A stretch of DNA of 64,000 nt from Halichondria panicea (taxonomy: Eukaryota > Porifera > Demospongiae > Suberitida > Halichondriidae). The stretch lies in the NCBI RefSeq assembly GCF_963675165.1, contig NC_087382.1, positions 3,511,963-3,575,962 on the forward strand, given 5' to 3'. Made by a program: the position numbers and the translations under genes. A model generated the notes under the pieces. That model was not told the origin of the DNA. It worked only from the letters and a program-made list of their open reading frames with translations, and did no database searches. How positions within the stretch are numbered: the stretch's first letter is position 1; each line of letters starts with the position of its first letter. Below are positions 1 to 64,000 of this stretch, piece by piece.

Positions 1-1001
1 TCGTAACATTTATATACAACAAGTTATAAATTAATTGCCTCTTCTTAACGTTAACTCAAAACATGTCTTAGCACAGCGGAGCTTGCAACGTACATTCATT
101 ACAGTAGTGCTACAACACATGACATCATTGAATCAGTGTGCTGGTGGTTTTGTTAACAATGGCTGTGATAGTGAAGGATCACTACAGCTGTTGGATGGTG
201 CACCACGATTAGAGCAGCTCTTTAGCTCTGACCACATGTACACCAAACACAATACAGAACAATGTGCAGTACATGCAGACAGTAGGCTAGTGGCATGGAA
301 ACTGGTATTATATATGTATACAGGGTGAGAAGTATAAAGCAGCCAAATGCCTCCACTCTCCTGTTATTAGGTGAGGTGGTTTTGTAATCTTCACCATGCA
401 TGAAAACAGAGCATTTGATCTCTCTTATACTGTGTATGCACTGCATTAATGTCAGTGGATTGATCTGTGTTGTATAGCCTCCACGATTCCAGGCCTCTTG
501 ACAATTCAAGCAGCTAGTGTTGACAGAGGTACCACAATAGTACAGAATTTTAATTAAGTGAGTGCCAAATGTTTGTATTGGGTATATCTGTTAAAATGTG
601 TACATGCCGACTGTTTAATTTATACACAGAATAATCACTAATTATAATTTACTATGTGAAAGTTCAGATAAAAATGATGTTGGAGTAAACCAACTATCTG
701 AGTGCAATGGTGTTTCCTAATACCTGAACCAGAACACTAAATGCTAGCATTAGCTGCAACAAAGCACTGTCACTAGAAATGTTTTTGCTTACATGCAAAG
801 CCTATAATTATATCGCTATTGACCATTATTATAGTATAGTTATAGTGAACAGTAATTTCAGAGCTCCTCAAGATAATCGCTGCAAGACGACAGAGGTGGG
901 TCAGAACATTTGTAATACTCCCTGCATGCATGTACATGTACTCTAATATCATGAACATGCATGCAGTCACATGTGTAATGGAATTCCCCTTACACACAAT
1001 A
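1..1001. other. Left flank; diverged copy of the GTPase-gene 5' region
   Basis: No gene could be assigned. A 97-codon open frame on + (35-328) shows no family I recognise and no clear splice context. From about 590 to 1001 the sequence is a diverged version of the DNA that precedes each ANK-Roco gene: it has the same CATGCATGTACATGTA-type stretch followed by the AATTCCCCTTACACACAATAGAG block. It is therefore the remnant of another unit's 5' flank. At about 1001-1004 it switches abruptly into an AP-endonuclease exon. Confidence 0.5.
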
Positions 1002-1126
1002 GAGGACTTCACAGAGCTACTGGAGGAGGGTTTCGTGGACACCTTCCGTCACCTGTATCCCGACCTCGCTGGAGCGTACACTTACTAGTCATACCGGTTC
1101 AACGCCAGAGCCAAGAACACTGGCTG
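1002..1126 (+). pseudogene. APEX1-like AP endonuclease relic, copy 1 (single exon piece)
   Basis: The frame reads like the late part of the exonuclease III-type fold of APEX1 (abasic-site endonuclease of base excision repair): [20 protein letters not shown], then AYTY, an in-frame TAG at 1086-1088, then SYRFNARAKNTGW and a GTGAGT donor. In the family the stop position is Trp, so this is a TGG to TAG nonsense change. The 5' exons are missing because the DNA to the left belongs to a different module. No C-terminal exon follows. The same TAG is present in the copies at 25,736, 44,303 and 56,139. Confidence 0.85.
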
Positions 1127-1164
1127 GTGAGTGCTCCCACATTACTCTAGCAATAGAGTGTATC

Positions 1165-1778
1165 CAGGGGCGTAGCTACCATTGTTTCCTGGTTGCCCAG
1201 AAACCCCCCCAGGAGCTGCTGAGAAAATTGGGCAGGGCTCCCTATAATTGAAATCATGCAGCCCTGCCCATCTTTTCACACGTGGCTGCAAATCAATAAT
1301 CAGAGCAGCACCGTGAAGCGTTTCACTTTGGCTTTGTCTCAGCTAGTTAGTCTCACAGCTAGCTAGCTACCTCAAACAAAGAAGACCAAGACTTAAGTTC
1401 TAGATCTAGTATCAATCCTGAATGCTCCAGTATTCTCAGACTCAGCTCTAAGCACAACTTTATTCAGGAAGTGTACAAGTTTAGAACAATCTCAGCCACA
1501 TGAAACCTCTCAGGTAAATGACATTTAATTGTTGCTCAGCTAGACTAGCAATACACAATTGGCACCTGCATGCCTAGTATGTTACGTCTATAGCTAGCTA
1601 GCTTCTCACAAACATGTAAAAAAAGTCATGAACAATAGATAGTCAATAACAGTAGGTGTGCCCCAATCAAGAGGGTGTGGTACCGGAAGTGGGCGTGACC
1701 AAAAAATTTCGCGGCGCTATCGCGCCCGCTGATTTTTCTGCAGAAAACCCCTGTCTCAAAAGTCTGGTTACGCCCCTG
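1165..1778. mobile_element. Non-autonomous hAT-like element (614 bp)
   Basis: The ends are CAGGGGCGTAGC at the left and GTTACGCCCCTG at the right, an inverted repeat with the CAGGGGCGTA-type terminus typical of hAT transposons. GTATC lies directly outside both ends (1160-1164 and 1779-1783). hAT elements normally give 8-bp duplications, so only part of the duplication is visible. Units 2, 4 and 5 lack the element at the same place and read straight through, so they are empty sites. No transposase frame is present. It inserted into unit 1 after duplication. Confidence 0.85.
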
Positions 1779-2759
1779 GTATCAGTGTTATCGTGTCCAC
1801 GATCCTGCTACTAATACCCAACACATGCACACTGTCTTAGTTATCCACCACCCCCACCACCCACACACACCACACACACTAGATGACAAGGCAAAGAAGG
1901 TAGCCTCACAGGCACAAGCAGACGCTCGCTGGATCATAAGAAACACAAAGCCTTGTCCATATTGCAGGTACGTTGGAATAGAGTATAGAACAATAATATT
2001 TAGAGTTACTGTACATAATTATACGTTTCATTATTGTCTGTTTCCTTATAGAGCTCCAATTCAGAAGAACGACGGATGCAATCACATGACTTGTAAACAG
2101 GTACGGGCTTAACATAATTATTAGACTGGGAATGGCTGCACCTAGTTCATCTTTTGTTGCCTCTAGTGTCGCCATGATTTCTGCTGGGTGTGTCTTGATC
2201 CCTGGAGTCTACATAACCACAGAACTGGGGGATACTTTACGTAAGTCGTACATTGTCAATTTACATTCAAAAACGCTCTTACAACTGATTGTCATCTATA
2301 GCTAGCTATGTGTACTAGCTTTGCTGTTCTCATAACTTTTTCAGTTCATATTTCACACAAATGTCACAAATGATATGGGCAACAGATATCAATCTTGTCT
2401 ATTGACCTAGCTCCCTCCTTTTCCTTCGTAGTGTGAATCGGTACCGTTGCAGTTTTAATTTATTCAACAAATACTTTTTTAGAGGCCATTCCATGAAATT
2501 CAGTTGTCTCCCTCCCCTTTGTAGCTGTAACCGGTTCACTGCTCAGGAGAAGGCCAACACGACGGTGGAAAGGTCCAGAGGAGACATGGAGGCTGCCTAT
2601 GTTAAGAAAGCTACAGAGGACCTTCAGTCGCACACTAAGAGATTCCAGCATTATTATGACAGATACAACAATCATCTACACAGTCTGGATGTAAGTGGTG
2701 GAGCGTGAAAAATCTCTCGACAATTCTAGCAAGTTTAGTTTTGATTTTGTTAGCTAGTT

Positions 2760-2860
2760 TTGAGTGCCCATAACTTAACTTTGGAAGGTCCAATTTCATG
2801 TAGGATGCGTTCTGTAGCTCTAAGGGAGGTCTATTTATCAAAATGGGGTGTGTTTAAATC
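2760..2860 (+). repeat. Interspersed repeat of about 90 bp (CTCTAAGGGAGGTCTAT family)
   Basis: The core is 'CATAACTT...TTTGGAAGGTCCAATTTC' followed by 'TGTAGCTCTAAGGGAGGTCT' and ATCAAAATGGGG. Related copies occur outside the duplicated unit (about 23,205-23,290, 23,370-23,455 and a worn one near 17,850-17,905), so this is a dispersed family rather than just part of the segmental duplication. Copies inherited with the ligase intron lie near 26,850-26,940, 45,375-45,470 and 57,205-57,300. Confidence 0.6.
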
Positions 2861-3507
2861 ATGTAGGCCAATTTTTTTCTCCTTGTCAGATTGAAATGAA
2901 GTTGCTTCAAGAGTCAACTGGTAAGATGAGAGAACTGGAAAGACTCGGACTGGCTCTCGACAAGAAAGGTACGATGTTTGTGTGCATGTATTATAATAGC
3001 TGCTTAGTAATAATTGAAATATGACCTTAATTTGGAAGTTCGTACTGTACATATAACACTACATATTTTTCTTTATAGTGGCTCAGGTCAAAGGTCAATC
3101 TGATGCCACCATTGGGGTGAACTCTCCTCTCACTCCACAAAAGACAATCAGTGTTTTCACAACTGGAGAAGCGAAAAACTTTCTCAACGATATTTTCCGA
3201 ATTCTGCTGAGAGCGAGGAGAATCCTGTCAGCCTCGTATTGCATTGGATACTTCATCCCTGGTACAGATGAGGAGGCCCTGGGGGCACATGAAGTATTGC
3301 AGGTGAGGGCAGGTGGCTCATCGTGACAGCAGATTATGGTGTATGGAGAAATAGTGAAGCATTTCTTTAAACGATCACAACTTAAATGTTTATCTACTTG
3401 TGTGAAGTATTACATTTTGGTAGAATTTACTACGTGTACCATTGCATTGTCGAGTGTAGCAGCGTTGTCTAACAGCCTACTGTAATAGCTAATTTGGTAT
3501 GTCACTT

Positions 3508-3648
3508 TCCAACACACACTCACACACGCACACGCACACCCACACACACACCCACTCACACTCACACACCCACTCACCCACTCACGCACACCCACACACA
3601 CGCACACCCACACACACACCCACTCACACACACACACACCCTACACCC
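3508..3648. repeat. (CA)n/CACACCC microsatellite in ligase-relic intron
   Basis: CA-rich simple repeat just before the last exon's acceptor. The same tract is present in every unit with a different length (about 27,555-27,655, 37,455-37,515 and 46,120-46,200), as expected for slippage after duplication. Open frames rich in His-Thr or Cys-Val across it are artefacts. Confidence 0.9.
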
Positions 3649-4041
3649 CTCAGGGCAAACTAGAGGAAGCAGTGGAGGTTGTCTCGGAGATGGTCAATAG
3701 ACAATACCAATAAAATGAACGAAGCCGCTGGAAACGTCGACTACCTTTGCAGCGAATATCTCACCGAAATGTCCGTGGTTGCGACTATCGCTGATCTGGC
3801 AGTAAAAGAAGCGGAAAAGCCTCCACCTCCGCGTGCCACCCCGCCCACTCCACAGGAGGACAGCCCGCCCCCTCGTATGGGGGTGATTCCCCTCGGCTTT
3901 GGACCAGACGTTCCCTTACCAACCGGATGGAGAGAGGCGCTTATTCCGTTTGATTGGTCTATTGAACCGATGGAACATTGCATATTTTACGAGTACCAGA
4001 AGAGGAGTTTCAATTTCTTAGGGCCCCAGCAGACTAATTAG

Positions 4042-4984
4042 CGTTATGTGAATGTACTTGTGAACTACATGTATATAATAATTATGAGTATTCTGTTCAA
4101 CAATTTAGCTGTGTGTGTGTATGTATAAGCATGTTATTTTTCATGTTGTTTGCACAGTCGTCAATAATATTTTGTTATTAATTAAAAGGCACCTCTGCCC
4201 CGAAGCAGCCATTGTGATAAAACTCTGCAGATCCACCCCCTTTCTATGGTTCGTAACACGTCGACCGTTTCATATTTTAAAGACAGAATAATCACTATTA
4301 TTTATGATAATAATTATGCTAGACTATATAGCCAATTAGCGTTAATTGCAATGGTATCTCATACCCCCCCCCCCCCCCCCCCTACTCAAATATATACCCA
4401 AAGCATTTGAACACTAAAAGCTAGCTGCAAACAAAGCACTGCATGTCAGTCGTCACTAGCCTGTTTTACCATAATATTATAGTTAGAGAACAGGCATTTT
4501 TAGATGTCTGATAATACCCCCTGCATGCATGTACATGTACCCTATGATTTATTCATGAACATGCATGCAGTCACATGTGTAATGAATTCCCCTTACACAC
4601 AATAGAGGGTGTGTCTGGCATGTCTGTGGTGAGGGTATTCATATCATTCCAAGAATACCCCATGCATGCATGTACATGTACCCTATGATTTATTCATGAA
4701 CATGCATGCAGTCACATGTGTAATGAATTCCCCTTACACACAATAGAGGGTGTGTCTGGCATGTCTGTGGTGAGGGTATTCATATCATTCCAAGAATACC
4801 CCATGCATGCATGTACATGTACCCTATGATTTATTCATGAACATGCATGCAGTCACATGTGTAATGAATTCCCGTCTGGCATGTCTGTGGTGAGGGTATT
4901 TAATCCAAGAATACCAGCTAGTGAAGTGAACCAATTCTCTGCAGTCTACACTCATCTCTGAGTTCCTATAGCAGAAATTATAAT
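4042..4984 (+). promoter_or_regulatory. 5' flank of ANK-Roco copy 1, with poly-C tract
   Basis: No coding exon seen. The stretch holds a run of 19 C (4364-4382), then the CATGCATGTACATGTA block and AATTCCCCTTACACACAATAGAGGG, ending at the start codon context TATAATATGG. The same flank precedes copy 2 (C-run of 20 at 28,371-28,390) and copy 4 (13 at 46,922-46,934). A promoter role is inferred from position and conservation; no TATA box or initiator could be fixed. Confidence 0.45.
4513..4905. repeat. Tandem triplication (141-bp period) upstream of ANK-Roco copy 1
   Basis: The block starting AATACCCC(C/A)TGCATGCATGTACATG recurs at 4513, 4654 and 4795, an exact 141-bp spacing. The third repeat is shortened where AATTCCCC joins GTCTGGC directly. 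Units 2 and 4 carry the block only once, so the triplication is specific to unit 1 and sits 80-470 bp upstream of the start codon. Confidence 0.9.
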
Positions 4985-7900
4985 ATGGGACAGGAACAGT
5001 CTGCTGAGTAAGTGATCGTCTTACAGCCTAACATTTTTATTGCTTTTAAACAGGAAACAGGCCGAGGAGTTACAGGTTGCTGCTTGGACTGGTGATGTCA
5101 GCAGAGTGAAGTCCCTGCTGGCACGTGGGGCCAACCCCAACCACCCCAAGTACTATCCATTACACTACGCTTGTAGGAATGGTCACCTGGAGATAGTGAA
5201 GGCAGTTGTTGAGGCTGGAGCAGACCCTGAGAGATGGGATGATGACGGCAGATATCCAGTTCGTTGTGCAGCCAAGTGGGGTCATAAGGAGGTGTTGGTT
5301 TACTTGATCAGGGATTGCAAGTGCAACGCTAGTGAGTAGTTTTCCATTCACTATAGCAGTTGCTACATAACTCCCCCGGCCAACCTTATATATAGCAATT
5401 TTTCACATTGCAAATATTTTTGTGGGACTTTAATATCAGTTTAATTTGTAACGAATACGGAATACATGCATGGCTTGGGCTTCTTAATTTTGAATGAGTT
5501 GGTTATGTACACGAACTATGCGTTCGAGGCCTTGAGGGCCTGGCTTAGGGATGGACATTTAGTTCCTTACAAATGCACCAGTCCTGTAATATTTAAATAT
5601 TAGTGATACCAACATTCACTTGTGTATAGATGCCAGGGACGATCACGAAAATACTCCACTCCACTATGCATGCTGTTGTGGTCACCAAGGTGTGGTGCAG
5701 TACTTGGTGGAGGAGGCCCACTGTGACATCAGTGAGTGTATCATAATTTTGTCTGTCCTTGTGTACAAATTTGTTGTTATGAACACTTTCAGATGTACGG
5801 AACAAGAACAACCAGACTGTACTTCATGCAGCCTGCGGTCTCTTAAGTGGTGAGTCGAAGTAATTAGAGATTATATACACAGAGAAAAAAGACGTGCTGA
5901 TTTAGCACAGAAAACCGTGCTAAACGAATGTGTCCAGTTTTAGCACGTTTGCACATGTGCTAAACAACCTGATGTGCTAAACCGGCACATGTGCTGAATT
6001 CTAATGTGCTGAAACAGTTGTGCTGATTGTATTGTGCTAAATCAATTTCAAACATTAGTAACAACAATACATCAATACAGTATTAAAATTGTATTAAACA
6101 AACGATGAGGATATAAAAGTGAAAGGTTTTTTTAAATATAGTTAGTTAACCATAGCAAGTCTGCACTCAGTTCACTGCAATTGTAAGATACTGCCTTTGA
6201 CTTCTCAGCATCACCTGCATGCGTGAAGTAGAAAAATATGTCACATAAAGCCAGTAGAATTATAACCAAGTATAAGAATAATTAAAGTGCGTATAGATTA
6301 GGTACATAACATCAGTCATAGCATGAACAAAGTAAGATTGTTCCACCCCCCCCCCCCCTCTCCACTGATAGCATTCACTAGTCTGTTGACAGGAGGTGGG
6401 GTTATTCACAGCATTGCAATGAAACTTAGGGGCGAAATAAGACATCACTAACGTTTATTCATCCATTCATAGCATAAACAAAGTAAGGTTGTTCCATCCC
6501 CCCTCTCCACTGATAGCATTCACTAGTCTGTTGACAGGAGGTGGGGTTATTCACAGCATTGCAATGAAACTTAGGGGCGAAATAAGACATCACTAACGTT
6601 TATTCATCCATTCATAGCATGAACAAAGTAAGGTTGTTCCACCCCCCCTCTCCACTGATAGCATTCACTAGTCTGTTGACAGGAGGTGGGGTTATTCACA
6701 GCATTGCAATGAAACTTAGGGGCGAAATAAGACATCACTAACGTTTATTCATCCATTCATAGCATGAACAAAGTAAGGTTGTTCCACCCCCCTCTCCACT
6801 GATAGCATTCACTAGTCTGTTGACAGGAGGTGGGGTTATTCACAGCATTGCAATGAAACTTATAATTATTATGGGGCGAAATAAGAAAAGCCTTTGCTGT
6901 GATCAGGGTGTCATACAGGGGGGGAAGGGGGATATCCCCCCCTTTCAATAATGACTGAGTGTCCATAGCTGGGTATTGACCTTTTTTTAGCAACACTTTC
7001 TGATTACTTTTCTCATTTCCCCCCTCTACTTCAAAATCCTGTATATGACACCCTGGTGATCCACGACAAATGCCGAGTGCATAAAAAAGTACATGAGCCA
7101 AAAGCAAAGAATTGTAGCTACAGAAAGAGTCATATAATACAGATAAGACCAAGAGGAAGAGTACGCTACTCCAATAGACTGTACACAGGAGGCAAACTCA
7201 CTATTACATGTAACCACAGCCACTTGAGATACAACAATAACAATAACAATGCTGATAAGGAAAAGGAGGGTGTGTGGCAATCGAAAATCGTTTTGTGCGC
7301 ACAAGGAAATTTGGGATTTCTGTAGCAGCAATTTTTAACTTGCAAAGTTGTAAATATAAAGTCCCCGTTCCGTTTACGTAGTAAGTGCATAATACACTGA
7401 TACAGCGCAAATTAAACACTAAAAAGGACGCTCAAGATAGAGCTTTTTTCTGTTGGTAAATTTACTTTGGCCACCCATGCAGCTATAGTAATCACGACAT
7501 TTTGCAGCTTGCTAGCTTTGCTACATGTAAGTTAGCTATAGCAGTTATGCTAAGTAGTGCAGTGAATGGTGCGTTCTATTTCTTGTTAGATCTACCGTAT
7601 AGCGCGAAATTTTCGAGGCACTGATTTTCGTGGATTGGCCTCTAAAAGTATTTTCGTTGCACAATGTTCGCGGAATGACTGCTTACCGGAAGCCACGCCT
7701 TTAAATCTTGCACGTTATAGCAGGTAAAGAACGATTTTCGTGGACTTAATTTTCGTGTAGGATTGCTAACCCACGAAATCCACGAAAATTAAGCCTCTCG
7801 AAAATTTCGCGCTATACGGTATGTAGAACTATAGGCTAAGCATAATTTAGCTGGGATTGTCGCTTTGCATTCAAAAACACAGCACACCGCATTTGTAAAG

Positions 7901-10900
7901 TGCAATGGTATATAGCAACAGTACAGTAAATACGCTTTTAATACAGTATCAAAACGGAAACGCTTTAAATGTACTATGTAAACGGAATGGGATAATTTAT
8001 TATATTGACCGCTATATACGTATATAGGCAGATAACTATACTTGAAAGGGAACTATACTTGAGAGGGGCTTTAAGTCAGATAAGTATGGTATACTGTTGC
8101 AATTGTTTTTTGGGCGAAGCCACTATACCATTAAATTAAAACATTGTGGCAATACAGCAGCATAATAATACATACCTCCAATTGTGTCGATACTTTACAG
8201 TGGTCTGGTCATACAAGGGTGTCCAGTATAATGCTCTCTCCAACACGTGTCACTTTCAACATCATCCTGCAATATGTTTTTTCACATCAATTCTTACAAC
8301 AATAATTATAGTACCTTCAAAAAAGTACGACCACCATTTTGAAAGAACTTTAGATGTGAGAGGGAATTAGGGGAAATTTTGCGAATGGCGTGGTTTCCCT
8401 CTGGGCAGTTGGCGTCTCACAACTATAATGTATATACACGTGAAAAGCAGTAGATCTAGTATGTACAATAATTATAAATGTACAATGTACAATATAATTA
8501 TATTGAAACATAGCATTAAGGGGGAGGGAGAACAAGAAATGTGTGTGTGTGTGGGGGGGGAGAACAAGAAATGTGTGTGTGTGTGGGGGGGGGAGACAAG
8601 AAATGTGTGTGTGTGTGTGTGGGGGGGAGAACAATAAATGTGTGTGTGTGTGGGGGGGAGGAGAACAAGAAATGTGTGTGTGTGTGGGGGGGAAACAAGA
8701 AATGTGTGTGTGTGTGTGGGGGGGGGAAGAACAAGAAATGTGTGTGTGTGGGGGGGGAAGAGAACTTAAGTATGTAGAGCATAATTATAGCTAAGTAACT
8801 AGTCTAGCTACGATATATATATACTCAAGGTGACTAGGATTGTCTCTTAGTTTGTTTTTTTGCAAAACGTATACTTGCAACGTGCAACGGTAAATTGCAA
8901 CGCTTTTAATACAGTGTAAACGTACTGGCGTACTACATAAACGGAACTTATATTGACCGCTTACTGCATCTATACAATAATAGTGCAACGTACGCTATGA
9001 CAAGTACAGTCGAAAGCGGCAGTGGTTCTTGGTCAGACATGCATGCAATGGAACTAAGCTTTATGTGTTAACAAATAGCTATAGCGCTCCCGACATTCAC
9101 CGGGACCAGAGTAGTCTCACAGTAAAGAAGCCAGAACTCAAGCGTGGCTGTATAGTGCGCATTTGATGTATCAAGCTTCAAAATGAAACTGTATTTAGCT
9201 AGCTTCAATGCATGTGTGTACAAGGTTTAATTTATACTTCTTAGCTTTTACCCAACTATTAGTTTTATGGAATATACAGGTACAAGCACAAGGGAGAAGC
9301 TTCGAGGGCGAGTTGCTTGTGTATTTCAATAAAACACGAGGATTCTCATGCTATAATATTATGCAGGACGACCCTTACCAATTAATGTGTAATAAAATAA
9401 TAGAACACGGAGGGGACTGTATCACTTTTATTACACCCCTTGTAACCGATATAAATTTATAAGATCCTTACAATACAGTGCATGTATTATTATAACCAAC
9501 TGCATTCCCGTTCAATATTGTAACTTTAGGTATGACATGGACACTTTCCGGTCAGTTTGCAGTAGTGCAGTACTTGGTTGAGAAGGCTAACTGTGACATC
9601 AGTGAGTTTATTTAAATGTAATGTGTATACAATCTCTTGACCATTAACATGCACATGCAGATGCAACTGATAAGCGAGGCAGGACACCCCTTGACCTAGC
9701 TAAAAATATAGATTACAAGGACGTTGTTAACTACCTCAAGACTCGACAAGAATCATCTAGACAACCAGGCAAGTTATGAAAAAACATTTCACCGGCATCC
9801 TAAATAATTGGCATAGCTATACAATATAAAGAGATTAGTGATGTGCATAATGTTATGTTTACACGACTCAACAACTGTTACCCATGGCAACCAGTCACGA
9901 CGTTATGAACATATTTAACCGAAATTGTTATCACGAGGAATTCCTAGTAAATTGTTATCTGAGTACATTTTCCTCAATGAAGTAAAAAATGTCATGCCAC
10001 CAAAGGCTTCGCCATGCATTCAGTAATTATAACTATACTTTACCATAGCTATATATAATTTTATAGTCAGTCACATTTACTTCCTTGTACATTCATGCAG
10101 GAAAAGATGGTGTTGGGAGTCAAACAACTGTTCCACTCACACAAGACGAGGCTGGTGCTCTGCAGAAGCTTCTCGAGGGAGCACAAGTCACCATTGGTCA
10201 TCCCATTGTTGCTGGCACCACCACTTTGGAGGAAGTTCAGCAGCTGCTTACTCAGAGAAGACTGGAGGATATGGCCGGCAACCTCAGGACAAGACTCAGA
10301 CAAAGTAAAATTTAGAAATAAACACGATTTAGCACTTTTTTAACAGTCATAAAAACGCAGCCTCTAACTCTACTTTGCCATCCCAGTGCAGTATTAAAAT
10401 ACGTGATTTTGGCTAGCTATAGGTGTTCTGTCACGTGATTTTTATAGCCTCGTGTACAGCCTGTCATTTGTACAGCGTGACCTATTAAACCAGTTTTTTA
10501 CCTGGCTACATTTGATTCCGTTCATAAAAGTAACTTAAAGCACTTACTGAATTAAGCATCTCTTGACTCGTTTTTTCAAAAATGCTTTTAATTGTACTAA
10601 TCTCCATAATTATAGTTATGACTGAGCAACAAAGAAACCTCGAGATACTCAACAATCTAATGACAGATGAAGACACTATCAATGTTTGTTACCCAAGGCT
10701 ATTTCTTGTTGGGCCGCCATCTGTTGGTAAGACGACCACACTCAATCGACTGCTGGGGGAGTTTGAGAACATTGACTCTGCTGGAGACAAAGCCAAGCTT
10801 AGAAGCACACTGCTTGCTAACTGCAAACAAATACTTGCTTTCGTTACTGAAAACACAGCAAAATGGTTGTCATCCAAAGATGTTGACGAAGAAACAAAGC

Positions 10901-13900
10901 TCTTGTTTGGCTACTTGCGTGAATCTAAGTCTGAAACCACTCCTAACAAAAAAAGAAGTATCACAACCTCAACCGATTCTCCTGTATTAATACGCAAGCA
11001 AAGAACTCGATCTAAAAATGCGATAAAACAAGAAAACAGACCACCACTACACCAAGCCACAGCTGCTCAGCGTACGACAATGAGTCATCTAAAAAGCAAA
11101 CTATTACCAACAATAAAATCAGAATTACAACAGCTAATAATGAATGCAGACTATTCTAAAATGGCCGATTTCCTTGGCGATATTTTACTGAACATTCACG
11201 ACATCGGAGGTCAGCCAGGCTTCTTGGAAATGCTACCAGCCCTGAGCACTGGTCCGGCCATGTATCTAGTGTTCTTAGATCTCAGTAAGGAACTTGACAA
11301 GCTGTACAAAATACCTTTCAGTCGAGATGGTATGGAAATTATTCCCTTCAATTCTGTTCACACTGCAGAAGCCACAATCTCTCAAATCCTCACCTCTATT
11401 GCCAGTGTCCATTGCATCTCAAGAGATCCCACTCCTCTTATTAATGTTGGCAGAGCTAGTGATGCTCTTAAAGAAAGAATAACAACTTTTAAACAAGTTA
11501 AACCGGTAGCAGCCTTGATAGGCACACACAAAGACAAGCTGACCGACCCCGCGAGACAAATCAGCGAGAAAAATGAGGCACTTGAAAAAGTTGTCCAAAA
11601 ATTCCCTGAAATTATTATTTCTCCAGGATCAGAACAGCAGAATATTGAGCACAGCGAACCTCTAGACGGAGCCTGTACACAATCAGATTCAAAATCTTGT
11701 TTCTTCTCAGTAGATAACCTCAATGGAACTGAAGTGTCTGACATTGGCCCCGTTCGTAATTTCTTAAGTCGAACAATTTTGGCTCGTTTCAAAAAGGCTT
11801 CTCTTCCAATTCGACCAAAATGGCTCATTTTTGGGTTGCTTCTTCGAAAACAATTTGATATAGCTACAATTGAAGATTGCTTTGAATTAGGAGAAATGCT
11901 AGAAATGCAGAAAGAAGAAGTAAAAGTGTGTCTCTGGTATCTTCACAATTGTGTTGGTACGATCCTCCATTACACCAACGTACCTGGTGATGACGGTTGG
12001 CTCAAGGGTCATGTGATCTGTACCCTTCAAGCTATCTTTGATAGCATCAGCCAGTTTATTCTCTTTTCTATGCGAACGCTTCACTCAGGAGGTCCAGTTA
12101 CCAACTACGAGCAAGCCGAGTTGGTTAAGAAGGGACAGTTCTCGATCAAATCCATTGAGATGTGTTGCAGAAACGTGGAAATTTTTAAACTTATTCCCGC
12201 AAAGCATCTCATTAAGTTATTGGAGCACGTCAAACTTCTGTCCCCGATATCTCATATGGATGAAACATCAGCAGAAGTTGTTCGCACTACCTACTTAATG
12301 CCAGCTGTTTTGGAGTGTGCTTCGCAAGAGGAGCTGGCGAACCCACATCCACCAGACACCAACAACCCAGAACCACTCCACATCACATTCAGCTTTGGTT
12401 ACGTACCAACAGGAGTCTTCTGTGGACTCATCACTCGACTAGTTTCCCAAGGCCCCCATAAAATCCTCGGATTTAAGTGGAAGTTGGTGGAAGATAGTGT
12501 CAAGAGAAACTGCGTCTCTTTCTATGTAGATGGTGTTCACAAGGTGACTCTGCTCTCACACGAAAAGAGCTACGAAATTCGAGTTTCCCGTGAGGATCCA
12601 GAATCTTCTCTTCATGACCTTTGCGCTCATGCAATCTCTGTCGTTTTGTATTTCCTCAAAACCTTGTATGAGAATTTGGTTCCACTAATCGCATTCCAGT
12701 GTCCCTGTTCCAATCACAAAGCCAAACGAGACGTCACTAATTTATGTACTATTTCCGATGGTTCAAAAGTTCGATTTATTTGTAACGATTCTATGAAGCT
12801 CGTTAAATTAAAACCGGAACAACGGATCTGGCTTGGAAAGGTAAGTATTTTTGTAACCATTAATTGTATTAATGATGCAATTAATTCGCTACAGACCAAG
12901 AAGGTTGGTGAGGAAGCTGAACTAGAGGTGCTAAAGTTTACTGAGGATGGCTTCTCCTTCCACTGGACCAAAGAGGGCTCCAGACGTCAGATAAAGACAA
13001 CTGATGATCGGCCCAACACTCTGAGCTTCCCGAGTGTGAGAGAGGAGGACTTTGGTCACTACCAGTGTGAGGTGAAGGATGCAGCTGCTGGGAAAGTGCT
13101 CCTCACTGTCTACAGAGCTCTCTACAAAGAGAAGACAAGTCAGTTAACTGAGTATGATTAAGGATGTACTTACTTTTAACATCACATTTACTTCAGGTGA
13201 AGTCTCTACTGAAAGGATTGAAGAGCCAAGAAGCAATAACACTAAATCTATTGTAAAGATGCCATCATCAGGTTTGATTGTTTCTACGAACTGTTCGACA
13301 AACACTGTTGTTCACTGATCACTCCTATATAGATGAGGGGTCCCTGTCATCAGAAAGGCTCCAATACTCAGCAGATCCAGTCCAGAGAGTTGGAACTACA
13401 TCAGCTGGTGAAGACAATCAAGTCTGTACTAGAATATTAGGTATATTTCCTGAAGTAGCTATATATGTATGCTAATGTCTGTCCCTCTACAGGATCATCC
13501 GCTAATCAAGTCGCTCTCCAAGAACTAATGAAGCGATACAATCTGACTGACGAGCAACTCAACCGTGAAATAGTGGACTCCGATACTCCCGTAATGGCCT
13601 TAAATTTTGATGATGTGGAAATGTATTCAATTGCAATGGGGCTAGCTATTGCTGAACAAGCCGATGTGAAAGAATCACGTGGAAATCAAGCAGCCATGTT
13701 GAAGTGCCTGCAAGTCTGGAAAGAACGTGATCCTTTTCAAGCAACTTACAGAGCTCTACTGGATATTGTACTGAGATTGGGGAAAGGAGAAACAGCTGAT
13801 AAAATCTGTCAGCAATTGTCCCAACGTAAGTACATGTGTATCAGTGACCCTCCCCCTTTTCCTCTCCCCTCTAGAAAGCAACGAGTATAGCTATCCAAAC

Positions 13901-14015
13901 AGTTTGACTGCAATCACACCTTCTATATAATTAATTTTTACAAAACACCTGCATACATAATTATATACCGTGATTATTTCCACTTTTCCTGATTGCAGAT
14001 CGTACACTGGACTGA
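4985..14015 (+). CDS. ANK - Roc GTPase - COR - Ig-like - Death protein, copy 1 (1281 aa, open)
   Basis: Thirteen exons joined by phase: 4985-5007, 5054-5331, 5630-5731, 5793-5849, 9530-9601, 9661-9768, 10101-10304, 10616-12840, 12895-13138, 13197-13271, 13333-13440, 13493-13825, 13999-14015. The coding length is 3846 nt with no internal stop. The product begins MGQEQSAE, a fit to the N-myristoylation pattern. Ankyrin repeats fill residues 8-213 and an unrecognised linker 214-281. The Roc GTPase has P-loop GPPSVGKT (314-321), DIGGQ (477-481) and THKD (585-588). COR spans about 661-900, followed by a tail with CPC near 977. The Ig-like domain (1024-1104) keeps W and the DFGHYQC F-strand but lacks the B-strand Cys. 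The Death domain is 1166-1276 and the end is HRTLD. A cytosolic GTPase-controlled death-fold signalling role is inferred. The intron after exon 6 uses a GC donor (CCAG|GCAAGT). Confidence 0.85.
5894..6040. repeat. Cluster of GTGCTA/TAGCAC motifs
   Basis: The hexamer GTGCTR (or its complement TAGCAC) occurs about ten times in about 150 bp, on both strands, with irregular spacing, for example GTGCTGATTTAGCAC and CATGTGCTAAAC. It is not a simple tandem repeat. No role can be assigned. Confidence 0.7.
6317..6890. repeat. Four-copy tandem repeat (145-151 bp unit)
   Basis: The unit starts CATAGCATGAACAAAGTAAG and includes a C-run and CACTAGTCTGTTGACAGGAGG. Copies start at 6317, 6468, 6613 and 6758, and the last is interrupted by ATAATTATTAT near its end. 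The C-run differs in length from copy to copy. Minus-strand frames reading through it are repeat artefacts. Confidence 0.9.
6905..7054. mobile_element. Small MITE, AGGGTGTCATACAGG ends
   Basis: The left end AGGGTGTCATACAGG mirrors the right end CCTGTATATGACACCCT (one mismatch/indel), giving a 150-bp element with a C/G-rich interior. GATC lies just outside the left end and GGTGATC just outside the right. No coding capacity. Confidence 0.75.
7593..7821. mobile_element. MITE with perfect 25-bp terminal inverted repeats (TA target)
   Basis: 7593-7617 (TACCGTATAGCGCGAAATTT...) is the exact reverse complement of 7797-7821. The outermost TA on both sides fits a TA duplication of Tc1/mariner type. 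The interior repeats TTTTCGTGGA-type words. Total length is 229 bp; non-coding. The terminal CTATACGGTA word is shared with the element at 21,501-21,708. Confidence 0.9.
8527..8760. repeat. GT/G-run minisatellite
   Basis: About seven units of roughly 35 bp, each ACAAGAAATGTGTGTG..GGGGGGGAG, with variable GT and G runs. Open frames reading Cys-Val-Gly repeats over it are not genes. The G-runs could form quadruplexes, but nothing in the sequence shows a function. Confidence 0.9.
9208..9462 (+). other. Open frame in intron 4, partly retained in other copies
   Basis: An 84-codon frame with a hydrophobic start and a Cys-containing body (SCYNIMQDDPYQLMC). Its second half lies in intron DNA shared by all units (29,870-30,060; 48,265-48,460; 59,065-59,265), where the frame is broken by indels. 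It may be a worn ankyrin-gene exon or chance; no domain recognised. The ATG part lies in copy-1-specific insertion DNA. Confidence 0.2.
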
Positions 14016-14614
14016 TGAAGTGATTACACATGCAGAGTGTCGGATTGTACAAAATACTCATTAGAATAGATGTGTGTGCTAGCTGTAAAATAGCTATCCA
14101 TTTTTAATTTAGTACTGCATGGACAATCGATTCCCATTAGAGACGTCGTGATATGTTTCATTATTTCAGAAACCCATTGAGAGTTTCATGTAAATAGTTT
14201 TAAGTTGATTATGACTGTCTATATTATCATTCATGACTGTTTAATTTTAACGATTCGCCTGCAAATGTTAGTTTACTCCTCTACAAGCGTATCATAATTA
14301 ATTATGGCCAGCATATTTATAATTATAAATTTGTTCCTCCGCCACCATTACCAATTAATTATCTAATAGCAACACTTCACTGTAACATAAATTTGCCAGG
14401 AAAAAGAATACTAGTACATGTACTGCAATTATTTAGAGTCTCAAGTATTCAATAAACCTCAAGTCATGCCACCAAATTTAAAAAGGTGCCAACAACAGCA
14501 GCTATAATGCTATATAAGGTATCTCTGTTTCTGAGCAAAATTGGCGAAAATAAACTACAATAATTATCATGCTAACTAACTCTACAGCCTACAAAGTCCA
14601 GTCTCTACAGACGG
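14016..14614. other. 3' flank of ANK-Roco copy 1
   Basis: AT-rich DNA without a gene. The first AATAAA on + after the stop is at 14,451-14,456, a possible polyadenylation signal giving a 3' UTR of about 450 nt. Confidence 0.45.
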
Positions 14615-16282
14615 TTACCATGCCAACACACTGTGTGCTAGCATGCCTAAAACATGTTTCAGTGTGAAATTGTTCTTTTCCACTCTCAACGGAATGTTGT
14701 AGTCCCACAGTTCCGATGCTGTAACCATGGGAATGGTTTCTATGACAACCACAGGGGATTGATATTCTTTCCAATTCTGCGATGGTTGCCCGGAAATATC
14801 GATATTTGGGTCGTTATGACGAAAGTGCTCCTTAGGTCCAATGTAGTTAGTTTGTATTTCACGATCCGGTTGCTCTACACGAGGATATTGAGGGATAGCG
14901 GGGTTAAAATATCCATGGTCGGAGGTCAAATTCCAATTATCTTGTCTATTAATTTTAGCGTTAACTCTTGTAGCATTCAAAATGACGTCTTTGGTAGCTG
15001 CATCGATACGAGGGTTAAACTGATTATTCCGAGCCTGCTGCTCGTCAGGATGAATTAATAAAGAGACTAGAGGGTTAAATTGTCCGGGAGACGAAATAGC
15101 CTTTGAGTGGTTGTCAGGGGTCAAAAGTTCAGGCAATGTAAGAACAGCTGTTAGATTGAATAACAAAAACAGTCCAGGGTCCAAATATCCGTTGCTAAGC
15201 ACGTTGCTAGGCACGTTGCTTGGTTCGTTTGATGTAATATTCAAGATCTCTGATTTGCGAGAAATTTCTTCAGTTTGAATTTTTGGATATTTGTCAAAAA
15301 TGGGGTGTCCAAAATCGTTCTTAGTTATAGATTAGTGAGGAATTTTCAGGAAGATTTTTCTTTGGATCGGAACTCGAAAAAGTTTTCAGTAATGGCTTCA
15401 AATTTGACAGATCAGGTGGTAGCTTTGAGTGGTTGTTAAACGAAACAGGTGGGGTCGCTTGGGGGTCAAAAATGGCCACGTTCGTAGAGAGTTCGTTGGA
15501 GAGGTCGTTTCCGAGAGACATCAGGGGACAAAGGTCGTTGCCAGGTGGTGTGGGGGTGGAGGCAAAGAGGGTAGCAACACACATCAGATAGAGCAGAGCA
15601 CTTCCACAGGCAACCTGGAGTGTGGGAGTTATTGTGATGATCTTTACCACACAAACAAAAATGCTAACAGCTAAGTCAAAATTATTTTGTAGGTATGATG
15701 ATCTTTACCAAGTATGATGGTCGAATAAATCAAAGTATGGACGGGTATTTTTGAGGGTATAAAACTTCGCAGATTTAATATAATTTTCACCGGAATAGCA
15801 GCCTTGTTGCAGCATGCAATATTAGATTCGCGGGTGCACGCTTAATCAGTGAAAACCACGAACATAAAATTAATTATACCCTCGAAATATCCCGTTATAC
15901 GGTAATTACGGCCAAAATATGGTTATGTAACATTGCGATGGAAACACATTATTTTTTATGGTATGTACTAGCTTCGTTACTATACCTTAGCAGTGGTCTT
16001 GGAGGTGGTGGCCATGTTATCTGACGCCCCCCACACAGCGCAAAGGTCAGTGTACGAGAACCACCCCCTCTGACACGCCTCGTTAAGTGCAACTCTGTGA
16101 GTGGGCGGGACAAATAGCAATGGTAGCAATAAATTTAATACAGAATAATTGTTACCTACTTCACTTCTCACACACCACCCACACACTCCACACACACCAC
16201 CCACACCCACACACACGTACCTCCCTTCCACACTTCTGACAAACTGGTAATACTCATCCATAGATACGAACAGCCTCCAATC
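14615..16282 (-). CDS. Unrecognised minus-strand gene, partial, with an apparent frameshift
   Basis: Exons reading leftwards: 16282-16221 (DWRLFVSMDEYYQFVRSVEG), 16094-15986 (VALNEACQRGWFSYTDLCAV...), joined in phase with GT and AG sites, then a third exon starting at about 15614. That exon begins with a hydrophobic helix (VACGSALLYLMCVATLFAS), then a Ser/Pro/Asn-rich region that stops near 15321. A second frame opens immediately (KNDFGHPIFDKYPKIQ...) and runs to 14615 with several NxS/T sites. One continuous reading needs a single-base shift or a missed intron near 15320. This suggests a membrane or secreted protein. The 5' exons were not found with confidence. Family unknown. Confidence 0.4.
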
Positions 16283-16479
16283 CTGCACGATTAAAACAAC
16301 AGCAGATCACATGACACAAGCTCGCATACCCATTGGTCCATCAAACTACAAGCGCAACTTATGACAAGCCATATACATGTAGATCATTCTCTTTCTATGC
16401 TTTTAGAAAATCAAAACATAAATTTTTTGAATTTGATACTAAAGTTATGGCTGTTCAACTACCCCCTGCCCCTCCCCCT

Positions 16480-16741
16480 CTTCCAGCTGCCATAACTCGA
16501 ATTCCGTGGATCCAATTTCAACGATTTTATGGAAAGAGACCTTTCAAATGGTGTCCTCAAAATTCATATTTGAAAGATAAAAATATTCGCCAATTTGGCC
16601 GTACCATGGTCCAAGGCCAAAAAATGACAAATTATGGCTCCGATGAAATTTTGGATTTAGAAAGGTCTCTTTCTTAGCTTTCAGAAAATCATAACACATT
16701 TGAAATTGGATCAACGGTACTCAAGTTATGGCAGCTGGAAG
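16480..16741. mobile_element. Inverted-repeat element, CTTCCAGCTGCCATAACT ends
   Basis: The left end CTTCCAGCTGCCATAACTCG mirrors the right end CAAGTTATGGCAGCTGGAAG. Inner parts also pair (GGATCCAATTTCAA with TTGAAATTGGATC; AGAGACCTTTC with GAAAGGTCTCT). The element is about 262 bp, a foldback/MITE-type structure followed by a C-run. A plus frame across it (16,333-16,677) is not taken as a gene. Confidence 0.7.
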
Positions 16742-18608
16742 ATTACACCCCCCCCCCCCCCCTCCGCTTATCATCTCTTTTTCTCTGTACACTCTAATGT
16801 GAAATTCATTTGATGTACTTATTGAATTAGTATTTGTAAAGATGATCATGTCATAATAACGAATGTTTCACATTTCTCTCCCAGATGCACGCATGCTATC
16901 GCTAAGTAACAGCGCTAGTTATAGTGACAAAAGATTAAGAATTAGAGACCACACAAAGAAAAGAATTCAATGAAAGAATATAGCAAAATGTTAATAATTG
17001 GGTAGTTTATTTTACACATCTGCCGTACACGTACGTGTTACTAGGCAACAATCCCACTGTGGAAATCAGTATAATAATTTGCAACATGTTTTCAAACAAA
17101 CGTCAACATAACGAAAGGATTTCACACATTAAAAATGTGATTTGAATATTTGAATTGAGAGGAATATGAAGTTATGCGCACGGCTTAAGGCAAAAACACG
17201 GAAATAACAAGTCATAAATAGTAATAATGATCAAAGAAAACGTGACTAGAAGCTCTTATAGTTACATTTTATTGATCCTTGAGCAACCGTATATGTAGCA
17301 GTCTACACACACACACACAACGCACTGATTTTCTACATAAAAGCTTAAAAAAGCAAGCAAAAGCCAAGAAGCTTGAACTTGCAAGGACACGCACACACAC
17401 ACACACACACTACCGTATGCGCACACAGAAGCATAACAACACAAGCTCCAGTATAAACGTATCGCATGTCCTGTACATGTATTTAGCTTCAGATAGAGAA
17501 TGAACCATGACTGAATAAAGAATTTTTCTTAATGGGTAAGAATGCCACAATAAAATAAATACAGGAGTGTTGTGAAAGCATGCATTACCGTGGCGACACT
17601 ACAAGTGAATGGGCCACCCTCAATATGTACGTACTGATGATACAAACACGGAGATCACAAGACTTGCGTACAAGCAACAATAGTTAGTTGATAGAAGTTT
17701 TTGGTCATGCAATAAACAAACAATGGATCTATTATGGCAACAAGTTTAAATGGCGGACATGCCTCCCTCTCCTAACTTAGATGTAGTTTACCTGAACTAA
17801 GATCCGGTTATGGCGAACTTCTTTTATATAATTATTGTACTAGTTTGGAAGTTCTGAAGTAAGAAATAAATTTTGCAGTGTTCTGAGGGAAGTCTATATA
17901 TCAAATGAGGTCAGAAAAGAGGACAAATTAGACGCTTAGTTTGATGGTTTTAATACGGCGGGTCCAGCATTAATTTGCCGAAATAGTAAGTCTATAATAG
18001 TCCTAGTATGGCTTCATGCATGCACTGTGCACACATGCACATGTCTGCTATTACACTGAGACAACACATGTCGTATATCGGGTTTCGAACGTGAGGTTAA
18101 TTGATTACACTGTACAAGCATTGATTGATTGCATTTCTAACTATTGTCATGAATTGCATGTAAAGCATGGGAAATTGCATGCACTTTGCTCACTCTTTGC
18201 GAGTCTTTCGCTTGTGATTTATGCGAAAAGTCGCAATTTGAGAACCACGCAATGGAAACACGATATACAATACTACACTGAAACAACCAACACACACACC
18301 TTCTAAATGACAAACAACGACAGGTTAGTGTTACAGTATAGTCTGCCCCCCACTCCACCCAACTGTGTATTGCCTGGGGCTATCTGAGCATGCACCGACT
18401 ATACACATGATCACACAACACAACACAGCCGATATTGACAACAAAACCAGATTACATTTCATCAAATTTGGGCCTACTTATAATAATAGGCTCTAACAAG
18501 ACCGTGTATAGACAGTATTGTACCGGTACTATTCCAATTAAAGGAGGAGCTATTAAATTTCAGAGACACACCATATTTGAGGGCAAATACATGAACCCTA
18601 GCATGTGC
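16742..18608. other. No gene seen
   Basis: AT-rich DNA with a C-run (about 16,748-16,763) and CA microsatellites near 17,306-17,320 and 17,390-17,411. A worn member of the CTCTAAGGGAGGTCTAT repeat family lies near 17,850-17,905. No exon-like frame with splice sites was recognised on either strand. Confidence 0.5.
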
Positions 18609-18615
18609 AAAAAAA
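18609..18615 (-). terminator. Pol III terminator of tRNA-iMet
   Basis: Seven A on + (T7 on the transcribed strand), four bases past the 3' end of the tRNA gene. Confidence 0.85.
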
Positions 18616-18618
18616 CAT

Positions 18619-18689
18619 AGCAGAGAATGGTTTCGATCCATCGACCTCTGGGTTATGGGCCCAGCACGCTTCCACTGCGCCACTCTGCT
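18619..18689 (-). tRNA. Initiator tRNA-Met (CAT)
   Basis: The minus strand reads AGCAGAGTGGCGCAGTGGAA at the 5' end, then GCTGGGCCCATAACCCAG for the anticodon arm (CAT), GGATCGAAACC in the T loop and CTCTGCT at the 3' end pairing with AGCAGAG. A1-U72, three G-C pairs closing the anticodon stem and ATCGAAA in place of the usual TTC T-loop are eukaryotic initiator marks. No intron. The 71-nt length excludes CCA, which is not encoded. Confidence 0.97.
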
Positions 18690-18961
18690 ACATGAGTATA
18701 CATGTCGGAGATAGGGAGAGCTAAGTGCGATCAAACCTAGTGAACTACGAATGTGCAGAATTTGACCTCTTGTTACAGTTGGGAAGGAGTATAATACATG
18801 TTTGAACACAAACAACAACTTCCTAGAAAATTGAAATCCAATCGCCACATTCTCCCAACAATGGCAGTAGAGACATGGCTCTCAGTATACCAATAACATT
18901 GCAACGTATGTACGTGTATGGAGATCAGTGATGCCTGTCTGTTGTGGTGTTCTATAAGCAG

Positions 18962-19195
18962 GAATGGCCCAAGTCTCTCCATGGAATGTGTTTGGACCTG
19001 TGTTAGCAGGCCACCCTCTATAATACAGCCAGGTTAATGGGCCCCAAAGTCTCTCCATATCATGTGTTTGGACCTGTGTTAGCAGGCCACCCTCTATAAT
19101 ACAGCCAGGTTAATGGGCCCCAAAGTCTCTCCATAGCATGTGGTTGGACCTGTGTTAGCAGGCCACCCTCTATAATGCAGCCACTGTTGGTCTAC
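18962..19195. repeat. 76-bp tandem repeat, three units
   Basis: The unit contains AGTCTCTCCAT, TTGGACCTGTGTTAGCAGG and CCACCCTCTATAAT. GTCTCTCC recurs at 18,973, 19,049 and 19,125. A further detached copy near 21,450-21,750 is split by a MITE. Confidence 0.85.
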
Positions 19196-19199
19196 CCAA

Positions 19200-19757
19200 G
19201 GAGCTACCACTATGACATTACTACAGTTGGCCTAAAACTACGAGAGGTACTTAAGAGGTCATGACCAGAAATATGCAGAATGATTGAATCATCACTATAG
19301 CTATACATACAATAATGAACGGATGTGGAAGTAAATATCGGGACAACCTCCACACGTAATGTTGATTCAAGAATGGACGGTATTTAGCTCCCAGCTGCAG
19401 TGATAATGACGTTCAGCATGTACTACGGTCTTATACTATTATCATGATTATTGAGAATGTGTGTGAAACATACCAGAAGATGCCCACTTGCGTAGGTAGC
19501 TAAAAGGTCACCGTAATTGACCTTACGAATCAGATAGGCTACTCAAAAACATGTCAAAAATATTTAAGAAATGTTCGCCCTCCCCCCCCCCCACACACAC
19601 GCACACACGCAGAGCAAATTATGATAATTACGCACAATGGCATGTATGCATGTTATATAATTATATCTATAGTTTAAATATCATGGGTAGTTGTACTAAT
19701 AGCGTAAATCAGTGGCCTCAATAGTGGACCTAGTGTGTGTGTGTGTGTAATGGTGTG
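19200..19757. other. No gene seen
   Basis: AT-rich DNA with a C-run plus CA tract near 19,583-19,610 and a GT tract near 19,735-19,748. No supported exon or RNA gene. Confidence 0.5.
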
Positions 19758-19855
19758 TGAAATTGGCCGATAGCAGCCTCGTTAAAGGTTATGGATAATG
19801 ATGCTATATCATCATTATCCATAACCTTTAACGAGGCTGCTATCGGCCAATTTCA
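19758..19855. repeat. Perfect 46-bp palindrome with 6-nt loop
   Basis: 19,758-19,803 (TGAAATTGGCCGATAGCAGC... to ...GATAATGATG) is the exact reverse complement of 19,810-19,855, separated by CTATAT. The arms carry no mismatch, so it is recent or maintained. No known element ends recognised. Confidence 0.95.
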
Positions 19856-21500
19856 ATTATCGAAATGAACTGTATAATTGGACAATTGGTGAATGAGCCT
19901 TTTGAAATTTGAACTGACTTAGCGGTTTTTAATTTGGTGTCTCAAGCGTCTATACTACAGCAATGACATTGTGTCCACTGGAAAACTTTAATTTGGCCAA
20001 ATATCTCCAATCGTCAAATTTTTCGTTCAAGAGTGGAAATGGTAAAAGATTATGACGGTTTATTATGTAATGTAAAATTAGTATTAAAATGGAGTAATTG
20101 ACTGGACCATCTGAAAAAATTCCCACTGTAAAATATATCGTATTTTGAACGAGTTGCTATAGAAACAAGAACATAATTAGGACATGGACTACATGGACAC
20201 GGAGATTATCGTGAATATCTAATTAAACGCAATTAACGAAAACAAAATATGAAAATGTGGGAAAACATTCGCCATACAAATTGCTCAACTATAAATGGAA
20301 GTCAACAAAGAAACAAGAGATGGGAAAAGGAATAATTTCAACGATCATATTTCAGTACTTAAGATCATGGGGTTTTAATGAAGTATTTTGATTGGACGAC
20401 TACAAAACCACACACCTGTCGCCAGAGTGGCTACACACAGGAACGTATATTACTCATTAATAACATTCACAGCACGTACGGATAATTAAATCAATCAATT
20501 CTCTAACATTTTTGAGTGTAGTCTAGTTATTGTCCATCAGACTTTATGGCAGTACACCTCCGAGGCCAAAGACGAACAAATTAATTTGAATGTAGTTGAC
20601 AATAACTGTTATAATAGCCACTGGAATGAAAACTGCCTGCTACCTAAGCTATCTCACCTTGGATATAACTAGCTAACAGTCTCATAAACTATTGAAAAGA
20701 AAAGCTTGTCCGTATACAGCATGTAGCCAGTGCTAAGCTTCTAGCTCTACGCTGCTAACTTGTCCATGTCCAAGCAGTGAGCCCCACCCTTCCTCCAGCC
20801 TTCCTGGTGTTTAACAAGCCCCACCCATCTGTTCTGCCCTTGTCAACAAGTGTCTATATCTAGTATAACATTAGTGCGCCCTCAACGCTTTTTGTTGATG
20901 TTGCAAAGATTCGCCAAAACCCTGTTGTTAAACCCCGCCCAGTTGGTACGATACAGACCCTTACGTGAGGTACATTACAGCATAAAATAATCATACGCAC
21001 TCTAGTTACGCTTGAGTAAATGACACTTAATTCACAATAATTGTTTTTTAATTGGAGAATTAATAAATTGCGTGTTTAGGCAATTCCTGTAGTTTACAGA
21101 ATCTATGACACATAATGTACATCGTACTTCCCTAAAAATTAATTGCTGACTGTACCCCCCTCCACACACACACCCACCCACTCACACCACACACACACAC
21201 ACACACACACACAACACCACCACCCACACACCCACACACACACACACACACACAATCATGGTTCACTGCAACACAAACTGAAAGTCCGCTGAAATCATAT
21301 AAACAAGACAAACATGCAGAGTGCATTCTCAGACTAACAACAATAGTCTAATAGGATCAGCAATTAGCCAGTCTGGACAATGGACCACCACCTTACAACA
21401 CACACCTTGATGAGGTAATAGCATATCAGTACACAACTGCCCACGCTACAGTATTAGCAGGCCACCCTCTGGAATACAGCCAGGTTAATGGGCCCCAAAG
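19856..21500. other. No gene seen
   Basis: AT-rich DNA without a supported exon. It includes a (CA)n cluster at about 21,160-21,255. The 20,760-20,960 stretch is somewhat GC-richer with CCCACCC words, but no conserved frame was found. Confidence 0.45.
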
Positions 21501-21708
21501 TACTATAGAAGGTAATTTTCGTGGGGTAAAATATTTGTGGTTTTCGTGGTTGAAGCACTGACCACAAATATTTTACCCACGAATGAAGCGACCTTGTCTA
21601 CCTTTACCTGCAGTGCAAGCAGCAACCACAAAAATATTATCCACGAAATGACTAAATACTGCTCAACCACAAATATTTTGTCCCCCGAAAATTACCTGCT
21701 ATACGGTA
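21501..21708. mobile_element. MITE related to the 7593 element, inside a 76-bp repeat unit
   Basis: The left end TACTATAGAAGGTAATTTTC pairs, with small differences, with the right end GAAAATTACCTGCTATACGGTA. The interior repeats AAATATTTTG/CCACGAAA words. The DNA outside both ends (GGGCCCCAAAG to the left, TCCATAGCATGTGTTCGGACC to the right) is one unit of the repeat at 18,962-19,195, where the two halves adjoin. That unit is a paralogous empty site and TA is the likely target. Confidence 0.85.
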
Positions 21709-22136
21709 TCCATAGCATGTGTTCGGACCTGTGTTAGCAGGCCACCCTCTTATATCAATATCAGCATTAACTCACAATTACTTGCAAGAATCTGATTTCC
21801 AAGTGATCCAGTCGATTGCGTGGGGTGGAACCTGTGTGTGGGCGAATACATCAAAGGGAATAAACCACACCCACTACAACACATCAAAGTGAGTGTGCTA
21901 AAGCTAGCTATGTACAAGAGTGCTGTGATGTGATTGAGAGTGAAAATTAACAAAATAGACAAAATAACAATAATTATTGTAAACATCAGACGCTTCATCT
22001 CGTCATGTACACATTAACGAACCGATGGTGGAAAAATCCGTGTTAGTGAGAGCTTCCATTTCTCCTTCATCGTTGAGGAACTTTGATGCCACCAGCTGCG
22101 AGGAAAATAGATGTTTATTTAGTGACACACACACAC

Positions 22137-22184
22137 GTTAGAATGAAGATCTAAAGGTCCCTGGTTCGATCCCGGGTTTCGGCA
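22137..22184 (+). tRNA. tRNA-Phe (GAA) 3' half, truncated
   Basis: GTTAGAATGAAGATCTAAAG gives the anticodon arm with GAA, followed by GGTCCCTGGTTCGATCCCGG and GTTTCGGCA, the T arm and acceptor 3' strand of tRNA-Phe. A T-run (22,185-22,190) follows as Pol III terminator. The 5' half (acceptor 5' strand, D arm) is replaced by a CA microsatellite, so the gene cannot make a tRNA. Confidence 0.85.
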
Positions 22185-22190
22185 TTTTTT

Positions 22191-23879
22191 ATATCTCTGG
22201 GTTGACACGCACGCACACACACGCACACGCACATGCACACACACACACACACTAAAACAGGACACAAACAGTCTACCTAGATAATATGATCAACCTTACA
22301 GCACACACAGCGATTAGTAACAGACACACAGACATAACTGAGCAAGTTTTGTTTTTATTAGCACTTGCCAAGACAATAGCTAAGGTTACCAAAGGTTAGG
22401 CTCGCTACTGTTTCAGACTCCACACACAGATTGGAATGTACCCCCCCTCTAGAAACATTGACATCACTAATTAGTACGCTACCATGTAGGAGGTTGCATC
22501 ATCAGCACTACGGTAAACAACATTGGTCATTCATTACCCAGGGCAATGCGTGCAGGGATGTGCCTCGAATATTCCAGGCACACACATCCAGCTGCTCATT
22601 TTAAGTGATTGAATGCCGATAAAAATACACACATAAGACTGTGATTGTGTGTACCCATCTATTGTGTACAACGTGTGTATAAGTAACCACATCCATTTCC
22701 CACGTTACATCTTTACTTACTTAAGTTGCTCCACAAGACCATTACAACAGTGAAGCCTTATTATTAATTGGTTAATTTGCAGCAGTAACGAACGTGTCAG
22801 CTCATTTAACACTGAACATACCTCGTCAGTCAGTCAGTGGAGTGATAGTCACTACAAACATTCCTAAAATGTACTGTGTCTCATGACATGGGGAAATATT
22901 AGCAAGTGTTAGAAGCACAGCCTTCAACAAACAATGACCTCATCCAAACACTGTACTCATGCAAACACGGTACTCATGCAAACACTGTACTCATGCAAAC
23001 ACGGTACCTACCTACTAGTGGAGCCCACTTTAATGGCCACTCATGAAGAGAGGCTAACTGCGATACCAAGGCCAGGTCCCAAATGAACAGTTTGTGTACG
23101 TATAAAACAACCCCTCAACAAAGGTCACCTCTGTATAAGAGCCGACACATTGTTCCCAAAGGTGTTCGTTATAGAGGTACTATGTATGTTTACTTTGACT
23201 GCTCGTAACTTGAGTCGGGAAGATCCGATTTCAGAAATAAAAAATGCAATCTGTAGCTCTAAGGAGGTCTCTCTAATTATGGGTTTAACTTGAGGCTTTT
23301 AATCGGGCCCAAATTTGCTGACACAGCACAGGTGTATCGTCTTCAAATGTTGGCCGATTTGCTAAGCTAACTGTCCATAATTTAAGTTTGGAAGGTTCAC
23401 TTCCAGAAAGAAAAGATGTATTATGTAGCTCTAAGGGAGATCTATCTAATGGTGTGTTTAGAGATTGCTAATTGACCAAAATAAATACATCCCTTCCACT
23501 AAATTAGGCTATCAATTAAAACACACATTACCAGCATGTACACAAACATTCGCTCGTTAACTGGCTAATCATCACAAGACAATTGCTCATCAAATACCAG
23601 CTAGGAAAACAAGTTGTAAAGGCCTCACAATTCCCAGAGCTACTGTAATTGAACTGCGAAGGTTTCTTAGCAATGAGGGGACTAGAAATTTTAGAATAAT
23701 GTGCAGCGTCAATAGATACTTGTTAAGCAAGTTAGTGCTGACAATGCCAATAACATGATACACTCAGCATGAACACTAGAGTAGGGGTACACACATTCAT
23801 CTTGCAAACATAGTATTGTAATGAAGGGCCCCTCCTCCAATCAACAGTCCAGTAGACTACACACATGAAGACTAGAGCT
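22191..23879. other. No gene seen; simple and dispersed repeats
   Basis: A CA/CG microsatellite lies at 22,205-22,252. An about 20-bp tandem repeat (CACTGTACTCATGCAAA type) lies around 22,945-23,010. Two members of the CTCTAAGGGAGGTCTAT repeat family lie near 23,205-23,290 and 23,370-23,455. No supported exon or RNA gene. Confidence 0.5.
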
Positions 23880-25776
23880 AGTACCAATACACCAACTAGA
23901 TACGTGTGTTAAAACTATATTCCAGCATCTAGACCAGTATAATTATAGTAAACTGACTTTGTTAGATAGCTTGGGACTCCAAAATCTGAGCAGCTTGGTG
24001 AGCAGCACTGTTCCTAAGACAAGACAAGACACAGGAGGTTCCAGTTGATCACAACACTCTCCATGGCAGTTAGAATGAAGGGATATTCCCTAACAGTAGT
24101 TCTACACTGCACTATACAGGTAGGGTTTTTCCCTATGCAATGTGGCCACCATTGATTGTTGTGCCACTGTCTAGTCTACGTCTGTTTCCAAGAGCTCTCT
24201 CACTATCTGCAGTCCAAGTTATGCCAAAAGAAAGAAAAAGAAAGGTTCTACTTTAATAGAAATCTAGTGTAGAACTTACTTTGATAGCCTGTTGCTAGCT
24301 AGCTGTAGAGATGTATTTGTTTATATATCTACCTATATAGCTACTGAGTACTGTGCTATTTTACCTCATACCAACACCCACATAACCAGGAGACTCCTGC
24401 TGCTGTAGGAGGAGGTTCTGGCTCCACCATTGAGGAGGTACATTACTGACACACACACTTCACACATTGTGTCCACGTAGTCTGCTCTTCGCTCCCACCT
24501 TGTTCAGGTATTCGCTCGTTTTCTCATAAATCAGCCGCACTAGGAATGTCCGTCTGAGCACCACTTTAGTCTAGAGGTTATTGCACAATAAAGAAGCTAC
24601 TGATAGAGAGGCTGTGAGCAAAGGGAAGGGCAAGGAAAACAATGGGATGGTATCGAATTGGGACAAACTAAAGACTGGAGGTATATATTCCAACTATGTT
24701 ATCAACTGATACTGATCACATGTACTCAGACCATGGACCAGCTCATGGAATGTGAATGGAATCAGAACGTGGATAAAGGTATCGTTTCCTCTGTCCTCAA
24801 TAATTACAATTATTAACCAACCGCATTTTATACACTGTGTACAGAATGGTGGTCTGGAGTACATTGCACAAGAATACCCAGACATATTCTGTGTACAAGA
24901 AACCAAGTGTATTGAGAAAGAGCTTCCTATGGTAGGACAGCCACTGTACACACACACTCACCCCCCCCACACACACACACCCCCCCACACACACACACTC
25001 ACACTCCCCCCCCCACACACACACACACACACACACTCACCCCCCCACACACACACAACCCCCCCCACACACACACACACACAACCCCCCCCACACACAC
25101 ACACACACACAGAACCAGCTCGGTATTCCTGGCTACCACGTCTACTGGCACTCCGCAGAGAAGAGGCTACAGCGGTGTGGGGTGAGGCATATTCACCAAC
25201 TGTTGTGTGGTTAGTTACAAGTATTGTGCAGGCTGTACTCCAAAGAGAAGCCAATTTCAGTGACCAATGGTTTGGGAATTGAGAAGTTTGATTGTGAGGG
25301 TAGGATCATCACTGCTGAATATGAGCACTTCTATTTCCTTACATCTTGTAAGTTGGTTCTGATTTTATTTAGATTCCTATTGTCACTGTTATGTTGTGCC
25401 CTGTGTATATAGATGTGCCCAATGCTGGTGATGGCCTCAAGAGGCTCTCGTACAGTACAAGCAAGACTGGGATAGGGACCTCAGAGAGTACATGAAGAAA
25501 CTAGATCTCAGTCCTTCTCTGTGGGGACCTCAATGTGGCCCATAAAGAGATAGGTACCTTCAGAGTTTGCCTTGACTTTGTGTACATGCATGTATGTATC
25601 TACGTGTAGATTTAAAGAACCCCAAGACAAACACAAAGACAGCTGGTTTCACGCCCGAGGAGAGAGCTACTGGAGGAGGGTTTCATGGACACCTTCCGTC
25701 ACCTGTATCCCGACCTCTCTGGAGCGTACACTTACTAGTCATACCGGTTCAAGGCCAGAGCCAAGAACACTGGCTG
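23880..25776 (+). pseudogene. APEX1-like AP endonuclease relic, copy 2
   Basis: Exons recognised: 24390-24437 (ETPAAVGGGSGSTIEE), a worn exon near 24,590-24,680, 24730-24778 (SWNVNGIRTWIK, the metal/substrate Asn region), 24845-24931 (PDIFCVQETKC, catalytic Glu), 25113-25181, 25232-25347, 25413-25553 ([21 protein letters not shown] out of frame) and 25610-25776. A short MPKERKRK frame at 24,221 may be the old start. Lesions: a net frameshift between AEK and GYSGVG; another before CGDLNVAH; in-frame TAG at 25,736; a copy-specific 5-base duplication near 25,455; a 14-base loss in the last exon; and the third exon eaten by a transposon-end deletion. The C-terminal exon is absent. Not functional. 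Confidence 0.85.
24955..25112. repeat. CA/C-run microsatellite in APEX relic intron
   Basis: Alternating (CA)n and C-runs directly before the next exon's acceptor. It is much shorter in unit 4 (43,585-43,671) and longer in unit 5 (55,300-55,507). Length change after duplication is evident. Confidence 0.9.
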
Positions 25777-25912
25777 GTGAGTGCTCCCGCATTACTCTAG
25801 CAATAGAGTGTATCTGTGTTATCATGTCCACGATCCTGCTACTAATACCCAACACATGCACACACTGTCTTAGTTATCCACCCCCACCACCCACACACAC
25901 CACACACACTAG

Positions 25913-28059
25913 ATGACGAGGCAAAGAAGGTAGCCTCACAGGCACAAGCAGACGCTCGCTGGATCATAAGAAACACAAAGCCTTGTCCACACTGCAGGTA
26001 CGTTGGAATAGAGTATAGAACAATAATATTTAGAGTTACTGTACATAATTATACGTTTCATTGTTGTCTGATTTCAATATTTCCTTATAGAGCTCCAATT
26101 CAGAAGAACGACGGATGCAATCACATGACTTGTAAACAGGTACGGGCTTAACATAATTATTAGACTGGAAACGGCTGCACCTAGTTTATCTTTTGTTGCC
26201 TCTAGTGTCGCCATGATTTCTGCTGGGTGTGTCTTGATCCCTAGAGTCTACACAATTACAGAACTGGGGGATACTTTACGTAAGTCGTACATTGCCAATT
26301 AACACATTCAGAAAAGCGTGGCCATATAATGCTCTTACAACATGATTGTCTACTATCAGAGTTATACGTGTACTGTGGTACCTATAGCCTCTTACACAGG
26401 CCTGTTGAGAAAAGGAGGCATGTGCAAGATATTTTCTACGTGTATGTATACTATCTACTCAGTTGCCCATTGATATCCCTCCTCCCCGTCCTCCCTTTAT
26501 AGCTGCAGCTGATTTTCTAAGCCCCACTACTCATACATGTATCACCATAGTGCTTTCACATGTACAATGTATTTACTATCTACTCAGTTGTCCATTGACC
26601 CCTCTCCTTCGTAACTGCAATTGGTTCACGGCTCAGGAGAAGGCCAACACGACGGTGGAGGGGTCCAGAGGAGACATGGAGGCTGCCTATGTTAAGAAAG
26701 CTACGGAGGACCTTCAGTCGCACACTAAGAGATTCCAGCATTATTATGACAGATACAACAATCATCTACACAGTCTGGATGTAAGTGGTGGAGCGTGAAA
26801 ATCTCTCGACAATTCTAGCAAGTTTAGTTTTGATTTTGCTAGCTAGAGTGCCCATAACTTGACTTTGGAAGGTCCAATTTCATGTAGGATGCGTTCTGTA
26901 GCTCTAAGGGAGGTCTTTTTATCAAAATGGGTGTGTTTAAATCATGTAGGCCAATTTTTTTTCTCCTTGTCAGATTAAAATGAAGTTGCTTCAAGAGTCG
27001 ACTGGTAAGATGAGAGAACTGGAAAGACTCGGACTGGCTCTCGACAAGAAAGGTACGATGTTTGTGCATGTATTATAATAGCTGCTTAGTAATATTGAAA
27101 TATGACCTTAATTTGGAAGTTCGTACTGTACATATAACACTACATATTTTTCTTTATAGTGGCTCGGGTCAAAGGTCAATCTGATGCCACCATTGGGGTG
27201 AACTCTCCTCTCACTCCACAAAAGAAAATCAGTGTTTTCACAACTGGAGAAGCGAAAAACTTTCTCGACGATATTTTCCGAATTCTGCTGAGAGCGAGGA
27301 GAATCTTGTCAGCCTCGTATTGCATTGGATACTTCATCCCTGATACAGATGAGGAGGCCCTGGGGGCACATGAAGTATTGCAGGTGAGGGCAGGTGGCTC
27401 ATCGTGACAGCAGATTATGGGAAATAGTGAAGTATTTTTAAACGATCACAACTTAAATGTTTATCTACTTGCGTGAAGTATTCCATTTTGGTAGAATTTA
27501 CTACGTGTACCATTGCATTGTCGAGTGTAGCAGCGTTGTCTAACAGCCTACTACTACTACACACACACGCACACCCACACCCACACACACACCCACTCAC
27601 ACTCACACACACACACACACCCACTAGCACACACTCACACACACACACACCCCCATCCCTCAGGGCAAACTAGAGGAAGCAGTGGAGGTTGTCTCGGAGA
27701 TGGTCAATAGACAATACCTCCAAACACCATGCTCTAAAATGAACGAAGCCGCTGGAAACGTCAACTACCTTTGCAGTGAATATCTCACCGAAATGTCTGT
27801 GGTTGCGACAATCGCTGATCTGGCAATAAAAGAAGCAGAAAAGCCTCCACCTCCGCATGCCACCCCGCCCACTCCACGGGAGGACAGCCCGCCCCCTCGT
27901 ATGGGGGTGATTCCCCTCGGCTTTGGACCAGACGTTCCCGACCAACCGGATGGAGAGAGGCGCTTCCGTTTGATTGGTCTATTGAATCCCGATGGAACAT
28001 TGCATATTTTACGAGTACCAGAAGAGGAGTTTCAATTTCTTAGGGCCCCAGCAGACTAA
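25913..28059 (+). pseudogene. ANKIB1-like RBR ligase C-terminal relic, copy 2
   Basis: Same seven-exon layout as at 1883-4041. RING2 (CPHC, GCNHMTC, CRHDFCWVC), Ariadne helices and a complete final exon ending LRAPAD. The third exon has TGG to TAG (CTTGATCCCTAGAGTC, about 26,240), a nonsense change in RING2 directly after FCWVCLDP. The final exon is uninterrupted (27,665-28,059), unlike copy 1. No start exon or upstream RBR part exists. Confidence 0.8.
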
Positions 28060-28742
28060 TTAGCGTTATGTGAATGTACTTGTGAACTACATGTACATAA
28101 TAATTATAAGTATTCTGTTCAACAATTTAGCTGTGTGTGTGTATGTATAAACATGTTATTTTTCATGTTGTTTGCACAGTCGTCATTAATATTTTGTGAT
28201 TAATTAAAAGGCACCTCTGCCCCGAAGCAGCCATTGTGATCAAACTCTGCAGATCCACCCCCTTTCTATGGTTTGTAACACGCCGACCGTTTCATATTTT
28301 AAAGACAGAATAATCACTGATAATAATTATGCTAGACTAGCCAATTAGCGTTAATTGCAATGGTATCTCACCCCCCCCCCCCCCCCCCCCACTCAAATAT
28401 ATACCCGAAGCATTTGAACACTAAAAGCTATCTGCAAACAAAGCACTGCATGTCAGTCGTCACTAGCCTGTTTTACCATAATATTATAGTTAGAGAACAG
28501 GCATTTTTAGATGTCTGATAATACCCCCTGCATGCATGTACATGTACCCTATGATTTATTCATGAACATGCATGCAGTCACATGTGTAATGGAATTCCCC
28601 TTACACACAATACAGGGTGTGTCTGGCATGTCTGTGGTGAGGGTATTCATATCATTCCAAGAATACCAGCTAGTGAATATAATCAGTGAACCAATTCTCT
28701 GCAGTCTACACACATCTCTGAGTTCCTAGCAGAAACTATAAT
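28060..28742 (+). promoter_or_regulatory. 5' flank of ANK-Roco copy 2
   Basis: Carries a C-run of 20 (28,371-28,390) and a single copy of the block that is tripled in unit 1. No coding exon seen. Promoter function inferred from position. Confidence 0.4.
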
Positions 28743-31700
28743 ATGGGACAGGAACAGTCTGCTGAGTAAGTGATGGTCTTACAGCCTAACATTTTTATTG
28801 CTTTTAAATAGGCCACAGGCCCTGGAGTTATTGGATGCTGCTTGGTATGGTGATGTAAGCAAAGTGAAGTCCCTACTGGCACGTGGGGCCAACCCTAACC
28901 ACCCCAAGTACTATGATTGCCATTACAATAAACGACTGTCACTCTAATTAAATAGGAGGTTAGAAAATGCTGCTAATAAAAGGTTTATCAGCAAAGTGAT
29001 GTCTCTGCTGGAACGTGAGGCTGACCCCGAGTGCTATCCATTACACAATGCTTGTGTGAATAGTCACCTGGAGATAGTGAAGGCACTTGTTGAGGCTGGA
29101 GCAGACACTGAGAGATGGGATCGTTTGGGCAGATTTCCAGTTCATTATGCAGCCATGTATGGTCATAAGGAGGTGTTGGTTTACTTGATCAGGGATTGCA
29201 AGTGCAGCGCTGGTGAGTAGTTTTCCATTCACTAGCAGTTGCTACATAACTCCCCCGGCCAACCCTATATATAGCAATTTTTCACATTGCAAATATTTTT
29301 ATGGGACTTTAATATCAGTTTAATTTGTAACGAATACGGAATACATGCATGGCTTGGGCTTCTTAATTTTGAATGAGTTGGTTATGTACACGAACTATGC
29401 GTTCGAGGACTTGAGGGCCTGGCTTAGGGATGGACATTTAGTTCCTTACAAATGCACCAGTCCTGTAATATTTAAATATTAGTGACACCAACATTCACTT
29501 GTGTATAGATACCAGGGACAAGAACAACGATACTCCACTCCACTATGCATGCCATGTTGGTCACCTAGATATGGTGCAGTACTTGGTGGAGGAGGCCCAC
29601 TGTGACATCAGTGAGTGTATCATAATTTTGTCTGTCCTTGTGTACAAATTTGTTGTTATGAACACTTTTTCAGATGTACGGAACAACAACAACCAGACTG
29701 TACTTCATACAGCCTGCAGTTACCTCCTATATAAACCTATGTTTGGTGAGTCGAAGTAATTAGAGATTATAGTAACTACATAGCCCTAAAAGTACTTGTT
29801 TGTAACAAACCAGAAATAATAAGAGTATATGCATGTAATAGATATAGCATGGGAGACCGAGTGTTTTATGGAATATACAGGTACAAGCACAAGGGTGAAG
29901 CTCCGAGGGCGAGTTGCTTGTATATTTCAATAAAACAAGAGGATTATCATGCTATAATAATATTATGCAACGACCCTTACCAATGTGTAATAAAATAATA
30001 GAACACGGAGGGGACTGTATCACTTTTATTACACCCCTTGTAACCGATATAAATTTATAAGATCCTTACAATACAGTGCATGTATTATTATAACCAACTG
30101 CATTCCCGTTCAATATTGTAACTTTAGGTACGACATGGATACTTTCCGGTTCGCTTGCAGTAGTGCAGTACTTGGTTGAGAAGGCTAACTTTGACATCAG
30201 TGAGTTTATTTAAATGTAATGTGTACAATCTCTTGACCATTAACATGTGCAGATGCAACTGATAATAAAGGCAGGACACCACTTGACTTCGCTAAAGAAA
30301 GAGATTACAAGGACCTTGTTGACTACCTCAAGACTCGACTGGAATCATCTAGACAACCAGGCAAGTTATAGCTACTTAGCTAGCTAGCTGCCAACGTGCA
30401 ACGTGCAAGTTCAAGCTTCTTAGCTTTTGCTCGACAAAGAAGTTTTAACATCAAAATCTGCCACATGAAAAAACATTTCACCGGCATCCTAAATAATTGA
30501 CATAGCTATACATTATAAAGAGATTAGTGATGTGCATAATGTTATGTTTACACGACTCAACAACTGTTACTCATGGCAACCAGGCACGACGTTATAAACA
30601 TATTTAACCGAAATTGTTATCACGAGGAATTCCTAGTAAATTGTTATCTGAGTACATTTTCCTCAATGAAGTAAAAAATGTCATGCCAGCAAAGGCTTCG
30701 CCATGCATACAGTAATTATAACTATACTTTACCATAGCTATATATAATTTATAGTCAGTCACATTTACTTCCTTGTACATTCATGCAGGAAAAGATGGTG
30801 TTGGGAGTCAAACAGCTGTTCCACTCACACAAGACGAGGCTGATGCTCTGCAGAAGCTTCTCGAGGGAGCACAAGTCACCATTGGTCATCCCATTGTTGC
30901 TGGCACAACCACTCTGGAGGATGTTCAGCAGCTGCTTACTCAGAGAGGACTGGAGATTATGGCCGACGACCTCAGGACAAGACTCAGACTAAGTAAGCTT
31001 AAAATTACTATTTTTAGTGCTTATCACATGATCTCCAGTCCATCAGTTTAGCTTAAAGTAGTCACACGACCGTGATTTGTAATCTCCACACTTAACTGAT
31101 TACTTGCCGAATGGTTCTCGCTAAAATTTCAATGTTTGTTATTTTTCATATGATCAAAGTAACTTAATCTCTACTAATTTCTCCATAATTATAGTTATGA
31201 CTGAGCAACAAAGAAACCTCGAGATACTCAACAATCTAATGACAGATGAAGACACTATCGATATTAGCTACCCAAGGCTATTTCTTGTTGGGCCGCCATC
31301 TGTTGGCAAGACGACCACACTCAATCGACTGCTGGGGGAGTTTGAGAACATTGACTCTGCTGGAGACAAAGCCAAGCTTAGAAGCACACTGCTTGCTAAC
31401 TGCAAACAAATACTTGCCTTCGTTAATGAAAACACAGCAAAATGGTTGTCATCCAAAGATGTTGACGAAGAAACAAAGCTCTTGTTTGGCTACTTACGTG
31501 AATCTAAGTCTGAAACCACTCCTAACAAAAAGATAAGCATCGCAACCTCAACCGATTCTCCTGTATTAATACGCAAGCAAAGAACTCGATCTAAAATACC
31601 ACAATAGTGTTTCCTAAAGAAAGCAGATCACCACTACACCAAGCCACAGCTGCTCAGCGTACGACAATGAGTCATCCAAGAAGCAAACTATTACCAATAA

Positions 31701-34625
31701 AATCAGAATTACAACAGCTAATAAAAAATGCGGATTATTCCAAAATGGCCGATTTCCTTGGCGATATTTTACTGAACATTCACGACATCGGAGGTCAGCC
31801 AGGCTTCTTGGAAATGCTACCAGCCCTGAGCACTGGTCCGGCCATGTATCTAGTGTTCTTAGATCTCAGTAAGGAACTTGACAAGCTGTACAAAATACCT
31901 TTCAGTCGAGATGGCATGGAAATTATTCCCTTCAATTCTGTTCACACTACAGAAGCCACAATCTCTCAAATCCTCACCTCTATTGCCAGTGTCCATTGCA
32001 TCTCAAGAGATCCCACTCCTCTTATTAATGTTGGCAGAGCTAGTGATGCTCTTAAAGAAAGAGTAACAACTTTTAAACAAGTTAAACCGGTAGCAGCCTT
32101 GATAGGCACACACAAAGACAAGCTGACCGACCCCGCGAGACAAATCAGAGAGAAAAATGAGGCACTTGAAAAAGTTATCCAAAAATTCCCTGAAATTATT
32201 ATTTCTCCAGGATCAGAAGAGCAGAATATTGAGCACAGCGAACCTCTAGACGGAGCCCGTACACAATCAGGTTCAATATCTTGTTTCTTTTCAGTAGATA
32301 ACCTCAATGGAACTGAAGTGTCTGACATTGGCCCCGTTCGTAATTTCTTAAGTCGAACAATTTTGGCTCGTTTCAAAAATGCTTCTCTTCCAATTCGACC
32401 AAAATGGCTCATTTTTGGGTTGCTTCTTCGAAAACAATTTCATATAGCTACAATTGAAGATTGCTTTGAATTAGGAGAAATGCTAGAAATGCAGAAAGAA
32501 GAAGTAAAAGTGTGTCTCTGGTATCTTCACAACTGTGTTGGTACGATCCTCCATTACACCAACGTACCTGGTGATGACGGTTGGCTCAAGGGTCATGTGA
32601 TCTGTACCCTTCAAGCTATCTTTGATAGCATCAGCCAGTTTATTCTCCTTTCTATGCGAACGCTTCACTCAGGAGGTCCAGTTACCAACCACGAGCAAGC
32701 CGAGTTGGTTAAGAAGGGACAGTTCTCGATCAAATCCATTGAGATGTGTTGCAGAAACGTGGAAATTTCTGAACTTATTCCCGCAAAGCATCTCATTAAG
32801 TTATTGGAGCACGTCAAACTTCTGTCCCCGATATCTCATAAGGATGAATCATCAGCGGAAGGTGTTCGCATTACCTACTTAATGCCGGCTGTTTTGGAGT
32901 GTGCTTCACGAGAGGAGCTGGCGAACCCACCTCCACCAGACACCAACAACCCAGAACCACTCCACATCACATTCAGCTTTGGTTACGTACCAACAGGAGT
33001 CTTCTGTGGGCTCATCACTCGACTAGTTTCCCAAGGCCGCCATGGAATACTCGGATTGACGTGGAAGTTGGTGGAAGATGGTGTCAAGAGAAACTGCGTC
33101 TCTTTTCTGATTGCGAAATCAAATAAGATAACGTTAATATCTCATGAAAGGAGTTACGAAATACGAGTTACTCGAAATCACGCCCGTCTCTCCCTGCACG
33201 ACCTTTGCACCTATGTTCTCTCGGTAGTTCTCTACACTCTCACGAGCATGTACGAGCAGCTAGTCCCACAAGTTGCGTTCCAGTGCCCATGTCCTGGTCA
33301 CAGCTCAAGCAGGGATAGAAATTCCTTGTGTATTCTGACGGAAGATGTATGGATTCAGTTTCTGTGTGGCAGTAATCCCGTTACCTTGAGGAAGGAGCAG
33401 ACAGTTTGGCTTGGAAAGGTGTGTGTACAGTTAGCGTACGTAGAATTATGTGCATGTATTCTACTTGCCTGTCTTACTATTTGCCGCATGTTAGTCACAT
33501 GCATCCCTTATTTTCAACAGACCAAGAAGGTTGGTGAGAAAGCTGAACTAGAGGTGCTAAAGTTTGCTGAGGAAGGTTTCTCCTTCCACTGGACCAAAGA
33601 GGGCTCCAGACGTCAGATCAAGACAACTGATGATCAGCCCAACACTCTGAGCTTCCCGAGTGTGAGAGAGGAGGACTTTGGTCACTACCAGTGTGAGGTG
33701 AAGGATGCAGCTGCTGAGAAAGTGCTCCTCACTCTCTACAGAGCTCTCTACAAAGAGGAGTCAAGTCAGTTAGCATTGAGTATGCCACACTTACGTTCAA
33801 TATTTTAACTGCTTCAGGTGAATTCTCTACTGAAAGGAATGAAGAGCCAAAAAGCAATGACACTAAATCTATTGTAAAGACACCATCATCAGGTTTGATT
33901 GTTTCTACAAACTATTCTACAAACACTGTTGTTCACTGATCACTCGTATAGATGAGGGGTCCCTGTCACCAGAAAGGCTCCAATACTCAGCAGCTCCAGT
34001 CCAGAGAGCAGAAACTCCAATATCATCATCAGCTGGTGGTGACAGTCAATTCCGTACTCAAAAAGGTATATTTCTTTATATACATGTAGCTGTGTATGAT
34101 ATTGTCACATCATCAATCAATGATTTATGCCCTCTACAGGACCACCCGCTAATCGAGTCGCTCTCCAAGAACTAATGGGACGATACAATCTGACTAACGA
34201 GCAACTCAACCGTGAAATAAGTAACCCTAATTTTTCCTACCTGGCCATATATTTCGATGATGTGGAAATTTATTCGAATGCCATGGGACTAGCTTCTGCT
34301 GAACAAGCCGATGTGAAGAGGTTATACCATAGCGAAGGTTCCCAAGCAGCCATGTTAAAGTGTTTGAAAATCTGGAAACAACACAATTCTTCTCAAGCAA
34401 GTTACAGAGCTCTACTGGATATCATACTGAGATTGGGGAAAGGAGACACAGCTGATAAAATCTGTCAGCAATTGACCCAACGTAAGTACATGTATATCAG
34501 TGCCCCTCCCCTTTTCCTCGCCCCTCTAACAAGCAACTGAGCCGGTAGCTATGCAACTCATGCATGTAACTGAACTCACACCAGAGAAGTATTTTATAAT
34601 GAGTACATAGCTAGTAGGTTGTACA

Positions 34626-35595
34626 TGATTATAGGATTGACAGTGCAATTGTGTGTTTTCAATCATATTTCACCGCGTTTCGTCTGACTGACTAAGTAAG
34701 TAAGTATGTAAGTAAGTAAGTAATATTCTTGGAAAGCATTTCCTCCTTGTACAGACATGTTCAGAAGATTCTAGATACAGCCTCTAGTCGACTAGAACCC
34801 GGACCATGGGCGTTTTTCTCAGAATTGCGTCCGCTTCCAAGAGGCAGATGACCTCTCAGGCTCCACTTTTCTTACCTACGCAATTCCGCCATCTTTAAAT
34901 GACTGCCACAGCAACGCACATGGCAACTTATGAGGTGGGCGTGGCTGTGACATCGATAAACACAAAACCTCCTTTCTTCAGCTCAGCTATTTATCCTAGA
35001 TGCATGCACTAAAAAACATTTGCAATGTGAACGTTGCTAGGATTGCCAGGAAAAGAAAAGCACGAAAAAGCGAAGAAACAAGAAATTCGGCGAGTGCATA
35101 ACTCCAATCCGTTACAACGTCATGAACATGTACAGTCGAGTGGCCTACTGTTGATAAGGAATTTTAAAATCGAAATATAGATTGGATAAACACACAGTCA
35201 TTGGTCTTTATCTGCTGGTCATGAATATAACTTGGAATACTCCCATCCACACATCCAACACTTGCGTGTTTGCTCAACACTGTAAGGGAGTCATAAACAT
35301 ATAACTATAGCCTGCAAAAAATGTACATAATTAACATCACTATAATTATTACTTGCAATGTGAAAGGATTGGCCAGGAAAAGTACCAAAACAAAAATAAT
35401 AATTATTAATAACTTATTGAAACAGTACATGTTCATGACGTTGTAACGGATTGGAGTTATGCACTCGCCGAATTTCTTGTTTCTTCGCTTTTTCGCGCTT
35501 TTCTTTTCCTGGCAATCCTAGCAACGTTCACATTGCAAATGTTTTTTTAGTTTTGATAATTATAGGATTGACAGTGCAATTGTGTGTTTTCAATT
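34626..35595. mobile_element. Inverted-repeat insertion in last intron of copy 2
   Basis: 35,009-35,133 and 35,425-35,550 are near-perfect inverted repeats of about 125 bp (CTAAAAAACATTTGCAATGT ... GTTACAACGTCATGAACATG). The flanking text ATAGGATTGACAGTGCAATT plus GTGTGTTTTCAAT occurs on both sides (about 34,629 and 35,559) but only once in copy 3 (40,916-40,955), so about 930 bp arrived together with a duplication of about 35 bp. A TAAG microsatellite (34,695-34,725) lies inside. Confidence 0.75.
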
Positions 35596-35699
35596 ATTGC
35601 ACAAATTATCACTCTGTTCATAATTATATACATTTCCACTTGTTGGTGTCTATATAGCTAGACTGCACTCTCAGCTAGTACACTGTTGACATGACAACC

Positions 35700-35752
35700 T
35701 ATAGTTTATCAAAATGATCTACATAATATGTAGATCATTTTGATAAACTATA
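35700..35752. repeat. 53-bp perfect palindrome, copy 2 only
   Basis: TATAGTTTATCAAAATGATC followed by TACATA and its exact reverse complement around a single central A (35,726). Copies 3 and 4 carry only the left half at this site, so the right half is an inverted duplication. Confidence 0.9.
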
Positions 35753-35797
35753 TAATTATTGTTTCTATATTATTGTACAGATCGTACACTGGACTGA

Positions 35798-36051
35798 TGC
35801 AGTGATTACACATGCAGTGTGTCGGATTGTACAAAATACTCTAGAAATTGCATGTGACATGTATTTATAGCTAGTTGAAAATAGTTGAAAATAGTTGTCC
35901 ATTTTTAGAAGTTTAATTATTCTTATGGCACAAAGGTGTTGGACTAGCTGTGTAGCTATAATTATTATTTGATGTGTATTAGTACATGGCGAGAGATTTA
36001 GTATAGAAATGAGGACACTCAAATAAGAATTGGATTTAACTGGAACGCTAG
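35798..36051. other. 3' flank of copy 2 / junction to unit 3
   Basis: No AATAAA seen soon after the stop. At about 36,047-36,051 the sequence jumps from GTPase-gene 3' flank to the third exon of the ligase relic (CTAGTCTCGCCATGATTTC). The APEX part and the first two ligase exons of unit 3 are missing. Confidence 0.6.
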
Positions 36052-37799
36052 TCTCGCCATGATTTCTGCTGGGTGTGTCTTGAAACCTGGAGTCTACACA
36101 ATCACAGGACTGGGGGATACTTTACGTAAGTCGTACATTGCCAATTTACATTCAAAAACGCTCTTCAGAAAAGCGTGGCCATATAAATAATAATGCTCTT
36201 ATACAACATGATTGTCTACTATCAGAGTTATACGTGTACTGTGGTACCTATAGCCTCTTACACAGGCCTGTTGAGAAAAGGAGGCATGTGCAAAATATTT
36301 TCTACGTGTATGTATACTATCTACTCAGTTGCCCATTGATATCCCTCCTCCCCCGTCCTCCCTTTATAGCTGCAGCTGATTTTCTAAGCCCCACCACTAA
36401 TATATTTACTATCTTCTTGACATGCAGTTGTCCATTGACCCCCTCTCCTTCGTAGCCGTTTAACCGGTTCAGGGCTCAGGAGAAGGCCAACACGACAGTG
36501 GAGAGGTCCAGAGGAGACATGGAGGCTGCCTATGTTAAGAAAGCTACAGAGGACCTTCAGTCGCACACTAAGAGATTCCAGCATTATTATGACAGATACA
36601 ACAATCATCTACACAGTCTGGATGTAAGTGGTGGAGCGTGAAAACCTCTACTAATTTATAAACAAATTTTATAAGCAAGTTTAGTGTTCGATTTTGCTAG
36701 TTAACTTTGACTTTCTGTAACTTGAGTTTGGAAGGTCCAAGTTCAAACCAACAGTACATCATGTACTAGTTTTTTGGATCATGAGCCATAATTATACTCC
36801 TTGTCAGATTGAAATGAAGTTGCTTCAAGAGTCGACTGGTAAGATGAGAGAACTGGAAAGACTCGGACTGGCTCTCGACAAGAAAGGTAAAATTTTATTG
36901 CGTGCATGTATTATAATAGCTGCTTAGTAAATATAAAACCGTAATTAATATAATTATATAGTCATTGGAAGTTTCGTACTGTACATAATTATAACACTGC
37001 AGTGTACATATTTTTCTTTATAGTGGTTCGGGTCAAAGGTCAATCTACTGACGCTGCGATTGGGGCAGAATCTCCCCTCACTCCACAAAAGAAAATCAGT
37101 GTTTTCACAACTGGAAAAGCGAAAAACTTTCTCGATGATATTTTCCGATTTCTGCTGAGAGCGAGGAGAATCCTGTCAGCCTCGTATTGCATTGGATACT
37201 TCATCCCTGATACAGATGAGGAGACCCTGGGGGCACATGAAGTATTGCAGGTGAGGGCAGGTGGCTCATCGTGACAGCAGATTATGGTGTATGGAGAAAT
37301 AGTGAAGCATTTCTTTAAACAATCACAACTTAAATGTTTATCTACTTGCGTGAAGTATTCCATTTTGGTAGAATTTACTACGTGTACCATTGCATTGTCG
37401 AGTGTAGCAGCGTTGTCTAACAGCCTACTGTAATAGCTAATTTGGTGTGTCACTTCCCAACACACACTCACACACACACCCACCCACCCCCACACAAACC
37501 CACACACACACCCCTCAAGGTAAACTAGAGGAAGCAGTGGAGGTGGTCTCGAATATGGTCAATAGACAATGCCTACAAACACCACGCTCTAAAATGAACG
37601 AAGCCGCTGGAAACGTCGACTATCTTTGCAGCAAATATCTCACCGAAATGTCTGTGGTTGCGACAATCGCCGATCTGGCAGTAAAAGAAGCGGAAAAACC
37701 TCCACCTCTGCATGCCGCCCCGCCCACTCCACGGGAGGACACCCCGCCCCCTCGTATGGGGGTGATTCCCCTCGGCTTCGGACCAGACGTTCCCGACCA
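36052..37799 (+). pseudogene. ANKIB1-like ligase relic, copy 3 (head of a chimera)
   Basis: Exons near 36052-36125, 36456-36622, about 36808-36886, 37024-37251 and from 37520. A Cys of the second RING2 exon is Ser (TCTCGCCAT; shared with copy 4). The next exon starts CCGTTTAACCGG where others have CTGTAACCGG, a 2-base gain that shifts frame. The last exon is open and runs in frame across a breakpoint at about 37,799 (GFGPDVPDQPD|EETKLLFGYL) into the GTPase gene. Confidence 0.75.
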
Positions 37800-40700
37800 A
37801 CCGGACGAAGAAACAAAGCTCTTGTTTGGCTACTTACGTGAATCTAAGTCTGAATCCACTCCTAACAAAAAGAGAAGCATCGCAACCTCAACCGATTCTC
37901 CTGTATTAATACGCAAGCAAAGAACTCGATCTAAAAATACCACAAAAGTGTTTCCTAAAGAAAGCAGATCACCACTACACCAAGCCACAGCTGCTCAGCG
38001 TACGACAATGAGTCATCCAAGAAGCAAACTATTACCAATAAAATCAGAATTACAACAGCTAATAAAAAATGCAGATTATTCCAAAATGGCCGATTTCCTT
38101 GGCGATATTTTACTGAACATTCACGACATCGGAGGTCAGCCAGGCTTCTTGGAAATGCTACCAGCCCTGAGCACTGGTCCGGCCATTTATCTAGTGTTCT
38201 TAGATCTCAGTAAGGAACTTGACAAGCTGTACAAAATACCTTTCAGTCGAGATGGTATGGAAATTATTCCCTTCAATTCTGTTCACACTACAGAAGCCAC
38301 AATCTCTCAAATCCTCACCTCTATTGCCAGTGTCCATTGCATCTCAAGAGATCCCACTCCTCTTATTAATGTTGGCAGAGCTAGTGATGCTTTTAAAGAA
38401 AGAATAACAACTTTTAAACAAGTTAAACCGGTAGCAGCCTTGATAGGCACACACAAAGACAAGCTGACCGACCCCGCGAGACAAATCAGAGAGAAAAATG
38501 AGGCACTTGAAAAATTTATCCAAAAATTCCCTGAAATTATTCAGGATCAGAACAGCAGAATATTGAGCACAGCGAACCTCTAGACGGAGCCTGTACACAA
38601 TCAGATTCAAAATCTTGTTTCTTCTCAGTAGAGAACCTCAATGGAACTGAAGTGTCTGACATTGGCCCCGTTTGTAATTTCTTAAGTCGAATAATTTTGT
38701 CTCGTTTCAAAAATGCTTCTCTTCCATTTCGACCGAAATGGCTTATTTTTGGGTTGCTTCTTCGAAAACAATTTCAAATAGCTACAATTGAAGATTGCTT
38801 TGAATTAGGAGAAATGCTAGAAATGCAGAAAGAAGAAGTAAAAGTGTGTCTCTGGTATCTTCACAACTGTGTTGGTACGATCCTCCATTACACCAACGTA
38901 CCTGGTGATGACGATTGGCTCAAGGGTCATGTGATATGCACCCTTCAAGCTATTTTTGATAGCATCAGCCAGTTTATTCTTCTTTCTATGCGAACACTTC
39001 ACTCAGGAGGTCCAGTTACCGACTACGAGCAAGCCGAGTTGGTTAAGAAGGGACAGTTCTCGATCAAATCCATTGAAATGTGTTGCAGAAACGTGGAAAT
39101 GTCTGAACTCATTCCCACAAAGCATCTCATTAAGTTATTGGAGCACGTCAAACTTCTGTCCCCGATATCTCATAAGGATGAATCATCAGCGGAAGTTGTT
39201 CGCACTACCTACTTAATGCCGGCTGTTTTGGAGTGTGCTTCACAAGAGGAGCTGGCAAACCCACCTCCACCAGACACCAACAACCCAGAACCACTCCACA
39301 TCACATTCAGCTTTGGTTACATACCAACAGGAGTCTTCTGTGGGCTCATCACTCGACTAGTAACCCAAGGCCCCCATAAAATCCTCGGATTGACGTGGAA
39401 GTTGGTGGAAGACAGTGTCAAGAGAAACTGCGTCTCTTTCTATGTAGATAGTGTTCACAAGGTGACTCTGCTCTCGCACGAAAAGAGCTACGAAATTCGA
39501 GTTTCCCGTGAGGATCCAGAATCTTCTCTGCACAACCTTTGCGCTCATGCACTCTCTGTCGTTCTGTATTTCCTCAAAACCTTGTATGAGAATTTGGTTC
39601 CATTAATCGCATTCCAGTGTCCCTGTTCTAATCACAAAGCCGAACGAGACGTCACTAATTTATGTACTATTTCCGATGGTTCAAAAGTTCGATTTCTTTG
39701 TAACGATTCTATAAAGCTCGTTAAATTAAAACCGGAACAACGGATCTGGCTTGGAAAGGTAAGTATTTTTGTAACCATTAATTGTATTAATGATGCAATT
39801 AATTCGCTACAGACCAAGAAGGTTGGTGAGGAAGCTGAACTAGAGGTGCTAAAGTTTGCTGAGGATGGTTTTTTCTTCCACTGGACCAAAGAGGGCTCCA
39901 GACGTCAGATCAAGACCACTGATGATCGGCCCAACACTCTGAGCTTCCCGAGTGTGAGAGAGGAGGACTTTGGTCACTACCAGTGTGAGGTGAAGGATGC
40001 AGCTGCTGGGAAAGTGCTCCTCACTCTCTACACAGCTCTCTACAAAGAGGAGACAAGTCAGTTAGCATTGAGATGTATGCCGCACTTACGTTCAATCTTT
40101 TTACATCACATTATACTTTAGCCGAATTTTCTACTGAAAGGAATGAAGAGCCAAGATGCAGTGGCACTAACTCTATTGTAAAGACGCCATCATCAGGTTT
40201 GATTGTTTCTACCAACTATTCTACAAACACTGTTGTTCACTGATCACTCCTATATAGATGAGGGGTCCCTGTCATCAGAAAGGCTCCAATACTCAGCAGA
40301 TCCAGTCCAGAGAGTAGAAACTCCATCAGCTGGTGAATACAATCAAGTCCGTACTAGAATATTAGGTATAATTATTTCCTGAAGTAGCTAGTTATGTATT
40401 TATGCATGGTTATTTAATGTTTGTCCCTCTACAGGATCACCTGCTAATCAAGTCGCTCTCCAAGAACTAATGAAGCGATACAATCTGACTGACGAGCAAC
40501 TCAACCGTGAAATAGTGGACTCTGATACTCCCGTAATGGCCTTAAATTTTGATGATGTGGAAATGTATTCAACTGCAATGGGGCTAGCTATTGCTAAACA
40601 AGCTGATGTGAAAGAATCACGTGGAGATCAAGCAGCCATGATGAAGTGCCTGCAAGTCTGGAAAGAACGTGATCCTTTTCAAGCAACTTATAGAGCTCTA

Positions 40701-41123
40701 CTGGATATTGCACTGAGTTTGGGGAAAGGAGACACAGCTGATAAAATCTGTCAGCAATTGACCCAACGTAAGTACATGTATATCAGTGCCCCTCCCCTTT
40801 TCCTCGCCCCTCTAACAAGCAACTGAGCCGGTAGCTATCCGACTCATGCATGTAACTGAAATCACACCAGAGAAGTATTTCATAATGAGTACATAGCTAG
40901 TAGGTTGTACATAATTATAGGATTGACAATGCAATTGTGTGTTTTCAATTTTTTGCACAAATTATCACTCGTGTTCATATAATTATATACATTTCCACTT
41001 GTTGGTATCTATATAGCTAGACTGCACTCTCAGCTAGTGCACTGTTGATATGACAACCTATAGTTTATTAAAATGATCTACATATTGTTTCTATATTATT
41101 GTACAGATCATACACTGGACTGA
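37800..41123 (+). pseudogene. ANK-Roco-Ig-Death copy 3, headless and frameshifted
   Basis: Starts inside Roc after the P-loop, fused to the ligase tail; ANK repeats, linker and P-loop are absent. DIGGQ and THKD remain. A 7-base loss near 38,541 (CCTGAAATTATTCAGGATC against ...ATTATTTCTCCAGGATC) shifts frame to a TAG at about 38,581. The frame reopens to 39,758 and continues in exons 39813-40056, 40122-40196, 40258-40365, 40435-40767 and 41107-41123 (ending TLD). Ig and Death exons are undamaged. The 54-nt intron 39,759-39,812 has no stop and is a multiple of three, as in copy 1. Confidence 0.85.
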
Positions 41124-41159
41124 TGCAGTGATTACACATGCAGTGTGTCGGATTGTACA

Positions 41160-42109
41160 CAAAATACTCTAGAAATTGCATGTTACATAGATTCACCCCT
41201 ACTGGATGATCGATTTGATCATACGAAGAAGACTATACTGAACAATAAAATTATAGCCATTTTCATAGATACAATTACATTCAAATTTTCTCATGCAAAT
41301 GTACAGTGGAATTGTTAGATCACAATAACAACTATTCAGTAATAACAACTTTTCTGTTACATAATTGTACATGAATAGATTGTATTATAAAAATAATTAT
41401 AACATGTACGCCAGAATAACAACTGAAACCAAAAAACAATTATAATATAATTATGAAAGTATATACAATAATAAAACTAGACAACGTTCAGACATTGCAT
41501 GACAGTATCTAAACTGAGAGCAGGCTACAGCCCACAGAGGACAGCCGATACCACCTGCAGAGAAAGAGAAACACTCAATAAGATACCACACACTTGGAGG
41601 TATGGATATATACACCTCACCTGGTTGTCCAGTGGGGAAGGCCAGGAGTGGAGACACTGGATGGAACAGTTCAGTGGGGAAAATGGCAACTGGTCTCCGA
41701 CGATTCAGCATGACGACACCAATACGTATTATCAACTACGAAACGGCATGACAACAATTAGCAATGGTAGAGGGATGTATGTGCTCTCACTATTAACAAT
41801 GAACTCCCTCCACTCAACACGGCACTCAGCTTCGTCAACCGTGACTTGATCCTTCTCTAAGGGAATGTTTTGTTAATGGTAGCTAGCTATAGTTACAATA
41901 GCACAGACCTTTCACCTGAAGCTCTCTGTCCTTCTGATTGATTCTCCTCTGAAGTCTGGCATGATCTGTAAAATTGTCCTGTCAGATATAATCGATAGTG
42001 GTATCCATACATAAGTTTCATCTCACCATCATATTAACATGCTGCAACTGTTGCTTTATATCTGATACTTCTCTCTTCAGGCTAACCAAGTCAGGAGTCT
42101 CAGAGGCGT
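41160..42109. other. Unit-linked intergenic block with overlapping open frames
   Basis: Shared almost base for base with 53,275-54,234 but not found after copies 1 and 2. Holds a minus frame 41,451-41,735 and a plus frame 41,499-41,849 on opposite strands. In the other copy both persist as 53,570-53,854 (-) and 53,618-53,917 (+), the plus one ending earlier because of a 2-base difference. The plus frame includes TWRYGYIHLTWLSSGEGQEW. No domain recognised and no clear splice sites; it may be a relic exon of a gene lying between units. Confidence 0.35.
41244..41249 (+). promoter_or_regulatory. Candidate polyadenylation signal, copy 3
   Basis: AATAAA 121 nt after the stop, in GAACAATAAAATTATAG. 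The same context occurs after copy 4. Confidence 0.5.
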
Positions 42110-44343
42110 ACCAATACACCAACTAGATACGTGTGTTAAAACTGTATTCCAGCATCTAGACCAGTATAATTATAGTAAACTGACTTTGTTAGATAGCTTG
42201 GGACTCCATAATCTGAGCAGCTTGGTGAACAGCACTGTTCCTAAGACAAGACAAGACACAGGAGGTTCCAGTTGATCACAACACTCTCCATGGCAGTAAG
42301 AATGAAGGGATATTCCCTAACAGTAGTTCTACACTGCACTTACTGTGTCTTACAGGTAGGGTTTTTCCCTATGCAATGTGGCCACCATTGATTGTTGTGC
42401 CACTGTCTAGTCTACGTCTGTTTCCAAGAGCTCTCTCACTATCTGCAGTCCAAGTTATGCCAAAAGAAAGAAAAAGAAAGGTTCTACTTTAATAGAAATC
42501 TAGTGTAGAACTTACTTTGATAGCCTGTTGCTAGCTAGCTGTAGAGATGTATTTGTTTATATATCTACCTATATAGCTACTGAGTACTGTGCTATTTTAC
42601 CTCATACCAACACCCACATAACCAGGAGACTCCTGCTGCTGTAGGAGGAGGCTCTGGCTCCACCATTGAGGAGGTACGTCACTGACACACACACCTCACA
42701 CATTGTTGTCCACGTAGTCTCATGAATCAGCCGCACTAGGAATGTCCGTCTGAGCACCACTTTAGTCTAGAGGTTATTGCACAATGGAATTTTAATTGTC
42801 ATTACGTCAGTGTCAAAACCAATTAGTTCCAATGCATGCAAAAGGTCAACCGCGAACGCTTGACTTAGCAGCTATGAATTTTTGTTTGGCTTGCTCCAAG
42901 AACGTTGCTAAAAGATCAAGAAAAAAGTTGCACAGCACTAGTGCAGTCAACATAGCTCCTTGACTGGCTAACAGTAACGCTGCGCTGACTAGCGCTATAA
43001 TATAAATGCGTCCTGCTGCATACGCTTCTTTTCATTCTTTATTTCCTTTAATTTTGTAAATCCTTGATCTGATTAGTCAGGTCGGAATTCTGACCTGGCC
43101 AAAAAAGTTTGTACTAAAGTGCTCAGACGGATATTCCTAGTGCGGCTGATTCATGAGACTAGTGTCCACGTACGTACGTATATATCCCCAGGCACTTCCT
43201 GTGAAGAAAATCAAAAGAACAGAAGCTACTGATGGAGAGGCTGTGAGCAAAGGGAAGGGCAAGGAAAACAAGACGAACTGGGATGGTATCGAATTGGGAC
43301 AAACTAAAGACTGGAGGTATACATTCCAACTGTGCTATCAATTGATACTGGTCACATGTACTCAGACCATGGACCAGCTCATGGAATGTGAATGGAATCA
43401 GAGCGTGGATAAAGGTATCGTTTCCTCCGTCCTCAATAATTACAACTATTAACCAACCGCATTTTATACACTGTGTACAGAATGGTGGTCTGGAGTACAT
43501 TGCACGAGAATACCCAGACATATTCTGTGTACAAGAAACCAAGTGTATTGAGAAAGAGCTTCCTATGGTAGGGCAGCCACTGTACACACACACTCACCCC
43601 CCACACACACACACTCACCCCCCCACACACACACACTCTCACACAACCCCCCCCCACACACACACACACAGAACCAGCTCGGTATTCCTGGCTACCACGT
43701 CTACTGGCACTCCGCAGAGAAGAGGCTACAGCGGTGTGGGGTGAGGCATATTCACCAACTGTTGTGTGGTTAGTTACAAGTATTGTGCAGGCTGTACTCA
43801 AAGAGAAGCCAATTTCAGTGACCAATGGTTTGGGAATTGAGAAGTTTGATTGTGAGGGTAGGATCATCACTGCTGAATATGAGCACTTCTATTTCCTTAC
43901 ATCTTGTAAGTTGGTTCTGATTTTATTTAGATTCCTATTGTCACTGTTATGTTGTGCCCTGTGTATATAGATGTGCCCAATGCTGGTGATGGCCTCAAGA
44001 GGCTCTCGTACAAGCAAGACTGGGATAGGGACCTCAGAGAGTACATGAAGAAACTAGATCTCAGTCCTTCTCTGTGGGGACCTCAATGTGGCCCATAAAG
44101 AGATAGGTACCTTCAGAGTTTGCCTTGACTTTGTGTACATGCATGTATGTATCTACGTATAGATTTAAAGAACCCCAAGACAAACACAAAGACAGCTGGT
44201 TTCACGCCTGAGGAGAGACAGGACTTCACAGAGCTACTGGAGGAGGGTTTCGTGGACACCTTCCGTCACCTGTATCCCGACCTCTCTGGAGCGTACACTT
44301 ACTAGTCATACCGGCTCAACGCCAGAGCCAAGAACACTGGCTG
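42110..44343 (+). pseudogene. APEX1-like AP endonuclease relic, copy 4 (most complete)
   Basis: Exons: 42626-42673 (ETPAAVGGGSGSTIEE), 43192-43316 (LPVKKIKRTEATDGEAVSKG..., a basic NLS-like N-terminal part), 43366-43414 (SWNVNGIRAWIK), 43481-43567 (FCVQETKC), 43672-43740, then pieces ending with the 167-nt-class exon that stops at 44,343. It shares with copies 2 and 5 the net frameshift before GYSGVG and the one before CGDLNVAH, and the TAG at 44,303-44,305. It lacks one C in the next exon (TGTACTCAAAGAG) compared with copies 2 and 5. The second exon survives only here. Confidence 0.85.
42716..43161. mobile_element. MITE in APEX relic intron, about 46-bp inverted ends
   Basis: The left end TCTCATGAATCAGCCGCACT plus AGGAATGTCCGTCTGAGCAC mirrors the right end TAAAGTGCTCAGACGG and ATTCCTAGTGCGGCTGATTC. 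About 446 bp. In units 2 and 5 only the left end survives (24,523-24,570 and 54,870-54,915) and is joined straight to the middle of the next APEX exon, so a deletion started inside the element. Confidence 0.85.
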
Positions 44344-44481
44344 GTGAGTGCTCCTGCATTACTCTAGCAATAGAGTGTATCTGTGTTATCATGTCCACGA
44401 TCCTGCTACTAATACCCAACACATGCACACACTGTCTTAGTTATCCACCCCCCCACCACCCACACACACCACACACACTAG

Positions 44482-46600
44482 ATGACGAGGCAAAGAAGGT
44501 AGCCTCACAGGCACAAGCCGACGCTCGCTGGATCATAAGAAACACAAAGCCTTGTCCACATTGCAGGTACGTTGGAATAGAGTATAGAACAATAATATTT
44601 AGAGTTACTGTACATAATTATACGTTTCATTATTGTCTGATTTCAATATTTCCTTAGAGAGCTCTAATTCAGAAGAACGACGGATGCAATCACATGACTT
44701 GTAAACAGGTACGGGCTTAACATAATTATTAGACTGGGAACGGCTGCATCTAGTTCATCTTTTGTTGCCTCTATTCTCGCCATGATTTCTGCTGGGTGTG
44801 TCTTGATTCCTGGAGTCTACATAACCACAGAACTGGGGGATACTTTACGTAAGTCGTACATTGCCAATTTACATTCAAAAACGCTCTTACAACTGATTGT
44901 CATCTATAGCTAGCTATGTGTACTAGCTTTGCTGTTCTCATAACTTTTCAGTTCATATTTCACACAAATGTCACAAATGATATGGGCAACAGATATCAAT
45001 CTTGTCTATTGACCTAGCTCCCTCCTTTTCCTTCGTAGTGTGAATCGGTACCGTTGCAGTTTAATTTATTCAACAAATACTTTTTTAGAGGCCATTCCAT
45101 GAAATTCAGTTGTCTATTGACCTCCCTCCCCTTTGTAGCTGTAACTGGTTCACTGCTAAGGAGAAGATCAACACGACAGTGGAGAGGTCCAGAGGAGACA
45201 TGGAGGCTGCCTATGTTAAGAAAGCTACAGAGGACCTTCAGTCGCACACTAAGAGATTCCAGCATTATTATGACAGATACAACAATCATCTACACAGTCT
45301 GGATGTAAGTGGTGGAGCGTGAAAAATCTCTAGACAATTCTAGCAAGTTTAGTTTTGATTTTGCTAGCTAGTTTTAAGTGCCCATAACTTGACTTTGGAA
45401 GGTCCAATTTCATATAGGATGCGTTCTGTAGCTCTAAGGGAGGTCTATTTATCAAAATGGGTGTGTTTAAATCATGTAGGCCAATTTTTTTTCTCCTTGT
45501 CAGATTAAAATGAAGTTGCTTCAAGAGTCGACTGGTAAGATGAGAGAACTGGAAAGACTCGGACTGGCTCTCGACAAGAAAGGTACGATGTTTGTGCATG
45601 TATTATAATAACTGCTTAGTAATATTGAAATATGACCTTAATTTGGAAGTTCGTACTGTACATATAACACTACATACTTTTTTTATAGTGGCTCGGGTCA
45701 AAGGTCAATCTGATGCCACCATTGGGGTGAACTCTCCTCTCACTCCACAAAAGAAATCAGTGTTTTCACAACTGGAGAAGCGAAAAACTTTCTCGACGAT
45801 ATTTTCCGAATTCTGCTGAGAGCGAGGAGAATCCTGTCAGCCTCGTATTGCATTGGATACTTCATCCCTGATACAGATGAGGAGGCCCTGGGGGCACATG
45901 AAGTATTGCAGGTGAGGGCAGGTGGCTCATCGTGACAGCAGATTGTGGTGTATGGAGAAATAGTGAAGTATTTCTTTAAACGATCACAACTTAAATGTTT
46001 ATCTACTTGCGTGAAGTATTCCATTTTGGTAGAATTTACTACGTGTACCATTGCATTGTCGAGTGTAGCAGCGTTGTCTAACAGCCTACTGTAATAGCTA
46101 ATTTGGTGTGTCACTTTCCAACACACACTCACACACACACACGCACACCCACACACACACCCACTCACACTCACACACCCACTCACACACCCCACACCCC
46201 TCAGGGCAAACTAGAGGAAGCAGTGGAGGTTGTCTCGGAGATGGTCAATAGACAATACCTCCAAACACCACGCTCTAAAATGAACGAAGCCGCTAGAAAC
46301 GTCGACTACCTTTGCAGCGAATATCTCACCGAAATGTTCGTGGTTGCGACAATCGCCGATCTGGCAGTAAAAGAAGCGGAAAAGCCTCCACCTCCGCGTG
46401 CCACCCCGCCCACTCCACAGGAGGACAGCCCGCCCCCTCGTATGGGGGTGATTCCCCTCGGCTTTGGACCAGCCGTTCCCGACCAACCGGATGGAGAGAG
46501 GCGCTTCCGTTTGATTGGTCTATTGAATCCCGATGGAACATTGCATATTTTACGAGTACCGGAAGAGGAGTTTCAATATCTTAGGGCCCCAGCAGACTAA
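44482..46600 (+). pseudogene. ANKIB1-like RBR ligase C-terminal relic, copy 4
   Basis: Seven-exon layout; RING2 first part (CPHC, GCNHMTC), Ariadne helices, final exon intact to LRAPAD. The acceptor of the third exon is lost (CCTCTAT instead of CCTCTAG) and its first Cys is Ser. One A is missing in the sixth exon (CAAAAGAAATCAGTG against CAAAAGAAAATCAGTG, about 45,755), shifting frame to an early stop. The defects differ from those of copies 1, 2 and 5. Confidence 0.8.
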
Positions 46601-47278
46601 TTAGCGTTATGTGAATGTACTTGTGAACTACATGTATATAATAATTATGAGTATTCTGTTCAAGAATTTAGCTGTGTGTGTGTATGTATAAACATGTTAT
46701 TTTTCATGTTGTTTGCACAGTCGTCATTAATATTTTGTTATTAATTAAAATGCACCTCTGCCCCGAAGCAGCCATTGTGATCAAACTCTGCAGATCCACC
46801 CCCTTTCTATGGTTCGTAACACGCCGACCGTTTCATATTTTAAAGACAGAATAATCACTATTATTATGATAATAATTATGCTAGACTAGCCAATTAGCGT
46901 TAATTGCAATGGTATCTCATACCCCCCCCCCCCCATCTCAAATATATACCCGAAGCATTTGAACACTAAAAGCTAGCTGCAAACAAAGCACTGCATGTCA
47001 GTCGTCACTAGCCTGTTTTACCATAATATTATAGTTAGAGAACAGGCATTTTTAGATGTCTGATAATACCCCCTGCATGCATGTACATGTACCCTATGAT
47101 TTATTCATGAACATGCATGCAGTCACATGTGTAATGGAATTCCCCTTACACACAATAGAGGGTGTGTCTGGCATGTCTGTGGTGAGGGTATTCATATCAT
47201 TCCAAGAATACCAGCTAGTCAGTGAACCAATTCTCTGCAGTCTACACACATCTCTGAGTTCCTAGCAGAAACTATAAT
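46601..47278 (+). promoter_or_regulatory. 5' flank of ANK-Roco copy 4
   Basis: C-run of 13 (46,922-46,934) and one copy of the block tripled in unit 1, ending TATAATATGG at the start codon. No coding exon. Promoter role inferred. Confidence 0.4.
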
Positions 47279-50200
47279 ATGGGACAGTTCCTGTCTGCTG
47301 AGTAAGTGATGGTCTTACAGCCTAACATTTTTATTGCTTTTAAATAGGAAACAGGCCAAGGAGTTACAGTTTGCTGCTTGGACTGGTGATGTCAGGAAAG
47401 TGAAGTCCCTGCTGGAACGTGGGGCCAACCCCAACCCCCCCATCTACTATCCATTACGCATTGCTTGTAAATATGGTAACCTGGAGATAGTGAAGGTACT
47501 TGTTGAGGCTGGAGCAGACACTGGGAGATGGGATGATCGGGGCAGTTCTCCAGTTCATTCTGCAGTCAAGTATTGTCATAAGGAGGTGTTGGTTTACTTG
47601 ATCAGGGATTGCAAGTGCAGCGCTGGTGAGTAGTTTTCCATTCACTAGCAGTTGCTACATAACTCCCCCGGCCAACCCTATATATAGCAATTTTTCACAT
47701 TGCAAATATTTTTGTGGGACTTTAATATCAGTTTAATTTGTAACGAATACGGAATACACGCATGGCTTGGGCTTCTTAATTTTGAATGAGTTGGTTATGT
47801 ACACGAACTATGCGTTCGAGGCCTTGAGGGCCTGGCTTAGGGATGGACATTTAGTTCCTTACAAATGCACCAGTCCTGTAATATTTAAATATTAGTGATA
47901 CCAACATTCACTTGTGTATAGATACCAGGGACAAGAACAACAATACTCCACTCCACTATGCATGCTATTGGGGTCACCTAGATGTGGTGCAGTACTTGGT
48001 GGAGGAGGCCCACTGTGACATCAGTGAGTGTATCATAATTTTGTCTGTCCCTGTGTACACATTTGTTGTTATGAACACTTTCAGATGTACGTAACAACAA
48101 CAACCAGACTGTACTTCATGCAGCCTGCCGTCCCTACCTACCTATAATTGGTGAGTCGAAGTAATTAGAGATTATAGTAACTACATAGCCCTAAAAGTAC
48201 TTGTTTGTAACAAACCAGAAATAAAAGTATATGCATGTAATAGATATAGCATGGGAGACCGAGTGTTTTATGGAATATACAGGTACAAGCATAAGGGTGA
48301 AGCTCCGAGGGCGAGTTGCTTGCATATTTCAATAAAACACGAGGATTCTCATGTTATAATATTATGCAGGACGACCCCTTACCAAAACGTGTAATAAGAA
48401 CACGGAAGGAACTGTATGACTTTTATTACATCCTTGTAACCTATATAAAATTATAAGATCCTTACAATACAGTGCATGTATTATTATAACCAACTGCATT
48501 CCCGTTCTATATTATTGCAATCCCAACTTTAGATTTATTTTGGTCTAAAGGAGGTTCCGATCAGCTTGCAGTGGTGAAGTACTTGGTTGAGAAGGCTAAC
48601 TGTGACATCAGTGAGTTTATTTAAATGTAATGTGTATACAATCTCTTGATCATTAACATGCACATGCAGATGCAACTAATGATCAAGGCAGGACACCCCT
48701 TGACCTAGCTACATGTAAAGATAATGATTACAAGGACGTTGTTGACTACCTCAAGACTCGACAAGAATCATCTAGACAACCAGGCAAGTTATGAAAACAT
48801 TTCACCGGCATCCTAAATAATTGACATAGCTATACATTATAAAGAAATTAGTGATGTGCATAATGTTATGTTTACACGACTCAACAACTGTTACTCATGG
48901 CAACCAGGCACGACGTTATGAACATATTTAACCGAAATTGTTATCACGAGGAATTCCTAGTAAATTGTTATCTAAGTACATTTTCCTCAATGAAGTAAAA
49001 AATGTCATGCCAGCAAAGGCTTCGCCATGCATACAGTAATTATAACTATACTTTACCATAGCTATATATAATTTTATAGTCAGTCACATTTACTTCCTTG
49101 TACATTCATGCAGGAAAAGATGGTGTTGGGAGTCAAACAGCTGTTCCACTCACACAAGACGAGGCTGATGCTCTGCAGAAGCTTCTCGAGGGAGCACAAG
49201 TCACCATTGGTCATCCCATTGTTGCTGGCACAACCACTCTGGAGGATGTTCAGCAGCTGCTTACTCAGAGAGGACTGGAGATTATGGCCGGCAACCTCAG
49301 GACAAGACTCAGACAAAGTAAAATTTAGATATAAACACGATTTAGCACTTTTTTAACAGTCATAAAAACGCAGCCTCTAACTCTGCTTTGCCATCCCAGT
49401 GCAGTATTAAAATACGCGATTTTGGCTAACTATAGGTGTTCTGTCACATGATCTCTATAGCCTCATGTACAGCCTGTCATTTGTACAGCGTGACCAGTTT
49501 TTTACCTGGCTACATTTGATTCTGTTCATAAAAGTAACTTAAAGCACTTTACTGAATTAAGTAGCATGCATCTCTTGACTCCTTTTTTCAATAATTCATG
49601 AACAAATAATTTTTCATATGATCAAAGTAACTTAATCTCTACTAATCTCCATAATTATAGTTATGACTGAGCAACAAAGAAACCTCGAGATACTCAACAA
49701 TCTAATGACAGATGAAGACACTATCGATATTAGCTACCCAAGGCTATTTCTTGTTGGGCCGCCATCTGTTGGCAAGACGACCACACTCAATCGACTGCTG
49801 GGGGAGTTTGAGAACATTGACTCTGCTGGAGACAAAGCCAAGCTTAGAAGCACACTGCTTGCTAACTGCAAACAAATACTTGCCTTCGTTAATGAAAACA
49901 CAGCAAAATGGTTGTCATCCAAAGATGTTGACGAAGAAACAAAGCTCTTGTTTGGCTACTTGCGTGAGTCTGAAACCACTCCTAACAAAAAGATAAGCAT
50001 CGCAACCTCACCTGATTCTCCTGTATTAATACGCATGCTAAGAACTCTGTTTAAATATACTTCACAATTATTTTCTGAAGAAAGCAGATCACCACTACAC
50101 CAAGCCACAGCTGCTCAGCGTACAACAATGAGTCATCAAAGAAGCAAACTATTACCGATAAAATCAGAATTACAACAGCTAATAAAAAATGCGGATTATT

Positions 50201-53200
50201 CCAAAATGGCCGATTTCCTTGGCGATATTTTACTGAACATACACGATATCGGAGGTCAGCCAGGCTTCTTGGAAATGCTACCAGCCCTGAGCACTGGTCC
50301 GGCCATGTATCTAGTGTTCTTAGATCTCAGTAAGGAACTTGACAAGCTGTACAAAATACCTTTCAGTCGAGATGGTATGGAAATTATTCCCTTCAATTCT
50401 GTTCACACTACAGAAGCCACAATCTCTCAAATCCTCACCTCTATTGCCAGTGTCCATTGCATCTCAAGAGATCCCACTCCTCTTATTGATATTGGCAGAG
50501 CTAGTGATGCTCTTAACGATAGAATTAAAACATTTAAACAAGTTAAACCGGTAGCAGCCTTGATAGGCACACACAAAGACAAGCTGACTGACCCCGAGAG
50601 ACAAATCATCGAGAAAAATGAGGCACTTAAAAAAATTATCAAAAAATTCCCTGAAATTATTATTTCTCCAGGATCACAAGAGCAGAATATTGAGCACAGC
50701 GAACCTCTAGACGGAGCCCGTACACAATTAGATTCAAAATCTTGTTTCTTCTCAGTTGATAACCTCAATGGAACTGAAGTGTCTGACATCGGCCCCGTTC
50801 GTAATTTCTTAAGTCGAATAATTTTGTCTCGTTTCAAAAATGCTTCTCTTCCAATTCGACCGAAATGGCTTATCTTTGGGTTGCTTCTTCGAAAACAATT
50901 TCAAATAGCTACAATTGAAGAATGCTTTGAATTAGGAGAAATGCTAGAAATGCAGAAAGAAGAAGTAAAAGTGTGTCTCTGGTATCTTCACAACTGTGTT
51001 GGTACGATCCTCCATTACACCAACGTACCTGGTGATGACGTACCTGATGTTGACAGTTGGCTCAAAGGTCATGTGATCTGCACTCTTCAAGCTATCTTTG
51101 ATAGCATCAGCCAGTTTATTCTCCTTTCTATGCGAACGCTTCACTCAGGAGGTCCAGTTACCGACTATGAGCAAGCCGAGTTGGTTAAGAAGGGACAGTT
51201 CTCGATCAAATCCATTGAGATGTGTTGCAGAAACGTGGAAATTTCTGAACTCATTCCCGCAAAGCATCTCATTAAGTTATTGGAGCACGTCAAACTTCTG
51301 TCCCCGATATCTCATAAGGATAAATCATCAGCGGAAGTTGTTCGCACTACCTACTTAATGCCAGCTGTTTTGGAGTGTGCTTCACGAGAGGAGCTGGTGA
51401 ACCCACCTCCACCAGACACCAACAACCCAGAACCACTCCACATCACGTTCAGCTTTGGTTACGTACCAACAGGAGTCTTCTGTGGGCTCATCACTCGACT
51501 AGTTTCCCAAGGCCGCCATGGAATACTCGGATTGACGTGGAAGTTGGTGGAAGATGGTGTCAAGAGAAACTGCGTCTCTTTTCTGATTGCGAAATCAAAT
51601 AAGATAACGTTAATATCGCATGAAAGAAGTTACGAAATACGAGTTACTCGAAATCACGCCCGTCTCTCCCTGCACGACCTTTGCACCTATGTTCTCTCGG
51701 TAGTTCTCTACACTCTCACGAGCATGTACAAGCAGCTAGTCCCACAAGTGGCGTTCCAGTGCCCATGTCCTGGTCACAGCTCAAGCAGGGATAGAAATTC
51801 CTTGTGTATTCTGACAGAAGATGTATGGATTCAGTTTCTGTGTGGCAGTAATCCCGTTACCTTGAGGAAGGAGCAGACAGTTTGGCTTGGAAAGGTGTGT
51901 GTACAGTTAGCGTACGTAGAATTATGTTCATGTGTTCTTGCGGTGCTATTTGTAGTGTGTCAATCTTATAATTAGTCACGATAATGTTTCCATTCATTCT
52001 ACAGACCAAGAAGGTTGGTGAGGAAGCTGAACTAGAGGTGCTAAAGTTTTCTAAGGATAGTTTCTCCTTTCACTGGATCAAAGAGGGTCAGATCAAGACA
52101 ACTGACGATCGGCCCAACACTCTGAGTTTCCCGAGTGTGAAAGAGGAGGACTTTGGTCACTACCAGTGTGAGGTGAAGGATGCAGCTGCTGGGAAAGTGC
52201 TCCTCACTCTCTACACAGCTCTCTACAAAGAGGAGCCAAGTCAGTTATCATTGCATGTATGCCGCACTTACGTTCCATCTTTTAACGTTTTTTTTTGCTG
52301 CAGGCGAATTCTCTACTGAAAAGAATGAAGAGCCAAAAAGCAATGACACTAAATCTATTGTAAAGACGCCATCATCAGGTTTGATTGTTTCTACGAAGTA
52401 TTCTACAAACACTGTTGTTCACTGATCACTCTTATAGATGAGGGGTCCCTGTCATCAGAAAGTCTCCAATACTCAGCAGCTCCAGTCCAGAGAATAGGAA
52501 CTCCATTATCATCATCAGCTTGTGGTGACAGTCAAGTCCGTAATAGAAGAGGTATTATGATATGTTATTATGGTTATTCCATTGTTTGTGCCATAATCAC
52601 TGTTTGCCCCTCTACAGGACCACCTGCTAATCGAGTCACTCTCCAAGAACTAATGTGGCGATACAAACTGACTGACGAGCAGCTCAACAGTGAAATAAGG
52701 AACTTCAATTTTTCCTACCTGGCCATATATTTCAATGATGTGGAACTTTATTCGAATGCCATGAGACTAGCTCCTGCTGAACAAGCTGACGTGAATATGC
52801 TATACTATAGCAAAGGAACTCAAGTAGCCATGATGAAGTGTTTGAAAATCTGGAAAGAACGCAATTCTTCTCAAGCAACTTACAAAGCTCTATTGGATAT
52901 TACACTGAGTTTGGGGAAAGGAGACACAGCTGATAAAATCTGTCGGCAATTGACCCAACGTAAGTACATGTGTATCAGTGCCCCTCCCCCTTTTCCTCGC
53001 CCCTCTAACAAGCAACTGAGCCGGTAGCTATCCGACTCATGCATGTAACTGAACTCACACCAGAGAACTATTTCATAATGAGTATACATAGGAATGACAG
53101 TCACAGTGCAATTGTGTGTGTTTTCAATTATTGCACAAATTATCTCAGCTAGTGCACTGTTGCTATGACAACCTATAGTTTATCAAAATGATCTACATAT

Positions 53201-53238
53201 TGTTTCTATATTATTGTACAGATCGTACACTGGACTGA
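47279..53238 (+). CDS. ANK - Roc GTPase - COR - Ig-like - Death protein, copy 4 (1293 aa, open)
   Basis: Exons: 47279-47301, 47348-47625, 47922-48023, 48085-48150, 48533-48610, 48670-48783, 49114-49317, 49661-51894, 52005-52239, 52304-52378, 52438-52551, 52618-52959, 53222-53238; 3882 nt, no internal stop. The start is MGQFLSAE, again fitting Gly2/Ser6 of the myristoylation pattern although residues 4-5 differ from copy 1. GPPSVGKT, DIGGQ and THKD mark an intact Roc. COR carries a small insertion (GDDVPDVDSW). The COR tail and Death exon are of the copy-2 type (FLIAKSNKITL; FNFSYLAIYFNDVELYSNAM). The intron 51,895-52,004 contains a stop, so splicing is required here. Role inferred as for copy 1. 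Confidence 0.85.
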
Positions 53239-53274
53239 TGAAGTGATTACACGTGCAGTGTGTCGGATTGTACA

Positions 53275-54234
53275 CAAAATACTCTAGAAATTGCATGTTA
53301 CATAGATTCACCCCTACTTGATGATCGATTTGATCATACGAAGAAGACTATACTGATTGAACAATAAAATTATAGCCATTTTCATAGATAAAATTACATT
53401 CATATTTTCTCATGCAAATGTACAGTGGAATTGTTAGATCACAATAACAACTATTCAGTAATAACAACTTTTCTGTTACATAATTGTACATGAATAGATT
53501 GTATTATAAAAATAATTATAACATGTACGCCAGAATAACAACTGAAACCAAAAAACAATTATAATATAATTATGAAAGTATATACAATAATAAAACTAGA
53601 CAACGTTCAGACATTGCATGACAGTATCTAAACTGAGAGCAGGCTACAGCCCACAGAGGACAGCCGATACCACCTGCAGAGAAAGAGAAACACTCAATAA
53701 GGTACCACACACTTGGAGGTATGGATATATACACCTCACCTGGTTGTCCAGTGGGGAAGGCCAGGAGTGGAGACACTGGATGGAACAGTTCAGTGGGGAA
53801 AATGGCAACTGGTCTCCGATGATTCAACATGACGACACCAATACGCATTATCAACTACGAAACGGCATGACAACAATTAGCAATGGTAGAGAGGGATGTA
53901 TGTGCTCTCATTATTAACAATGAACTCCCTCCACTCAAGACGGCACTCAGCTTCGTCAACCGTGACTTGACCCTTCTCTAAGGGAATGTTTTGTTAATGG
54001 TAGCTAGCTATAGTTACAATAGCACAGACCTTTCACCTGAAGCTCTCTGTCCTTCTGATTGATTCTCCTCTGAAGTCTGGCATGATCTGTAAAATTGTCC
54101 TGTCAGATATAATCGATAGTGGTATCCATACATAAGTTTCATCTCACCATCATATTAACGTGCTGCAACTGTTGCTTTATATCTGATACTTTTCTCTTCA
54201 GGCTAACCGAGTCAGGAGTCTCAGAGGCGTACCA
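53275..54234. other. Second copy of the unit-linked intergenic block
   Basis: Near-identical to 41,160-42,109. The conserved opposite-strand frames (53,570-53,854 minus; 53,618-53,917 plus) show only a few base changes. No recognised product. Confidence 0.35.
53363..53368 (+). promoter_or_regulatory. Candidate polyadenylation signal, copy 4
   Basis: AATAAA 125 nt after the stop codon in the same context as after copy 3. Confidence 0.5.
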
Positions 54235-56179
54235 ATACACCAACTAGATACGTGTGTTAAAACTATATTCCAGCATCTAGACCAGTATAATTATAGTAAA
54301 CTGACTTTGTTAGATAGCTTGGGACTCCATAATCTGAGCAGCTTGGTGAGCAGCACTGTTCCTAAGACAAGACAAGACACAGGAGGTTCCAGTTGATCAC
54401 AACACTCTCTATGGCAGTAGGAATGAAGGGATATTCTCTAACAGTAGTCTACACTGCACTTACAGGTAGGGTTTTTCCCTATGCAATGTGGCCACCATTG
54501 ATTGTTGTGCCACTGTCTAGTCTACGTCTGTTTCCAAGAGCTCTCTCACTATCTGCAGTCCAAGTTATGCCAAAAGAAAGAAAAAGAAAGGTTCTACTTT
54601 AATAGAAATCTAGTGTAGAACTTACTTTGATAGCCTGTTGCTAGCTAGCTAGCTGTAGAGATGTATTTGTTTATATATCTACCTATATAGCTACTGAGTA
54701 CTGTGCTATTTTACCTCATACCAACACCCACATAACCAGGAGACTCCTGCTGCTGTAGGAGGAGGCTCTGGCTCCACCATTGAGGAGGTACGTCACTGGC
54801 ACACACTTCACACATTGTGTCCACGTAGTCTGCTCTTCGCTCCCACCTTGTTCAGGTATTCGCTCGTTTTCTCATGAATCAGCCGCACTAGGAATGTCCG
54901 TCTGAGCACCACTTTAGTCTAGAGGTTATTGCACAATAAAGAAGCTACTGATAGAGAGGCTGTGAGCAAAGGGAAGGGCAAGGAAAACAATGGGATGGTA
55001 TCGAATTGGGACAAACTAAAGACTGGAGGTATATATTCCAACTATGTTATCAACTGATACTGATCACATGTACTCAGACCATGGACCAGCTCATGGAATG
55101 TGAATGGAATCAGAACGTGGATAAAGGTATCGTTTCCTCTGTCCTCAATAATTACAATTATTAACCAACCGCATTTTATACACTGTGTACAGAATGGTGG
55201 TCTGGAGTACATTGCACGAGAATACCCAGACATATTCTGTGTACAAGAAACCAAGTGTATTGAGAAAGAGCTTCCTATGGTAGGACAGCCACTGTACACA
55301 CACACTCACCCCCCCCACACACACACACCCCCCCACACACACACACTCACACCCCCCCACACACACACACACACACACTCACCCCCCCACACACACACAA
55401 CCCCCCCACACACACACACTCTCACATAACCCCCCCCACACACACACACACTCACCCCCCCCCACACACACACACACACAACCCCCCCCACACACACACA
55501 CACACAGAACCAGCTCGGTATTCCTGGCTACCACGTCTACTGGCACTCCGCAGAGAAGAGGCTACAGCGGTGTGGGGTGAGGCATATTCACCAACTGTTG
55601 TGTGGTTAGTTACAAGTATTGTGCAGGCTGTACTCCAAAGAGAAGCCAATTTCAGTGACCAATGGTTTGGGAATTGAGAAGTTTGATTGTGAGGGTAGGA
55701 TCATCACTGCTGAATATGAGCACTTCTATTTCCTTACATCTTGTAAGTTGGTTCTGATTTATTTAGATTCCTATTGTCACTGTTATGTTGTGCCCTGTGT
55801 ATATAGATGTGCCCAATGCTGGTGATGGCCTCAAGAGGCTCTCGTACAAGCAAGACTGGGATAGGGACCTCAGAGAGTACATGAAGAAACTAGATCTCAG
55901 TCCTTCTCTGTGGGGACCTCAATGTGGCCCATAAAGAGATAGGTACCTTCAGAGTTTGCCTTGACTTTGTGTACATGCATGTATGTATCTACGTGTAGAT
56001 TTAAAGAACCCCAAGACAAACACAAAGACAGCTGGTTTCACGCCCGAGGAGAGACAGGACTTCACAGAGCTACTGGAGGAGGGTTTCGTGGACACCTTCC
56101 GTCACTTGTATCCCGACCTCGCTGGAGCGTACACTTACTAGTCATACCGGTTCAACGCCAAAGCCAAGAACACTGGCTG
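54235..56179 (+). pseudogene. APEX1-like AP endonuclease relic, copy 5
   Basis: Same exon series as copy 2: 54740-54787 (ETPAAV...), a truncated third exon fused to a MITE end (54,940-55,020), the SWNVNGIRTWIK exon, the FCVQETKC exon, GYSGVG out of frame, a [11 protein letters not shown] exon with the shared frameshift before CGDLNVAH, and the last exon with TAG at 56,139-56,141. The last donor is changed (GTTAGT instead of GTGAGT). It shares the deletion into the third exon with copy 2, so units 2 and 5 are closer here. Confidence 0.85.
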
Positions 56180-56318
56180 GTTAGTGCTCCTGCATTACTC
56201 TAGAAATAGAGTGTATCTGTGTTATCATGTCCACGATCCTGCTACTAATACCCAACACATGCACACACTGTCTTAGTTATTCACCACCCCCACCACCCAC
56301 ACACACCACACACACTAG

Positions 56319-57738
56319 ATGACGAGGCAAAGAAGGTAGCCTCACAGGCACAAGCAGACGCTCGCTGGATCATAAGAAACACAAAGCCTTGTCCACATTG
56401 CAGGTACGTTGGAATAGAGTATAGAACAATAATATTTAGAGTTACTGTACATAATTATACGTTTCATTGTTGTCTGATTTCAATATTTCCTTATAGAGCT
56501 CCAATTCAGAAGAACGACGGATGCAATCACATGACTTGTAAACAGGTACGGGCATTATTAGACTGGGAACGGCTGCATCTAGTTCATCTTTTGTTGCCTC
56601 TAGTGTCGCCATGATTTCTGCTGGGTGTGTCTTGATCCCTGGAGTCTACATAACCACAGAACTGGGGGATACTTTACGTAAGTCGTACATTGCCAATTTA
56701 CATTCAAAAACGCTCTTACAACTGATTGTCATCTTTAGCTAGCTATGTGTAGTAGCTTTGCTGTTCTCATAACTTTTTCAGTTCATATTTCACACAAATG
56801 TCACAAATGATATGGGCAACAGATATCAATCTTGTCTATTGACCTAGCTCCCTCCTTTTCCTTCGTAGTGTGAATCGGTACCGTTGCAGTTTTAATTTAT
56901 TCAACAAATACTTTTTTAGAGGCCATTCCATGAAATTCAGTTGTCTATTGACCTCCCTCCCCTTTGTAGCTGTAACCGGTTCACTGCTCAGGAGAAGGCC
57001 AACATGACAGTGGAGATGTCCAGAGGAGACATGGAGGCTGCCTATGTTAAGAAAGCTAAGGAGGACCTTCAGTCGCACACTAAGAGATTCCAGCATTATT
57101 ATGACAGATAAAACAATCATCTACAAAGTCTAGATGTAAGTGGTGGAGCGTGAAAAATCTCTCGACAATTCTAGCAAGTTTAGTTTTGATTTTGATAGCT
57201 AGTTTGAGTCCCCATAACTTGACTTTGGAAGGTCCAATTTCATGTAGGATGCGTTCTGTAGCTCTAAGGGAGGTCTATTTATCAAAATGGGGTGTGTTTA
57301 AATCATGTAGGCCAATTTTTTTTCTCCTTGTCAGATTGAAATGAAGTTGCTTCAAGAGTCGACTGGTAAGATGAGAGAACTGGAAAGACTCGGACTGGCT
57401 CTCGACAAGAAAGGTACGATGTTTGTGCATGTGCATGTATTATAATAGCTGCTTAGTAATATTGAAATATGACCTTAATTTGGAAGTTCGTACTGTACAT
57501 ATAACACTACATATTTTTCTTTATAGTGGCTTGGGTCAAAGGTCAATCTGATGCCACCATTGGGGTGAACTCTCCTCTCACTCCACAAAAGAAAATCAGT
57601 GTTTTCACAACTGGAGAAGCGAAAAACTTTTTCGACGATATTTTCCGAATTCCCCTCGGCTTTGGACCAGACGTTCCCGACCAAACGGATGGAGAGAGGC
57701 GCTTCCGTTTGATTGGTCTATTGAATCCCGATTATTGA
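56319..57738 (+). pseudogene. ANKIB1-like RBR ligase C-terminal relic, copy 5
   Basis: RING2 exons are intact (CPHC, GCNHMTC, CRHDFCWVCLDPW). The Ariadne exon has TAC to TAA (GACAGATAAAAC, about 57,107). An internal deletion joins the sixth exon (DDIFRI) directly to the proline-rich end of the seventh (PLGFGPDVPDQ), removing the helix around ARRILSASY. The frame ends NPDY. Confidence 0.8.
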
Positions 57739-58082
57739 AGGGGCGGGGAAATTACAAAGCCACTAAACAGCATTTCATCTCATTTCCATGTTTTGTACTG
57801 AAAATCATCATTAAATACGGAAAAATAAGCTGATTAATACTGAAGAGAAAAGTCTCTACTTGGAGGCTCTGATGTACATGTATATACCCTATGATTTATT
57901 CATGAACATGCATGCAGTCACATGTGTAATGGAATTCCCCTTACACACAATAGAGGGTGTGTCTGGCATGTCTGTGGTGAGGGTATTCATATCATTCCAA
58001 GAATACCAGCTAGTGAATATAATCAGTGAACCAATTCTCTGCAGTCTACACACATCTCTGAGTTCCTAGCAGAAACTATAAT
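57739..58082 (+). promoter_or_regulatory. 5' flank of ANK-Roco copy 5 (rearranged)
   Basis: The C-run found upstream of copies 1, 2 and 4 is missing; about 130 bp of unrelated DNA (57,739-57,870) replaces it. From about 57,880 the conserved block to the start codon is present once. Confidence 0.4.
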
Positions 58083-60790
58083 ATGGGACAGGAACAGTCT
58101 GCTGAGTAAGTGATTGTCTTACAGCCTAACATTTTTATTGCTTTTAAACAGGGAAAAGGCCGAGGAGTTACAGGTTGCTGCTAGGACTGGTGATGTCAAG
58201 AAAGTGAAGTTCCTGCTGGCATGTGGGGCCAATCCTAACCACCACTATCCATTACGCATTGCTTGTTATAATGGTCACCTGGAGACAGTGAAGGCACTTG
58301 TTGAGGCTGGAGCAGACACTGGGAGAAGGGATGATTGGGGCATGTCTCCAGTTCATTATGCAGCCTTGATGGGTCATAAGAAGGTGTTGGTTTACTTGAT
58401 CAGGGATTGCAAGTGCAGCGCTGGTGAGTAGTTTTCCATTCACTAGCAGTTGCTACATAACTCCCCCGGCCAACCCTAGTAGCAATTTTTCACATTGCAA
58501 ATATTTTTGTGGGACTTTAATATCAGTTTAATTTGTAACGAATACGGAATACATGCATGGCTTGGGCTTCTTAATTTTGAATGAGTTGGTTATGTACACG
58601 AACTATGCGTTCGATGCCTTGAGGGCCTGGCTTAGGGATGGACATTTAGTTCCTTACAAATGCACCAGTCCTGTAATATTTAAATATTAGTGATACCAAC
58701 ATTCACTTGTGTATAGATGCCAGGGACAAGTACAACAATACTCCACTCCACGATGCATGCTATCGTGGTCACCTATATGTGGTGCAGTACTTGGTGGAGG
58801 AGGCCCACTGTGACATCAGTGAGTGTATCATAATTTTGTCTGTCCCTGTGTACACATTTGTTGTTATGAACACTTTCAGATGTACAGAACAACAGCAACC
58901 AGACTGTACTTCATGTAGCCTGCAATCGCCCCCTATCTACAATATTATTTACAAGTAGTGAGTCAAAGTAATTAGAGATTATAGTAACTACATAGCCCTA
59001 AAAGTACTTGTTTGTAACAAACCAGAAATAAGAGTATATGCATGTAATAGATATAGCATGGGAGACCGAGTGTTTTATGGAATATACAGGTACAAGCATA
59101 AGGGTGAAGTTCCGAGGGCGAGTTGCTTGCATATTTCAATAAAACACAAGGATTCTCATGCTATAATATTATGCAGGACGACCCCTTACCAAAACGTGTA
59201 ATAAGAACACGGAAGGAACTGTATGACTTTTATTACATCCTTGTAACCTATATAAAATTATAAGATCCTTACAATACAGTGCATGTATTATTATAACCAA
59301 CTGCATTCCCGTTCAATATTGTAACTTTAGGTAAGAAGCTTGCATTGGTGAAGTACTTGGTTGAGAAGGCTAACTGTGACATCAGTGAGTTTATTTAAAT
59401 GTAATGTATACAATCTCTTGACCATTAACATGCACATCCAGATGCAACTGATAAGCGAGGCAAGACACCACTTGACTTAGCTAAAGGGAGTGGTTACGAG
59501 GGCATTGTTGACTACCTCAAGACTCGACAGGAATCATCTAGACAATCAGGCAAGTTATGAAAAAACATTTCACCGGCATCCTAAATAATTGGCATAGCTA
59601 TACATTATAAAGAGATTAGTGATGTGCATAATGTTATGTTTACACGACTCAACAACTATTACTCATGGCAACCAGGCACGACGTTATGAACATATTTAAC
59701 CGAAATTGTTATCACGAGGAATTCCTAGTAAATTGTTATCTGAGTACATTTTCCTCAATGAAGTAAAAAATGTCATGCCAGCAAAGGCTTCGCCATGCAT
59801 ACAGTAATTATAACTATACTTTACCATAGCTATATATAATTTATAGTCAGTCACATTTACTTCCTTGTACATTCATGCAGGAAAAGATGGTGTTGGGAGT
59901 CAAACAGCTGTTCCACTCACACAAGACGAGGCTGATGCTCTGCAGAAGCTTCTCGAGGGAGCACAAGTCACCATTGGTCATCCCATTGTTGCTGGCACAA
60001 CCACTCTGGAGGAAGTTCAGCAGCTGCTTACTCAGAGAGGACTGGAGGATATGGCCACCAACCTCAGGACAAGACTCAGACAAAGTAAGCTTAGATAACC
60101 ATCCATTATTGCTGTCAGCGCTAGGTTGGGTGGGGCTCATTGCTGATTCAGCGCTTTTTTAACGGGCATAAAGAACAGCTCTAACCTATACTAGTACACC
60201 AGCATTGATTTTGGCTAGACTAGTATAGCTAGTGCTGTCACGTGATCGGGTACAGCCTATATCATTTCAGTAAAGCTGGACCTGTTAAACCCCAGTTTTC
60301 TACCTGGCTACATTTGAATCCGTGTCTTGAATTGTTGAAAAAGTAAGTTAATCTCTGGCTAGGTATGTTCTAAATCTCTGGTGTATAATTATAGTTATGA
60401 CTGAGCAACAAAGAAACCTCACGTTACTAATGACAGATGAAAACACTATCAATGTTTGCTACCCACGGCTATTTCTTGTTGGGCCGCTATCTGTTGGCAA
60501 GATGACCACACTCAATCGACTGCTGGGGGAGTTTGAGAACATTGACTCTGCTGGAGACAAAGCCAAGCTTAGAAGCACACTGCTGCAAACAAATACTTGC
60601 CTTTGTTAATGAAAATACAGCAAAATGGTTGTCATCCAAAGATGTTGACGAAGAAACAAAGCTCTTGTTTGGCTACTTGCGTGAATCTAAGTCTGAAACC
60701 ACTTCTAACAAAAAGAGAAGCATCGCAACCTCAACCAATTCTCCAGTAATAACTTGATCTAAAAATTCCACAAATTTAATTCCTAATATT
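58083..60790 (+). pseudogene. ANK-Roco-Ig-Death copy 5, truncated in Roc
   Basis: Exons 58083-58105 (MGQEQSAE), 58152-58423, 58717-58818, 58880-58957, 59331-59384, 59442-59549 and 59881-60084 keep phase through ANK repeats and linker. Exon 8 (from 60,395) has a damaged P-loop, GPLSVGKM instead of GPPSVGKT, losing the Thr that helps bind Mg. An 8-base deletion between CTG repeats (about 60,582) shifts frame, and a further deletion removes about 13 bases near 60,752. Similarity to the family ends at about 60,790; COR, Ig and Death are absent. At most an ANK-only protein could be made. Confidence 0.85.
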
Positions 60791-61109
60791 AAAAAGTGTA
60801 TCACATGCATGCAAGCTCCAATGAAAAAAATTGCTTGAATGTGATCCGGCTCATCGAAAGTTTCAATTTCAATGATCCCAAAATGAATATCATGCGTCAC
60901 AATAGAACAGAACACCAAACACTTTTGCCTTTATGTAAGTGTTTCTATAACCAGCCTAGTTGTAATCAGCTGTGTTTGTACTATAAGGAACAGTTTTTCA
61001 GTATTATACTTTCAAGTTGTTTTATTGTATAATTATACGCTTTCTCTTTGCTGGTGTCAAAGTCAGTCGTATCATCATAATTATCGCTCTAACTCTCTAA
61101 ATACTGCAG
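60791..61109. other. Unrelated DNA after the truncation of copy 5
   Basis: No similarity to the other units. Short plus and minus frames only; nothing I can support as a gene. Confidence 0.4.
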
Positions 61110-61379
61110 GGTCACCATTTAAGATTACGACTCAACCCAACGATATTTGCTGTAAACCTGGGGAGCAAGCTAAACTAACGATATGGACATCACCATCTGC
61201 TACTACATATCAGTGGTATTTTAGAAATCAAGCAATATCAAATCCTGACTACAAAGGACAAACATCTGAATGTCTCCTCATATCAAAGTTCCTTCCCAAG
61301 CATAAAGGTGGTTACTGGTGTGTTGCTGAAGATGCATCAGGCACACGTACCACCTCTCGTCATGCAACACTCACTGCAG
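61110..61379 (+). CDS. Single Ig-like domain exon
   Basis: A 270-nt exon with acceptor TACTGCAG and donor GTAACT, phase 1 at both ends, as usual for Ig exons. It reads SPFKITTQPND..., YQWYF for the C-strand and HKGGYWCVAEDASG for the F-strand. The B-strand position has Ile rather than Cys (QAKLTIW). It is distinct from the Ig exon of the tandem genes. Neighbouring exons were not identified, so it is either part of a gene running off the window or a stranded exon. Confidence 0.6.
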
Positions 61380-61942
61380 GTAACTTGTTTGCTTTATTAC
61401 TCACCGTAATTTTGCTAAGCATAATTTTGCAGGGTGAAAATGTTATTAGAGGCGTTTGCTTGCCAAATTAGGGCCATGCAGGGCCTAGGGACTGTTGAGT
61501 CAATGAGGTTCCACATACACAGGGCCGTAGATAGCGGGGGGGGCAGGGGGGCAGTTGTCCCCCTGGCATTCTAGGATCTACAAGAACTACTGTTTGTTGT
61601 AGCCTGTGGGAGTTGTGTTTAGGTATCATGACTGCGTTTCACCATGATTGATGTCGCAGTGATGTCACTTTGATGTAGATACACAATTATAAATGTAACT
61701 GTGACCATTCCTTAGTAAGGCAAAGTCATCAATACTTTTCTACAGCATGGTATGTTTATGGTTTCTATGGTTTTCGTGAAGCATTACAGTAGTGTAGCAG
61801 TAATTTGAGGTCAACCATTTTGACTGCACAGGAACACATTGACTCCATGTCTGTTTGCTATAGCCTGGGCCCAACGCTTTCTTTATACATGTATTTCGTG
61901 TAATAGACTCTCTTCCTACATGCAGTGTACAGAGGTTTTCAG
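61380..61942. other. No gene seen
   Basis: Contains CAGGGCCGTAGATAGCGGGG at about 61,521, which resembles a hAT-type end, but no matching right end was found. The rest has no supported feature. Confidence 0.35.
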
Positions 61943-63326
61943 GTAGGTTGAAGGAATGTTTCTGAAGTTCAGACTGTAAAGTTACTCATGCATACAGTTC
62001 ATTTAGTCTAGAGAGTAGATTACCACAAATGTGTGAGTAGTTGTACTTAAATGTAAATATCTTTTGATTGAAGTATTTCTAAGAAATGGTGTTGATACCC
62101 GTGTGTAGATGAATGACTGAACTACAACATATCCAAAAATGTTTCCATGGAAACATAAGGTGGTGGGTTTGTGGTGATTAATAGAACAACAGCAAATTGT
62201 TATAGTGGGTAATCGGTTAGAGTAATAAAACAGTAATTTTGTACAGCTAAGGTCCTAGACTTCATCACATAATTGTTCAATGGTTTAAGTATCCTGGCCA
62301 TCCCTTTATGGGTGTTACAAATATTCACAGTGTTTATAATTCATGATTTACTGGTTTTCAGGTACACTTTTGGTTAGAGTAATAACTTTTGAAAAATTAA
62401 TAGCTTAGCTTTCAAATTTCTGTAGTAAGTTTACAGATAAATGGGCGACATTTTGATACCAAGAACATCGTATATGCTTATTCCATTGCTGAGATAACAC
62501 TGAAAAGCTACATAATTTACTATTTTCTACTGTTTTGATGACACCAGCAGCTGCAAACCACAAACCAATGATGCTTTAATCAACCACAAACGTAATTAAA
62601 AGTGGGCGTACAGTTATTGTACGCCCACTTACGTGGTTAATTTGAGTGTCATCGATTTGTGGTTAGCAGCTTGTGATGTCATCAAAACAGTAGAAAATAG
62701 TAGAATATGCAGTTTTTCAGTGATATCTCAACAATAGAATAAGCATAGAGGATGTTCTTGGTATCAAAATGTAGCCCGTTTATTTGTAAACTTACCAGAG
62801 AACTTTTAAAGCTAAGCTATAAAATTTTCAGAAGATATTACTCTAACCAAAAGTGTACCTAAAAACCGGTAAATCATGAATTATAGACACTGTGAGCATA
62901 TGTAAGACCCATAAAGGGATGGTCAGGATACCTAAACCATTAAACTATTGTGTGATAAAAGTCTAAGACCTTAGCTGTTTAAAGTTAGTGTTTTATTACT
63001 CTAACCGATTACCCACTATAACAATTTGCTGTTGTTCTATTAATCACCACAAACCCACCACCTTATGTTTCCATGGAAATATTTTTGGATATGTTGTAGT
63101 TCAGTCATTCATCTACACACGGGTATCAACACCATTTCTTAGAAATGCTCCAATCAAAAGATATTTACATTTAAGTTCAACTACTCACACATTTGTGGTA
63201 TTCTACTCTCTAGACTAAATGAACTGTAACTGAGTTATAATTACTGTTGTATGTACATACAGCACAGTACAGCAGTACTTTATTAGCATGAATAACTTTA
63301 CACTCTGAAGCATTCCCTCAACCTAC
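61943..63326. mobile_element. Foldback element, about 1.4 kb palindrome
   Basis: The two halves are imperfect reverse complements around a centre near 62,615 (AGTGGGCGTAC 62,601-62,611 and GTACGCCCACT 62,619-62,629). Matching landmarks: GTAGGTTGAAGG (61,943) with CCTCAACCTAC (63,326); TACAGTTCATTTAGTCTAGA (61,993) with TCTAGACTAAATGAACTGTA (63,228); GTTTCCATGGAAAC and GTGGTGATTAATAGAACAAC in mirror order. Arms differ by scattered changes and a small insertion on the right. No transposase; open frames on it are mirror images. Confidence 0.85.
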
Positions 63327-63346
63327 AACAACCTTTTTCACCTCAC

Positions 63347-64000
63347 TTGAAATATACATTTTAAAAACAAAAAAGAAATGTACCACTAATTGACCTCAGG
63401 TATGTACATATAGTAATGGTCAGAGCTGGGCATGTTCACAGTTTCATGAATGATTGATTGTGCAAGACCAAGTAATAATGGGGGAACCTGGCCGTACAAA
63501 ATCCTATCATGAGGATCTGAGGTGGAGAATGGTATATGGCAAAGGCTTGTCAATTGCTGTACCATTAAGGAAGCAGTAGATAGATTGTTTGTTGCTGAAG
63601 CTACTGTTTGGAGGGTTGTTGATAGATTTCAACACACTGAAGATGTGTCTGCTAATAAAGCCAGCCCAAGGGAGCACTGTCTAGATGATCTCACGATAAA
63701 CTGATCGTCATTGAGATGATTTGAAAAGCCGACTACCTGAAATTCAGATTACTGGTAGATCTACAAGTGCTGCCACATTATGCCGTGCACTTAAACGTCT
63801 ATAGGATTCACTCTAAAGAAGGCTTAGATCTAGGTCTTGCACATCACTCTAAAGAAGGCTTAGATCTAGGTCTTGCACAATCTATCATTCATTAACAATT
63901 TGAAACTGTGAACATGCCCAGCTCTGACTATTACTATATGTACATACCTGAGGTCAATTAGTGGTACATTTCTTTTTTGTTTTTAAAATGTGTATTTCAA
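63347..64000. mobile_element. Tc1/mariner-like element with about 100-bp inverted ends
   Basis: 63,347-63,446 (TTGAAATATACATTTTAAAA ... CATGTTCACAGTTTCA) mirrors 63,901-64,000. The right end may extend past the window. The interior holds a broken transposase start and a 37-bp tandem duplication (ACTCTAAAGAAGGCTTAGAT... at about 63,809 and 63,846). Confidence 0.8.
63478..63704 (+). pseudogene. Transposase N-terminal HTH relic
   Basis: The first frame, MGEPGRTKSYHEDLRWRMVY, stops at 63,577. The second frame gives EAVDRLFVAEATVWRVVDRF followed by TEDVS. Together they resemble the paired helix-turn-helix DNA-binding part of Tc1/IS630-type transposases (DLRWRMV..., ATVWRIV..F..TGDV pattern). A frameshift separates them and the DDE catalytic part is missing. 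Confidence 0.65.

Follow-up and report, generated by a model that had tools for sequence, protein, structure and literature searches.

The stretch of DNA analysed here (the window; 64,000 nucleotides of Halichondria panicea contig NC_087382.1) contains four of the 16 near copies of a gene that together form a tandem array at C6:3.40–3.66 Mb. The unit of the array is a gene encoding ankyrin repeats, a ROC-COR-like GTPase and a Death-like domain. A preceding interpretation of the letters of the window (the sequence-only reading) had recognised the tandem copies, but had counted five where the array holds 16. Our sample is one genome and one haplotype, and the main counts are based on 15 copies, L008 having been left out as divergent. 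The features of the copies in the window, numbered from its first base, are as follows.

4985–5007, 28743–28765 and 58083–58105: exon 1 of copies 1, 2 and 5, MGQ[EFK]xSA start
5054–5331, + strand: copy 1 exon 2, ankyrin repeats 1–3, the first cap-like
5332–5629, + strand: copy 1 intron 2
5630–5731, + strand: copy 1 exon 3, one ankyrin repeat
28812–29212, + strand: copy 2 exon 2, with an additional repeat and, should a 48-base GT-AG intron be retained, an in-frame stop
29213–29508, + strand: copy 2 intron 2, 296 bases
29509–29610, + strand: copy 2 exon 3
29674–29745, + strand: copy 2 exon 4, 72 bases
47279–47301, + strand: copy 4 exon 1, encoding MGQFLSA
47348–47625, + strand: copy 4 exon 2, ankyrin repeats 1–3
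47626–47921, + strand: copy 4 intron 2, 296 bases
47922–48023, + strand: copy 4 exon 3, an ankyrin repeat in which positions 2, 3, 10, 13 and 14 are selected
48085–48150, + strand: copy 4 exon 4, encoding the first half of an interrupted ankyrin repeat and ending (3′) in the variable loop
48533–48610, + strand: copy 4 exon 5, opening (5′) with the variable loop and encoding the second half of that repeat
48670–48783, + strand: copy 4 exon 6, last ankyrin repeat
49114–49317, + strand: copy 4 exon 7, linker
49663–51972, + strand: copy 4 exon 8 open frame, ROC-COR-like GTPase, from the first ATG (exon start 49661; the 3′ limit is the stop codon, not a tested splice site)
52605–53024, + strand: copy 4 Death-like exon (weak Pfam Death match; approximate limits)
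58152–58423, + strand: copy 5 exon 2
58424–58716, + strand: copy 5 intron 2
58717–58818, + strand: copy 5 exon 3

The exon 1 motif MGQ[EFK]xSA is found in all 16 copies, and its MGQ is a possible N-myristoylation start. Hand-splicing of copy 4 places this putative exon directly before the ankyrin exons. IBR/RING-like exons lie upstream, but their frame stops at 46598–46600, before exon 1, and they are therefore treated as a separate neighbour rather than as part of the gene. Exon 3 is present twice in L002 and in L008, the exon-4 donor is altered in L001, and exon 5 was located in 14 copies but not in L001 or L003. The GTPase frame of copy 2 is broken after 136 codons and followed by a further frame of 737 codons, while the exon-8 frame stops after 70 codons in copy 5 and L006. 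No GTPase exon is among the matches listed at L008, and L007 has an open but divergent (54%) ROC-COR frame.

The ankyrin repeats match Pfam Ank_2 (E 2.7e-33) and Ank (E 3.6e-32), both exceeding the cut-offs, and ankyrin-1 heads their matches in the PDB, where DARPins are also present; by these profile matches the protein is an ankyrin-repeat protein. Exon 8 matches Pfam Roc at E 0.00082, with 20 bits against a curated cut-off of 27, and shows a P-loop, DIGGQP and THKD, which we take to be the GTPase motifs of a ROC-COR-like exon. No COR domain is among the Pfam matches listed for the exons scanned, a PDB profile search of the ROC-COR exon alignment (A2) returned no match at E 0.1, and the predicted structure of this exon is of low confidence (mean pLDDT 35). 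Pfam Death was matched by all four members tested (best E 0.00064), one of them with 17.6 bits against a cut-off of 22.6; the PDB profile search of the Death exon gave no match at E 0.1 and its structure prediction is likewise of low confidence (mean pLDDT 46). An Ig-like domain match in the unit falls below the Pfam curated cut-off. Neither NACHT nor NB-ARC is among the matches listed for the exons scanned, so the unit does not qualify as an NLR, and the hand-spliced copy-4 protein has no protein kinase match. A dispersed branch lies on C1 (L031–L038), where, among the translations of three of its eight loci, ankyrin repeats were seen only in L031. Separately, one of six cathepsin-like loci examined (L030) has Ser at the catalytic Cys position, which, like the style of the Death domain, is a hint of demosponge origin.

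Replacement, synonymous and intron divergence

The sequence-only reading had compared copies 2 and 4, and its counts are reproduced: intron 2 differs at 4 of 296 bases and exon 3 at 6 of 102, every exonic change being a replacement, and the residues CC, HV, YW and YR occur in copies 1, 2, 4 and 5. The six changes fall in four codons (D/N, H/Y, V/W, M/V), three of them within a single codon (GTT vs TGG), and this pair alone carries little weight (one-sided Fisher p = 0.021). Across the 15 copies, exon 3 has 32 segregating sites among its 102 and intron 2 has 23 among its 296 (p = 2.7e-8). Mean pairwise divergence is 9.7% against 1.15%, far from the equality of exon and intron that had been named as telling against selection. 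For exons 2 and 3 together, pN is 0.121 and pS 0.062 (pN/pS 1.95), with pN exceeding pS in 104 of 105 pairs and replacement divergence exceeding intron divergence in all 105; 20 codons with at least four amino acids have a pN of 0.43, and all 15 exon-2+3 peptides are distinct. With L008 included, the 16 copies give pS 0.066, pN 0.123 and intron 0.025. The pS of exons 2 and 3 (6.2%) is itself higher than the divergence of intron 2 in 104 of 105 pairs. Intron 2 therefore sits near the bottom of neutral divergence, and the contrast is overstated if it is used alone.

Exons 7 and 8 had been described as far more uniform, which holds in absolute terms (exon 7, 15 copies: pN 0.040, pS 0.018; exon 8, 11 copies: pN 0.048, pS 0.115) but not for the ratio in exon 7, which is still 2.29, on few changes. 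Along the unit, 63 of 84 non-ankyrin 100-base windows diverge by 4% or less (median 2.4%) and 14 by more than 6%, and the nine ankyrin windows range from 3 to 13.5%. The ankyrin part is not the sole divergent part of the unit: the highest non-ankyrin divergence, up to 22%, lies at 52.2–52.9 kb, surrounding and preceding the Death exon, and exceeds it.

The M1a and M2a codon site models were run in our own code, in which the M0 lnL reproduces the IQ-TREE value of −2154.81. For the ankyrin exons neutrality is rejected on both trees used (2ΔlnL 244 and 311), with about 18% of codons at ω 11.4 and 12.7; site models assume a single tree, and recombination inflates their signal. The M0 ω of 3.3–3.8 stands against the dN/dS at or below 1 that the sequence-only reading had specified as refuting it. 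Within the same 11 copies that have a long GTPase frame, the ankyrin exons give M0 ω 3.55 and M2a ω 12.65 (2ΔlnL 174), compared with an M0 ω of 0.47 for ROC-COR codons 1–600, where the M2a signal is weak (2ΔlnL 8.1, p = 0.018, ω 1.76). Exons 2 and 3 gain replacements far faster than intron 2, than their own synonymous sites and than the GTPase exon of the same copies. Diversifying selection is recognised where particular codons can be named whose dN/dS is above 1 and a control region contrasts with them, and this is the pattern found here.

Selected codons and the variable loop

Eighteen codons have a posterior above 0.95 on both trees. Eleven of these belong to the two full repeats, where they occupy positions 2, 3, 5, 10, 13 and 14 of the ankyrin repeat, known sites of partner binding. 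The set of positions randomised in DARPins covers nine of the 11 (hypergeometric p = 3e-7 with 66 positions taken and positions assigned by hand). Of the seven selected codons elsewhere, three (alignment columns 4, 7 and 32) misfit the binding positions. Diversifying selection on the ankyrin recognition surface, as first suggested, is thus supported by the codon models, the intron contrast and the positions of the selected sites.

A further ankyrin repeat, divided over exons 4 and 5, carries a loop that varies both in sequence and in whole-codon length, the length of exon 4 being divisible by three in 15 of the 16 copies and that of exon 5 in all 14 located. On the intron side of the exon-4 donor, 13 of 16 copies share the same first 25 bases, while the final exon bases vary widely. 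The acceptor side of exon 5 is variable, its commonest 20-mer occurring in seven of 14 copies.

A candidate receptor family and its alternatives

We consider it likely that the array is an intracellular recognition receptor family under diversifying selection, and its architecture suggests that the role is probably immune. Each ankyrin domain would bind a ligand of its own that changes fast (from microbes, from symbionts or marking self/non-self), binding would shift the ROC-COR GTPase, and the Death-like domain at the C terminus may relay the signal into a pathway of death or defence. Neighbouring exons have conflicting histories, pieces having been exchanged between copies, and exchange therefore contributes to the pattern. 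New residues would arise by point mutation and be fixed by selection, while unequal exchange and gene conversion could reshuffle exons, alter ankyrin exon number and keep the remaining unit alike. Counting against the receptor reading, copies without an unbroken GTPase exon also vary in their ankyrin exons.

The selection could be real but serve allorecognition (self/non-self fusion) rather than the sensing of pathogens or symbionts. A rejection response would suit a Death-like domain, and similarly patterned repeat domains of fungal NLRs are discussed under non-self recognition (PMC4986451); on balance we regard this alternative as unlikely.

Gene conversion alone, homogenising introns and framework while the ankyrin exons retain older divergence without positive selection, appears quite improbable. 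In keeping with it, AU tests mutually reject the exon-2, exon-3 and flank trees (p at most 0.0053), although the flank alignment includes an indel-rich upstream stretch and the very large flank likelihood differences may be inflated. The position of intron 2 near the bottom of divergence in the unit, below exon synonymous divergence, also agrees with conversion. However, conversion alone cannot yield an excess of replacement over synonymous change (pN/pS and M0 ω above), and only nine of the 54 codons with unchanged amino acid and first two bases vary synonymously, constant codons being interspersed among hypervariable ones.

Very improbable, in our view, is a mutator, whether germline or somatic, that targets the ankyrin exons by hypermutation or by retro-templated diversification. 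Local divergence is very high, and all four bases occur among the 15 copies at nine of 36 first and second positions of 18 hypervariable codons, as a mutator would produce. Yet variation stops abruptly at the exon-4 donor, 34 of the 36 first and second positions vary against 12 of 18 third positions, and the biallelic ts:tv of exons 2 and 3 (61:32) matches that of intron 2 (15:7); the upstream-stretch value (22:33) was set aside because its alignment is indel-rich. That the ankyrin exons are under relaxed constraint or decaying as pseudogenes, a reading brought to mind by copies 2 and 5, L006 and L008, which are without an unbroken long ROC-COR exon, is scarcely credible given ω far above 1, not near it, in the 11 long-frame copies, the conserved framework codons and the whole-codon lengths of exons 4 and 5.

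Returning to the receptor family, we tentatively suggest, at less than even confidence, that it forms a natural DARPin-like repertoire: over a dozen ankyrin sensors on a common GTPase/Death chassis, diversified at surface codons and an exon-junction loop, reshuffled by conversion and exon number, at an immune or allorecognition locus differing between individuals. If true, the array would be an animal counterpart of the fungal ANK-NLRs and the brown-algal LRR-ROCOs, one that combines ankyrin repeats with a ROC-COR switch. The codons expected to set specificity are now named, and recognition diversification in animals without adaptive immunity can be tested directly through surveys of alleles and screens for ankyrin ligands.

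Relation to known systems

Venom genes have accelerated exons and conserved introns after gene duplication, and in the array too exon divergence outpaces introns after duplication; venom genes encode secreted toxins, whereas the array encodes putative intracellular switch proteins. DAPK1-type ROCO proteins have the order ankyrin, ROC-COR, Death, and the array unit has its ankyrin, ROC-COR-like and Death-like parts in that order. Unlike DAPK1, the array unit shows no kinase match among its scanned exons, and it has a putative Ig-like domain, a large expansion and a hypervariable ankyrin surface. Among the papers listed in our literature searches, no such animal Ank-ROC-COR-Death array was seen.

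DARPins (PMC8683736) have a constant framework and variable surface positions, as does the array; they are engineered, while the array is natural, varies also at position 10 and has a loop of variable length. Systems of this type are already known in fungal ANK-NLRs and brown-algal LRR-ROCOs. For fungal NOD-like receptors, Dyrka et al. (2014; PMC4986451) describe, in a context of non-self recognition, ANK repeats that are positively selected, as here, with sites on the concave surface and beta-hairpin region (one exception) and recombination among repeats. Those receptors have NACHT/NB-ARC and repeats amplified within a gene, whereas the sponge unit is ROC-COR-like, with repeats on separate exons of tandem genes. 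The brown-algal LRR-ROC-COR (ROCO) candidate immune receptors (PMC11378527) have a ROC-COR GTPase preceded by a repeat sensor at the N terminus, one repeat per exon, exon exchange and positively selected concave positions. The array, with its ROC-COR-like GTPase, resembles them in all these respects, but the sensor is LRR in the alga and ankyrin here.

Array organisation and the wider family

The window (C6:3511963–3575962) holds four (copies 1, 2, 4 and 5) of at least 16 near copies that lie at 3.402–3.663 Mb of the same contig, C6, with 82–100% identity; the remaining 12 are L001–L012. They were found by a DNA search of the 131 Mb genome (39 contigs), using the end of exon 2, intron 2 and exon 3 as query; weaker matches include C6:3.349–3.378 Mb and C5:5.915 Mb, and the counts are lower bounds. 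Stretches of C6 outside the array also carry ankyrin exons with varied residues, and one locus there (L016) has four exon-3-like units. The exons of the duplicated unit are as follows.

Exons of the array gene
Exon 1: MGQ[EFK]xSA, encoded by all 16 copies
Exon 2: ankyrin repeats 1–3, of which repeat 1 is cap-like as judged by eye
Exon 3: one 34-codon ankyrin repeat
Exons 4 and 5: one ankyrin repeat, divided by an intron
Exon 6: last ankyrin repeat
Exon 7: linker
Exon 8: long ROC-COR-like frame with P-loop, DIGGQP and THKD

Further stretches of the unit, putative exons, match Ig and Death weakly. Exon 3 is present twice in two array copies outside the window (L002 and L008). Exon 6 of copy 4 ends at an apparent GC donor (window 48784; CCAG then GCAAGT). 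In copy 1, exons 4 and 5 lie unusually far apart, and the interval contains a repeat of ~145–150 bases (6310–6718 matches 6460–6862). The third unit of the window (36–41 kb; 36048–40949) is without these ankyrin exons, and the tail of the upstream gene joins the middle of the ROC exon directly, near 37804. A stretch of ~1.2 kb at 61993–63228 is 89% identical to its reverse complement. Upstream of copy 4 (43346–46600) are an IBR/RING-like cysteine motif and an AP-endonuclease-like piece (Pfam Exo_endo_phos, E 5.9e-5, slightly under cut-off), both closed by a stop codon before exon 1; they look like a separate, partly degenerate gene duplicated along with the units.

The ROC-COR exon has at least 91 exon-level matches genome-wide (73 of 310 candidates scored), or ~70 places by hand count, dispersed over C1, C2, C4, C6, C8, C10, C11, C13 and C14; some of these matches carry stop codons. 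Beyond the array, ankyrin repeats are seen upstream in at least one locus, L031. In array copy L007, array-type ankyrin exons precede an open ROC-COR frame 54% identical to that of copy 4, and this copy is a probable chimera. A separate array of ankyrin-only genes with many near-identical 33-residue repeats lies at C15:680700–766300 (L018–L024); selection with a fixed pattern yielded 68 repeat units there, which vary mainly at ankyrin positions 1, 5, 10 and 13.

Divergence of ankyrin exons and introns

The sequence-only reading had claimed that copies 2 and 4 differ at 6 of 102 bases in exon 3 (29509–29610 and 47922–48023) and about 4 of 296 in intron 2 (29213–29508 and 47626–47921); both counts and all coordinates are exact. 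Across 15 copies (L008 omitted), mean divergence is 0.0115 in intron 2 (23/296 sites segregating) and 0.097 in exon 3 (32/102; Fisher p = 2.7e-8). Replacement divergence in exons 2 and 3 exceeds intron divergence in all 105 pairs, as that reading had proposed. It averages 0.121 (0.43 at the 20 codons with at least four amino acids), against 0.062 for synonymous divergence, which it exceeds in 104/105 pairs. Synonymous divergence itself also exceeds intron divergence in 104/105 pairs, which weakens a simple exon-versus-intron reading. Where the amino acid and first two bases are constant, synonymous variation occurs at 9/54 codons, and the difference from the intron (23/296) is not clear (p = 0.067).

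Along the unit, in 100-base windows with copy 4 as reference, the nine ankyrin windows diverge by 3.3–13.5%, and 63 of 84 non-ankyrin windows by 4% or less (median 2.4%). Fourteen non-ankyrin windows exceed 6%, among them 43.6 kb (simple repeats). The 50.0 kb window, inside exon 8, reaches 12%. Around and before the Death exon (52.2–52.9 kb) the figure is 7–22% per 100 bases, which may reflect two lineages of the unit's 3′ end.

Selected codons and the origin of variation

M0, M1a and M2a were fitted in our own implementation, whose M0 likelihood equals that of IQ-TREE (−2154.81). For exons 2 and 3, M2a improved on M1a with 2ΔlnL of 244 on the exon tree and 311 on a tree built from intron 2 together with 240 upstream bases. 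Ankyrin-codon dN/dS above 1, as expected from the earlier claim, was borne out by a selected class of ~18% of codons with omega 11.4 and 12.7, respectively. Eleven copies have a long exon-8 frame; their exons 2 and 3 gave an M0 omega of 3.55 (2ΔlnL 174), and codons 1–600 of their exon 8 (588 used) gave 0.47 (2ΔlnL 8.1, p = 0.018).

Eighteen codons had a posterior >0.95 on both trees, by naive empirical Bayes calls on one tree each with recombination present in the data. Eleven belong to the two full repeats and occupy ankyrin positions 2, 3, 5, 10, 13, 14 and 2, 3, 10, 13, 14, numbered by hand on the ankyrin consensus. DARPins are randomised at positions 2, 3, 5, 13, 14 and 33. Nine of the eleven fall in this set (hypergeometric p = 3e-7, assuming 66 positions); position 10 lies outside it. 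The first two repeats hold the other seven; four of these can be assigned to positions 10, 13 or 14, and the remaining three cannot. The loop of the exon 4/5 repeat differs strongly among copies in sequence and length, with exon lengths that are multiples of three in 15/16 copies for exon 4 (the L001 donor is altered) and in all 14 located copies for exon 5.

A local mutator could also raise exon divergence. The first 25 bases of the intron after exon 4 are identical in 13/16 copies, directly behind a hypervariable exon end; constancy is lower on the acceptor side of exon 5, where the most frequent 20-mer occurs in 7/14 copies. Among 18 hypervariable codons, first and second positions vary at 34/36 and third positions at 12/18, and transitions to transversions are 61:32 in exons 2 and 3 and 15:7 in intron 2. 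The sharp exon-4 boundary, the codon-position pattern and these ratios therefore favour protein-level selection over a mutator. The array copies are also mixed by recombination or conversion, since exon-2, exon-3 and flank trees reject one another in AU tests and the nearest relative of a copy differs from exon to exon. Some variable blocks of exon 3 reappear in different combinations, and all 15 exon-2+3 peptides are distinct.

Comparison with known systems

Exon-over-intron divergence, omega above 1 and selected codons at ankyrin positions together strongly support the proposal that the ankyrin surface is under diversifying selection, which we regard as very probable. An immune or non-self role of these genes is slightly favoured, with allorecognition as the main alternative. 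No animal array of this kind was found among the top-ranked matches of literature searches that partly had other aims and covered a minority of subscription papers, and the main text of a Dysidea NLR paper mentions neither ankyrin nor ROCO (PMC12909245). In a sponge study, the genes listed as responding to LPS include ankyrin-repeat and GTPase genes (PMC8242945). Positive selection is known to act on the concave surface of the ANK repeats of fungal NLRs (PMC4986451), and brown-algal LRR-ROCOs have selected concave positions and shuffled exons (PMC11378527).
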